From positions 4,962,501 through 5,026,500 of the forward strand of contig OX485808.1 of the NCBI GenBank assembly GCA_950295325.1: 64,000 nt of DNA, written 5' to 3'. Of the stretch, positions 1-64,000 are shown piece by piece. The notes under the pieces were generated by a model, which was not told the DNA's origin, ran no database searches, and saw nothing but the letters and a program-made list of their open reading frames with translations. Positions within the stretch are counted from its first letter, which is position 1. Each line of letters opens with the position of its first letter. The position numbers and the translations under genes are program-made. Source of the DNA: Polytrichum commune. Lineage: Eukaryota; Streptophyta; Polytrichopsida; Polytrichales; Polytrichaceae.

Positions 1-572
1 TGACCAAGTTGTATATGTTTTTAAGCTCAATGACATATTGCTTACATGTTTGTATTCCCTACTATCAGATTAGAAGATTCTAGACCACCTGCCATAATAG
101 GAATTTTAGCTGGTTTAGGGTGGCTTTCTGCGCTCCCCAAAGGTGTCATATTGACTATACTAAAGATTATGAACACTAGAAACATTTCCGCCCTATCCCT
201 AGTCCCTTCGGCTACTTGCCTCTAATGGCTAAGTGGACTTCGTAACATTCCTGGACTATGAAGTAAATCCCTCAACTGGTCGTTGTCCCCTCAACTCGCT
301 AGCTGGAATCGGTAGGTTTCCGACCTCAACATGATACACATGTCACGGTACCCCATCCCGAATCAGTCCATAATCAATTGGAAATCACCGCAAAACTATC
401 AGCCGGCTCGTTACTAAACCGATGTACTGGCCGTACATTGCCACAGAACACTGTCATCATGGCTCTTCATGTGTGCTATGCAATTCATGCTATGTCTCCA
501 CATATTGTTTATGGAGTAATTCATGGGTTCTACTATACATCCATTGTGTATGGGTTTGGGTTTCGTTTGTAG
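1..572 (+). repeat. Left arm of a 572-bp inverted repeat
   Basis: Bases 1-572 are the reverse complement of 5662-6233 (paired coordinates sum to 6234), with no mismatch in the parts compared. The inner edge is sharp: after 572 the left copy runs into TTTAGGG repeats, while the right copy abuts unrelated AT-rich sequence. The outer edge of the left arm is cut by the window start, so its full length is unknown. Small open frames in it (378-572 and its mirror) are identical only because the DNA is, and I do not treat them as genes. It could be the terminal inverted repeat of a 6-kb DNA element or two inverted insertions of one repeat. Confidence 0.9.
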
Positions 573-640
573 GGTTTAGGGTTTAGGGTTTAGGGTCTGG
601 GTTTGGGTCTGTGTTTGGGTTTAGGGTTTAGGGTTTTTTG
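570..640 (+). repeat. Interstitial telomere-like TTTAGGG repeats
   Basis: Degenerate tandem copies of the plant telomere heptamer (GGTTTAG and variants with GGTTTGG or GGGTCTG) start exactly at the inner edge of the left inverted-repeat arm. Such tracts often mark repaired breaks or insertion points; here the coincidence with the repeat edge suggests a junction. Confidence 0.85.
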
Positions 641-3600
641 GTTAAGGTACTTTAGTGAACTCCATACTGGCTTTGAATACTTTGATTGATATCATGATCA
701 GGTCTGTGGCCACAATCCTATCATGTGAGCCAAGTGTTCCTTATGTTGATGGATGAGAAGTTTGTTTGTATGCAATCTTTGTGATTTAAGTCTTCTTTGT
801 ATGGTCACCGTAAAAGTGTGGGGCAACCCTTAAGCTAGTATTATGCATGTAGGGAATTATATTACTCATCAAGTGTCGTGATATTGAGCGATGAATGGCG
901 TTTACCCAGCGATGTCATTCATTAGAAGTTAGATTGTGATGCCACATCGGCTTAGGGCTAATGATCCACATGAGCACCCACTGTTTGGAGTGTTTAATAG
1001 AGCACAATGTATTGTTTGGGGTAGCAAACAATGCTGATTCAAGTTTAGGGTACCCTAAACCCTACTAGTAAACTTGTGGAGTAAACTTGTCAAAGCATAT
1101 TAATATATGGATGAAGTCTTGCAATTACAAATTTAGAAAGTGCATTCAAATTGTTGAATGCCACGCTTCATCCAACTCAATAAAGGGTTTCAAGTGACAA
1201 AATCTGCAAATGAATGTTATGCATGACCCTAGTAGATACCATGATGATGTTAAAAACTGATAGCTCTCAATAAAAATGGACAAAGTTTGAAGAGTGTCAA
1301 ATGCAACTATATTATGATCATTCCTTGTTAGCCTGCTTAGCCTAGTAAGTATGTGTGTACAACATTTTGATGCAACTTTCTTGACTTGACACACTTGGTT
1401 GCGCGAGATATAAGTAATAGGGCCACAGGGTGTGCTCCAATTTATCTGAATGTCATATTGACATAACATGACATGTTAACATAACATAACATTGACATAA
1501 CATAGTTATAAAATTACTTTTTTGAGCAATATACAAAATTCCACATTTGTAAATAGACGCAATTGTTAAGAGTCCTTGTGGGTGAATACCGTTCATAAAA
1601 TTACAATCCCCAATCAAAACTATAATTATATTGAAACACAAGTTTACAAATCACGGGTGAAATATGAATCAATGGTCCTTTGGTGAGATTCATTTGCATT
1701 GATTCCACAACTTCCAAATATTTCTCAATCTGCACCAAGAACAAACCCACATACTTGGACACATCACATGAACGTGTAGCCATGTACCTTCTAATGGTAC
1801 CAAAACTAGATTGTATGTCACCATAGGATGGAATATTATGGTTGTATTTCATTCGTTAACATTTATAGAGTCAAATTTACAAAGAAGGGAGTACCATTTT
1901 GTAAACAGTTAACACGTTTAACATTAATTTTATAGTGTGCAATATGTGGATTAATTCATATAGTTCACAATTAATGTTACTTACTTTCATCTAGGGTTAC
2001 TAATATTTAGTGTATGCGTTCGTATTTTGTGTATCTAACACTAAATATCATATTTAGTGTACCTAGAGTGGGTTGGGACATATATGCACCACAGTCTATA
2101 GACCACTAACCATTAATAGGACGACGATCATGCACAACTAGACGGTCTGAAAGACTTGCCAGCGGATTCAATTTGCCTACTAGTAGCCTTATGAAAGTGC
2201 ACAATATTAATATGGGATGGAGGGCTAACCCTTGCGACACCCACTTTCACCATAATATGTTATAATCAATACCACAAATTAAATACATACCAACTGTTAT
2301 GTTATAACCAACAGTGTAACACCTTGCAATTAAGAGCTTCATGAAACTTATGCGTAGTACTACGAACACTCAACATCCTTACACCGTCGTGCAGGCTTGA
2401 GGCAATAGACACCCATAACCGATATTAACGCACCCATCACCGATAAGTAGACCGATGCATGAACGTGCATGGCAAACCCTAGAAGTCGATAGATTGATAT
2501 TGTAAACGTGAGAAGTCGATATTTGTATATTATAGACGTGAGGACCTTATGGAGTGGAGGGTTTAGGGTCGAAATAGTTGTTGTCGGTCATGGTGAAGAT
2601 ATATGTTGGTTATAATGGGCTCCGTAACTTAAAATTAGGGGAAATATAGATATATATTCAGAACCCACTACAGGCCACCGGTCACGATATAAATGTTACA
2701 CCTATAACTGTCATGCCTCTCTAAATGTTAACTATCTTCTACTCCCTACATACTGTCGTACTTACAATACGCAATTAGTGCAAGATTATTAGCAAATCCA
2801 TATCATGCCCATCATTGTTTTCCTCATTATATTTGAAGCTTGTACATGTATCTAATACAATGCAAAAGTGAAGATATTTTTTCCTTCTGAAATGATCGAA
2901 TTACTGTCCCCACCCCCGCATGTTGATTAAAGGGCCTAGAACCTTCTGGAAAAAATGAAGCATGTAGTTCAATCCCTTTTTCAAACAACTTATCCGTACT
3001 TGACTACAGACCCTATCAAATATAGGTGTCTATTGAAGTTGAGCAATTGAACTAGGTGTGCTTACTTCAAAACTTGAACATTGGACGGAAAGAATTATTT
3101 GCATATTAAGCATTCCTTTCATTAATCCAACATATGCAAAATGACTTGGCTTAGTCTAATTCGGGGTTGTAGAAGCAAGCTACTTCCAATGCCAAATCAA
3201 CTCAAAATCGTATCCTTCGAACAACATACTATTTTAGGGTTTTTATGTTGGATGGAATTGAACATCTTACAATTTTAGATGGAGTGGAATTAGCTCAATT
3301 TCACTTAAATATCAGTTGCTTTAAGGATATGACATGGAGTTCATTTGGAAAACATGGTCTTCAGACCACTAACCAGGGCTTTACCGAAGAATCATTTTAT
3401 AGGTGGTTCTATCACCCTCCACCTAGTTACCACCATGATTATCAAATTAATTTAACCTTGGGGCCTATATCATCCAGCTTGGAGTACGGAAGATCTTATT
3501 CAATGATTCAAAAGCAATGATTCAGAAGTGACGACCTGTCGGATGATGTTATTATGGGCTTCGTCTCACTCATAGCACTGCTCACTTTGGAAAAGAGCGC

Positions 3601-5250
3601 ACTCTTCCTGCAATAAATATTTTCTACGTGTGGTTAGAGAACTTTCCTTGCCAAAACAAAGTTAACTTAAGTTGGGAGATTCTCGGTCTACACTACATAT
3701 AGCCTCGTATAATCCAAATAGGAAGTGACACTTAAGTTTGGGGCACTTGGTCCAATCTTGCCTAGTACATATAATATGTGATTTTCAAATTGGTGTTTAT
3801 TTGTAGATCTGCACTTAGTTATTCAATAGAAGTGTTATTTTTAAGAGAAGGAACCGAAACATGTTCCAATGGCACCAATCTTCGAGCACCCATCTGTCAT
3901 TAGAAATTGCGTTGATCATATGGGGGCATTTAAGACTCTACAAGGGTTTTTGAATCGTTTGAAATTCACCTTCAACTTGCTTGAATGGCATGCATCCCAA
4001 TCTCCGGGTCCAACCGGCATTTAGTGTAAACCGGTGCTTTTGAAAACACAACGGATTTCAACCGGCAACCATTTTCAGGAGGAGGATTCTTACCCGGATG
4101 AATTGTGAAATAGGCAAATTTCATCCGGTTTGATTCATCTACACAATATCATATGGTTCTAGGGTTTAGGTTATTTGTGCATTGTAGGCTTGTAGCGATT
4201 TGGTGAATGGCGAATAAGCGAAGCTTTTGCTTCTTTATTGCTATTCATAATTTTGCTACATTGGAGGCATGGCTTACTTATCAATACCCAAGTTCTTGGT
4301 TGGTCGTCATTACAATGAAGAAGAAATTAACCGGCACTTGAAAAAAAAGATGGGTTCACCGCCGGTCCAAATCAATGGCAACAAGTTTGCAACCGGTCAA
4401 ATCCTGAAGAAACCGGTAGAAGTTGTGAAGGGGCGGATTTGAGCTGGTTGAACTCCAAAGTCTCCCGAACCCTGATGCATCCTTGGCCTAGTTTTGGGTA
4501 TGCCTAGCTTATGTGGGATCATTATTATTAATTGGACCAGGTGGCAACGGTAAACTTTCATCAAAAGTTACAGTACTTGAACAAAGCACCTAACTATCAT
4601 GTCTAATTTTATGCAACATCCATTTTTGAATTGGTTTATGTAATGTCACTATTTGAAATGAAATCCTAGAAATGTTTATTAAGCGTCTGAAGAGCAATCA
4701 ATAGAGAGAACCGACCACTACACAATCTAGTGTGGAATGTAGTGTCACATACAATGTCACGAGGTGCATGCCTATGTTACACAATGGTCTACAAGTTCAT
4801 TAGACTGTATGCCTAGTATGACACTTGCCATTAGTATGCCTAGTATGACACTTGCCATTAGTATGCCTTTTGAGAATATCTTCCTTTTGCATTCTAAATT
4901 TTTAATATAATCTAAATTGAACACACTAAAACGCAAGATTGTCATCTAGAGTATTGGAATGTGCTACTCTGAATGTCATAATGTGGATTTTTTATTTAAT
5001 TTTTTTGCTTAAAGATGTTACTTATGTTGATGAATTGTATCATATGCCATTGGGCAATTAGTAGACTTGACACTTTGAGACCCCTAGGCATCTAGTTTAG
5101 GCCCTTCGTAAATTGTGCACTTGACACTAATTTAACATCATAAACGGTGTAGTTCTAGTGCACATAGATAGATTGAGTAATTCAATCGCATTTGACTATG
5201 CAAACTAGTATCATTAAAAACTTTTAAGCACGTAATCCACTCTGAGTCAT
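641..5250. other. Long AT-rich stretch without a recognisable gene
   Basis: No open frame here resembles a known protein; the longest (91 codons from 3245) has no recognisable domain and no intron context. A 160-bp segment around 1905-2065, with repeated TTTAGTGTA and ACACTAAAT words, resembles 55120-55370 and is probably part of a dispersed MITE-like repeat. Between 4010 and 4430 there is a loose cluster of AACCGG/CCGGTT words, noted under findings. Confidence 0.6.
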
Positions 5251-5257
5251 AAAAATA

Positions 5258-5273
5258 TACATATACATACATG

Positions 5274-5305
<32 letters not shown>

Positions 5306-5325
5306 TGTATGTATGTGTATATGTA
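5258..5325. repeat. (TATG)n microsatellite
   Basis: About ten tandem TATG/TGTA units flanked by TATATACA words. A second AT-dinucleotide-rich tract lies at 5505-5650, just before the right arm of the inverted repeat. Low-complexity sequence, not coding. Confidence 0.9.
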
Positions 5326-5661
5326 TAATTTATGAGCTGCATATATATCTTCCTTTTGCATTCCAAAATATTAATAATATCTTCCCCTTACATACTAAAA
5401 CGCATGATTGTCATCCAAAGTATCCCAATTTAAATTGAATGTGCTACTCTCAATGTCCTAATGTGGATTTTTTAATTTATTTTAGTATAATTAATAAAAT
5501 TTCTAAGTATATTAAGTATATTAAGTATAATTATAAGTATATTATGAAGTATATGAAGTATAATTGTATATTATTATATATATATACATATATTATATAT
5601 ATATTACATACATATATTATTATATACATATATGTACATATATGTATGTAAGACACTGGTT

Positions 5662-6233
5662 CTACAAACGAAACCCAAACCCATACACAATGGATGTATA
5701 GTAGAACCCATGAATTACTCCATAAACAATATGTGGAGACATAGCATGAATTGCATAGCACACATGAAGAGCCATGATGACAGTGTTCTGTGGCAATGTA
5801 CGGCCAGTACATCGGTTTAGTAACGAGCCGGCTGATAGTTTTGCGGTGATTTCCAATTGATTATGGACTGATTCGGGATGGGGTACCGTGACATGTGTAT
5901 CATGTTGAGGTCGGAAACCTACCGATTCCAGCTAGCGAGTTGAGGGGACAACGACCAGTTGAGGGATTTACTTCATAGTCCAGGAATGTTACGAAGTCCA
6001 CTTAGCCATTAGAGGCAAGTAGCCGAAGGGACTAGGGATAGGGCGGAAATGTTTCTAGTGTTCATAATCTTTAGTATAGTCAATATGACACCTTTGGGGA
6101 GCGCAGAAAGCCACCCTAAACCAGCTAAAATTCCTATTATGGCAGGTGGTCTAGAATCTTCTAATCTGATAGTAGGGAATACAAACATGTAAGCAATATG
6201 TCATTGAGCTTAAAAACATATACAACTTGGTCA
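5662..6233 (-). repeat. Right arm of the 572-bp inverted repeat
   Basis: Reverse complement of 1-572. The outer edge cannot be compared because the left arm begins at base 1 of the window, so the repeat may continue past 6233. The 5.1 kb between the arms has no recognisable transposase gene, so if this is one element it is non-autonomous. Confidence 0.9.
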
Positions 6234-7749
6234 AACAATATAGATGGAATTTATAATATACATGTGACAATATATTCAAATAATTTGAAATATACATGTG
6301 ACAATATAGATTGAAGAGTTATAGGATCTATGGTGTTGCCTACCTAAGTTGTGAACTGTCATCTTATATTTTAAATTCCTTAATAGCGTTTGAAAACTAA
6401 AAAATTTATTAACACCAAAATGTAAAGAGTTGTCCGATTAAGAGTTACACAACAATGTATAATGACGTAACGCATCACTAGTAAGATTCACCGTAGGTGG
6501 TTGGTGTGAACATTATCATGATCCACATCTCTTCAATGCACATGAACATTGAGATGAAAGCCGTGTGCACGATTTCTCAATTTTGGGTCAGTAATCCCTT
6601 CCCCTTCCATCCGAATATAACTTAGTCTCGAATGACATCTAGTAATCATCATAATTCAGGGGTTAGCTCCTAGTTCATATTTAATTTAGACAATTTTGGC
6701 TTGAGAATGTTTCGATCCAATGGCATGATTATTATAGTATATGGCTTAGCCCTCCATCCCATAATGTGTCAGCTCTTGGGCCTAACATAATATGAAACTA
6801 TACATTGTGACCAAATTGAATGGTGGATCCGAAGCATTAATTTACCATTGTGAGCGGAACCCCTTGGAATGCCACACTGAAATTTCACATCAATACATTA
6901 ATTGTCTTTCCTTATGAACACATTAATTTTAAATTATGTTGGAGATTGGGCTTGGTCCAATAATTAGATTTAGGCAGCTGTAGCCAGGGACCATTATATT
7001 AATTGGTAAAACAAACTAACAAATCACCTCATGTTTAGCACATTGTAAGCCTTTTGTGAGAAAATCCTGGCGTGCAAGGAATTTCAGACATAGCACTTAA
7101 TATGAATAACTTGGAAGTTGAGGAACCTAGTACGAAATTTGTAAATCCATATACAAATTGAATGTATTTGGGATCGTTTTTGTAATCGTAGCCTGAGTTG
7201 GGGTTTTTTTTTGGTTTCCCATTCATTGTAATTTGCTCAAAATGCAAACCAAAGTGGCACTTAGAGTGTAAGGGGTTTAGGGTTTAGGGTTTAGGGTTTA
7301 CGGTGAGGAGTAGGGTTGATGGGCCTCCGGAGGCTACTCAATCTTAACTAATATTTAACTCACACATCAACTTTTCGCCTATTGGTTACACTATTGGAGT
7401 CAATTTGTTTAGGGTACAAGGGTTTAGGGTCAATTTGAGACGGCATCCTCTAATGTTAGTTGGCGGTACAAATTTCGAATGTTAGTTGGAGGCACAATTT
7501 CCGAATGTTTGTTTGTCAGCGCAAAATTGAAATTGTTGTTGATTCAGAAATGTTTTCTGTTTACGAAATACCCCAGAGATGTTGTTGATCACAAATGTTG
7601 TTGGTTTCACATTTGCAAACTTTAAGGTGACTAACCCAAACATCATGATCAAGGTTGCAAATACCAAGTATTACTCACCCGCCAAGTTAAAGCGATCATT
7701 ATACCACCGATAAGAAGCCAAAGAGGACACCTCACTTATATTTGGCCCC
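6234..7749. other. No gene seen; telomere-like tract inside
   Basis: No convincing open frame. A short TTTAGGG tract lies at 7270-7301, with single units near 7410-7430. The stretch 7671-7749 runs straight into the first exon of the FCP1-like gene and may hold its 5' leader, but no clear TATA box was found. Confidence 0.5.
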
Positions 7750-9646
7750 ATGCAAGCCCCCATTGCCACTACATGTCTAAGTCCTCCAACGCTTGTCGTC
7801 ACCCCTTTGGACAAAGGGGATCGGTCACCCCTCTTGCCCATAGGTAGTGACGATGATGTGGTCAAGTCGCCTTCGCCCACACCGGTCCACATTGCTGCCA
7901 TCAAACCTCTTGCTCTGAAGCAGGCTGTCATCGAACATTCAGAGCCCGGGTCATCATCTGCAGGCTTGCAGCAACCAATATCACCACCTTGTTACTGTAC
8001 TGCTACCGTGGAGCCAACGGAACCTTCCTCTTCTGCAGGCCCTTGCCAACCCGAGGCTCCACATTGTGAGGAGCCTCCTGTCGTTGATGCAACGGAGCCC
8101 GCTGTCGTCGATCCAACGGAGCCTTCATCTTCTGTCGGCCCACATCATGTCAAGAAAGTCGTGGAACGTTGGCCACGCGACGACAGGTTCCCCGACTTTC
8201 CCCCTGACAATACAAAAATAGCCGAACGTCCATTTGAGGCTTGGCGGGCTATGCACGCCAGCCGTTCCGAGGTCACTTGCCCAGAGCTGCATGTGCGGCC
8301 AACTCTCCCAGTTTGTGTAAGCATCGTTTCCCCTTCTCAAAAAACTTAGTTTGTGTAAGCTTCGTTTCCCCTTCTCAATAAAATTTCATTTGGTCCACTG
8401 GATTTTCTTTTCAATATACCCGGTTTATTTGTGTCCCAAACATTCATCTCCGCGTAGTTTTGGGTTCAGGGTGGACAAAGTGCGCAAACGACTGTGGATG
8501 CGCCCTTCAACCCACACGTTGTTTATGATAAACTTTTTGTTTACGTTGACAACTACCCAACGTACGATAGGAACATCTCTCAAGTTTTCACGAGGGAGAT
8601 GGGAATAGCGTGTGCTAAAAGACTTATTTCTAGGGACCCTCAAGACCCTTCATTAGGACCATCGGATCGCTGGGAATTCAATCCCATAACTTTCGAGGTA
8701 TTGGTTTCCCAGTTCATAATAACTTTTAATATGTAGTTCATTATAAACCCCCATATCAATATATACACTTATTGAATATATGAATGTAAGTTATTGAATA
8801 TATGAAGTTCCACAATTTTCATTAGTTGCAACATTATATGTAATTCGAGTAAAGCAGGAGAAGTTGACAGTGGATTCCTGTCGCCAGGCGCTAGCTGCTG
8901 TACCCGACCGAAGGTTCATTCTGGTGTTCGATTTGAATGGCATATTTTGTCATTGTATTCCTCGCGGCCGTTCCGCTTTCCCCACATGGATGGTGCAAGA
9001 TCGTGCGCCAGACAAGGGTCCGGCGATTGTCGGTCCCAAAGCTGTCCTACCTAGACTGGGTTACAAGCAGTTTTGGGAGAGAATGACCCAAATGTTCTAT
9101 GTTTGCATATGGTCATCTATGAAAAAGTCCACTGTGGACCTCGTGGTGGAGTTTCTATTCAATGGGATGTCAAGACCTGCAATAGTTCTTGGCCAGGAGG
9201 ATTGCATCACATTCAAAGACATCTGGGACAATCAGATCAGGAACCCCTTAAAGCCAGAATCAGTATTGTTCTTCAAGAGTTTAAACAAAACATTTTGGTG
9301 GCCGCCTGTATCTCTTGATTCCGGACGTGTTACTGCCACTATTGAGAACACTGTTCTTGTGGATGACAGCCCCTACAAAGGTGCTTGTAATCCTCCCGGG
9401 AATGTATTGTTTCCCGATTCCTTCACCACCAACAAACAGGCAACTGCGGATATGAGAGCAGTTCTTCTCCCCTACTTCCAACGTATGTTCAATTCGACAA
9501 TGAGCGACGTACGCGATTTTGTGATCACACATAGATTTGGGCAACCGCCGGTCCCGCATAACGATCCAGTCAGGGAGTCACTTATGATGGCCAACAAGCA
9601 CTCCAATCGACCCGACTTGCTGCCTATAACTGTTGTCCCAAGATAG
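7750..9646 (+). CDS. FCP1/NIF-like HAD-domain protein, three exons (copy 1)
   Basis: Exons 7750-8316, 8470-8697 and 8858-9646 join in phase 0 with GT-AG borders, giving about 528 residues. The first exon is disordered and rich in Pro, Ser, Thr and Glu, with a repeated PTEPSSS word; the second matches nothing I know. The third is an FCP1/small-CTD-phosphatase-like HAD domain: FDLNG at about residue 290 (motif I), WSSMKK (motif II region) and VDDS near 434 (motif III). The family usually has DxDxT/V in motif I; here the second Asp is Asn, as in several plant paralogues, so phosphatase activity is doubtful. The true start may lie upstream. A 35-bp tandem duplication repeats the first donor site at 8311-8383. 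A related domain lies next to gene G1 at 26181-26993, and both copies sit beside a T transposase-like gene. Exon joins are inferred. Confidence 0.7.
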
Positions 9647-9729
9647 TTAGCATATAGGGTTTAGGTTAGGGGATGTAAGGTTCATGAATTGTATGGCATG
9701 TAACATTGTGTATTATATGCTTTGTTCAG

Positions 9730-10531
9730 TTTCCTCCTGCTGGATACACACCATCCACTTCCAAGCGATCGGCATTCGTGTGTCTCACCCCGCGGCATGA
9801 ACACAACGTAGTACTGGCCCGCCATCCCTTCTCAGTCGCCCACATGGGCGTAGAAGCTATCCGGGTCGCTAACTCTCAAAGTGTGTCACCCCTCGCTGAA
9901 GCAACCCCTGAAGGACAGAGTCTGGTAAATATAGCTCATTTTGTTCACCTGGGAATGTTCTTACCCAAATAAATATTTGCAAATCTCCTTTTCAATCTCT
10001 ATCTAATCTCCAACATTTGGCGTGGAATGTATGTGCATGTATATGAATGTTGATGGTGGTATTTGTGGGGCAATAAGTTGGAGAATGTTTTTTGCCAATG
10101 TCGGGCTGTAGGATGTTGACCTAAATATGCTCCCCCCAATGGATGATGGATCACAACCCGCCCATACATTATCCATTATGCGCCCCACCCCTACCCGCGA
10201 GTACCAAATTGCGCTAATCGAATCGCAAGGCCCTGACTCAAGAGGTGTTCGTCTTCTACGTGCTGGATTGGCAGGACTTGGGAAGACTTATGCCCCTCAA
10301 CCCGCCATGACGAAGCTCCCTTCCACCATTAACCATGTGGAGGGCGTTGACACCAGTATGTGCACCCTCGTAGATGCTTCAACACCTCCATGCGGAACTT
10401 TGGCTATCGTGCACCCCGCTGCTACACGGGACTACCAAATTTCACTCATTGAATCTCAAGGCCCTAATTCAAGGGCAGTTCGACTTTTGCGGGCTGGATT
10501 GGGTGACCGTGCAAATAATCGTATCGCTTGA
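9730..10531 (+). CDS. Two putative exons with a duplicated REYQIALIESQG-type unit
   Basis: Open stretches 9730-9924 (acceptor TTCAG, donor GGTAAAT) and 10112-10531 (acceptor TGTAG) join in phase 0, giving about 205 residues. The second exon holds two similar units: TREYQIALIESQGPDSRG then VRLLRAGL, and TRDYQISLIESQGPNSRA then VRLLRAGL, about 80 residues apart. I do not recognise the unit. The exons follow the FCP1-like gene on the same strand and share its phase-0 splicing, so they may be its last exons if the stop at 9644 is bypassed by alternative splicing, or a separate small gene with an unseen first exon. Confidence 0.45.
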
Positions 10532-10865
10532 CGAGGCAGGACTACAATTGAGCGACCTGTAGAAGCCACAACATGTATTAAATACTCTAGTTGATAATGC
10601 GTCCCCTTTAGCCACATATCGGTGGGGACATATATAGACAAACATGTATGTAGTAGCCTAAGAATGAAGCATTCGACATATGCTTCAGGAATAAAGATCT
10701 CAATTCAAACAGTAATTGTTCTACAAACTTGGTGTATGAGTTACCAATTCTTTTCTTTCCAGTACAAGGCTGTAGCCTCCACTCACCCACACATTTGAAC
10801 CGGTCAAAGTAGTATTGCAATCAGCTGGGAGTCCATTAGAGGTCACTGTTACACAACACAGGTTT

Positions 10866-10964
10866 TGTTCCCAATACGTTCCCAACGCGTTCCCATCGCC
10901 ATCTCAATGGACACTCCAGAAATCCCATATTCACGCCAAAGTCCCGAAATGTTTAATATAGTGT
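10866..10964. repeat. GTTCCC-rich segment ending in a 27-bp direct repeat (left flank of T1)
   Basis: Three GTTCCC words (CGTTCCCAACGCGTTCCC) precede 10938-10964, which is identical to 16594-16620 in the same orientation. The same GTTCCC-rich context lies at the right-hand copy. The pair brackets the T1 gene at a distance of 5.66 kb. Confidence 0.75.
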
Positions 10965-11616
10965 TCTTTACATTCTACCCTCTAGAAATGTTAACCCTCG
11001 GGATCGCCACAACATTTATAGAGGTGTTAACAGCTAACAATTATTATAAAATTATTATTATTTTGAACCCTATAAAAATCTTAACATTTATAAAGCTAAC
11101 AAATAAACAACAAAATCACATTATATGTAGGCAAGCTTGGACCAAGTGCCGCAAACTTAATTGTGATTTTAGTCCCCTTCGTCAAATGTTACGATATTGG
11201 GGGGTGTTCAATAATTCCCTTTTTGCTTGGGAACATTGTACGCGCCTCAATAGCAGGGTATGATGCCCAAGTGTGATGGCAGTGGTGGGCCGAGGGTACC
11301 AATGGATAGGACCACATTCAGGCGTGTTTTCATCCCATCAATCCAACTTGGATCCAAAGGCGTACCAGCGGGTAGTACGCGCTCATAGTGGTGATGCCCA
11401 AGAGTGGGCGATGTGCTAAGTATCATTACAGGATTGGGGGTGGACCGGACTGGCAAAATTTCCCACGTTCACAATTGCATGATGTGCATGTAAATACCCA
11501 CCAAAAGGCATCAAAAGCCGTCCTTCCGCCGGAGCTGTGACGGCCTAAAACGACAGGGAGGGAACCTTCAAATTTGTATTAGGGCACTATTCTAAACCCA
11601 AATCTGCTACACCCGT

Positions 11617-11627
11617 CTATATAAGCC
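11617..11627 (+). promoter_or_regulatory. TATA box of the T1 transcription unit
   Basis: CTATATAAGCC lies about 1 kb upstream of the T1 start codon. It is followed by a pyrimidine-rich leader and then by palindrome-bearing intron-like sequence, the same layout as for T2 and T3, whose TATA boxes are also far from their ATGs. The transcription start is inferred, not seen. Confidence 0.5.
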
Positions 11628-11744
11628 GGCAACATGCACACTCGCACCCTCTTTTGTCGCCCTCTGCCAGGGAGCACAGCACCACAACCTTCTTGTTGCT
11701 ATCCCATCCCTGGATCCATAAACAAGGTTCGGTCCTACACATAT

Positions 11745-11925
11745 ACCACACCTGCTCGAAGGGGTGTTGTAGCATATGTTGTTCCATGTGTTGTTCCATG
11801 TGCAGGGAGCATTGCAATGGCGGTAATACCACACCTGCTCGAAGGGGTGTTGTTCCATGTGTTGTTCCATGTGCAGGTCCATGTGCAGGTCCATGTGCAG
11901 GGAGCATTGCAGTGGCGGTAGTTTT
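11745..11925. repeat. Short tandem repeats in the T1 leader
   Basis: A 70-75-bp unit (CACCTGCTCGAAGGGGTGTTG, then GTTCCATGTG words, then GGGAGCATTGCA) occurs twice, with a 12-bp GGTCCATGTGCA unit repeated inside the second copy. The overlapping open frames on both strands here (up to 143 codons) arise from repeat lengths divisible by three and are not genes. Confidence 0.75.
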
Positions 11926-11996
11926 CCAGGGCCTCTAATCATCCCTCTATACCGTACAGTACGGACGTGTAGCCAAAGCCTGGAAGCCAAAGCCAA

Positions 11997-12500
11997 CCCA
12001 AGGGGTTTCACTCGATAGAGTGAAACCTCAAGGGCCATAAACTTAGCCAGAGTGAAACCTCCAGGGTTTCACTCGATCGAGTGAAACCCCATGGGCTGGC
12101 TATGGCTAAGTTTATGGCCCTTGAGGTTTCACTCTATCGAGTGAAACCCCTTGGGCTGGCCATTTTACTTACCTTTTTACTTACCCTTTTACTTCCCCTT
12201 TACTTACCCAGAGCCGTAACACCACTTAATTATCAGCCAACCCTTGAAGTTTCACTCGATCGAGTGAAACCTCAAGGGCACTGGCGTCTTCCAGCAGATG
12301 GCTCTAGGGTAGGCTTTGTGATATTCAAAATTGCAAATGAATGTCAGTACACTACATAAAAGCAGTCTGTATCATTATTACAAACCATATAGTATTGCGA
12401 AGTTATTTAGAGCCCATATATTAGGAAAGGATTTCATTGCAACATGTGCTATGTGAATATAGTGCCAGCCCAATTAGCTCTCACTCGATCGAGTGAAAGT
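11997..12500. repeat. Palindrome cluster, second family (half-site GTTTCACTCG), in the T1 5' intron
   Basis: Perfect 22-bp palindromes lie at 12066-12087 and 12249-12270 (half-site GTTTCACTCG, centre AT). One-mismatch copies lie at 12005-12026 and 12126-12147, and a shorter copy has its core at 12481-12496. The segment 11997-12049 is repeated in inverted orientation at 12103-12155, so two palindromes lie in the arms of a larger hairpin. The cluster lies between the T1 TATA box and start codon, where T2 and T3 carry the GTTTGGGTCG family. Confidence 0.9.
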
Positions 12501-12644
12501 TCATTGGCAGGCTGTTTGTGCTGGCAGCCAACATAGTGCGAGTGCAAGCTCTAATATGATTAAATAGCAGATTGTACGTGAAGCTATATGAAGGCCAAGT
12601 TGTAGCCCTGACTGCGCAAGTGTTTTTGTGCAGATTTGCGGAGA

Positions 12645-15600
12645 ATGGATGCGGAATCATCTACTTCAGAGGAGGTGGTTTTCTAAACTTAGATGTTTAA
12701 CGTTGTATGTTGGAATATGTTTTATTAATGATAAGTGTGATGTGCAGGGGTCATCCCTTTCGGACGCAATATTCTCGGAAGATGAAACTGTTCCAGTTGA
12801 GGATATTGACCCCAATTGCAGTGGACTTCATAGGGATGATTGGGTGAACAAACCTGTTATGCTTGTGAACGAACGTGGACAGAATATGGCAAAAGGAATT
12901 TTCCGTAATGTAAACCCAATTGACTGCGTGGAAGACAAATGTTTGGGACCTGATCACGTTGGTGTCCTCATAATGGAGCCTATTGATGGCATGATGGACA
13001 TGGGGGCCATGTTTGCTTTGAGGGCCTGGCCAATTTCTCGTGTTTTTCACGATGGATGCACTCTGGCACATCACATCCTAGTTAGTGGCCACAGATTGCG
13101 GGCACAAACTAAGATGCTGGAGAAGCGAAGGAAGGAAGGGAAGAGGGCGTATGATACATCCCGGATATCAGAGCGTCGTAAGCCAACAAAAAAATCCCAA
13201 ATATTGACCAATGCAAGCATACAACAACTATCTGTAATTCTGTGTTGTGATCGCGAGTGCCTCAGATTCTTTCCCAGAGATGAGGCATTCGCTCTTCGAA
13301 CTGAATTTTATGATTGCTCCACAAGGATGAGGCATGCAAAACGTCTTGAGGTCCACGGACAAGTACATCCACTTCCGGGGGCGTGTACGAATGTCGTAAC
13401 ACTAAGTGGACGTGATATTTGCCTCATCGCATGGAGGCACATATTTGTAATATCAAAAACCGCGTTCTACAGAAATCGACAAGAATTCAATTGTGGGGTG
13501 CGACCACGAGACCATGGAAACTTGAACACCAAACGGTATCGTGTGTCCACACAGCAAGCCACTGCCATTCTTTCCAACCTCTTAGAGGACAAAGCGGACA
13601 TGATGCCCCATAAATCCCGCACTTTGCCTAACGGCACTCGAGTAGTGGAGATGGTTTTGCCTCGCGGAACAAAATGGAAGAAATTTTTGGAGACAATCAA
13701 CCAGGTTAGTATGCTCATGATGTTCCATTTATTCCGTTTTCAATGTTAGTCTGAGCCTCACAAATCAGAACACCTGGATTGAGGCAATGTCTAAATGTTG
13801 CATGTGGTATGATTTTCAGGTGAATGAAAAATGTGGGTTGCAACCAATTTCTCTTTCTACTCTGAGCCAAATAAGACATAATTATTTTAAGCACTACGTG
13901 ACAAAAAGAACAGGGGATAATTTTGCTCGCTGTGGGAAATGCGATTCACTTATGGCTATTATTCAACAACATGTTAAAGGTTCCGCCGCACACACCGGGT
14001 TTTCGAAGCAGTTGGAGAAGCACCAGGCACAGCAGGAATCCGCTCGTAATGCTTACCGCTGTATGAGAGCGTTGTCTATTGAGCATCCCCGCAAGGTTTT
14101 GACCATCATTCACGACAAAATGGACCATGGCAAAACTGCATCTCCATGCTTTGCTAACAAGAACAAAGACACTGATATGTTCACGAAACTACCACTTTCA
14201 GTGACAGGCATGATGGCTCATGGCCATGGAGATGAGAGATATGCTCATTATGCATTGGATTTGTATCCTGGTGATTGCAACCATACTGTGGGCTCATTTG
14301 CGAGGCTTCTTCGCGATTTGGAACAGCCCCCGGCTTCATCATCTCGCATGCTATTCCATGGTGCGGGTCGGTCGCCGCTTTATCGTGCTGTTCTTCATGG
14401 GAGTGATGTATGTTTGTCAGGATTACGACCTCCACCCAGTGAGCCTATTCCAGCTGTCTCGCTTCCACCTGTTTTGCATGTTCAACTCGATAATTGTTGG
14501 AAGGACAACAAGTGTAGATATGTGAAGGCATTTTGGTCCATGCTCACGGCCAAAGGTATATTCACGGAGGTCCACGTGTCTTACCTTTTAGTTGGTCATA
14601 CACATGATGACATTGATGCTTCATTTGGTAGATGGAGTATGGACTTGCGCGAACATGATTACCCCACTATCCCCTTGCTCATGAAATCATACATGGACAT
14701 GGAGAAGGTCCCTATCATCCCACATATGATAGAGGAGCTTCCAGATTGGAGGGCTTTTGTTAGTGAGTACATTCCTGATGGCCAAGACAAACTCATTGGC
14801 CATACGAAAGCCCAACAATTCAAATTTGTTGTACGGGATGATGGTTGGCCCGTCATGCATTACAAGGTGCTTAGTACGCATGATGAATGGTTGCCCAAGG
14901 ATGGCATATTGATGTGGAAATCCAACATAAAGGGGGAGCCAGTTTTCCCACCTGGGGAACCTTACCCTGCTAAACCTCGAGAAATGGCAAAACTGGACGA
15001 TGTTCTTGTTGGGTTGCAAGGGTTTGTTGACTACTGGCAATCTATATGTGACCATGACATGACCGGAGCATATAGGGGCTCACAAACACATCTTTTACAA
15101 TACTGGACTGGGGTACTGGAGGCATTACGGGCACCCCTCACAAATGTGTACACTGCGGGATTGGCACTCCAAGAGGGATTCTGGCCATCCTCCCGAATCG
15201 AATTGGACGCACATCCTTTCATGAATACTGGTGAACTTCGTGAGGAGCACCAACCAAATGACCATTATGTGGGCCCCTCTAACCTTCGACCTGCACCTGC
15301 TTTCCGCATTGCCGACAACGTGCATGAGGGGCATTTCCTCATTCTTCGACCCCAAGATCAAGACATTGATAGACCCATTTGGGTGTGCCGAGCTTTGTGT
15401 CCACCAAACTTGAACGTCACTGGGGACCATCCCCGTCAGATTCTGGTACAGTGGTTCACTCCCACTTCAACTGCTAGAGACATAACAAGGAAATACCATG
15501 GTTGGGACTCCAACAGGAACTTCAAGTGGAAAGCCGATTCGAAATATTCCATCCCCGACTGGCAACCAATTGACTGCATCTTGGCAGCATGGCCTCTACC

Positions 15601-15823
15601 TGCACATGAAGATGTTGAGCCCCTTAAGATTACTATTCCACCAGAGCAGATTGAATTTGCCAAAGACAACCTTCGCCGTTGTTCTGAGCAAGAGCGCGGA
15701 GGGATGGCGGTTGAGGAGGACGTTGATCTGCCGAGTGCGCGACGAGTAGGTCGTGGACGTGGAACTGGAGGTCGTGGACGTGCAACTGGTAGACGGGGAG
15801 CTCGGGGCAACCCTTCCTCGTAA
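12645..15823 (+). CDS. T1: large DDE-transposase-like protein (DUF7869-like)
   Basis: Proposed exons are 12645-12674, 12748-13704 and 13820-15823, all phase 0, about 996 residues. The start at 12645 was chosen because MDAESSTSEE matches the acidic Ser-rich starts of T2 and T3 and the 73-bp intron has clean borders. Order: acidic N-terminus; a WVNKPVMLVNERG region resembling the plant TNP1/En-Spm transposase domain (weak); a Cys/His-rich part; a CxxC pair in ARCGKCDSL; a core with IIHDKMDHGKT, GHGDERYAHYALDLYPGD, VQLDNC and GHTHDDIDASFGRW, whose Asp residues fit an RNase-H-like DDE/D site; a C-terminal domain; and a basic GRGRGTGGRGRATG tail. The core recalls DUF7869 proteins. No stop interrupts it, unlike T3. 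An FCP1-like gene lies upstream, and 27-bp direct repeats flank the locus. Confidence 0.7.
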
Positions 15824-16310
15824 TGCGAGACTGGAAAACCCACATCGTATTCGTCACACAATGATTCATGATTAGATGTGATTTCCTTGACAATGTGAGA
15901 CACCACATCAAATACTCCGGTGATTGGTACTAATTTTTTTGGGGTGGTTCCTCAATGGGAGACCATCATGGCTCCTCTCAGACATGTGGGTGCAATTTTT
16001 GTTGATTTCAACACTATGACCAGCTAAATGGAACCCCATTGTGGGCACGGTATACCCGTGCAACTCTTAATGAAAACCACTAGCATTATAGAGGGCGGGT
16101 TCATTTATCTAATGTGAAGTGTTGTAATTTGAACTTTGAAGTATGTAATGCAAGGTCTGTCCTTTGTATTTGGATGTAGTTGGCATGACTTGTATTAATG
16201 AGCCCTCGGTCTGTCACTGTGCACACCACAAACACCCCTTCTATCACGTTTGCAAACCACACTACCCTGGCGCGACCACACACCGTTCCCACGTAGCCAC
16301 AAAATGTCTT
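15824..16310. other. 3' flank of T1, no gene seen
   Basis: AT-rich sequence without a convincing open frame; it probably holds the T1 3' untranslated region. No inverted terminal repeat matching the T1 upstream side was found by eye. Confidence 0.4.
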
Positions 16311-16620
16311 CTTGTTCCCCCGTTCCACAGTGCGCACATGCGTTCCCATAGAGCGTTCCCAACGTTCCCCTAGAGAGTTCACACGTTCCCATATAGAGTT
16401 CCCACGTTCCCGTAGAGTTTTTATGCGTTCGCTCTAACGTTCCCATAAATAGGTTCCCACGTGCGCATCTGGCATTCACATGGTCTAACTTCATTGTTCC
16501 CACGTTCCCACAAGCTAGTTGCATGTTCCTGGGAGCAATAAATATGTTCCCATGTCCCCAAAATGTAAAAAAATCTTCACTTTGGGACTCCCAAAAGTCC
16601 CGAAATGTTTAATATAGTGT
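16310..16620. repeat. GTTCCC-rich repeat with the right copy of the 27-bp direct repeat
   Basis: About fifteen GTTCCC words, often as ACGTTCCC or GTTCCCACGTTCCC, fill 16312-16555. Bases 16594-16620 are identical to 10938-10964. Together with the left flank this suggests that T1 sits between two copies of one dispersed repeat. Confidence 0.8.
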
Positions 16621-16703
16621 AGTTCCCCTTATAATATCCCATGAAGATTACAGAAAGATAATTCTTTAGAAATGCCATGTTGTTAAGAAGTGGACAACAT
16701 ATA

Positions 16704-16851
16704 CTATAGAGGGCTCTCTATTCCACCACAAAATAATCATTTTCCCTTTATTTTTGCCATGTGTCATGCTCACATTCGCTAAGACCACTTGTATCCCACA
16801 TGGAAACTACATTCTGGCACATGTAAAGATGAAATAGAGAGCCCTCTGTAG
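16704..16851. mobile_element. Short MITE-like element (148 bp)
   Basis: Terminal inverted repeats CTATAGAGGGCTCTCTATT (left) and CTACAGAGGGCTCTCTATT (right, reverse complement) bound a 148-bp AT-rich element. No coding capacity. The superfamily is not clear because the target duplication cannot be defined beyond a possible TA. Confidence 0.7.
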
Positions 16852-16933
16852 GTAGTCTAACAACAAGAAGTAAAATCTACCTTCCTTCCCTCCCTACCAT
16901 CTTGTCTTCCTTCCTCTCTTCCACAAAGCTTTC

Positions 16934-17345
16934 CACATGGGGAGATCACTTCATTGTCAAGTTGACACCACGTGCGGACAAAGTTTGCTACCCCTATATT
17001 ACATGCCATATATAATTTTAAATTTTATGATATTTTTCCTACATATACATAACCATTGATAGTATCTTTTGTATACTTTTTTGAAATTTTTAGTCATCTT
17101 TGTTTTTTTTAGTAATTTTTTTAGTTCAATTATGTGTCATTCTAGTTAGAAATGGTATGTTTTATGAAAAAAACAAATCATCAAATTTAGTTACCACTTT
17201 TGACTATGTGATAGGTACTATGTATATCTACTCATGAAATTTTTTTGATAAAATTTTGACCCATTTTGGTGGTGCAACTTACCAAAAGAAGATTGTTTTT
17301 GGTCGCACGTGGTGTTCAACTTGACAATGGAGTGATCTACCCGTG
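16934..17345. mobile_element. Foldback MITE, CACGGGTAGATCACT family (copy 1, 412 bp)
   Basis: The right end, read inward, begins CACGGGTAGATCACTCCATT; the left end reads CACATGGGGAGATCACTTCA. Both continue through TGTCAAGTTGA and CACCACGTGCG, so the arms match for about 45 bases. GCTTTC occurs in the same orientation just outside both ends, a possible target duplication. A second member with the same ends lies at 56036-56653. Confidence 0.75.
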
Positions 17346-18788
17346 GCTTTCCACCTCTCTTTCCCTTCCTTCCTACATGATGCATTGAACCTTGGGTCTC
17401 TCCTTGTGGTCATATGCATGTTATGAGTCTCTAGAAGATTACAAGATTAGGAGTATGTGTTCCACGGAAAAAAAAGACATGTAAAAAGTGATGACATAAC
17501 TAATGAAAATAATTAATAAAACAACATGCACTACTATTCAATACAAGCAATACTACATTAGAAACCTTCATTGTGCAATGCATCGAGTCAATTTGGATTC
17601 AATGGTCATGAATATTGTCCCACAATTACGTACATGTCATTGCATCTTGCTCTTATTGGTTGTTGCTATTTAGTTTCTAAACTTTTCTACGACTCTCAAG
17701 CCCACACTAATGTTGAGCCCAAATGGAAAAAGACTTAACACAATTTAAGACATTATGTAATCTAGCATAGATGGACTTGATAACTAACAAGAAAAGAGTG
17801 GCTCATCATCCACCTACTCGCAATTGTCATAATCATAATCAATCAACTCATGGACAAAGTCTGGGATTTATGAATGATGTTGCATCTCATGGATGACAAA
17901 TTGCAAGGACTTTTAATAGCTCATCTGCTCTTGGTAGAGTGATCATTTATGATGAAACAATGAAACTACCACGCAAGCACTGTCAAGTAGGTCTTCAAAG
18001 AAAAAGACTTGGTGTTGGTGTTTGAATTGGAAGAAAACCTGATGAATTATGTAATGAATTGCTTCAATTAAACATTTTATCACATTCTCAAATTGAATAG
18101 GACAACTCACATGGAAGACATCTATATATATATATATATATATACTGGTGCACCCAACCAAGTCTGCAACCTACGGAAAACTATAGCTATGGTGAATATA
18201 TACAATGTCATGATAATCTTTTTCAAAGGCACTTGGGGTTCACAAATTCAAGATGGTCGTTGTTGTTGGTCCATCACGGACATGGCTCGCCAACTTCAAA
18301 AGACGATTATTTGTAATCAGGACTCAATTTAGATCTATATGACTTGGTTCCTAAAATGTTGAAGGTGAAGAAGGTCTAAGCTATCTACCGGAGAAGTTGT
18401 TCGCTCGGTCCAAATTTTGTACATAATAAAATGTTGAATGCAAGAAACGCAACATCCCCAACTTACTTGTGATGACCTGCACAGTCCAGCAAACGAAGCC
18501 AACATCTTATACACAACATGATAGAAGCGAATATGTGCTGTTTATATTGGACATTTTAATCTACCCCTTCCATAACATGTTTCAACTTCCAAGTCATTCA
18601 TGGTATTATGACCCACAGTATAGTTTCTACTGAATTGCCACTACTTCTCGATAAGTTATGAAATGGAAAGGGAGAGTAATTAATCAGGAGGTACTAATAA
18701 ATCCACATTCAACACAATGTCATCAAGGGAGGAACTCATAGATGATGCATCTAAGAATTTTTGATATGGTGAAGGACCTACCGTTTCT
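17346..18788. other. No gene seen
   Basis: AT-rich sequence with a (TA)n tract at 18121-18144. The open frames here are short, overlap on both strands and match nothing I recognise. Confidence 0.5.
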
Positions 18789-18806
18789 TCCTTAACAGTT
18801 TGTTGT

Positions 18807-20158
18807 TTAGTGAGGAAACTGTGGTTTCATCCCATTTGAACCAATTACGGCCGTGTAAGTTTGAATGCATGTGGCGATTGTTACCAAGCTGATTGTCAGA
18901 ACAGATAGTACAAGCCAAGGTCGAGAGCAGAATGCCTTCTTGAACTCGAACCAGTACAAATTTCTCTTTGATTTAGCAAACTCGTTGATTGACTTCAAAG
19001 TTGTATGTAGCTTCTCTGACACATGTGGGAGATACGTTTGATTCTTAATTCGCTTCCATATTCTGTGGTCGCCTAGTCCATCGTCGTCCAGATTGTTCCC
19101 AAGAACACCGGAATCAACTAGAAGTTTGAAGTCATCTTCGGTTTTCACCAAGTCATCCATAATCGTTGTGCAAGAGTTAGCTCTCCATTCTGTGAGATAG
19201 AGATCTTCGTAAACTACAAGTTTGCGTAAACACACTTCTGTTAAATCATCTACATCGATGACTGGAATTGTCAAGCACCCATTTTCAAATACAATATCTC
19301 TAGTAGCTGAAGGAATATGTAGGTAGGGTTTTGAAGCTGCAGGTTCTGTGTCCTTCGATCCACACAATATGTAGTGCGTCAAATCCATGTTGTGATGGAG
19401 TTTGTTGAAAACACCATTTGTTGAAATACCTTCTCTAAGCTTCTCAATGTGTTCTTTCCAAAGGGGAAATCAAGGTCTCTCGATATGACACCAAAAGAAT
19501 AAAAACTGTGAAGAGCTATCATTGTAGCATGCCAAAACCTTGTGTCCCATTCTGGTAACTTCATTTCTTCGGAACCACAGACTGTAATGTCCCTCAGCTT
19601 CTCAATGACCCTTTTCAATAATTCGAAAGGCACTTGATTCTCCACCAGAAGCATGTCGTGCCGCATTGTTAGCGTGTTATCTCTGTCTTTAAATATGTCG
19701 CCGAAAGAAGGAACAAATCGATCGCATTCGACATCAAGGATCGTATGACTCATATATTGCAAATATGCAACTAAACATAGAGCATCTAGAGTCAAAAGCC
19801 ACCTTATCTCCTCCAGAGTGTAAGGAGGACGGGAACAATCCGTTGCACCATAGTACATGAAGTGTAAACTCTTAGGATCCGGTACCACACTCTCACAAAA
19901 TTCAGTCCATTGAGTCCTGGTGAGACCAAGTTTCTTTGCTACACGGATCTTCACGCTTTCGGTGCCACCGATATCCAACACACGACGGTTGTGTAGCCCA
20001 AATCGCCACTCAATGGGCTGAAAATGCTTTGAGTTGGCCACATATATATCCGGGACCTTTCTGATAAAGAATTCTGGTGTACGATTATCATCATCTTCTT
20101 CAAGGGCACCTTGGACTTGACAGATCCAATCGCTTGCTGTTCGGACCATCGTGGACAT
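18807..20158 (-). pseudogene. DUF247 (UPF0481) gene, frameshifted copy A
   Basis: DUF247 is a plant-specific family, usually with one C-terminal membrane segment; the molecular role of most members is unknown. Compared with the intact copy at 49006-50412, the frame breaks near 19460 (one base lost in the CCAAAGGGG stretch), so the frame from 20158 ends early at 19379 and resumes in another frame at 19388-18807. A further 51 bp (17 codons, the stretch around HIAGVTINGKHP) is missing near 19305. The N-terminal part, with PDIYVANSKHFQPIEWRFG, RRVLDIGG and ENQVPFELLKRV, and the C-terminal membrane segment near WLVLSVLTISLVTIATCI remain readable. It is most likely a pseudogene. Confidence 0.85.
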
Positions 20159-21168
20159 GATGGATAAATCTGCAATCACGTTACATCCTCCAAAATGATC
20201 ATGCCAGATATCTGATAACCTGAGCCTATCTATTTAGATGCACATACACAAATCAATCAGCAAACATGTGTTGACTGCAAGAGATCAGTCGGGGACAAGG
20301 TGAAGAGTCGGATGAGTAAGTAGCATTATTCTTACACACTTTACAGGAGGTGCTTTGGAGGTGGCCTAGAATTAGTAAAATTGCAGCACTTGTCTAGGAG
20401 GAAACCTTGAATAATCGAAGCATGGAGCAATGAAACTAAGCTTCTAAGTAGGAGCGGATATAGATCTGGGATGATTGTTTAGTGGTAAGAATCTGGGAAC
20501 AAACTTATCTGACAGTAGATTAAATCGTATTTGACAAGTAGTTGATACGACAAAGGAGACTATGAACTAGATAAGCAAGGAGAGGAAAGTGGATGGCTAG
20601 CCGCTCTCGAGTTGGTTATTAGCTCATGGATAGAATCTGAGAATTATGGATGATATCGTGGCTTTCATGGATGTAAGATTGTGACAAGTTATGATCTAAC
20701 CCTTCAGTTCTTAAATGAGCAATTAATTATGAGCATCTAGAGTTTTAGAGGCTCTAGTGGATAGGGTACATCAGTCCCTCACCATATCTAAAGTTGCAGG
20801 TTCGCATCATTTTACAATCTCATACTCCTGGATTTGGAACGCGTTTGAGTGGCGATGTAAGATGTTTTCAACTCTTAATCAAAGCCCTCTTTAGAGTTGA
20901 GGGTTCAAACTTGCAATTTTTGGGTATTTGATACTTGGATTTTACAAGATTTCATCCATCAAACTTTTGAGAACTTGATCAGTCTTCAAATTCTCCATAG
21001 ATTGAACAAGTATACAATGGTCCTTCTTACATGTCAAATTATATTAAGGGGGGAATGATACTTATAAAACAAAGGAGATGAGCTCATGACACATCAAAGC
21101 ATGCTTAAATGCATGGATGGTTTGGGGTCCACAAAATGAGAGCTTGAACTCTCAACATTCCTAAGCGA

Positions 21169-21650
21169 CCGCCATGAGATAGCATTCATGGAGAGCTTGT
21201 CTTAGACTTTCCACATGGGATCCATCAAGATGCCATCTCAACACTATTAACAAAATAAATAGTTGAAGGTCCCAAGTAGAAAGCTCAAGTGTAAAGTGAA
21301 CAAGCATGACTAAGAAACACCCTTCCGCTAATGAGAATCTGAACTGCCTTGTTGGAGCTCTCAACCTCTCTTGTGTAAATGTTGCCTTTTAGCCTCAAAT
21401 CAATCTCCGCCATGAGACAACGTTCATGAAGAGCTTGTCTTAAACTTTCCACATGGGATTCATCAAGATGCCATCTTAACGCTATTAACAAAATAAATAG
21501 TTGAAGGCCCCAAGTGGAAAGCTCAAATGTAAAGTGAACAAGCTTGACTAAGAAACACCCTTGCTTCCGCTAATGAGAATCCGAACTTCCTTGTTGGAGC
21601 TCTCAACCTCTCTAGTGCAAATGTTGCCTTTAGCCTCACATCAATCTCCT
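21169..21650. repeat. Tandem duplication of about 238 bp
   Basis: The unit starting CCGCCATGAG at 21169 repeats at 21407 with a few substitutions. Copy B of the segmental duplication has one unit only (51424-51670), so the tandem duplication arose after, or was lost since, the larger duplication. Confidence 0.85.
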
Positions 21651-22212
21651 TTGAGATGCACATGACTGGCAGGACACCAAGACCCCCCTGAAGGCTCGCA
21701 AGCTATACATGGACATGAGAGCTACGGACACCCAAAACCTCCTTGAAAACACACGCCCTTCGTTAGCGAGCCGCCACAACATGCCATATTATTCAACACA
21801 ATATTGAACGAGTAAAGACAGATCAGGGTTCCAGACTCAAGCACCTCACTGAAGGGCCAAACCAGAGGTCCTGATGAAACGTTCTGCCAAATGAACGTCC
21901 TTAAGTTCCAGACTCCTCACAGTTTGTGGCTCGAGCATCCGTTGCCAAGTGCAATGGCGACAGCCGCAGCAGCAGATCATTGAAAGTTCCACTCTCCCAC
22001 ACACTTGACTTGCGTGGGTTAGAAAGTGCACTGGTGAGAGCACATACTCACGTTCTAGATTCCACACAAGCCTACTTGCCACTAATGATGCAGATCAGGC
22101 CTCTTATACTAAATTCAAGTTCTAAGAAGTCGGCCACTTCATACTTGGGAGAGAGAGAGAGAGACCAGGCGATTGATCTAAATCCTTAACTCTAAGAAGC
22201 TGACGCTAACCG

Positions 22213-23345
22213 CTCCCCTACGAACAAACTTTCGGGGTAAGGAATGAAGGCAAGACAAGGGCCGCTGCCCGCCACCGAGGAAAAAAACATTCGATTATGC
22301 TTTTAATCCCACCGAAAATTCGCTGCTCGTCCTGCCCGATTTCAAAAAAAACTTTGGCACAGGTCATCTTGTTCACAAAACTCATATTGAGTGTATGTCA
22401 ACTTCAAGGTCCAAAATCCAATGTGTATATGTTCACTTTCAATTAATAAATAAGCAATTGATTGGTTTTTTAATTCTTAATCGAAACCGTCAATAAAGCA
22501 TGTAATCATCTTGGAAGTAAGAAATATGAAAAAAAAAATCCTCATTAGCAATGAGGTGATGCATTTTTAGACTTATCATTTGAAAGGGCTTTTGTCATTT
22601 TATAATGGAATTTAGAAAAAATGCTCTTGTTTTAGCTTTTAAAATTTTAATAATCAATTATTGTCCTCTCCTTTCACAAACATTCATACACGTTTAAACT
22701 AATTAAGAGAGATTGAATGTATGTAATTCAAGCTAATTATGTAAAATGTGCTTAGTTACATTCAATCACGAATAATTAGTTTGAATGTGTGAATAAATTA
22801 GCAAATGCGCTTACCTGAAGGGAAATTCGCTTAATTACTTATAATCACACTTAAATTAGCTTGAATGTGAATGAATTTTTGTGACAGGTGAGGACATAAA
22901 TGAAATTTAGATTAAAAAAGGACGATAAACTAAGCAGATTTTCTTGAGTTCAATTATAAAATGACAAAAGTCCTTTCAAATGATAAGTCTAAAAATTTAT
23001 CATCTCATTGCTAATGAGGGATTTTTTTTCATATTTCTTACTTCCAAGTTTGTTACATGCTTTATTGACAGTTTCACTTCAGGAATGAAAGCCTGATCAA
23101 TTGCGTATTTATTAAGTGGAAGTGAACATGTATATTGGACTTTGGACTTTGAAGTTGAGATACACTCAATATAGGTTTTGTGGACAAGGCAACATTCAAG
23201 AATGCAAGGACAAAATTTTGTTTTTTTGTTCTTTTTTGAAGTTGGATAGGTCGGACAACATTTTTGGTCAAATAAAAAAAAAACTGAGAATTTTTTGTCA
23301 GGGGTTGCCCAAGAGTCGCTTCCCTGAAAGTTCACAGGGAAAGGG
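22213..23345. mobile_element. Foldback element FB1 (about 1.1 kb)
   Basis: Bases from about 22330 to 22635 are repeated in inverted orientation at about 22925-23265, with an AT-rich loop of about 300 bp. Matching words include CTCATTAGCAATGAGG against CTCATTGCTAATGAGG, and GTCAATAAAGCATGTAA against TTACATGCTTTATTGAC. Outer ends carry TTTCGGGG/CCCTGAAAG words. No coding capacity. FB2 next to it, a fragment at 24540-24706 and a half copy at 41452-41880 belong to the same family. Confidence 0.85.
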
Positions 23346-23380
23346 TTAGCATCCCTTGGACCAAAACCCAGCAGACATCA

Positions 23381-24537
23381 AACACCCCCCTACGGACTTT
23401 CGGGGATATTAGATCCAGGCGGGGGTAGCTCTCCCAGGAAATTTGTAGAACCTAACCAAAAACTACTGCCCGCCTCGCCCAACTTCAAAAAAAATATTAC
23501 CCTTGTATTTTTGAAGGCCGCTTGACTTCAAATCTCATATTAAGTGTACTTCACCTTCAAGATTCAAAATCCAATACATATGTTCACTTTCATTAAGTAA
23601 ATAAGCAATTGACTGGGATACCATCATCAAAGTGAAGCCGTCAATAAAGCATATAATTGACTTGGAAGTCAAAAATATTACAAAACCCTCACTAGCACTG
23701 AGGTTATAATTTTTGTGACTTACAATTTGAAATTGTCTTTGTCATTCTAAAATGACACTTAAATTAGTGTGCTGATTTAGTATGCATATTTTATTATATT
23801 TTAGGTCATGTTGTCTACTTTCACAGGTATTCATATGCATTCATTGATTAATTAAAACTGGAATTAATTCCAGAAATTGAATATTAGAATTACTTCACTG
23901 GAAATAATTCCAGAAACTAATTATTATAATTAATTCCATAAATTAATTAATTACAGTAAGTTCATTATAAAATAATTAGTTTGACTTAATTAGGTTTACT
24001 TAATTTGGTAAACATACTCTCTTATTTATTTGGGATTAATTAGAATTAATTACATTCAATCACACTTAATTATTTTGAATACATATGAATACATGTGAAA
24101 ACATACGAAATTACTTAAAATATTATAAACTATATATATTAAATCATCACACTAATTTAAGTGTCATTTTAGAATGACAAAGACAATTTCAAATTGTAAG
24201 TCACAAAAATTATAACCTCAGTGCTAGTGAGGGTTTTGTAATATTTTTGACTTCCAAATCAATTACATGTTTTATTGACAGTTTCACTTTGATGATGGTA
24301 TCCCAATCAATTGCTTATTTACTTAATGAAAGTGAACATATATATTGGATTTTGAATCTTGAAGGTGAAGTACACTTAATATGAAATTTGAAGTCAAGCG
24401 GCCTTCAAAAATACAAGGGCAATATTTTTTTCGAAGTTGGACGAGACGGGCAATAGTTTTCGGTCGGATTTAGAAATTTCCCGGGAGGGCTGCCCCCGCC
24501 CGGATCTAACACCCCCGAAAGTTCGTAAGGGGGTGTT
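23381..24537. mobile_element. Foldback element FB2 (1157 bp)
   Basis: The left end AACACCCCCCTACGGACTTT pairs with the right end, whose reverse complement reads AACACCCCCTTACGAACTTT. The arms stay complementary inward for more than 350 bases (23467-23775 against 24135-24470), around an AT-rich centre with TTAATTA words. It is a paralogue of FB1 with cleaner ends. A transcript through it would form a very long hairpin, a good small-RNA source. Confidence 0.9.
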
Positions 24538-24539
24538 CA

Positions 24540-24706
24540 ATGGGGGGACGTTAAATACCCCCCCACGAACTTTTCGGACTGTCAGAGTCGGGCTGGGGCA
24601 GCCGCCCGGCCAAAAAATCTGAATTTTCTGGACCCGACCGAAAACTGCTGCCCGCCCGCCCGATTTCGAAAAAACCATTGCCCTTGCATTCTTGAAGGAA
24701 CACTAT
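24540..24706. mobile_element. Terminal fragment of a third foldback element (FB3)
   Basis: Starts with an ACCCCCCCACGAACTTTTCG end similar to that of FB2 and runs through GGGCAGCCGCCCGG and CTGCCCGCCCGCCCG, as in the FB1/FB2 arms. It breaks off at about 24706, where another MITE end (TTCGTTAAATTGAGAC) begins. Open frames across it are by-products of GC-rich repeat sequence. Confidence 0.7.
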
Positions 24707-25095
24707 ATTCGTTAAATTGAGACTTTTTGGGCATTTTGAGACATTCACAGAAATAAGAACAAGGATAAATGGAACACATATTGGAGAAAGTTGTAAGATG
24801 CGAACACTTTGAAGCGGGTGTTTAGAACAAGAACCCCGTTAATAACTCAATATTTGGGATTGTTTAGGGTGGGCAATCCAAACCTTAGGCCAAGTTGAAG
24901 GGGAAATCTTAAAAAATTCATATTATCGCACAAAAACTTGTATGAATATGGTTTAGGTAGGGCAATCCAAACCATAGATCATATTGAAGGGGAAATATGT
25001 GAACCAATATAATATAACATACAAAATATTCCAAACTCATATTTGTGATGGTTTAGGTAGGGCAATCCAAACCTTAGACCATATGGAAGGGGAAA
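24707..25095. repeat. Partial GTTAAATTGAGAC MITE plus three 95-bp tandem units
   Basis: The end TTCGTTAAATTGAGACTTTT and the following GCATTTTGAGA...TTTGAAGCGGGTGTT match 34236-34350. Then three units of about 95 bp follow, each with GTTTAGG(G/T)(A/T)GGGCAATCCAAAC, at about 24863, 24951 and 25049. These 22-bp sites look like degenerate relatives of the large palindrome family. Confidence 0.65.
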
Positions 25096-25239
25096 TCATG
25101 TGACACTTATATTATTGCAAAAAAAAAACATACAAAGTGTGGCATGTAAAATGCATAGCATGCTAACACAACACATCCATTGGATAGTGCGACCCAAAAT
25201 GTTCTTGCCTATGGCCCAAAACCGTACGCCTACTATGGC

Positions 25240-26061
25240 CTATCTAGCCTCGGAGACTACCTCTTTTTCTTTTGCTTCATTTTCTTTTGCTTTTTTTTCT
25301 TTTGCCTCTTTTTCTTTTGCCTCTTTTTCTTTTGCTGCGGCTTCTTTTGCTCGCATTGCTTCAACATTCCTGAAAATCTCCGCCCCGCGACTATAGCCAT
25401 TCTTGGGGTGACCGCCATCAATAACACATTTTGGATTCCGTCGGCCGCCCGAATTATACGACGAAGAATTCGAATACGATGAAGTGGACTGTCTTGCATT
25501 TTTGGTCATGGAGTAGAAACGCTCCAACTCGACGGACGCACTAGCCCGCATAGGTCTACGGGTGGGAGCAACCTGCAACGCGTGAATGCAAGAACACACG
25601 TGTTAGTTTAGGGAGGAAGACCCAAACGTGTCACACGTTCATTTTTTAAGTGCCGGATGATTGTAATGCGCGGTTAACCATGTTTTTTTCGGGGGGGGGG
25701 GGTTCACCTTGTCACCGGGGGCGTTCCCGTCGGAGTCGGCGAGGAGGGGCAATGCGTCCCGCAAAGGAATAGGAAGGGTGCCACTCTTCGTAGGCCGAGC
25801 GTCCATCCGCAGCCGCCGTTGAGGTGTACTACTGCCGCCGGGCCGAGAGGGGGACGTCCGGACGCATTTGCGATTTATGCCCTTGAGCGGCGACGGGGAC
25901 GGAGATCGCCGGAAGATTTGCTTGGGTGGGGGGCTATCGACGACGCCGGCGTCAAGAGGCTCCTTGGAGTAGTCGATGGTGGACGCGGCATCGTAGACGG
26001 TCTCGTAGAAGAAGCTCCCCAAGTTTGATTCGCTGACGATCTCAATCGAGGGCTCCAAACG
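25240..26061 (-). CDS. Two-exon frame with Lys/Glu-rich tail, function unknown
   Basis: Exons 26061-25708 and 25572-25240 (minus strand) join in phase 0 with AG acceptors and a GTGAAC donor, giving about 229 residues. The first is rich in Ser, Pro and Arg (SPSPSPLKG, SRPGGSS); the second has a Ser/Asn-rich part (STSSYSNSSSYNSGG) and ends in a repetitive KEKEAKEKEAKEK helix-like tail. I do not recognise it. It follows the FCP1-like domain on the same strand, 120 bp beyond its stop, so it could be an alternative 3' end of that gene or a separate gene with an unseen first exon. The codon pattern on the minus strand is far better than the plus-strand shadow frames. Confidence 0.5.
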
Positions 26062-26180
26062 CTGATGGCAAAATTAAAACAAACAAAACCCAAGGGGAGG
26101 GGGGCAGGGGGGGAGCATGAGAAAATCGATATACAATTGAGGCATACTATATCACACACAATGGCACACCATGTAGTATC

Positions 26181-26993
26181 TCAAATGAGTTTATTATATT
26201 TCGCGTGAGCGTACAACTCTCTGTACATATAGTCCTTCGGATCCATGTATCTTTCGCCTATCGGATTACAACTAAGGAACCGGGGCACGGGTAGTCCGCT
26301 CCCCACGAGCGTTTGAATGTACTTAAGTAGGTCTAACAAAAAACGGTCTCGGACCTTCTCGACCGTCCACGTGGGGCAAACGATGAAGTTGGAGGTCGGG
26401 TTCAAAATGTTTTTGGAAGCGCTGTCGTCCACCATCAACGTGTTGTCACGGGTGGGGCGAACGTCGTAGGGACAGCCGACCATGGTCGGACGCTGGTCCC
26501 ATACGACTGGCTTCAAGACCTTAAGAAATTGGTTTACGGCGGGGTTGTTGGGCTTCTTCACAACCCTGCCCTCGGGGGTGTACAATGTTTTACAAGAATC
26601 CTGTCCTAGGACCAAGCACGGGGGTTGGAGTCCCTTGAAGATGAACTCCACGACGGCCTGGGTATTCTCGGACTTCATGGAGCTCCAAATGATCACCCAC
26701 CATTTGGATAGGGCGACCTGTAGGAAGCGCTGAAGCCACGGGCGGAGGTACACTAGCTTGCTTTTGATGTACGCGGGGGATCCATCGTAGTTGGCGTCCT
26801 CGGGCTTGCAGAAAGGCACCGTGGGGACCCTCGGACAATGCACGCACTGGACAAGGACCCCGTTGAGGTCTAGCACCAGGAACCGGGTCTTGGGAGGCGA
26901 AGGTGGCGAGGGCAAAATCGGGGGGACCACCGCGCTGTCCTCCACACTCCTCGGAGAGGATCGGTGGGGAGTTGCGACGCTATGTTCCGAACC
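26181..26993 (-). CDS. FCP1/NIF-like HAD domain (copy 2), possibly exon 4 of G1
   Basis: The frame is open from a good acceptor (CGCCGCAG at 26994) to the stop at 26181, about 270 residues. After a short Ser/Pro leader it shows FLVLDLNGVLVQC (motif I with Asn for the second Asp), WVIIWSSMKSE, a PCLVLGQDSC segment, LMVDDSASKN (motif III) and a C-terminal helix region. It is a paralogue of the third exon of the gene at 7750-9646. The FCP1/SCP family dephosphorylates proteins such as the RNA polymerase II tail; the Asn makes catalysis doubtful. G1 exon 3 has a usable donor at 27671 in phase 0, so this may be the last exon of G1, with one palindrome (27435-27456) in the intervening intron. Alternatively it is a separate gene starting at the GTG/ATG-poor 5' end; no upstream in-frame ATG is obvious. 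Confidence 0.7.
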   Translation of the reverse strand, partial: GSEHSVATPHRSSPRSVEDSAVVPPILPSPPSPPKTRFLVLDLNGVLVQCVHCPRVPTVPFCKPEDANYDGSPAYIKSKLVYLRPWLQRFLQVALSKWWVIIWSSMKSENTQAVVEFIFKGLQPPCLVLGQDSCKTLYTPEGRVVKKPNNPAVNQFLKVLKPVVWDQRPTMVGCPYDVRPTRDNTLMVDDSASKNILNPTSNFIVCPTWTVEKVRDRFLLDLLKYIQTLVGSGLPVPRFLSCNPIGERYMDPKDYMYRELYAHAKYNKLI

Positions 26994-27434
26994 CTGCGGC
27001 GACGAGCGAGAGAAGGCGGCGAGGACTATGTTATGTTATGTCCATCTCAAGCAGAACGGAAATTTTGTGCAAACACAAGAAGAATTGGACCATTGGTGGC
27101 AACAAAAACATACAAGGGGAACAACATACATTGGGACACGGATGCAAACATATGGGCGCCAAAAATAATAATTTTATTTTTACAAATCTCTATGTACAAT
27201 TTGATGGGGGGGGGGGCGGTGAACGAGGGCATTCACACTATCCTAATTCTACATCTACAAAATTGGTTGCGCGCCGCCAAGGTCGAGCGTAGTCGAATGC
27301 AGGTGAGACGAAGGGGATCGCGGGGGGGCACGTTGGGGGGAGGGGGAGCAAGTGTAGACCAGGGGGGGCAAGGGGTGTGCATTTCCTCCTAGCAAGGGGG
27401 ACACGACCACGCCAACAAGACAGTGACCCAGGAA

Positions 27435-27456
27435 GTTTGGGTCGGTCGACCCAAAC
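27435..27456. repeat. 22-bp palindrome in the putative third intron of G1
   Basis: Perfect copy of the first family: half-site GTTTGGGTCG, centre GT, then the reverse complement. It lies between G1 exon 3 and the FCP1-like exon. Confidence 0.95.
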
Positions 27457-27755
27457 TGGGAGGGCTCAGTGTATTACCTCGCCCTGGTCATGTCTTGACG
27501 ATGTGGAAGCCTCCACTGTCCCCGCTGCCCCGCCTCTCTCGCCACCGCCTTCTCCGACGACGTCAGGAACCTTCTCCTGCAAACGATCGGCATCAGGCCC
27601 TTGTCCTAAACCAATCTCCGCATGTGCATCATGCATGGGTTCATCGATTTGGTTAGGAGTAGAGGTATCACCAGGCCCTTGGAGGCTTCAACATCTAACA
27701 TGGTTGTGTCTCTTTGAGACACAAGTTCGTAAAGGGAAGACTGAGCTGCTTTGGG

Positions 27756-27777
27756 GTTTGGGTCGCCCGACCCAAAC
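27756..27777. repeat. Palindrome inside G1 coding exon 3
   Basis: Perfect first-family palindrome (centre CC) within the open frame; on the minus strand it encodes FGSGDPN. The G2 paralogue has the palindrome at the aligned place (63905-63926, FGSADPN). Confidence 0.95.
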
Positions 27778-29014
27778 TGTCCTGCATCTGGAGAGGGCCC
27801 TTCGGACACTACAGTGGATGGTGGGTTTGGGTCGTCCGATTGGTGGGGTGGCGCCATGACTATGGGGGGCCGAAGTGGTGGAGGGCCCAAAGGGGAGGAG
27901 GCTCCAGAGACACGCCAGATGTTGGGGTCATCCACTTGCTGGACCGGCGCGTACGGAACTTGGTGGGGCCGCATCAAGTGCTGGAAGCTAAAAGACGATT
28001 GCGGCACAGGCTGCTGAGGGATGCTCTGCGGAGGGAAGCCGGGGGGCAAGTGCGGGAAGGAGCTGGAGGGAGCCACCACCAAACCTTGCGCCCACATTCC
28101 TTGTATCACTTGTGATATCAAGTCGGCGTGGGACGGAGGTTGGGCCATCGCCCTTTGACGCTCCTGCTCCAACAGGAGAGCCCTCAGCTCTGCTACCTCG
28201 TTCCGCATTGAGGGTTCTTCCGCGGCAGCCTTCTGCAGGCGGACTCGCTGCTCCTCGTCCCTCCTCATTTTCTCGTTCGCCTCCTCCACAATCAGGACCT
28301 CGGGCTTCACCTTAATCATGCCAGCGAACGCTGTCGGGGACGGGGGATCTGATCTTAGCCGTTTGGCGAGCTCGATGTCATCGTCGTCCTCGCTGCTTAT
28401 GGCAATGGTCTCCTCCACGGAGTAGTCGCCATACAGCTTCTTCCCCTTTAACTTCCTCCTCTCCCTGAACGTCGCGGTGGCGTCCCTGGAGTACATGTCC
28501 CGTGCATCGTCCACAGTCAGGACGGGCACGAGCTTACTCTGCGGGGTTGCCGCCCGCATCGCCTTCTTCCGTTGAGGGGCTTCGGATTGTTGCGTGAAGA
28601 TTGTTGCCCCTTCCTCGACGTCGCCTTCCTTCTCCGCCTCCTCGTGTTCCTCTTCTTCCTCCTCCTCCTCCTCAACCTCGCCACCTTCTGTGCGAGACGG
28701 ATTGCCCGGATGCAACCCGACCAGAGGTTCGGGAACTTGGGTCGTGGCCCTCATGGCCATTTCCTCCGGGTTGATGCGCCTCACCCTATCAAGAGGGTTT
28801 TCGCGACCCAGAACAACCTCGTCGACGTAGCTACCCGGGATCCAATCGAGGATGTCCATCTTCTTCGCCAGCGATTTTTGCACCCTATAAAATGGCAGAT
28901 CGCCATCCTCTATGTAGGAGTATATATTCAGCCCCGACATCTATACAATCCAAGTTATAGGGAAATTAGAATTTGTCGAGGCAGTCACATAAACAAGACT
29001 AAGTGAAATGTGTA

Positions 29015-29108
29015 GTTTGGGTCGGTCGACCCAAACCTGCAAAGAGCCTAGTTTGGGCCGGTCGACCCAAACCTGCAAAGAGCCTAGTTTGGGTCGATCG
29101 ACCCAAAC
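29015..29108. repeat. Three palindromes in intron 2 of G1
   Basis: Sites at 29015-29036 (centre GT), 29051-29072 (one base changed, GGGCCG) and 29087-29108 (centre AT), spaced exactly 36 bp apart by the spacer CTGCAAAGAGCCTA. The intron runs 29136-28941; the palindromes lie near its donor. Confidence 0.95.
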
Positions 29109-30558
29109 TGCTTACGAGCTATAGAAAGTCACTTACCATAGCAGCATAGACAGGTTTTGAGCCTCCGAAGACGTTGAAGATGCAGTCCCCTCTCCTCGTC
29201 AGCGTCCTCATCATTCTCATGTAAAATTCCATCCGCAGCTCATCTGCAGGATAGTTCGCGTATTTAGCCTCGTCGTAGAGGCACTTGTTGGCACCCAACC
29301 CTTCTGGAACTTGGAAGAGTTTGTCCATCCGGGATATAGGGTGGTTCGGCACCTTCAGCAACTCCGCTTTATACACGAAGTACAAACACAAGACGTTGAC
29401 GAACTTGGTCTTCTTGTCCTTCAACGTCGTGTAAGCCCCCTCCGCCGGTGCGGCGATGTAGTGAGACTTGGACACTGCATACTCCGGCTGCAGTTTCCGG
29501 ACAAGCTCGTACACCTGCTCCGCCCTTCTATCCTCGACTATCCAAAGCCAGATATCTACCTCCCTGAACTTAGGGCTTGCATAATCGACGAACTTAGTTA
29601 AGAAGGGGTCGTAGAAGAGGGTGCTCATCGTGCCCTCAAATGAGCTTCCAGGAATATTTCTAAAATCAATCATCCCAAAAGGAAAGCGGTCCCTTGCTTT
29701 CGTCCTTATCGCCATTCTGGCGTCTTGACCTGGCCAGCCCTGAATTTTCAAAGGCTCGAAGGTGACAAGGTTGAAGTAAGCGTCCCCTTCAAACTGGACA
29801 ATCTTCTTCTCCTTGATGAAGTTCGAGAACGCACGCGCTGTGTGATCCGGAAGCGCCCGGTTCTTCCCACCCTTCACCATCCTGGCCCGCAAGAAGTCGT
29901 CCCCCGCTTCCCTTATTAGAGCCGCCATGGAGGCACTGGTGAACTTATATTCATCTTTGAATGCTCTCCAGTTAGCCTCATGAACCTCGCCGTCCACGAC
30001 AATATTCCTCTCTGGCACCAATTTATGCAGCTCCTGCACGATAGTCGTCTTCTTTTTCCTGTTCTCCGTCCATTCCTTCATGGTGTAGCATGAAGGAACG
30101 AAGGATTTGGGCTTTACGAAGACAATCTTCGGGTGCACCCAGCACCTCTTGGCCGTGGGTGCCATGTGCAGGATGTGCGATGCCGCCTTCTCCACCTCCG
30201 TCTCTGACAGCCCTTGAAGAGTTCTAAAGAACTCTCTCACGAGAGGCTTCATCTGCTTGAAGCGCGAGGCCAGGCTGAAAAAAGCGCCAGTGTCGGGGTC
30301 GATCAAATCCCCCGTCTCGTGCTTTTCAAACATGGTTTTCCACTTCCTCCAAACTGAGTCCGATGTTGTAATCAAGTAAATCTCCCCCTTCAGGTCACTG
30401 TATTTCTTCTGCTTGTGGCTCGAATTATCAATGGAGGAGAATTTGTTGATCATTTGGTATTTGAAATCCTGCACGTGAACAAAACATAACATTTGAATGC
30501 GTGTTAGTTAAGTACATATGATTTTCAAACCATATCATGACCAACATCTACAACAAGA

Positions 30559-30727
30559 GTTTGGGTCGGTCGACCCAAACTGAAAAAAAACACAAGACTG
30601 CAACAGTTGTTTGGGTCGATCGACCCAAACTAAAAAAACACAAGACTGCAACAGTTGTTTGGGTCGATCGACCCAAACTAAAAAAAACACAAGACTGCAC
30701 CAGGAGTTTGGGTCGGTCGACCCAAAC
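30559..30727. repeat. Four palindromes in intron 1 of the G1 coding region
   Basis: Sites at 30559-30580 (centre GT), 30609-30630 (AT), 30657-30678 (AT) and 30706-30727 (GT), spaced 48-50 bp with an AAAACACAAGACTGCA spacer. The intron spans 30736-30469, between the exon ending KWE and the exon starting DFKYQ. The G2 intron at the same place has two sites. Confidence 0.95.
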
Positions 30728-32062
30728 AATATTCACCTCCCACTTGGGATTCTTGTCCTTCGCATTCTCCCTCTCCTTGGGAGGCCTACCATAGAACTCC
30801 CACACCTCCCGCGAGGCCATGATATTCCTTATCCAGGAAGCTTGGTAGGCCCTCTTCTTGTTTCCCATATTGAAGTACCGGGAGATGTCGCTGAGCTTGG
30901 TCTTGTCGTCAGACCACACCACCAGTGCCTTCCAAACCTTCAGCTTTTCCTTCTAATTGTTGGGATCGTCCCACTTATTCATGAGTTGGATTTTCTTGGA
31001 TGCCTCCACGCTGTGTTGGCCGTCTATCAGCCAAAAATCGCCCTTCTGAATTGTTGGCCACATTTCAGGTGTAGGCATTTTCTTGAGACCCTGTGGCATC
31101 ACTACAATCGTTTGCCTGTCGTCTTTAAACTGCTCGCAAATGATCTTCGCGATTATCCAGTCAACGTAGGCGTCCTCCTTTGCCCGGACACACTTCTCCG
31201 GTGGCGCTAGATGGCACTGGCTGATGTTCACGTCGAACTTGAAATCCCTGCCCATGAAAAAACAGTGGGAGCATTTCGTCGTGAAATTGTTCACGATTTT
31301 CTGCAGCTCCCCTGCATCCACCTCTTTGCCGGGCTTCGGCATGCGCAACTCCGGTGAGACTGGCTCGTCAGTCATCACAGATGACTCTCTCGCCCTCTTG
31401 GATGGAGTTGTTTGACGGCTCCCAGAAGGTGTAGGGGTCTCACTATTCGTAGGTGTTTGGGAGGGAGTGGTCCTACGCGAGTCAGCCGGTACTGGTAGCG
31501 GCATCCTCACCGATTGAGGTCTTAACGACCCTGCTCCTTCCTCTGTGGGAGCTTTCCGCCTCACAGGTTGCTGTGATTTGGTTTTGCTTTGCAGGCCCCT
31601 GTTCAGCACGGTTATTGCATGTTTTAGTTTTGTGAACCGGCTTGAGACCTTGGTATTCGATGTACTCCCATCGATAAATATTGTCCCCGGCTTGATAACT
31701 TCCGGTTCGACACAGGACTCTCTTGCATAGAGTGCGTCGAAAGGCTCGGAGAACTGGTGCATGAACATATGCGCGTTCTGCACAGCCGAGTTCTCGAGGA
31801 TGACGTCGGTATAGTCTCCAAGAGAATGTACCGATGCGACCTCCCATCCCGTAAGAGTCGCCCAGGTGTGTTTCTCCACGGTTCCCACCTTGACAACAAA
31901 AATCATTTTGTATGTTGAGGCTTTGACTACTTGAATAGACCAAGCGAGGACAAGCCCGTCCTTAGGGGAATAGGAGCCATCCTGCGGGGTTTCGTGCTCC
32001 TGCCACAACATGTCCGGCGCAGGCATGAACCACCTTTCGCCGGGTCTTTTCTTTGGAGCCAT

Positions 32063-32629
32063 CTGTAAGAAAATAATGTGCAAAGTTAGTTTCGGTCGTT
32101 CGACCCAAATATCTACGACATGAATAGGTTTAGGTGGATTGTGTATTTATATATTTCAGCATCATTTGTAATGATAATAAGAATGTTGTGATTATTGGAT
32201 GGATTTGCATTTTATATTGTTTGTGACATGCAGGATTCCTTGATACTTTTCCTTGATACATTCTTTGATTATTATTTTGGGTTGATGTGAATTTTATATT
32301 GATGCAAAAATCATGGATTTCTTTATGAGTTTATAATTAGAAGACTTAGTTTGGGTCGTTCGACCCAAACATGATGCTTTGTGTTATATTTTGGTCGTTC
32401 GGCCCAAACATGATGCTTTGTTTTGTGTTTGGGTCGAGCGACCCAAACAAGGGGCTGTGTTTGGGTCGGTCGACCCATACAAGAGGCTGTGTTTGGGTCG
32501 TCTCCCCAAACAGTATTATTTTAATGTATTTTTTAAACTTGGCATCTAGCGTATACAATGCTTATGCATTGTGTATGCTACAAAACCGTGAATATACAAA
32601 CACATATTGGTTAAAATAAAACAAAATAC
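32063..32629 (-). repeat. 5'-leader intron of G1 with six palindromes
   Basis: An intron is inferred from the acceptor TTACAG directly before the ATG at 32062 and the donor GGTATTTTG at 32629. It shares CAATGCATAAGCATTGTATA with the G2 leader intron (58448-58472). Palindromes, some imperfect, lie at 32089, 32349, 32388, 32427, 32459 and 32491. The intron is 567 bp here against 1271 bp in G2, a difference largely due to palindrome expansion in G2. Confidence 0.75.
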
Positions 32630-32764
32630 CTTTCAAAGATGTTGTGCAGACAATTTGGAGTAGAGCAGGTTGTTCTTCCAATAATTCTCAATATCAAACA
32701 AACTGTGAGAAAGTTCAATGAGAAACTTTCAAACAAGTATCAACTCTCTCAAATAGCTCTTGGA

Positions 32765-33050
32765 TCTCTCAACCAACTCCTGAATCTCACACGGAACTAC
32801 TGAATCTCTCAAAAGACTTCGAAATGTCTAAACCAACTCCTGAATCTCACACACAACTACTAAACCTCTCAAAAGCCTTCGAAATGTCCAAACCAACTCC
32901 TGAATCTCACACACAACTACTAAACCTCTCAAAAGACTTCAAAATGTCTAAACCCACTCCTGAATCCCTCACAAAACTACTGAATCTCTCAAACGACTTC
33001 GAAAACTCTCAAACAACTCTTGATACTCTTAAAGAACTCTTGAATTTCAC
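32765..33050. repeat. 60-bp tandem repeats in the G1 leader region
   Basis: Four to five units of about 60 bp with AACTCCTGAATCTCACACA and CTCTCAAAAGACTTCGAAAT. The plus-strand frame at 32824-33195 reads a 20-residue repeat (KPTPESHTQLLNLSK), but the repeat length, divisible by three, explains the open frame. It lies just upstream of the leader-intron donor of G1, on the opposite strand, so I take it as non-coding leader. Confidence 0.7.
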
Positions 33051-33239
33051 AAGCACTCCTAAAACTTCCAGTACAAACACCTGGACCTCCCAAACCGAAG
33101 CTTTATCTACTACCGAATGTTCTACTAACTTCCTTCAGCACTTTCCAATACTCTTCAACACTCTTTTGCTAACTTCCTTCACTCTCACGCTCTAAAACCT
33201 TCCTCCGTATGTTTCTGTTTCTTTCAAAACTCTTCCTAA

Positions 33240-33415
33240 CTTCTAAGATTGCACAAGGGCTATTCTATTGAAGAGCAAAAGAAAGGAGGGAAAAGAAGAT
33301 GCAGAAGAAAGCAATGAACGCGGGAGAATGAAGGGTTAACCTACACCAAGCCTGATTCGCCGCGGCGCTTTGCGAAAGCGGCGCTTCAGGAGAGGCGGCG
33401 CTTCCAAGCGAGGCG

Positions 33416-33473
<58 letters not shown>

Positions 33474-33560
33474 AATGAGAAATGCGACGGTTGGGGTTTT
33501 GTTTACCTCGGGCATTGGCCCCCAACCGCATGAATAGGGTGCCCACAGGATTAGGGCACC
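33240..33560 (-). promoter_or_regulatory. Promoter/5' leader region of G1 with (GA)n tract
   Basis: On the minus strand this reads a CT-rich tract (33418-33470 is a (GA)n microsatellite on plus), then GGAAGCGCCGCC and GAAGCGCCGCT words, then a CT-rich leader. The same order (GCGCCGCC and GAAAGCGCCGCC words, then long CT-rich leader) lies upstream of G2 at 57700-57930, which argues for a conserved promoter/leader. No clear TATA box was found. Confidence 0.55.
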
Positions 33561-36400
33561 CACGGAAACAGGGTTACAGGGAACCCTAAAACCTAAATCA
33601 TAACGCTTGACTCTAAACCCTTAGCGGGCCTACCTCTTTAAGAGTACATAGGCTATTTGCCTCATAGCATAGGTTGCATTCTACAATATCAACTTTTTGT
33701 AAGTTGAAAACCTTTTGAGTTTGTAAGTTCCTCGCCAATTGCCTCAAAACTAAATTTTAGTAGGTTAAAATCCTTCATATCTTTTAATGTTGTAGGTTTT
33801 AAAATCAAAATTTGAGTACTAAGTGGGATCCTTGGCAGGAATTGAACCTGGCTAAGCCTTTCACCACGTTTGAAGGCCAAGGATTAACCAAGTCCTTTTT
33901 AAAGAGTTGATTATAAGTTTTGAAAGGTTGCTAAAATTCAAATGAGTTTCAGGGTGAAAGTTCTCACCATGTTCTCATTCAACCTCTACTCTTCCTGCAA
34001 GATATAGCCTAAAGATATGCACTTAGGCCAACTAATTTCCCAATTTGAAGAAGGATGAATGGCTAAAATCCTTTCTTTTAAAAAAAATTTAGGCAAAATT
34101 TCCTAAATGTTTTTATCACATAGGTTGATATCCTATGTTTTTAAATTGTCCATAGGCTCTTTGTCCTACACTTTCAAAATTTTATAGGCTAAGTCACTAA
34201 TTTTGTAGGCTGCATTTGTTTTAATCGGTATATTCGTTAATTTGGGATTTTTTCGGCATTTTGAGAAAGTTACAAATATAAGAACATGGATAAAATCGCA
34301 CGTACATTGGAGAATGTTGTAAGATGCAAATACTTTGAAGCGGGTGTTCATATCAAGAACGCAATTAAGATCTCATATGAAGATGGTTTAGGTAGGACGA
34401 CCCAAACATTACACTATGTTGTTGTGGTCCATATATTAATTTGAGAGAAGAGAAAATCTCAAATTAGCAAATTTTAGGGTTTAGGTTCTTTTGGACCCTG
34501 CTCTAAACCCTTATTAATTTTTTCAAAAGAACTATGGAGTACCCTAAGGTGCTACATAAAATGTGTTATTCTACAAAACTAACCATTTATATAGCCAGCG
34601 CATTCTTACAACAAAACTTTATGCTAAACTAATACTTATCCCCTACTTACATGACACCATACCCTAAATTTTCCAAAATCATTGAAGGCATTGGTTTCTC
34701 TTTTGTTTGAGCATGTTAGAAAATTTAAACCATATAATTGCGTTATATTTAACGATGTAACCATTCACATTTAGTCTTTACCAATGATGCCAACAATTCA
34801 CACGATATTGAATGAAAAAAAAGAAGATTACCCACACCCCCCAACATGTGGAACAATTTAGAATAATTGAGTGTGGAGCCTAATAAATGAATACCTTCCC
34901 CAACTGCATTTTGCAAGGGTTTTGAAATGCACGATCCTTATTTGAAAATGCGAACATGCTCAAGTTTTAAGTACATCCCTTAGATCGTGACTTTCACGAA
35001 TCACATAGTCGCCAATAAATCATGGTTCATGATATATTTAATATATAGATTGTGATATAAGAGTAAATGGGATAAGCACAACATCAAATGAAGCCATTCA
35101 AGCAATCATGTTGTTATTCCCTGTTCCTTCCATGTATATTAGATGATGGCGCAAGATAAAATAGATGTTGTTTGTATATGGGGGCATCAGTGAACCACAA
35201 CTACATTTGGTGTTTAGGGTTTAGGAGATAGGAGATAGGAGATAGGAGATAGGGTTATAACATATTAATCTATCCAATGTCAATGTATAACATTGTCTTA
35301 CTCGTGAGAAGAGTCTTATAGGAAGGTTATAGTGAAGACGATGTTGATTATGTTAATTTGTTATTTGAGACGTTTAAACGCGATATATTGATTGGTCGTG
35401 TGTTTATTCAAATAACATGAAATATTGTGGATGTTAATAGGGGCTAGGGGTCCAACTTTGGATGTTTCGCTCACTTTAGGGAATCACATATTAGTCGCTA
35501 ATAAACCATCGTTCATGATGTATTTAATATATGGAATGTCATGTAAAAGTAAATCGGAGAAGCACAACATCATGTTGTTATTCATTGTTCTCTCCACGTG
35601 TATTAGATAATGGAGGAAGATATAACAGATATTGTTTGCATAATATGAAGAAGAGTCTAATCGGAAGGTCATAGTAAATACAATCTTGATCATGTTAATA
35701 TGTTATATGGGACGTTTAAACATGATATCCTAATTGGTTTTGTATTTAGTCAATGCGTATTTCATGTTGTGGATGTTATAAGGGTTTAGGGTCCAATCTT
35801 GGATGTTTTGCTCTCACATATTAGTAAACTTGAAGTGAACTTGAGGATGAATTCAAGTAACATTAAAAGATTGAACTAGAAAGGGACATTGGTAGTTAGT
35901 ATCCCCTTAACAACGTCCACATACGTTCGTCATTGCCACTCTTGCATGCGAGATAATAGAGCAAGGTTCTAGGGTTTAGGGTTTAGGGGGGACAAATAAA
36001 TAATTCTATTCATCATGACAATGGCCTCAAGCCTTGGAAACTCTCTCATAATTGCAGCCTCCAAATGGCCCAAACCCCACCTAAATAGGTTTACACTTGA
36101 AAGCATTGAATGGAGTTGTGTTTGGGTCTACATATTGGTTAAAATATACCTTGATGATACTTGAAAAAATTAATGTGGCCGCCACCCTTCCTCCCAATGG
36201 CGTATGTCATATCCACACAAAACAAAACAAATAGATTAAATAACATAGACTAAGTCATATGACGGCTGGGGTATCAGAGGGGCATTGATAGATGCGCATT
36301 TTTCTACTATAAACATAAAACGGGGAATTCTGTCAGGAGGTTTGAAATAACCTCTGCAAGAGAAGAAGGCGGGGAAGACATCCAATGACTAAGTCTGGGA
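33561..36400. other. Divergent intergenic region between G1 and T2
   Basis: No gene. It contains a MITE with an embedded 22-bp site (34228-34470), two related blocks at 35030-35180 and 35510-35650 (a diverged duplication), a heptamer array GGAGATA at 35224-35252, and TTTAGGG words near 35213 and 35968. Segments here match, in inverted order, the T3-G2 intergenic region (for example 35065-35110 against 56735-56790), so both divergent modules share this spacer. Confidence 0.65.
34228..34470. mobile_element. MITE of the GTTAATTTGAGA family with an embedded 22-bp site
   Basis: Ends GTTAATTTGGGATTTTTTC and (reverse complement of the right end) GCTAATTTGAGATTTTCTC bound about 240 bp. Inside, 34386-34407 reads GTTTAGGTAGG then ACGACCCAAAC, a 22-bp site like the large palindromes but with one half altered. 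The same site occurs inverted at 56916-56937 in the other module. Confidence 0.65.
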
Positions 36401-36412
36401 AGCGGAGGTGGA

Positions 36413-36423
36413 TAGTATAAAGG
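36413..36423 (+). promoter_or_regulatory. TATA box of T2
   Basis: TAGTATAAAGG. T3 has GTAGTATAAAG on the minus strand at the equivalent place (54842-54852). Downstream both share a leader with AAGGTTCGTG, then ATGC and CCGTT..ATGAG words. The ATG lies 1.4 kb downstream, implying a long leader intron. Confidence 0.65.
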
Positions 36424-36726
36424 GGCGCACCCCCCAAAAGTCGGTCATTTTTTTCTCTTCTCCCGCTGTCGAATTCGTAGAGAGAACTCTTAGTAGGAGC
36501 TGTACTTCAAGGTTCGTGCATGCTGCCGTTCATGAGCACTTATCCATAGCATGCAAGTTCATGAGCACCTATCCACACCATGCAAGCCCACCGTGAACTT
36601 TGCAATGAGCTCAAATTCAACACACCACGCAATATCCGCCGCATTATACGCCGGATTTTGTGGTGTACTTGGGCGAACCTTCACCTTTACACTAGTGTTG
36701 GCGGGTTTTGAGTCTGACCCTATGAG

Positions 36727-37672
36727 GTTTGGGTCGACCGACCCAAACCTGTCCACTAGTGTGTTAGGGTTTATGTCTGACCCTTAACATGTTTGGGTCG
36801 GTCGACCCAAACCCCAACCCCAGTGTGTTAGGGTTTTTGTCTGACCCTTATCAGGTTTGGGTCGACCGACCCAAACCTGTCCACTAGTGTGTTAGGGTTT
36901 ATGTCTGACCCTTGTGAGGTTTGGGTCGGTCGACCCAAACCCCTACCCCAGTGTCTTAGGGTTTTTATCCTGACCCTTATCAGGTTTGGGTCGACCGACC
37001 CAAACCACTACATGGTGTGGGTGGATGTACTCTTGTGAGGTTTGGGTCGGTCGACCCAAATCCCTACCCCCAGTGTGTTAGGGTTTTTTCCTGACCCTTA
37101 TCAGGTTTGGGTCGACCGACCCAAACCCCTACGTGGTGTGGGTGGATGTACCCTTGTGAGGTTTGGGTCGGTCGATCCAAACCCCTACTCCAGTGTGTTA
37201 GGGTTTTTTTCTGACCCTTGTCAGGTTTGGGTCGACCGACCCAAACCACTACCTGGTGTGGGTGGATGCACCCTTGTGAGGTTTGGGTCGGTCGACCCAA
37301 ACCCCTACCCCCAGTGTGTTAGGGTTTTTTCCTGACCCTTATCAAGTTTGGGTCGACCGACCCAAACCCCTACCTGGTGTGGGTGGATGTACCCTTGTGA
37401 GGTTTGGGTCGGTCGACCCAAACCCCTACCCTTGTGTGTTAGGGTTTTTTTTCTGACCCTTGTCAGGTTTGGGTCGACCGACCCAAACCCCTACCTGGTG
37501 TGGGTGGATGCACCCTTGTGAGGTTTGGGTCGGTCGACCCAAACCCCTACCCCAGTGTGTTAGGGTTTTTTTCTGACCCTTATCAGGTTTGGGTCGACCG
37601 ACCGAAACCCCAACCCAAGTGTGTTAGGGGTTCAGTCCGACCCTTATGAGGTTTGGGCCGGTCGACCCAAAC
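36727..37672. repeat. Array of 16 palindromes in the T2 5'-leader intron
   Basis: Sites start at 36727, 36791, 36855, 36919, 36984, 37040, 37105, 37161, 37225, 37281, 37346, 37402, 37467, 37523, 37587 and 37651. The central dinucleotide alternates strictly AC, GT, AC, GT, that is, each site is inverted relative to its neighbours. Spacing is 64-65 bp in the first part, then alternates about 65 and 56. Spacers carry GTGTGTTAGGGTTTTT and TGGTGTGGGTGGATG words. Most sites are perfect. Short open frames across the array are repeat by-products. Confidence 0.97.
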
Positions 37673-37848
37673 CCGCACCAAAATAATTTCTGGAACTTGT
37701 TTTGGACTTGCACACAGTGTTGGGAGTTCACATTGTAGTTGTGTTGGAAATGTCTTCATCCTCGGTGTCCCCATTGATCATGGTGTCTTGCATTTTCCGA
37801 TATTTGATTCTTTTGGACCCTTACATTCTTTCCATGTGTGTAGGCGCA

Positions 37849-40800
37849 ATGGAGGGAGTTGGTGGAAGAGGGGATTCCTTCTCTAACGACATGGGCAACA
37901 CCCAATCTACGTCTGGGGATGAGCTAGACATTGTTGGGGAGGATAGTTTTGATGACAGTGCAGATGAAGGTGACTTGGGGAGTCCTTCGCCATTTGCCCC
38001 TTCTTGCCCCACTGTGGAATGTGCTGGGCTTTCACGAGCTTCATGGGTGAATTTGGATGTAGTACTTGTTAATGACAGTGGAGTTGCTGTGGCGGAGGGT
38101 ATTTGTCGTAACACACATCCAGAAGATTGCATTGATGAAAACCCCCTTGGCACCGAGGACGTTGGAGTTGTTATATTGGAATCACTCGTACATTCCGAAG
38201 TCAATCCAACTCATAGGTTCTCGTTGCGAAGGTGGCTGTTGAGGAATGTGACAATTGATGGGGTTAATTTGCATGAGCATGAGCGACGACACATCCAAAT
38301 CCAAGAGGAGCTCCAAGTAAACATTCGGCCACGCAAAGGCCTACGGAAGTACGATACATTGGCACGTCCTACTCCGTCTGCAAATGAGTGTAAACGTCAA
38401 AGGTTGCTTTGTGAGGAGTCCATTAGAGAAGTTGCCACAAAGGATTGTTGTGTACATCGTTGTTGCCAATTGTTCCCAAGGGATAAATTGAAGGCCATCC
38501 GCGAGGAAATGTGGCTTGGAGATTTCCGTCTAAGATCCACCAAAAAGCTTGATGTCCATAGGGCGATACATGTGAACGGAGCGGGTCGCAAGGTCATCAC
38601 CCTTGAGAGCATAGACGTGTGTTGTACCGCATGGTACATCATTCACGGTGTGTCGAAAGCGGAATTTTATAGACAAGCCGCGTATGCCAAGGAAGGCCGC
38701 CGGTCCCGTCACCATGGGAATACGGGCTTAAAGAAACCAAGGGAAGCAACGAGACAAGCAACCGCCACTCTGGTAACCATCATTGTCCCCCTTGCCGATG
38801 CAATGCCGCACAAAACACGCACACTCGCAACCGGTGAAAAGGTTGTGGAGAAGGTTCTTCTTATAGGCACGAAATGGAAAGACATATTGTTGGACGTAAA
38901 CGCAGTTGGCGAGAAGGCTGGGTTGGACCCTATTTCGTTGTCGAAACTGAGTGCAATAAAAAAATCTTACTTTAGCGAATACATCACAAAAAGACGAGGC
39001 GACAAATTTGCCCGTTGTTCCAAATGCGAGAAGTTGAAACGCCTTCGAGATGCACACACGATGGGCACAGAGTCCTATGCCGCACATCAAATGAACTATT
39101 TCAAGCATGTGAACATGCAAGAGGCACACCGTAATGATTACTACACAAATAGAGCTTTGTCCATCTCTAGGCCTTTGGAGGTCCTTACAATCATCCATGA
39201 CAAAATGGACCATGCCAAAACAGCCTCACCATGTTTTGCAAATCGAATAAAAGCCACGGACGGCCTTTTTAAGCTTCCTGTATCGGTTACAGGTGATTTC
39301 GATAACAATTGCATTGCATTACCTAAACACAAATTTGTGCTTTAGGTTTGTACTTGGGGCCATAGATGTATACCATGTGAATTTTTTGGTGTTATAGTTG
39401 AATATTAAACCATTGGGTTGGCTTTACAGGGATGATTGCACATGGACATGGTGATGTCAAGTATGCTCATTATGCTCTTGATTTGTATCCAGCGGATTCA
39501 AACCACACGATAGGGTCATTTGCAAAGCTTTTACGTGATTTGGAGAAACCGCCGTCCTATTCATCAAGATTGTTATTTGAAAACTCGGGATCAACACCTC
39601 TATATGAAGCGGTCTTGGATGGAAGAGATGTATGCGTGCACTCCTTGCCGGAGCCACCAAATGAAGATGTGATTGCCAAGAATTTGCCCCCAACTCTGCG
39701 TGTCCAATTGGACAATTGTGCGAAGAACAATAAAAGTAGATATGTTTTTGCATATTGGTCGTTGTTGGTTGCGAAAGGCATTTTCAAGGAGGTTTTTGTG
39801 TCATTTCTATTGGTAGGCCACACGCACGACGATATCGATGCATCTTTTGGGCGGTGGAGCATGAAGTTGCGCGAGGAGGATTTTCCAACAATCCCATTGT
39901 TGATGAAGTCGTACATGGATTTAGAGAACATTCCCGTCATCCCCCATATGATCGAGGAGGTTCCAGACTTCAAGGCATTTATAGAACCGTATATTCGAAG
40001 CGGAGCTCACCGATTGATCGGACATACGAAGGCACAACAATTTCGGTCCTACGTGCGTGACGATGGTGTCCCCGCCATGCAATACAAGTTGTTGTGCACG
40101 TCACAAGACTGGAGCCCGCCGGAGGGTCTTCTTGTGTGGCGCGTGGATGCGGATGGGAAGACCATGTTACCGGATGGGGAGCCTAGCCCTTGTAAGCCAA
40201 TAGCCATGAAGAATTTGGAGGATATTTTGAAAGGTATATCAGGCTTCATACAATATTGGGAGAGTTTGAAGATAGCGGATGTTGGCGGATCATGTTGGCA
40301 TCGTTATGGGAGTTGGATACATTATTGGACACGTGTTCGTGCCGCCTTGGTAGACCTCCACCAAGATAGCCCTCGTACTTTGAGGCATGGATTTTGGCCA
40401 CAAACACGAGTCGATGTACAAGCTTCAGAGGCTAGTCTTTTGGAAAATGGAGAGGTTCGAGAGGAGTTTGATGTGGACGACCATTACGTGAGGCCTGCTA
40501 GTAGTCGTCCGCCACCATCTTTCCGCATTGCAGTGGATTGTCATGAAGGATATATGCTCATTTTGCGTCCTGGAGACGAAACATATGTGAAGCCAGTGTG
40601 GGTGGCAAGAGCTTTGTCCAAACCCAATTTTGTAACTTCCAGCCCTCATTTTCGGCAAATACAAGTGGAGTACTACCGACCGACGGCAAGGAATGAAGAT
40701 GTGATTCGGCATTATACAGGCTGGGATACAAACCCTAACTTTCGGTGGAAGGTGGATTCTGAGCACGGTCCATCTTGGGTAGATACAGATTCCATATTCA

Positions 40801-40916
40801 TAGCATGGAAACCACGGAAAAATCATAGTGGATCAGTGTCCATCCCTCAAAAATACATAACTTTTGCAAAAGACAACCTTGCTCGGATCGCAGAAGAAGC
40901 AACCCACGTTGAATGA
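37849..40916 (+). CDS. T2: large DDE-transposase-like protein (DUF7869-like)
   Basis: Exons 37849-39292 and 39430-40916 (phase 1 intron) give about 976 residues. The start MEGVGGRG was chosen because T3 has the same GTGTAGGC..AATGGA context and a matching MDGYTGRG start. Upstream frame to 37702 is probably intron. It aligns with T1 throughout: WVNLDVVLVNDSG region, CCVHRCCQLFPRDK, CxxC at ARCSKCEKL, then IIHDKMDHAKT (Asp 451), GHGDVKYAHYALDLYPAD, VQLDNC (Asp 576) and GHTHDDIDASFGRW (Asp 615/616/618). These fit a DDE/D RNase-H-like core, as in DUF7869 proteins. It lacks the RG-rich tail of T1. The intron positions of T1 and T2 differ, so introns were gained or lost since they split. It has no internal stop and may be active. 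Confidence 0.72.
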
Positions 40917-41880
40917 GAAGTTGGTAGGATTGTGTTAGCATGATTATAGTGTAAACAGTAATTCGACGAATATATATTACTCATATGTGTGCTCCTCAAA
41001 CTTGGGGCAAAGTTTGGGTAGAACTTGCGAATGCTATATTGTTTGGGGTTGGATGAATATCCATTTACTATATTTCAATACAGTTGTGAAGTTCATTTTT
41101 TTATTAAGTTTGGGACTAAATTTTCCATTGAAGAAAAATGCATTTATTGCATGTACTTTGTATGTTGCAATGTCTATATTTTATTGACCATGCTAATAAT
41201 AGAAATCATTTTATATGTTTTTTGGGTGAAACTAGTTTGGAGTGCTCTACCCAAAGTGTTTTTGTTGATGAAGTTGGTGTTGAGTGCTCTACCATATGTG
41301 CTTATGTCCACACCCCATAGATTTGGGATATTAGAACATATAATATATTTGAGATTGTTCGCAATATAGTTTCGGAACACGGAATGTTGTTTGATCCATA
41401 TATTAATTTGAGACTAGAGAAAGTCTCAATTTAACGAATATAGTGTTAAGGCCACTTACTCACAAATCCCATATTGAGTGCACTTCACCTTATTTAACCC
41501 CCAAAACATAATTATTGTGCATGTCCCAAAAAACATTGCCCGTCCTATCCAACTTCAAAAAAGAAGGTTACCTTTGCAATCTTGATGGTCGTCTTATTCA
41601 CAAAACCCCAATTGAGTGCACCTCACCTTCAAGGTCAAAATCCAAAGTATATGTTCACCTCCATTGAGTAAATAAGCAATTGGTTGTGATTCATCCCCAA
41701 AGCAAAACCGTCAATAAAGCATGTAATTAACTTGGAAGTTTAAAATATGAAATAATTCTCGATGTGAGCAATGAGGTGATAATTTTCGTGACTTTCCATT
41801 TGAAAAGGCCTTTGTCATTTAAAATTGAACTTACAATATTGTGTCGATTTTAGCTAATTCGTTTTTGTAATATTTTGGTT
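40917..41880. mobile_element. 3' flank of T2 with MITE end and half foldback element
   Basis: 41380-41440 matches the right end of the GTTAATTTGAGA MITE (TCCATATATTAATTTGAGA, then AGTCTCAATTTAACGAATA). 41452-41880 matches one arm of FB1/FB2 (CACTTCACCTT, AAATAAGCAATTG, CCGTCAATAAAGCATGTAAT), without the opposite arm, so this is a solo half. No gene; small frames at 41025-41369 are AT-rich and unconvincing. Confidence 0.65.
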
Positions 41881-43619
41881 GACATTTCCTGCTTTCATGA
41901 GTATTTATACACATTCAAATTAATTGAGTGCAATTGAGCATAATTGAACGTAATGAAGCGTAATTAAGAGGCTATTTCGGTATCTTGAATCTTGAGCTTA
42001 ATTATTCTAGAACATGATTTTAGGCTTTATTTTGAATAGATCTCTTCATTTTGAACTTTGGATGAAATCCACTTGGCAACGGTTGACTTTAAGCCATTTT
42101 TTAGGCAGTTCCAACGGATGGGAGACATGATTGATTGGTGAAGGAGTAGTTTTAACGAACTGGCAAAGAAGACAATATGAAACTAACGCCCGAACTCGAA
42201 TTCAAGCCATTATCAATGAGTTCATCGTGGCACTAAAGGTAGACTGAGTCAATGAAGCACAAGACTTGCAATGACATTAAGAGAGTTTTATGATTTTGAC
42301 TGTGTGTTGTGGTTCTATGATAAAGGCTACTACTTGAGATAGGGAATACATAAATAAATAAAACGTCAACATTTTGTTACACCGACATGCAATGTCCGTT
42401 CATGTACTTCTAATCCATATCCGCACGAATATGGGGGCAGAAGTGGCTTATTGCTTATTGGTAGTAGGTAGATCGTTTAGTTAGTATTAGTATAATTAGG
42501 TTGGTATATTATTTATCTAGTAATACTAGGGCTTGTTTTTTTTCCAATTTTCTTTTATTGAGTATTATGTGTGTGAGGTGTTTGAGGTGTTTGATGGCTA
42601 TTTGTGAGATGTTTCTTCATGAATTTATTAATTTCTTGTATTGGGGAATTTTGAGTTTGATTAGTTGTTTGATGACCAGTGTATGGATGGAGCCTCATAT
42701 ACCGATGGTGATTATGATGGGGGGTGTAGTATTGCACATTTATCCGATTTGCAAGTGGTGGTAGCCTCAGAGACAAAGAAGACCAACTGAGAAGTTGAGT
42801 GTTTGTAGTTGATGGATGATAGCCTAAGACCAATCCATAAGAGATAGAAAAAGTAACAGTGAAAGAAACTTGAGACTAAGAGGTTACAGTAGCAATGCCA
42901 AGAAATTTAGGGATAAGTACGTGCGCAATGGGGTTGAAGCCAAAGGTAGAGAGCTTTGAGACCACCATAGTTTTCATTGTGGTGATAGCAGGAAACCATT
43001 GCATTGTGACAATTTTGCGTCAATAATAGCATAGTGTGTCATAGCCAAGAAACCATTGGGAACATGTGAGAGGTGAGGTTAGGAAGAGACAAAAGATGAA
43101 AGTTAGCCTAATTAAACCTTGGAAAGGTTGTGATGAAAGATCTAGTGGAGTTGAACTCAAGATGAGTGACCCATCCTGATGAAAGAACATAAGTGCAGAA
43201 GAGAAATCTTAGGATGTTGGGGTTGCTAATAGAGTTAGGTCTGATAAGCTATATCCCTAGAGTTGAAAGGCATATTTGGGAATATAGTTTGAAAATATAT
43301 ATAGGGGATTGATATTTCCACACCTTTTTTGGCTAGATTCACACCTTTTTGCCGGTTCGGTTGCCGTGTCACGGAGGCGCTATATATGAGATTCTTCATG
43401 GTGCATCCGGACCGTTGATCCACCAAGGCCCATCCAAGGGCCTCAATGATCCTAGGTGGCGGTGGGGTGGGGGGCGGGTGTGGTGCTTGCCACCAAGGCG
43501 GGGTGGGGCCGTGGGCCTCGTGTCTTTTTTGGGGAGGCCGGATTTAGGGTGGTGTCGGGCCTAGTGGCTAGGCGGGCCCAGTGGCTAGGCCAACTTATTA
43601 TATAACTAGTTGGTTACCC
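41881..43619. other. No gene seen
   Basis: Mostly AT-rich, then GC-rich near 43340-43600 (CCACCAAGGC, GGTGGCGGTGGGGTGG). A weak resemblance to a retroelement gag in 42050-42260 is broken by stops and I do not call it. Confidence 0.4.
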
Positions 43620-43622
43620 TTA

Positions 43623-44138
43623 TGGGCCATTCCCACCTGACTTTAGTTAAGATCCAAAGTATTTCCTAAAAACCGGGTAAAGCTCCCTCGGTTATAACGG
43701 AGGCATCCGACTATCCCAATGCACCTACAAGAACTTGCTCCGGAGATTTTCAAGTAGCTTTTAGTTAAGTAGCTTTCACACATGTTCATGGTTTTATCTA
43801 CCAAGCAATGAATGTTGGGTAGTTTTTGCCTTACTACTCACCTATCTTACCATCGGTTTTTGTTAATGAAGCTCCTTGTGCCCTCATAGCTAAGACTAAA
43901 AAGCAACCAATCACAAGGGTGGGAGGCGACACTTTTAAAGTTCCTATATTCTTGCCTCATGTTTAGGTACCGATGGGAGGGTCGGTGGTTGAGGCTTAAA
44001 ACCTCCACTTTTAAGCCATGCCACATCGTTTGCCACCTAGGCTCGGCACTAAAAAGAGCCGTATGTGTGAACCCTAGATAACTAAAACCGCTTTTAGACT
44101 AAAACTACTTCTAACTAATGTCAGGTGGGAATGCCCCA
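43623..44138. mobile_element. PIF/Harbinger-like (Tourist) MITE, 516 bp
   Basis: The ends TGGGCCATTCCCACCTGAC and (reverse complement) TGGGGCATTCCCACCTGAC form inverted repeats of about 30 bp, and TTA flanks both ends (43620-43622 and 44139-44141). A TTA duplication and GGGC-type ends are typical of PIF/Harbinger MITEs. No coding capacity. Confidence 0.8.
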
Positions 44139-44278
44139 TTACTCTACTTACTAAATAACTAGTTGGTTAGCCTTACTCTACTTACTAAATGACTAGTTGG
44201 TTAGCCTTACTCTACTTACTAAATAACTAGTTGGTTAGCCTTACTCTACTTACTAAATAACTAGTTGGTTACCCTTAC
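44139..44278. repeat. Four tandem 34-bp repeats
   Basis: Unit starts at 44139, 44173, 44207 and 44241 (TTACTCTACTTACTAAATAA, then CTAGTTGGTTAGCC). The last unit ends TACCCTTA, the same as the left flank of the MITE (43600-43622), so the MITE appears to have inserted into, or been captured by, this array. Confidence 0.9.
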
Positions 44279-44429
44279 ATAGTGGTCGAAATGTTTCAGA
44301 GTACTGTTGGAGTTGTGGGTTTAAGCTTGTTCGAAGTTTGACAGTTGAGGTCTCATATTGAGAAAGAAGTTTATGGATGCAGCACATCCTACTCGGGAAT
44401 GAGGGGGTGTGAGTTTGAGAAACTCTGAG

Positions 44430-47400
44430 TTAGGTGTTTGGTACAGGGAGGACGCCAAGTAGTTCACGGCATTTTTTGAACTTGATTCGGCCTAGGGTTT
44501 TCGTGAGGATGTCTGTAGGTTGTTGGGAAGTTGGAATGTGTAACACTTCAATTTGCCCCTCTTGAACCTTTTCTCGTGTAAAGTGTTTAGATTGGGAGTG
44601 AAAGGTAGGGTTGTGAGAGAGTTTGACACTGCTGACGTTGTCACAATGGAGAGGAATGCACTGAGGAAGGATGAGTTGGGGTTCGAGGAAAAGGCGTTTA
44701 AGCTAGATAACTTCACGGGTGTCTACCATTAGGGCTTGATACTCGCCTTCGGTTGAGGACATGAAACTGCAGTTTGTGACATGCTAGCCCAGGTGATAGG
44801 GCTCTGGCCGAGCTTGAATAGGTAACCAATAACAGATCTGCGAGTGTCGGAGGCGCCGCTCCAGTCAACATTTGTGAAACCGGAGAGGTCATTGGGGTCG
44901 CCATGGGCGTAGAAAAATCTATGTGTAGGGGTATGCCAAAGGTAGCGGAGGATAAATTGGGCTGCTTGCAGATGGGCGAGTTGTGGGGCTTGCATGAAGC
45001 GGGCGACCTGATGAATGGCATGAGTGATATATGGGCGGGTGTTTGTAAGAAAGATCAATTTTCCGATGAGGCGTCGGTAAAGGGTTGGATCAGTAGGAGG
45101 GGACTCCATGTTGGGGAGGAGTTTGATGTTATGTTGGAGGTGGGTGTGGGAGGGGTTGGAATGCAACATATTGAATTCGAGAAGGAGGTGGTGGATGTAA
45201 GCGGTCTGGTGGAGGTAAAGGCATCGGGTTGTGGGGGGGAATTCGATTTCAATGTACTTACGAATCGGGCCCAGGAGGGTCATGTCGTATTTGGATTGTA
45301 ATTGATTACAAAGCTAGGGGATGCGAGAGGAGTCGTTGCCGGTGATGAAGATGTCATCCACGTAGATGATCAGAAAAACCCAATGGTTAGGGGTGTGGAG
45401 GTAGTACAAATTGTGATTGGAGGAAGTGTGGAGAAGGTTTAGATGTAGGAGATAGGTGTCAATGTCTTGATACCAAGAGCGTCTAGATTACTTGAGTCCA
45501 TATGTGGCGTGGAGTAGGAGAAGGACCCAATGTTCCTTGCTTTTGATCACAAAGCCAGGTAAATGAAGCATGTAAACCCGTTGTTTGAGGTAGGCAATCT
45601 TGACATCCTTGTGTAGTATAGGCTAACCACGATGGGCAACAACAACTGCGGTGGATTGTAATGTATTCCATTTGGCAACGAGTGCATAAGTCTCATCATA
45701 GTCAATGCCAACATGGTGTTGACAGCCATGGACCTTGTATCAATCAGGCATTTCCAAATGGCTGGTTTTGATGGCGAAAACCCATCTACAAGAGACAATA
45801 GGAGTGTCTAGAGGGTGTTCGATAAATTGACAGGTATTGAAGTTTTGTAGGGATCGTAATGTTTCCTGCATGGTGAGGTGCCATTGGGGGTGGTGAAGAG
45901 CTTCCTGAAAGGTAATTGGTTATGAGGGAGCTATGGTTAGGCACTTTGTGGCCCCTACGAAATCATAGAGGTGTTTGGGAAAGGGGGGCTGGCGTGAGGA
46001 GCGGCAAAGAGGGGGTTGCTGTCTATAGGTGGGAAGGGGGAAGGGGTGAGCGAGGGTGGTGGGGGGGGGGGGTGTGAGTCGGGGAAGACGGAGAAGAAAG
46101 GTATGGGGTAGATGATAAAGGAGTTAGAGAGTATGTTGGAACTGGGACTCGAACTGAGAGAAAAAGGTGAGTGGAGGGAAATAATTGTTCGAGGGGTGAA
46201 GGCGTTTGTGGATTGGGTTTAGGAGAGGAAGTTGGTGGTGAATATCGATGTTCGATGAATTCCACATCGCGAGACAATTATTTTGTGGGTAATGGATTCA
46301 AAGCAACGATAGATTTTGCTTGGAATGTCATATCCTACTAGAATACATTTGGAAGTTTTAGGAGACAATTTGTCTCTTTTGTTTGAGGGAATGTGTACAA
46401 ATGCAGTGGAACCAAAGACACGGAGGTGAGAGACATCACACTTGTATCCGAAACACAATTCTTCAGGGGTAGAATGTGAGTGACTTTACTAGGTAGTCAA
46501 TTGTGGAAGTATGTTGTTGAAATTGCTTCCGCCCAGAGTCGTTGAGGTAGGTCCTGATTGGGAGTGAGGCATCCGGCGGTTTCGAGGAAGGTGCGGTTGC
46601 GTCTCTCAACGATGCCGTTTTGTTGAGGGGTGGCGGCCATGGTTAAATGGCGTTGGATGCCATTATCTTGGCAATGTTGGTTGAATGTATGTGAAGTAAA
46701 CTCTCCTCCTCTGTCTGTCCGGATGGTGATGATTTGTAGCCATGTTTATTTTCTGCCGTGCTTTGAAAAGCTCGGAATTTGTCGAAGGTTTCTCCCTTTT
46801 TGTGAGAAAGTAAATCTAGTTCTTTCGGTTGAAGTCATCGATGATGGAAAGGAAGTAGTGAGCTCCTGAATAAGACGCAACATGTGCTGGTCTCAAGAGG
46901 TTTGCATGTATTAGTTGTAGGGGCTTAGAAGCCCTTTGTAATGTAGCTTGAGGGAAAGGGAGTCTGCACAGTTTGTCGGCTACGCAGGTTTCGCATGTTG
47001 TAGCATTCTCTGGGAGGCTTGCCGGTGTTCCATGCGCTAGTTGTTTGTGAACAAGGGTATGAAGTCGCCTTTTGTTGGGGTGCCCTAGTCTGGCGTGCCA
47101 TAGTGTGGCAAGATTAATACGAGAGGTGACATTGATTTCTATGCAATTGACAAAGATGGAGTCCTTAATGCGGTAGAGGGAGTTGATTGAGTCTCGGACT
47201 CCTTTGATGAGAGTCTGGTTAGTATGCTTGTCTACAACATGGCATACATGAGGTGAGAAATGGATTGTGAGGCCTTGATCTTCTATTGATCCTGCAGAGA
47301 ATAGGTTCTTGGTGAGGCCTGGGACGTAAAAAATGTTTCCTATGGTTTTTATTTCTCCACTTGGTAACTTGATGACGACAAACGGTATTCCTTTGACGGA

Positions 47401-48756
47401 TAATGATTGACCTCCTGTTGTGTGAACTACCTTGTCATGTTCGACTGGTCTGATATGAACTAAAAGATTACGGTTGCTTGTGACGTGGTTTGATGCCCTT
47501 GAGTCAAGGTACCAAGCAACCAAGTCATCTACGATGGCGAGTGCGTTGTTGCTATGGTTTTGTGAGATCATTTCAGTGAGCAAGGTTTTTGTTGTAGCTG
47601 TCTTGGGGTAAGGCAGAGTTGTGTCTTGAATGTTGTGTTTGTCCTCGTGTTCATCGCTTCGGACGTTATGCTTGAGTCGGCCTTGGTGATGGTATTCGTC
47701 GGAGTCTTCTTCTGAGTCGTTTTCAAGGTCGTAGACAGAATGAGCTTTTGCTTTGCAAAGGTCACGCCTCCTTAGTTTGAGTTTGCGTACTTGCTCAGCT
47801 ATTGACTTGAGTGGGCTCTCTCTCTCTCTCAGTGTCTTGCTTGTCCACAATTGTCACACTTGCCATCTCGATGTCTGTTAGATTCTCTAAATCTGCCTTC
47901 AAAATCTCGTGTGCGTCTCTCGTGTCCTCGATTGTTTCTCCCTCTAAAGTTTGAAGAGAATCGAGGTCTCTCTCCTGACTTGTACGACGAATGTCTTGTC
48001 TTGTAACAGAGCATCGTCTATAGGATCTGGTCTGTCGCTTTTGAGGCTGATTTCCTCAGATATGAGCTTGGCTTCTATGTTTCCCAAGGGAAGAAACTTA
48101 TCTCTACTGATTAGGGACTGTACAAAACCTTTGTACAGTTTTGGCATGGCATTTAGTACCATGATGGATATGAGTTCCTCTGGTAGTGCTAGGGCTATTT
48201 CTCCTAGCTGGTCGACCAAGGTTCTGGTCTCTAAGAAGAAATCGTCTATCTTCTGTGTGTCACACATTTTGAGAGACAGAAGCTTCTATAGAAGCATGAT
48301 CTTCCTAGACGAGCTACTTGAAGCGTATCTCGTTTTGAGAGCATTACATACGTCATATGGATCTTTGAACGTTCTAACATACTGATGAAAAGAGTGATGA
48401 ATAGAGAGGTTGATGATAGAAAGAGCACGTTGTCTCAGTCTTCGTTCCTCTTCTGTTGCATCTTATGGTTTCTAAATTCTGGAAAACGTCACATTTCTTC
48501 TCTACGCAAAATATTCTCTAAAATGAAGTTTCAAGATCCATAGTTGGCATCACCGGATAACTTATAGGTTTCATGTATTGTGGTATCACTCTTCATGATG
48601 AAGGAATTGGACTGGTCCACAAACTCCAAAATGCGTGTGATCGTACAACTCCTTGTGAAAATTTTGGGGTAACTTTCCAAAGCCATATCTAACAGAGTAT
48701 CTCTCTATTCCAAAACTAACAGGATTCTAAGGTAACTCCCATGTGCTCTGATACCA
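44430..48756 (-). pseudogene. Decayed Ty1/copia polyprotein gene
   Basis: Read on the minus strand from 48.43 kb down, the usual copia order is seen: gag (UBN2-like, 48428-47944), a broken zinc knuckle KCDNCGQARH (about 47835), protease remnant WYLDSRASNH, the HARLGHPNKRRLH pre-integrase motif and CETCVADK zinc site, integrase core start, the SHLRVFGSTAFVH end of integrase (46458-46219), poorly preserved reverse transcriptase (45800-45300), and RNase H with GFTNVDWSGASDTRRSVIGY (45283-44729), ending in RIKFKKCREL near 44465. Frameshifts and stops break it many times. It is a relic, not a gene. No 3' LTR was found at the low-coordinate end. Confidence 0.9.
48745..48756 (-). promoter_or_regulatory. 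tRNA-iMet primer-binding site of the copia element
   Basis: On the minus strand TGGTATCAGAGC, complementary to the 3' end of plant initiator tRNA-Met, directly follows the LTR end (…TTCCAACA). Confidence 0.9.
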
Positions 48757-48966
48757 TGTTGGAACATACACAGTTAACTCATGTGTAAAGAGGATACTTT
48801 ACTGAAGGAGAGTAACAATATATATACATCCTTAGAGAGGTGAAATTTAAACATGGAGTAAAGAAAGGTGGGCTAATAATAATAACCCTAATTTCCTAAT
48901 CTATCTTGGGAGGTAAAAGATCTAGAATGATTTACCGCCTAAGTATTTCTAGGAAACTACTGAACA
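48757..48966 (-). mobile_element. 5' LTR of the copia element (approximate)
   Basis: Starts (plus-strand reading) TGTTGGAACATAC next to the primer site and ends probably near 48966 at TGAACA, giving about 210 bp, short as in many plant copia elements. The far end is approximate because no second LTR was found for comparison. The duplicated DUF247 segment begins just beyond. Confidence 0.6.
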
Positions 48967-48983
48967 GTAAGGTTGTTAAACGA

Positions 48984-51753
48984 GTTCATCCTTCATAGTT
49001 TGTTGTTAGTGAGGAAACTGTGGTTTCATCCCATTTGAACCAATTACGGCTGTGTAAGCTTGAATGCATGTGGCGATTGTTACCAAGCTGATTGTCAGAA
49101 CAGATAGTATAAGCCAAGGTCGAGAGCAGAATGTCTTCTTGAACTCGAACCAATACAAATTTCTCTTTGATTTAGCAAACTTGTTGATTGAGTTCAAAGT
49201 TGTATGTAGCTTCTCTGAGACAAGTGGGAAATACGTTTTATTCTTAATTCGCTTCCATATTCTGTGGTCGCCTAGTCCATCTTCGTCCAGATTGTTCCTA
49301 AAAACACCGGAATCAACTAGAAGTTTGAAGTCATCTTCGGTTTTCACCAAGTTACCCATAATTGTCGTGTAAGAGTTAGCTCCACATTTTGTTGTATTGA
49401 GATCTTCGTAAACTACAAGGTTGCGTAAATCCACTTCTGTGAAATCATCTACTTCGATGAATGGAATTGTCAAGCACCCATTTTCAAATACAATATCTCC
49501 CAGGAAAGCTGGATGTTTTCCATTGATTGTGACACCTGCAATATGTAGAGTAGTAGCTGAAGGAATATGTAGGTATGGTAATGAAGCTGCAGGTTCTGTG
49601 TCCTTCGATCCACACCGAATATAGTGCATCACATCCATGTTGTGATGGAACGTGTTGAAATCACCATTTGTTGAAATACCTTCTCTAAGCTTCTCAATGT
49701 GTTCCTTCCACAAGGGGAATTCAGGGTGCCTCGATGTGACACCATAATAAAAATAAATGTGAAGAGCTATCATTGTAGCATGCCAAAACCATGTGTCCCA
49801 TTCTGGTAACTTCATTTCTTCGGAATCACAGACTGTAATGTCCCTCAGCTTCTTAATGACCCTTTTCAATAATTCGAAAGGCACTTGATTTTCCAACAGA
49901 AACATGTCGTGCCGCATTGTGAACATGTCATCTCTGTCATTAATTATATTGCCGAAAGAAGGAACAAATCGATCGCACTCGACATGAAGGGCCGTATGAC
50001 TCATATATTGCAAATATGCAACTAAATATAGAGCATCTAGAGTCAAAAGCCACCTTATCTCCTCCAGAGTGTAAGGAGGTTGTGAACAATCCGATACACC
50101 ATAGTACATCAAGTGTAAACTCTTAGGATCCGGTACCACGCTCTCACAAAATTCAGTCCATTGAGTCCTGGTGAGACCAAGTTTCTTTGCTACACGGATC
50201 TTCACGCTTTCGGTGCCACCGATATCCAACACGCGACGGTTGTGTAGCCCAAATCGCCACTCAATGGGCTGAAAATGCTTTGAGTTGGCCACATATATAT
50301 CCGGGACCTTTCTGATAAAGAATTCTGGTGTATGATCATAATCATCTTCTTCTTCAAGGGCACCTTGGACTTGACAGATCCAATCACTTGTTGTTCGGAC
50401 CATCGTGGACATGATGGATTAATCTGCAATCAAGTTACATCCTCCAAAATGATCATGCCAGATATCTGACAACCTGAGCCTATCTATTTAGATGCACATA
50501 CACAAATCAATCAGTAAACATGTGTTGACTGCGAGAGATCAGTCGGGGACAAGGTGAAGAGTCGGATGAGTAAGTAGCATTATTCTTACACACTTTACAG
50601 GAGGTGCTTTGGAGGTGGCCTAGAAATAGTAAAATTGCAGCACTTGTCTAGGAGGAAACCTTGAATAATCGAAGCATGGAGCAATGAAACTAAGCTTCAA
50701 AGTAGGAGCGGATATAGATCTGGGATGATTGTTTAGTGGTAAGAATCTGGGAACGAACTTATCTGACAGTAGATTAAATCGTATTTGACAAGTAGTTGAT
50801 ACGACAAAGGAGACTATGAACTAGATAAGCAAGGAGAGGAAAGTGGATGGCTAGCCGCTCTCGAGTTGGTTATTAGCTCATGGATAGAATCTGAGAAATA
50901 TGGATGATATCGTGGCCTTCATGGATGTAAGGTTGTGACAAGTTATGATATAACCCTTCAGCTTTTGGATGAGCAACTAATTATGAGCATCTAGAGCTTT
51001 AGAGGGTCTAGTGGATAGGGTACATAGGTCCCTCACCATATACAAAGTTGCAGGTTGACATCATTTTACAATCACATACTAGTGGATTTGAAACGCATTT
51101 GAGTGACGATGTAAGATGTTTTCAACTCTTAATCAAAGCCCCTTTAGAGTTGAGGGTTCCGACTTGCAATTTTTGGGTATTTGATACTTGGATTTTACAA
51201 GATTTCATCCATGATCAAACTTTTGAGAACTTGATCAGTCTTCAAATTCTTCATAGATTGAACAAATATACAATGGTCCTTCTTACATGTCAAATTATAT
51301 TAAGGGGGAAATGATACTTATAAAACAAAGGAGATGAGCTCATGACACATCAAAGCATGCTTAAATGCATGGATGGTTTGGGGTCCACAAAACGAGAGCT
51401 TGAACTCTCAACATTCCTTAGCGACCGCCATGAGATAGCATCCATGGAGAGCTTGTCTTAGACTTTCCACATGGGATCCATCAAGATGCCATCTCAACAC
51501 TATAAACAAAATGAATAGTTGAAGGCCCCAAGTAGAAAGCTCAAGTGTAAAGTGAACGTGTTGACCAAGCATGAATAAGAGGCACCCTTCCACAAATGAG
51601 AATCTGAACTGCCTTGTTGGAGCTCTCAACCTCTCTAGTGTAAATGTTGCCTTTAGCCTCACATCGATCTCCTTTGAAATACACATGACTGGCCGGACAC
51701 CAAGACCCCCCTGAAGGCTGGCAAGCTATACATGGACATGAAAGCTACGGACA
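48984..51753. repeat. Segmental duplication, copy B
   Basis: Homologous to 18789-21735 in the same orientation. It is bounded by the copia LTR on the left and by the break in T3 on the right. Confidence 0.9.
49006..50412 (-). CDS. DUF247 (UPF0481) protein, intact copy B
   Basis: One open frame of 468 codons without introns, as usual for the family. It has the N-terminal PDIYVANSKHFQPIEWRFG segment, RRVLDIGG, the PYTLEEIRWLLTLDALYLV stretch, RHDMFLLENQVPFELLKRVI (the family's most typical motif), and a C-terminal hydrophobic segment (LILSVLTISLVTIATCIQAY, about residues 435-455) that is probably a membrane anchor. Function unknown; some DUF247 genes act in grass self-incompatibility, but nothing here points to that. 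The start MSTMVRTTSD is the first Met, with no better one upstream. It is probably the functional source of copy A or its better-preserved sister. Confidence 0.9.
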   Translation of the reverse strand: MSTMVRTTSDWICQVQGALEEEDDYDHTPEFFIRKVPDIYVANSKHFQPIEWRFGLHNRRVLDIGGTESVKIRVAKKLGLTRTQWTEFCESVVPDPKSLHLMYYGVSDCSQPPYTLEEIRWLLTLDALYLVAYLQYMSHTALHVECDRFVPSFGNIINDRDDMFTMRHDMFLLENQVPFELLKRVIKKLRDITVCDSEEMKLPEWDTWFWHATMIALHIYFYYGVTSRHPEFPLWKEHIEKLREGISTNGDFNTFHHNMDVMHYIRCGSKDTEPAASLPYLHIPSATTLHIAGVTINGKHPAFLGDIVFENGCLTIPFIEVDDFTEVDLRNLVVYEDLNTTKCGANSYTTIMGNLVKTEDDFKLLVDSGVFRNNLDEDGLGDHRIWKRIKNKTYFPLVSEKLHTTLNSINKFAKSKRNLYWFEFKKTFCSRPWLILSVLTISLVTIATCIQAYTAVIGSNGMKPQFPH

Positions 51754-51754
51754 G

Positions 51755-53230
51755 TATGTCATGACATTGTTTCGAAGTTCACCTGTAACCGATACATGCA
51801 ACTTAAAAAACCCATCCGTGGCCTTGATTCGATTTGCAAAACATGGGGAGGTTGTTTTGGCATGGTCCATTTTGTCATGGATGACCGTAAGAACCTCCAA
51901 GGGCCTGGAGATGGACAAAGCTCTATTTGTGTAGTAATCATTACGGTGTGTCTCTTGCATGTTTACGTGCTTGAAATAGTTCAATTGATGCGCTGCATAT
52001 GACTCGGTACCCATCGTGTGTGCATCCCGAAGGCGCTTCAACTTCTCGCAATTAGAGCACCTGACAAATTTATCCCCTCGTCTTTTTGTAATGTATTCGC
52101 TAAAGTTTTGTTTTTTGATTGCACTCAATTTTGACAATGAAATTGGCTCCAACCCAATCTTCTCGCCAACTGCATTAATGTCCAACAATATGTCTTTCCA
52201 TTTTGTGCCTGTGGGAAGAACTTTCTCCACAACCTTTTCACCGGTTGTGAGTGTGCGTGTTTTGTGCGGCATTGCATCAGCAAGGGGGACAATGATGGTT
52301 GCTAGAGTTGCCGTACGTTGCTTGCCTTGTTGCTTCCCTAGGTTTCTTTAAACCCACGTTCCCATGGTGACGGGACCGGCGGCCTTCCTTGGCATAAGCA
52401 GCTTGTCTATAGAAGTCCGCCTTCGACACACCGTGAATGGTGTACCATGCCTTACAACACACGTCTATGCTTTCAATGGTGATTACCTTGCGACCCGTCC
52501 CATTCACATGTATTGCCCTATGGACATCAAGTTTTTTTGTGGATCTTAGACGAAAATCTCCAAGCCACATTTCTTCACGGATGGCCTTCAATTTATCCCT
52601 TGGAAACAATTGGCAACAACGATGCACACAACAATCCTTTGTGGCAACTTCTCTTATGGACTCCTCCCCAAGCAGCCTTTGACGTTTACAATCAGTTGCA
52701 GATGGAGAAGGACGTGCCACAGTATCGTACTTTCTTTGACCCTTGCGTGGCCGCATGTTTGATTGCATTTTCTTTTCGAGTTGCATGTGTCATTGCTCAT
52801 GTTCACGCAAGCTAACTCCATCAGTCGTGACATTCCTCAATGGCCACCTGCGGAGGGAGAACCTATGAGTGGGATCCACCTCAGAAGGAACGAGTGACTC
52901 CAATATGACAATCCCAACGTCCTCGGTGCCAAGCGGATTTTGATCAATGCAATCTTGTGGATGGGTGTTACGACAAATACCCTCCGCCACAACAACCCCA
53001 TTGTCATTAAGAAGTAACACATCCAAATTCACCCATGAAGCTCTTGAAAGCCCGGCACACTCTGGAATGGGACAGTCCGGTACGGAACGCGAAGGTATAT
53101 CGAAATGCTCTTCATCTGAACTCTCATCCATAGTAGCCTCCCCGACAATGTCTAGCTCTTCCTCAGATGCAGATGGCCAAGTGGCCATGTCTTCTCCAGA
53201 CGAATACCCTCTTCCAGTATACCCATCCAT
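51755..53230 (-). pseudogene. T3: truncated, broken DDE-transposase-like gene
   Basis: Closest to T2. It starts MDGYTGRG at 53230 and aligns through the WVNLDVLLLNDNG region, the CCVHRCCQLFPRDK motif, the CxxC motif and IHDKMDHAKT. It has a TGA at 52790-52792 where T2 has CGA (a C-to-T change at a CpG), then a 4-bp insertion (GTAC in ACGTACGG, about 52318) that shifts the frame. It ends a few bases past the place where T2 has its intron donor, at the junction with the duplicated DUF247 segment, so the catalytic core after the first Asp region is missing. It is non-functional. Confidence 0.88.
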
Positions 53231-53422
53231 TTTGCCTACACACATGAACATGGAACCTTGTAAAGAATTGACAAAAGCTATAGGGTCCAATAGAAAAACA
53301 CAGAAACCTTATCATAACACATGTTGTATGAATATTATATCGATGGGTTCCAAAAGGATGGAGCGCACAACAGTTTGTTCAGGATCCGTCTATGCACATC
53401 CCCATTCTGTGCATGAGGGTGG

Positions 53423-54628
53423 ATTTGGGTCGAGCGACCCAAACCTCGTGACAGGATGGGCCTGCTAATCCAGGCCCAACCCGTGACAGGGGTGGGTTTG
53501 GGTCGCTCGACCCAAACCTCACAATGGAGGTGTGTTTGGGTCGAGCGACCCAAACCTCGTGACAGGATGGGCCTGGTAATCCAGACCCAGCCCTTGATAG
53601 GGGTGGGTTTGGGTCGCTCGACCCAAACCTCATGACAGGATGGGCCTGTTAATCCAGGCCCCACCCCTGACAGGGGTGGGTTTGGGTCGCTCGACCCAAG
53701 CCTCACAATGGAGGTGTGTTTGGGTCATGCGATCCAAACCTCATGACAGGATGGGCCTGGTAATCCAGGCCCAGCGCGTGATAGCGGTGGGTTTGGGTCG
53801 AGCGACCCAAACCTCGTGACAGGATGGGCCTACTAATCCAGGCCCAACCCGTGACAGGGGTGGGTTTGGGTCGCTCGACCCAAACCTCACAATGAAGGTG
53901 TGTTTGGGTCGAGCGACCCAAACCTCACAATGAAGGTGTGTTTGGGTCGAGCGACCCAAACCTCACAATGAAGGTGTGTTTGGGTCGAGCGACCCAAACC
54001 TCACAATGAAGGTGTGTTTGGGTCGAGCGACCCAAACCTCGTGACAAGATGGGCCTGGTAATCCAGTCCCAGCCCGTGATAGGGGTGGGTTTGGGTCGCT
54101 CGACCCAAACCTCACTATGGGGGTGGGTTTGGGTCGAGCGACCCAAACCTCGTGACAGGATGGGCCTGGTAATCCAGACCCAGCCCTTGATAGGGGTGGG
54201 TTTGGGTCGCTCGACCCAAACCTCATGACAGGATGGGCCTGCTAATCCAGGCCCCACCCCTGACAGGGGTGGGTTTGGGTCGCTCGACCCAAGCCTCACA
54301 ATGGAGGTGTGTTTGGGTCGTGCGACCCAAACCTCATGACAGGATGGGCCTGGTAATCCAGGCCCAGCGCGTGATAGCGGTGGGTTTGGGTCGAGCGACC
54401 CAAACCTCGTGACAGGATGGGCCTGCTAATCCAGGCCCAACCCGTGACAGGGGTGGGTTTGGGTCGCTCGACCCAAACCTCACAAATGGAGGTGTGTTTG
54501 GGTCGTGCGACCCAAACCTCATGACAGGATGGGCCTGGTAATCCAGTCCCAGCCCGTGATAGGGGTGGGTTTGGGTCGCTCGACCCAAACCTCACTATGG
54601 GGGTGGGTTTGGGTCGAGCGACCCAAAC
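53423..54628. repeat. Array of 22 palindromes in the T3 5'-leader intron
   Basis: Sites start at 53423, 53496, 53534, 53607, 53680, 53718, 53791, 53864, 53902, 53940, 53978, 54016, 54089, 54127, 54200, 54273, 54311, 54384, 54457, 54496, 54569 and 54607. Spacing takes only two values, 73 and 38 bp (once 39). Centres are AG or CT, with a few TG/AT variants. The 51-bp spacers hold a second hairpin, GGGCCTGG then TAAT then CCAGGCCC. Long frames on both strands (FGSSDPN and VWVERPK repeats) are array by-products. Confidence 0.97.
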
Positions 54629-54841
54629 ATTCCGCAAATTCCGCCTTAAATTGCGGTAATCTTCCATATTCAGCTACGTGGATACTAATTGGAAGAATTC
54701 AGGCCGTGCATGGCTGTTGTAATTAGCTACTCATCAACGGATGCATACACGAACCTTGCACTCCACCACTACTTGAGAGAGCTTGCAACCATTTCAGAAT
54801 GGAGAGATGAGAAAAAAGGAGCAAAGTTTGGGGGGTTTGGT

Positions 54842-54852
54842 ACTTTATACTA
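54842..54852 (-). promoter_or_regulatory. TATA box of T3
   Basis: GTAGTATAAAG on the minus strand, followed by a leader that shares AAGGTTCGTG and CCGTTGATGAG words with T2 (36500-36540). The promoter is intact although the gene is not. Confidence 0.6.
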
Positions 54853-55967
54853 CCCGCCTCCGCCTTGGCCTTCCTCTTTGGATCCCTTTCCCGCCCGAAC
54901 GTAAACCCTAAACCTAAGTTCAAACCTTCTGACAGAATTTCCCGCTTCTTGTTGGTAATAGAGCATCCATATTTAGCCTGCCTCATGGTGGCGCCAACCA
55001 TCAAATGACCTTGGACAACTAACCTCCTAATTCCGCTATTAAATAACTACACAAAATATGATGTGTGGATTTGATTATATGTAGTGTTGTTACCACCCTT
55101 ACATGCTCAACATTAATTTTCAATCCTATGACAGTTAATGTTAGAAGTAAATGTGTTGCTACCTTCTACTCTCACGTATATTTCTTCTTTTCACATCCTT
55201 ACTAACACTAAATTCAAACATGTCAATGCCACATATTACTATAGCTTATATTTATTTTTTGAGTTTATATTTAATGTTTATTACTTTCATATGGTTATTG
55301 ATATATTGTGTATGCACTTGTATTTAGTGTATCAAACACTAAATATCATACTTATTGTAGTTGTGTTTTGTACCTATAGTTTTTATTGATTTGGCTTGCC
55401 AAAAAAATGTAGTCAACTTTATTTGTTTTAACAAATGTTTGATGAAAAATCTAAACATATATAGTTGTATCTATTCAATGCAAGTTGAGTAGAACATGTC
55501 CTTAAATACATGTTGGTGTGTTCTAGTGTCACTACACTAAATAAGATATTTAGAGATTTATACACTAAATATGAACGCATCTACGACGTACCAATACCAC
55601 TATGACAGTAATTAACATTAAATGTAAACTGAAACACTCAATGTTAATTATAAAGGTCATATGTTTGAACATAGTGTTAGTAAGGACACATGACACTTTT
55701 TAGTTCGCTCTTTCAAGGATTTTTAAACCTATCATGAACTCCATTTCAACTGCAGCTTTGCATGTGAGCCAAACATGCAAAGTCGAATAATATGTACGTC
55801 CTCATAACAAACATAACATGAAATGTAACCAACGTTCATGTTCATGAATTAGACTATTGTGATATCTATATACATTTGTTTTTAGAACCACAAGCGACTT
55901 GGCCCCCTCATTTGACCTATGCGCCATTCATTTATGGCTTCGAGTGCAACAAGACACATTTATATAC

Positions 55968-56012
55968 CCTAAACCCTAAACCCTAAACCCTACACCCTAC
56001 ACCCTACACCCT
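55968..56012. repeat. Interstitial telomere-like CCCTAAA/CCCTACA tract
   Basis: About six units, the first CCCTAAA and the later ones CCCTACA. It sits directly before the MITE at 56036. Confidence 0.9.
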
Positions 56013-56035
56013 CGTAGTTGTTCAAGGTTGCTTCC

Positions 56036-56653
56036 CACGGGTAGGTCACTTAGTGCATTTAAAAAACGACGTGCGGCATAATATAGAGAGGATTGAAATC
56101 ATTTGAAATAAAAATTATAAAGGAATTCCAAATAATGAAGGGGCCATTAAATGTAGACAATCCCATTATAAGTAAGTTAGATGGACATAAAATGTGGGCC
56201 ATTATTTTTTTGTAAAATTAATATAGGGGCTGAAGATAAGGTTCCTAGAAGGTATGTTTAGTATAATGTTTGCTATGGTCTCCTATGTGTTTTCTTCATA
56301 ACTTTGTTTGCAATGATATTATTGTTTGCACCCTTGTTCAATGATATTATTGTTTGCAATGATATTATTGTTTGCACCCTTGAATAGTTCTTTGTTTCCA
56401 TGGTTTCCCTTAACACTCGTCAATGCGTTAGGAAGTAGATTAGCTTTTATTACTTAAAAGGAATATAGAGTACAAAAAATTGCAGTGACTTGGACAATAT
56501 AAGTAATGGAAGGGTGCAAACAAATGGGCCATTTTTGAAATTCAAGTAATTATAGGGAGGCTTTAATTCAACCCTTGAAGGTAAATAACCCCAAAACAAA
56601 AAACCCCGAGCCGCACGTGGTGCACAAAAATGCCTTAGAGTGACCTACCCGTG
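56036..56653. mobile_element. Foldback MITE, CACGGGTAGGTCACT family (copy 2, 618 bp)
   Basis: Both ends begin CACGGGTAGGTCACT; the arms continue with GTGCATTT and ACGTGCGGC words. Flanking GCTTCC occurs on both sides in the same orientation. Copy 1, with the same type of ends, lies at 16934-17345. Confidence 0.75.
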
Positions 56654-57639
56654 TGGCTTCCATATAGAACACCATCTACTGTAATTTGTGCCTCATTTCC
56701 TAATAAGATATGTTGTTTAATATATGTGGAGGGATCATCCAACAACAAAGTGATTGCTTAAATGGCTTCATATAATGTTGAACTCCACATATTAGTATTT
56801 GATAGCTTCATATTTGTATACATGGTGCTTCTCTCATTTACTATCACTATATTCAATATTTGTAGACTTTATCTTGTCTCAACTAAATATATGAACAACA
56901 ACAACATTGTCTAATGTTTGGGTCGTCCTACCTAAACCATCTTCATATGAGTTCTTAATTGGGTTCTTCAGCAAAAACACCCGCTTCAATATATTTGTAT
57001 CTCATAAATATGTAAACTTGTAAATAAGTATGTTAATGTTCCATCATGCTATAAATCAAACAACATCTTTGTTGCTTTTCGCAAACAACAATGATATTAA
57101 GTTGTCAACACTTAATATTGCATAATTCCATATTATAATGAATGACATTACATAAACTTGTATAATTAGATTTAGTTCAATGGTATGTGTTAACGGATCC
57201 ATCGTAGGCTATAGCATTGTCCTTTACCAACAACCTTCATAGATAATTACAATATATAACTCGAAACCATTCATTGTGTAAATGGTTACCATAGTTATAT
57301 TATTCCATTATGTAATTGCCTACGAGGATTGCAATATAATTATTAAATACTCCTCTTAGTCTAGTATCTATCATTCTCGATTCATGCATATGTGTAGATT
57401 ACTAAAATTACAAAACCAATACAGTTTCATTATTTGATATTAGCAAATCCATCGGGGGAACATTAAATTAAAAACCTTAGGCTATAAAGGTTTTTTAGTA
57501 TCCTCAAGGATGGTATGGGATAGGTGGCTAAAGGATATCCACCTGCGAGGCCTATCGACCGTCGATGGGCCTGGGGTTCTCCAATGGCTCAGATTGTGTA
57601 TTTGTTTGGGCCATGGAGCGCCCCGTGACACGTGGCGGC

Positions 57640-58394
57640 CATGAGCCGAACGGACACGAAAGGCGCCGGCCCGAATGGGTCCCGCCCTTGAGTGACCTTC
57701 CCCCTTTCACTCTCCCCTCCGCACTTTCTCCTTCTCTCTCCTCCGCTCCAAGCTCCTCCTCCTTTGTACGTTCCTCATACTTTCTGGAGGCGCCGCCGCT
57801 CTTGAAAGCGCCGCCTCCTCCCTTGCATTCTCTCTCTCCTTGTCGAACTCGCATTCCCTCTCTCCTTCCCTCTTCATCATTATCTCATTCTCTCTTTCAC
57901 TCCTCCTCTTCTTTTGATCTATTTTGTTGTTCATTGAGTGCGCATTGAGCGAGTTCTGAGTGTAGTATGAGTTTTAGGGTTTGTTTTTGTATTAAAGTCT
58001 ATACATTTTAGCCATTTCAGAACGTCTTTGTTGTTTTGGAGTGTGAGTGTTGTTTCAAAGTGGTTGTGTCAGTTCCTCCTGGTCTTAGAAACATTCATGT
58101 GTGAGTGTAGAGTGATTTCGGAATTAGAATGATTGTTCGAAAATCAGGGTGCATGTGTGGCCTTCAGATAGCTTCTTTGTTCATGTTTGTAAACACTTGT
58201 TACATTCAGAGTGAATGTTTGTGAGGGATTGTTTAATTCTGAGTGAATGTTTGTGAAAGCTTCTTCAATTCAGAGTGAATGTTTGTGAGGCGTTCTTAGT
58301 TTTATGATATCCAATCCTTTCTAGAATCAGCTTCCAAGACTAGCTTGTTAGAACTGCTTCCAACAGCAGCTTGTTGTGTAGTTTGCAAAGCAAG
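57640..58394 (+). promoter_or_regulatory. Promoter/5' leader of G2
   Basis: Contains GGCGCCGCCGCTCTTGAAAG and GCGCCGCCTCC words, then a long CT-rich leader (57830-57925), then three direct repeats of TTCAGAGTGAATGTTTGTGA (58205-58285). It ends at a donor (AAG then GTAATTTC at 58395). The GCGCCGCC-plus-CT-rich layout is shared with the G1 promoter. No TATA box is obvious. Confidence 0.55.
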
Positions 58395-59665
58395 GTAATT
58401 TCTTCAACTTCTTTATGTGTGTCAATTTCTTTAGAGTTTCGCAGCATCTACAATGCATAAGCATTGTATATGCTGTGTAAACACATTATAAAGGTCTCTG
58501 GAATCAAAAGTGTTTCGAGAGACGACCCAAACTTCAGTTTGAAACCCTAAAACACTAAACTCTGCAGCTGGTTTGGGTAGAGCGACCCAAACTCTCCAGC
58601 TGGTTTGGATCGTTCGACCCAAACTCTGAAGATGGTTTGGGTCGTTCAACCCAAACTAGCAGATGCTTTGGGTCGTGGGCGCCAATCCATCTGCAAAGTT
58701 TGGGTCGCTCGACCCAAACCATAAGCATAGTTTGGGTCTAGGGTTTAGCCAAACTCCGCATCAAATGTTCATTTATAATTAATTTAATCATCATCTTGGG
58801 TGAATATCTAACCCTATCGACCCAATCCATCTGCAGAGTTTGGGTCGCTCGACCCAAACTAGCACCTGCTTTGGGTCGTTCGACCCAATCCTTCTGCAGA
58901 GTTTGGGTCGCTCGACCCAAACTAGCACCTGCTTTGGGTCGTTCGACCCAATCCTTCTGCAGAGTTTGGGTCGCTCGACCCAAACTAGCACCTGCTTTGG
59001 GTCGTTCGACCCAATCCTTCTGCAGAGTTTGGGTCACTCGACCCAAACTAGAACCTGTTTTGGGTCGTTCGACCCAATGTATCTGCAAAGTTTGGGTCGC
59101 TCGACCCAAACTAACACCTGCTTTGGGTTGCTCGACCCAATCCATCTGCAAAGTTTGGGTCGCTCGACCCAAACTAGCACCTGTTTTGGGTCGCTCGACC
59201 CAATCCATCTGCAGAGTTTGGGTCGTTCGACCCAAACAGCGCATGAAATGGTAATTGATAATTTAGGTAATTGTCATCTTGGGTATGATCTAAGGCCATA
59301 GCCGATCATTCCATACCGCTACAAAGTTTGGGTCGAACGACCCAAACTCTGCGTAAATTTTTACTGCTTACGAACAATACTTACACTTATAAACAACAAC
59401 TCAAACACCCAAGCAATAATGAAATGACCAACAACTAGAACAGTAGCTCCTGATGATTGTTGTATCCATGAACATAAAGATTGGTTTTCGTAGCCAAATA
59501 ATATATTATTCATTAGCCATTGTAGGCACATGTTTGGGTCGTTCGACCCAAACCTGTGAAAAGTAACCCCATATATAAATGTTACTAAACCCAGACGTAA
59601 GCCTATATGATTTGAAAGAGTTTGGGTCGCCCGACCGAAACTAACATATGTATTTCTACTTGCAG
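58395..59665 (+). repeat. 5'-leader intron of G2 with a palindrome array (63-bp period)
   Basis: The intron is inferred from donor GTAATT and the acceptor TTGCAG directly before the ATG. Perfect or near-perfect palindromes start at 58571, 58603, 58635, 58698, 58838, 58901, 58964, 59027, 59090, 59153, 59216, 59326, 59532 and 59620. From 58838 to 59216 the period is exactly 63 bp, and midway in each unit lies a related, shorter palindrome (CTTTGGGTCGTTCGACCCAA). The open frames of 150-170 codons on both strands exist because 63 is divisible by three; they are not genes. Confidence 0.9.
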
Positions 59666-62600
59666 ATGCCCCCCAAGAAAAGACCTGGAGAACGATGGTT
59701 CAAGCCGGCACCAGACGCGATCTGGCAGGAGCACGAAACTCCTAAAAACGAATCCTACGTAGCAAAAGAAGACCTTGTAATTGCATGGTCCTTTCTTGTA
59801 GTAAAAGCAGCTCAATTCAAAATCCTCCTTGTTTTGAAGGTTGGCACGGAGGAGCAACACACATGGGATCCTTTGACGGGATGGGAGGTGGCATCAATTC
59901 AGGTTCTAGGAGAGCACGTTGACGTCATCCTGGAAAACTCTTCTCTGGAAAATGTGCACATGTTCATGCATGAGCAAGCGGAGCCATTCGATCCGGTATA
60001 CGTGAAGGAATCCTGCGCTGAGCCAGATATTGTTAAGCCGGATACAATCTTCATAGATGCGATCATTTCAAACACGAAGGTTGCAACCAGGTTCACTAAA
60101 CTTAAGCAGGCAATCAACGCAATAAACAAGACCCAGCAAAGCAAGTCAAAATCTCAACAAGCTGTGAGGCGCAAGGCGACTGCTGAAGAGGGCGTAGGGT
60201 CGTCAAGACCTCAAACAGTGAGGAAGCCCCGACCGGTTCCAGCTGACTCGAGGAGAACAACACCTACGGCAACTCCTGCTGATAGTGAAACACCGACGCC
60301 ATCACAAAGCCGGCAGACGACACCATCTAAGAGGCCGAGTGAGTCAGCATCTGCCATGACAGATGAGCCTGTTTCACCGGAGCTACGTATGCCCAAGCCC
60401 GGGGAAGGAGTGGAGCCATCGGAGATCCAGAAAATACTCAATAGTTTCGACACCAAGTGTTTACATTGTTTTTTCATGGGCAGAGAATTCAAGTTTGATG
60501 TCAACATCGCACAATGCCACCTAGCGCCACCAGAGAAGTGCGTTCGGGCAAAGGAAGATGCGTATGTTGATTGGTTAATCGCCCAGATGGTGAGCGACCA
60601 GTTTAAACATGATAGGCAGACTATTGTTGTCATGCCTCAGGGACACAAAAGAATGCCTACACCGGATATGTGGCCTTCTATAGAGAAAGGCGATTTTTGG
60701 CTGATTGACGGTCAGCACAGTGTTGAAGCTTCAAAGAAACTTCAACTGATGACGGAGTGGAATGATCCCAATGGTCTAAAGGAAAAATTGAAGGTATGGA
60801 AGGCATTGGTCGTGTGGTCGGACGACGAAACCCGGCTGAGCGATATCTCCCGCTATTTCAACATGAATAACAAGAAGCAGGCATATCAAGCTTCTTGGAT
60901 TAGGAACATCATGGCATCGCGGGATGTGTGGGAGTTTTACGGCCGGCCTCCCAAGGAAAGGGAGAATGCAAAAGACAAGAATCCAAAGTGGGAGGTGAGC
61001 ATTGTTTCTCAAACAGAGTTTGGGTCGATCAACCCAAACTTTGTGTTTCTTCATACAGTTTGGGTCGCTTGACCCAAACCTTGTGTTTCAGTTTGTGTTT
61101 GTCTACGCAGTTTGTTGTTCATCATTTTTCTTCTTTGTTTGGAAACAACATATTGAGAATTAACACGCATTCTATGCTCTTGTGCAGCTTTTCAAATACC
61201 AAATGATAAACAAGTTCTCCTCAATTGACAATTCAAGTCACAAGCAAAAGAAGTACAATGAGCTAAGAGGAGAGATCTACTTGATTACATCATCCGACAT
61301 GGTTTGGCAGAAGTGGAAGACAGTGTTTGAGAAACACGAGACAGGGGATCTCATGGATCCTGACACATGCAACCTCTTCAACTCGTCCTCTCGATTCAAG
61401 GTGATGAAGCCTCTCATGAGAGAATTCTTTAGAAGTCTGCAGGGTCTTTCAGAGGCGGAAATGGGGAAGGCGGCAACGCACATCTTGCACAACAACCCGA
61501 CCCCTAAGAGATTTTGGGTGTACCCCAAAATAGTCTTCACCAAGCCGAAATCCTTTGTTCCTTCATGCTACACAATGAAGGAATGGGCGGAGAATAGGAA
61601 GAAGAAAACAACGATCGTCCAGGAGCTGCAGAAGCTAATCCCGGAAAAGAACATTTTTGTCGATGACGAGGTGAACGAGGTGAACTGGAGAGCGTTCAAG
61701 GCTGAATACAACTTCACCAGTGCATCCATGGCAGCTCTGATCAGGGAGGCAGGAGAAGACTTCCTAAAGTCAAAACTGGTGAAGGGTGGGAAGAACCTGG
61801 CTCTTCCAGAACACTCGACGTGTGCCTTCTCGAACTTTATAAAGGAGAAGAAGATTGTAAGTTTTGAGGGGGATGCGCATTTCAACCTTGTCGTTTTTGA
61901 CCCTATTAAAATCCAGGGATGGCCCGGCCTTGATTCCAGGAAAGAAATACGAGTAAGAGCAGCGGACTGGTTCTCCTTTGGCATAATAGACTTCCGGAGC
62001 ATTCCTGGGAGTACGTTTGAGGACACAATGGGTACACCCTTCTACGAGCCCTTCATGTCGAAGTTCGTGGAGTATGCAAGCCCTAAGCTTAGGGAGGTCG
62101 ATATGTGGCTGTGAATAGTAGAGGATAGGAGAGCAGAGCAAGTGTATGAAATTGTGAGGAAATTGCAGCCTGAGTATGCGGTGTCTAAGTCTCACTACAT
62201 TGCTGCAATGGCGGAGGGGGTGTACACGACACTAAAGGACAAGAAAACCAAAGTCATGAATTTGTTGTGCTTGTACTTTGTGTTCAAAGCAACCTTGCTG
62301 AAGGTGGAGAACCACCCCATAACCCGGATGCAGAAACTATTCCAAGTTCCAGAAGGCCTGGGTGCAAGTAAGTTCCTCTACGACGAGGCAAAATATGCCA
62401 TATACCATTCGGACGAGTTGCGGATGGAATTCTATCTCCGAATAATGAGGGCCTTGACGAGAAGAGGGGACTGTATATTCAACGTCTTCGGCGGTACCAA
62501 GCCCATCTTCGCTGGCATGGTAAGCTCCTTACCATAATTGTTTTCATAGTTTGGATCGAGCGACCCAAACTAACACTGATGCTAGTTTGGGTCGCTCGAC

Positions 62601-64000
62601 CCAAACTATAACTTTTGCAATTGATATTAGGTCTTGCATGTACTTCCCCTTTTCGGTGGAATCACATGTTATGCCATATAATAACATCTGGTGGGATTTC
62701 TGCAGATGCTGGGGCTGAACGTGTACAGCTATGTAGACCTTAATGACATCCAATTCTACAAGGCCCAAAAATCGTTGGCGAAGAAGATGGATATACTAGA
62801 CTGGATCCCTGGGAGCTACGCCGAGGAGACTGTTGAAGGGGGTGAGAGCCCGCTGGATAAGGCGAGGCGTGTCAACCCTGAAGAATTGGCCATAAGGGTT
62901 CCAGTTGCTGTACCAGAGCCTCTGGTCCAAGTGCATCCAGGCACATCCTCTCGGCGACCGCGTGACGAGGAGGGGGAGGAGGAGGAGGAGGATGAGGAGG
63001 TGGAAGAGGAGGAAGAAGAGGCTAAAGTGGAGGGCGAGGTCGAAGAAGGGGGAACAGGCTTCACTCAGGAATCTGAAGCCCCTCAACGAAAGAAGGCAAT
63101 GCGGGTAGCAACTCCACAAAGTAAGTTGGTGCCCGTCCTGACGGTTGATGATGCCCGCGACATGTACTCCAGGGATGCGACTGCCGCGTTCAGGGAGAGG
63201 AGGAAACTAAAAGGCAAGAAACTCTATGGCGACTATGCCATCGAGGAGACAATTGCCATTAGCAGCGAAGACGAGGACGACATGGAGCTCGCCAAACGGC
63301 TCAGGTCGGACCCTCCCTCTCCAGGTGCCTTCGCAGGGATGGTGAAGGTGAAGCCGGAAGTCCTCACCGTGCAAGAAGCCAACGAGAAGATGTTAAGGGA
63401 CGAAGAACAACGCGTCCACTTGCAAAAGGCCGCTACTGAAGAACCCTCAGTGCGGAACGAAGTGGCAGAGCTAAGGGCTCTCTTATTGGAGCAAGAGCGA
63501 CTGCGGGCATTGGCGCAACCTCCAACTAGCGCGGACTTGATCACGCAAGTGATTCGAGGCATGTGGGCGCAGGGTTTGGTGGTGGCTCCCCCGGGCTCAT
63601 TTCCACACTTGCCCCCCGGCTTCCCTCCCCAGAACATTCCTCCGCAGCCCGTGCCGCAATCCTCCTTCAGCTTTCAGCACATGGTTCCCCCCCACGTCCG
63701 TCCGTATCCGCCGGTTCAACAAGCGGATGACCCCAATATATGGCGCCTTCCCGGGTCTTCTAGACCTGTGACCCCCCCACCACTTCGGCCGCCCCTGGTG
63801 ATCCCCCCGCCCCATCAGCAGGACGACCCCCACATGTTTGGGTCGTCCGACCCAAACCCGCCCCCCCTTACAGTGCAACAAGGCCAATCTCATGATGCAG
63901 GAGAGTTTGGGTCGGCCGACCCAAACCCCGTGACCGCTCAGTCTTCAATGGACCAACATGGGTCTGAAAGAGACACACCCATGCCTGATGTTGAAGGTCC
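59666..64000 (+). pseudogene. G2: ParB/DGQHR-like gene with one in-frame stop, cut by the window end
   Basis: Exons 59666-60994, 61188-62519 and 62706 to beyond 64000, all phase 0. It is a paralogue of G1 over the whole length. Exon 1 starts MPPKKRPGERWF and has DFWLIDGQHSVEASKKLQ (Asp about 348), like the ParB/DGQHR motif, then WSDDETRLSDISRYFN and WEFYGRPPKEREN. Exon 2 is Lys-rich; its TGA at 62112-62114 replaces the TGG of G1 (IWLWIVEDRR). Exon 3 starts MLGLNVYSY, then an acidic run, DARDMYSRDATAAFRERRK, a helical segment and a Pro-rich tail with two in-frame palindromes. Unless the TGA is read through, the protein is cut near residue 751. Two palindromes lie in intron 1 (61018, 61058) and two in intron 2 (62549, 62585). 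The FCP1-like part, if present, lies beyond the window. Confidence 0.75.
63836..63926. repeat. Two palindromes inside G2 coding exon 3
   Basis: Perfect 22-bp palindromes at 63836-63857 (centre TC, encoding FGSSDPN) and 63905-63926 (centre GC, encoding FGSADPN). At the aligned place of the first one G1 has only a half site (27826-27840 region, reading SDDPNPP); the second is shared. Confidence 0.95.

Follow-up and report, generated by a model that had tools for sequence, protein, structure and literature searches.

A giant mobile DNA transposon in Polytrichum commune that fits the Sola kind and carries a divergent ParB-like gene

The stretch of Polytrichum commune DNA analysed here (64,000 bp, referred to as the window) contains two modules in which genes for a transposase-like protein (T) and a ParB-like protein (G) are divergently oriented, T2(+)/G1(-) in module 1 and T3(-)/G2(+) in module 2. 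The initial annotation recognized that the same arrangement is present in both orientations. It added an FCP1-like gene to the module and proposed a self-propagating or gene-drive-like unit of an unknown transposon class, duplicated as a block. This raises the question if the module is mobile, to which class it belongs, and what the genes beside the transposase contribute. The promoter spacing of 2.8-2.9 kb given for both modules was not confirmed. Measured between the first ATGs of the frames, the distance is 5.7 kb in module 1 (32062 to 37750) and 6.4 kb in module 2 (53251 to 59648), and true starts may differ.

Module 1 is a complete transposon of subfamily A, delimited by perfectly matching terminal inverted repeats of 28 bp (Table 1). 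The element end sequence has 877 + 881 matches with up to two mismatches in the 408 Mb host genome, while the reversed control has 0 + 0. On contig C1, 21 of the 37 neighbouring plus/minus end pairs under 100 kb are spaced by 14-19 kb; random placement gave a mean of 0.10 such pairs and a maximum of 2 (n=1000). Exact 4-bp target duplications flank each of the 17 insertions that were checked, which comprise the window element, 10 end pairs (among them two short elements of 3.6 and 4.8 kb) and 6 full copies. When flanks were paired between different elements, 4 bp agreed in only 4 of 272 cases. Target duplications were also assigned for elements A3 (TTTA) and TD (GGAA), the latter having perfect 24-bp terminal inverted repeats.

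Table 1. Positions of transposon-related features in the window.
Feature	Position	Strand	Remarks
FCP1 end of T1-family element	7716..10965	+	FCP1-like frame 8798-9643; terminal 27 bp at 10938-10964
T1 transposase fragment of separate element	11992..16620	+	fragment 12592-15823; right end 16594-16620
T1-type palindromes	11992-12514		
Target site duplication, left	24695..24698	+	AAGG
Complete A-subfamily transposon	24699..41447	.	16,749 bp; 28-bp perfect TIR; 4-bp TSD AAGG
Left terminal inverted repeat	24699..24726	+	AACACTATATTCGTTAAATTGAGACTTT
FCP1-like (NIF, PF03031) gene	26181..27035	-	motif DLNGV (DxN)
G1, ParB-like and methyltransferase-like	27606..32062	-	frames 27606-28940, 29119-30507, ~30760-30952, 30953-32062
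Palindromes between G1 frames (intron)	29012..29111		
Palindromes between G1 frames (intron)	30548..30727		
Palindromes upstream of G1	32346..32520		
Short MITE-like insert within A element	34229..34485	+	ends resembling the element's own
Palindrome array upstream of T2	36703..37674		13 palindromes
T2, DUF7869 transposase candidate	37750..40916	+	exons 37750 to ~39309, ~39432 to 40916; GT-AG intron between
Right terminal inverted repeat	41420..41447	-	
Target site duplication, right	41448..41451	+	AAGG
B-subfamily element, T side truncated	51745..64000	.	FCP1 and far end beyond window; end C6:5029479
T3, 5' half only of B transposase gene	51745..53251	-	
Palindrome array upstream of T3	53413..54628		
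Palindrome array upstream of G2	58557..59238		
G2 (B)	59648..64000	+	running on past window

FCP1, G and T occur in constant order in all six full copies, which had been chosen by end spacing alone, and in the window copy. Full elements have 16-18 kb, and one copy (E029) has an interruption of about 0.9 kb within its T frame. The gene order is the same in A3. A G-like gene is divergent to T also in A3, TC, TD and at one further T locus (L057). Of two other T loci examined for G, L058 has a divergent G-like gene that was recognised by its methyltransferase-like part only, and L059, without any frame of at least 150 aa, is uninformative. T and G are thus not rare neighbours, as judged from a sample (150 of 1489 T candidates and 90 of 1308 G candidates were scored) and from the six end-spaced copies, where both occur together with FCP1. 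The module is thus a real, mobile DNA transposon, and its ends, target duplications, copy number and constant gene order strongly support the self-propagating element that had been suggested.

Module 2 is a copy of subfamily B. Its FCP1-side end is at contig position C6:5029479, and on the T side no end was found within three mismatches of a 24-bp pattern. The inverted matches within the window, which cover 4.5 kb (27686-32109 vs 63996-59621, 73% identity) and 1.5 kb (37833-39309 vs 53246-51766, 85%), might suggest that both modules arose in a single inverted duplication of the local host DNA. However, the modules are only 73-85% alike, yet each is 95-99% identical to its own subfamily elsewhere, and module 1 carries its own target duplication. 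We regard a local inverted duplication as extremely improbable, and it fails for both modules. Duplication as a block of host DNA is ruled out by the target duplication of module 1 and the genome-wide copies: module 1 inserted as a complete element with ends of its own, and module 2 is a separate copy.

An FCP1-like gene was also thought to adjoin the T gene at T1. This region consists of two elements, whose ends at 10965 and 16620 have an identical 27-bp sequence and orientation. A single FCP1-T1 unit at 8.8-15.8 kb is thereby ruled out. At a T1-family locus, seen without its T, a G homologue adjoins FCP1 (tblastn 3e-22, HMM 9.9e-16). To the left of the window, a "mirror" copy of FCP1 was rejected as an element of its own, since that locus (L060) is 100% identical to 10734-11134, the match extending past the end of the element.

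The only significant Pfam match of T is to DUF7869 (E 4.6e-41), a family for which our literature search found no paper. The blocks QxDN and GHTHxDxD are invariant in all five aligned rows, and a further Asp block lying before them (HDKMD or DGMDQ) was recognised by eye. Between families, T pieces are about 25-39% identical. The AlphaFold model of T1, with a mean pLDDT of 31, is too poor to support an RNase H-like DDD catalytic fold. A viral origin of T or G was rejected, as IMG/VR scans (66 and 162 pattern stretches) confirmed no relative. Among 105 stretches of prokaryotic sequence, one (L051), filed under a cyanobacterial metagenome assembly, encodes a relative of T with 46% identity, which is probably plant contamination.

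The ends, which read (AA)CACTA, make an assignment to CACTA/EnSpm tempting. CACTA/EnSpm elements have a 3-bp target site duplication and a Transposase_21-type transposase. The 4-bp duplication and DUF7869 rule this class out, and Transposase_21 is absent among the Pfam matches of T up to E 1. The elements have the 4-bp target duplication and the terminal inverted repeats of Sola transposons. Because of duplication length, size and the divergent ParB/methyltransferase-like partner, the module fits a giant (16-18 kb) transposon of the Sola kind as known from published descriptions. An unknown class is not supported, since the module fits Sola and the published account of Ectocarpus Sola1 describes the pair of T and G (PMC12477816). 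Gene-drive-like action is not supported: nothing that was seen points to homing, and the Pfam scans run revealed no homing endonuclease or killer/antidote domain.

G has no significant Pfam family and no Pfam ParB match. In five aligned rows, GQHxxxA and eight other positions are invariant. Its likeness to PHROG ParB is weak (E 0.086 and 0.25), and hhalign against four real ParB proteins gave E 0.0034 over 16 columns (probability 9%), the best of 20 column shuffles having E 0.23. The ParB part of G2 has no match at E 0.01 among 50,697 phage records, and its AlphaFold model, with a mean pLDDT of 33, is too poor to support a ParB fold. G homologues in T's element were detected by tblastn in A3 (1e-86) and TC (about 1e-10). 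The window copy G1 has an in-frame stop between its last two frames (~30760-30952 and 30953-32062), so that G need not act in cis.

The assigned FCP1 homology holds, with PF03031 E-values of 5.7e-14 (26181-27035) and 1.6e-8 (8990-9643). The NIF/FCP1 homology domain is present in A, A3, the T1 family and TC, and was not found in TD. FCP1/SCP phosphatases have the catalytic motif DxDx(T/V). Instead, all 11 sequences matched by a D-or-N scan (from A, B, the T1 family and TC, A3 being unmatched) read DLNG or DVNG. Because DxD is replaced by DxN wherever the motif is matched, a role in binding the transcription machinery, or as a decoy for it, is more likely for FCP1 than phosphatase activity.

Between subfamilies A and B, dN/dS is 0.06 and 0.08 for the first and third frames of G (dS above 1.5), 0.14-0.15 for its fourth frame, 0.21-0.23 for FCP1, and 0.21-0.26 and 0.14-0.20 for the two parts of T, the B window copy contributing no second T part. 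The comparison of A with A3 yielded no dS for the first frame of G and both T parts, and no alignment for the fourth frame of G. Within A, the value for the first frame of G against copy E031 (1.55 at dS 0.008) is based on too few changes to be used.

Palindromes had been reported to go along with the repeated module. The exact palindrome TTGGGTCGNNCGACCCAA indeed has 23 sites in 24699-41447 and 38 in 51745-64000, and none elsewhere in the window. The palindromes have a common geometry (8-NN-8 bp), while their letters are private to each family: when 11 elements or parts were compared with 5 palindrome motifs, the table was block-diagonal, with every off-family cell 0. Genome-wide, there are 10,011 palindrome sites, and none for the reversed pattern. 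Of the 23 palindromes in the window's A copy, only 1 is inside protein-supported exons, as are 3 of 31 in the B copy E023; these exons cover 47% and 45% of the two elements, respectively. The largest array is directly upstream of T in E023 and in copy EW; the motifs are not concentrated at the element ends and occur also in the vicinity of FCP1, within the introns of G and in front of this gene. In TD, palindromes are scarce, with 6 exact sites.

We consider it likely that the module is a cut-and-paste transposon of the Sola kind which is moved by T, with G binding the palindromes and protecting or regulating the element, and FCP1 being accessory. As transposase, T would cut at the inverted repeats, which begin with AACACTATATTCG, and join them to 4-bp staggered cuts, which would leave the 4-bp duplications. 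Ends and duplications are seen directly, and the conserved Asp motifs of the DUF7869 protein suggest that T catalyses these steps. G, an accessory protein whose gene is divergent to T, combines a ParB-like motif with a methyltransferase-like tail and most likely would bind the family-specific palindromes upstream of T and G, in the G introns and next to FCP1. By analogy, such binding may keep the element expressed or unsilenced, as VANC does for VANDAL elements, which are MULEs. FCP1, not found in the most divergent complete family, would be a further accessory gene. CpG observed/expected ratios per 2 kb are 0.53-1.06 in 24001-42000, 0.44-0.79 in 1-24000 and 0.50-0.74 in 42001-64000, the last range containing the B element, so that protection from methylation is not clearly indicated.

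It is possible, though less probable than binding by G, that T itself binds the palindromes, for transposition or for its own autoregulation, with G adding or erasing a DNA mark or having another role. The subterminal repeats of Spm are bound by TnpA. The array just upstream of T would be in accord with this, and motif and T both vary by family, so that co-change alone does not single out G. However, the distribution of the motifs, away from the ends and also around G and FCP1, argues against it. Still less likely is that G is an active DNA methyltransferase (N6-adenine or N4-cytosine) marking its own element. The catalytic motif of such methyltransferases is [DNS]PP[YFW]. It was not seen in six aligned G rows, where the expected DPPY-type position reads DFRxIPG, DTRFLPG or DCRNGPT, and the tail has no significant profile match to a methyltransferase family or structure. 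On the other hand, conserved blocks of the tail resemble methyltransferase motifs by eye, a reading that leans partly on the published Ectocarpus protein, which has the same orientation and the same ParB/methyltransferase make-up (PMC12477816).

The failure to find FCP1 in TD and the stop in G1 could also indicate that only T moves DNA and that G and FCP1 are captured passenger genes. We consider this improbable, as dN/dS between A and B is 0.06-0.23 in G and FCP1, and as G is found beside T in families whose T pieces are so divergent.

The preferred role of G as a palindrome-binding protein may tentatively be extended to an addressing system resembling ParB-parS, a possibility which we rate clearly below an even chance. 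G, perhaps with FCP1, would recognise the family-private palindromes, load along the element and keep it accessible for transcription or replication. Protein and site would have co-diversified into at least five private codes, each serving its own family. Bacterial ParB-parS systems combine a ParB protein with palindromic sites, and here, too, a ParB-like protein and palindromic sites are found in the same mobile DNA, but G resembles ParB in one motif region only. If true, one plant genome would provide at least five transposon families as a natural series, with shared protein architecture and different palindromic addresses, so that self-recognition and escape from silencing could be tested directly by swapping proteins or palindromes.

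A comparison can also be made with VANDAL21 of Arabidopsis, where element-specific motifs of 8-9 bp, which are not palindromic, are described for VANC (PMC5735166). Both systems have short motifs that vary by family and form arrays outside coding sequence, in introns and upstream regions among others; unlike in VANDAL21, the motifs here are palindromes of 18-28 bp and the binding protein is a candidate only. Sola transposons are described as having a DDD-type transposase, a 4-bp target duplication and very variable ends, and are known in the moss Physcomitrella (PMC10741241). Most have 2-9 kb and some over 15 kb (PMC10741241), compared with 16-18 kb for the element described here. The closest counterpart is the giant Sola-1 transposon Sola1-1_Ec32 of Ectocarpus (21.5 kb), published in 2025, with a ParB-like and DNA methyltransferase protein of 1104 aa on the strand opposite to the transposase, for which marking of its own element was proposed (PMC12477816). 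The main text of that paper contains neither "palindrom" nor "phosphatase". In the literature searched, we did not find an FCP1-like gene reading DxN or family-private palindromes described for such elements. The ParB/methyltransferase-like gene is opposite to the transposase here, too, but in contrast to Sola1-1_Ec32 (PMC12477816) several families exist side by side, FCP1-like genes are present in most of them, and the motif of the methyltransferase seems degenerate. If this reading is right, the ParB-methyltransferase accessory protein, which we found reported from algal transposons, would extend to a land plant, together with a third gene and at high copy number.

The first module is a transposon, a mobile element with its own ends, target duplications and gene set: T2 (a DUF7869 transposase candidate), G1 (ParB-like and methyltransferase-like) and an FCP1-like gene (NIF, PF03031). 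The initial annotation had suspected a self-propagating unit and had proposed a look for termini and target duplications; inverted ends and an AAGG duplication on both sides are present, as are many further copies in the genome (408 Mb, 64 contigs). A 22-bp end piece has 877 forward and 881 reverse matches (up to two mismatches), and none when read backwards as a control. On contig C1, 93 ends among the first 100 matches listed form 37 neighbouring +/- pairs within 100 kb; 21 of these are spaced 14-19 kb, 2 shorter and 14 longer, while randomly placed ends are expected to give 0.10 pairs at 14-19 kb (1000 trials, maximum 2). From end pairs whose content had not been inspected beforehand, ten were sampled for end duplications (two of them short, at 3.6 and 4.8 kb, the other eight long), and six for their full sequence (all 16-18 kb). 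Counting the window copy, an exact 4-bp duplication flanks AACACTA...TAGTGTT in 17 of 17 cases; flanks from different elements match in 4 of 272 comparisons. A 1-kb element piece occurs at 39 other places with 97-99% identity, a value for the closest copies only (best 40 scored of 507 candidates, all 40 on contigs C1-C7), which points to recent amplification at least of those.

The order end, FCP1 (reverse), G (reverse), spacer, T (forward), end is found in the window copy and all six fetched copies, so that the further T-G-FCP1 units which the initial annotation proposed to look for do exist. In one copy (E029) about 0.9 kb interrupts the T frame. Window G1 has one in-frame stop; this codon position is open in the A copies E021, E025 and E031 (E029 was unmatched by the scan). 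Five of the seven copies belong to subfamily A, and E023 and E027 to subfamily B, which has its ends in common with A and differs by 21-28% in the G protein and 24% in FCP1. The second window module (T3 and G2) is of subfamily B. About 30 other places match G2 at 95-97% identity, and the FCP1 gene sits just beyond the window, which spans C6:4962501-5026500; the FCP1-side end is at C6:5029479. Of the T gene, T3 comprises just the first half, and a search for the T-side end that allowed up to three mismatches found none. One copy of a DUF247-coding repeat stops within about 10 bp of the T3 break point. The DUF247 plant proteins, together with Copia-type domains in the window, mark the host as a land plant.

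Purifying selection has acted between A and B. With the window A copy as reference, dN/dS of the B copies is 0.21-0.23 for FCP1, 0.06 for G frame 1 (dS 2.6-2.7, saturated), 0.08 for G frame 3, 0.14-0.15 for G frame 4, and 0.21-0.26 and 0.14-0.20 for the first and second parts of T. The lowest dS is 0.13, in the second T part, and the highest is 2.7, in G frame 1, a spread that suggests that A and B are mosaics and have exchanged segments.

The transposase fragment T1 and the FCP1-like gene next to it had been taken for a third instance of the association. The stretch 7716-10965 is 95.7% identical to a T1-family copy, both stopping at the same point, and its final 27 bp reappear in the same direction at 16594-16620. 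Given this same-direction repeat, 10965 (FCP1) and 16620 (T1) are two right ends. They rule out T1 and the adjoining FCP1 as one unit, and, these being separate elements, that line of argument falls. No left end of T1 type was found within the window. At another T1-family locus (L044-L045), G (tblastn 3e-22) and FCP1 are in line until the end at 8975; the stretch covered stops short of its own T, and weak T and FCP1 pieces at 10.1-13.2 kb lie past this end.

The inverted repeat centred near 3117 is either a large palindrome of the chromosome or an artefact of assembly. Its mirror (L060) continues beyond the window's left edge and stays 100% identical past the element end 10965, to at least 11134. 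Inverted pairs of T1-family FCP1 genes, spaced by about 18.6 kb, are also present, with two cases within 90 kb on C2 (23194936/23213583 and 23262696/23281301). Host FCP1-like frames related to 8990-9643 form several families, with 100% to about 33% identity among the best 150 of 1047 candidates.

Elements and features in the window and related families (palindromes with arms of at least 9; one shuffle per sequence as control)
Element or feature	Position	Content and ends	Duplication	Palindromes (shuffle)	Palindrome motif
A, window copy	24699-41447	AACACTATATTCGTTAAATTGAGACTTT at 24699-24726, perfect inverted counterpart at 41420-41447	AAGG	24 (0)	TTGGGTCG-NN-CGACCCAA
B, E023				33 (1)	as A
A3	C5:31.80 Mb	same gene order; ends AACACTATATTCG	TTTA	22 (3)	TACGAACG-NN-CGTTCGTA
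T1-family part				9 (0)	TTCACTCG-AT-CGAGTGAA
TC	C3:7.18-7.21 Mb	FCP1 (8e-23), G (~1e-10), T, same order; T-side end alone located		19 (0)	CACGGGTG-NN-CACCCGTG
TD	C6:41.94 Mb	11.0 kb; G and T divergent; perfect 24-bp ends AACACCGGTTTCGTTAAAAGTGCA	GGAA	8 (2)	GTGAGGCA-TG-TGCCTCAC
T1	12592-15823	transposase fragment			
FCP1-like frame near T1	8798-9643				
Inverted repeat	1-572/5662-6233	perfect			
DUF247-coding repeat	18785-21730, 48985-51753	two copies, 88-92% identical			
Other-family repeats	22362-24460, 41526-41945	direct and inverted, on either side of A insertion			
Insert inside A element	34229-34485	257 bp, ends like A-element ends (MITE-like derivative)			
Copia-type retrotransposon remains	44729-47571	Pol_BBD and gag_pre-integrs domains in 46816-47571			

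The T-G pair is kept in other families. Inside the TD ends, no FCP1 match better than E 0.19 was obtained. The TD T pieces are about 25-39% identical to T of other families, and TD G has a GQH motif read by eye and weak tblastn matches (E 0.002 and 6e-4); HMM matches to TD are not independent, since the HMMs contained TD and A/B rows. Three further T places were examined for an adjoining G. It adjoins T at the TD-like L057. At L058, a further family, the protein adjoining T matches the methyltransferase-like part of TD (BLASTP 9e-20), and no ParB motif was found in it; L059 is without long frames.

Most palindromes represent a single motif per family, and they are private to each family: off-family motif counts are all 0 across 11 elements or parts, even at one mismatch. 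The central two bases vary in A/B and A3, alternate among AA, TT and AT in TC, and are constant in the T1 family (9/9) and TD (6/6). Palindromes of A and B lie mostly outside exons: protein-supported exons cover 47% of the window A copy and 45% of E023, and contain 1 of 23 and 3 of 31 sites, respectively. Palindrome clusters are found upstream of both T and G, in the gaps between the G exons, and in the stretch that separates G from FCP1. Genome-wide, the A/B motif occurs 10,011 times (reversed control 0); among the 100 matches listed, some sites are outside elements with recognised ends.

Pfam DUF7869 is recognised in T2 (E 4.6e-41) and T1 (3.4e-40), and its model has 1489 candidate host places (best 150 scored). 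QxDN and GHTHxDxD blocks are common to five aligned T rows, and frames extending that far have an earlier HDKMD or DGMDQ block; the conserved Asp residues would form a DDD set. A full-length T relative (L051, 963-aa frame, 46-47% identity) is on a contig deposited as part of a cyanobacterial metagenome assembly and is probably plant contamination.

None of the curated profiles recognises G. Five G rows share GQHxxxA and eight further invariant positions (R, P, V, S, N, R, W, P), a pattern that resembles a ParB domain. An hhalign comparison with four ParB proteins of one bacterial genome gave E 0.0034 across only 16 columns, at a probability of 9%, and 20 column-shuffled control runs gave 0.23 or worse. 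All six rows of the tail have D, R, P and W in common (DFRxIPG in A, B, A3 and the T1 family, DTRFLPG in TC, DCRNGPT in TD), and A, A3, the T1 family and TC also share a GG-x-K block. We read this tail as a degenerate methyltransferase. Searches for a methyltransferase match to it gave no confirmation; the reading is made likelier by the Ectocarpus protein in the corresponding position, which PMC12477816 states to be ParB plus methyltransferase.

T is probably the transposase, and a dimer would bind the palindromes. The best candidate for this binder is G, because ParB proteins bind palindromic sites and G is, with T, the constant partner. Active FCP1 members have a DxD motif; here it reads DxN in 11 of 11 matched sequences, so a non-catalytic role appears likelier.

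According to PMC5735166, arrays of motifs that lie in introns and upstream regions can have an anti-silencing function in the VANC-VANDAL system, and the palindromes described here are similarly placed. PMC10741241 gives a DDD transposase and 4-bp duplications as the defining features of Sola elements, which are known from a moss and can be longer than 15 kb; 4-bp duplications and a size above 15 kb are also found here. From this comparison with the description of Sola, we consider it quite probable that the element belongs to that superfamily. The T+G pair in giant Sola1 has already been published (PMC12477816); as far as the literature was searched, the FCP1 gene, the palindrome code and so many families side by side are new.
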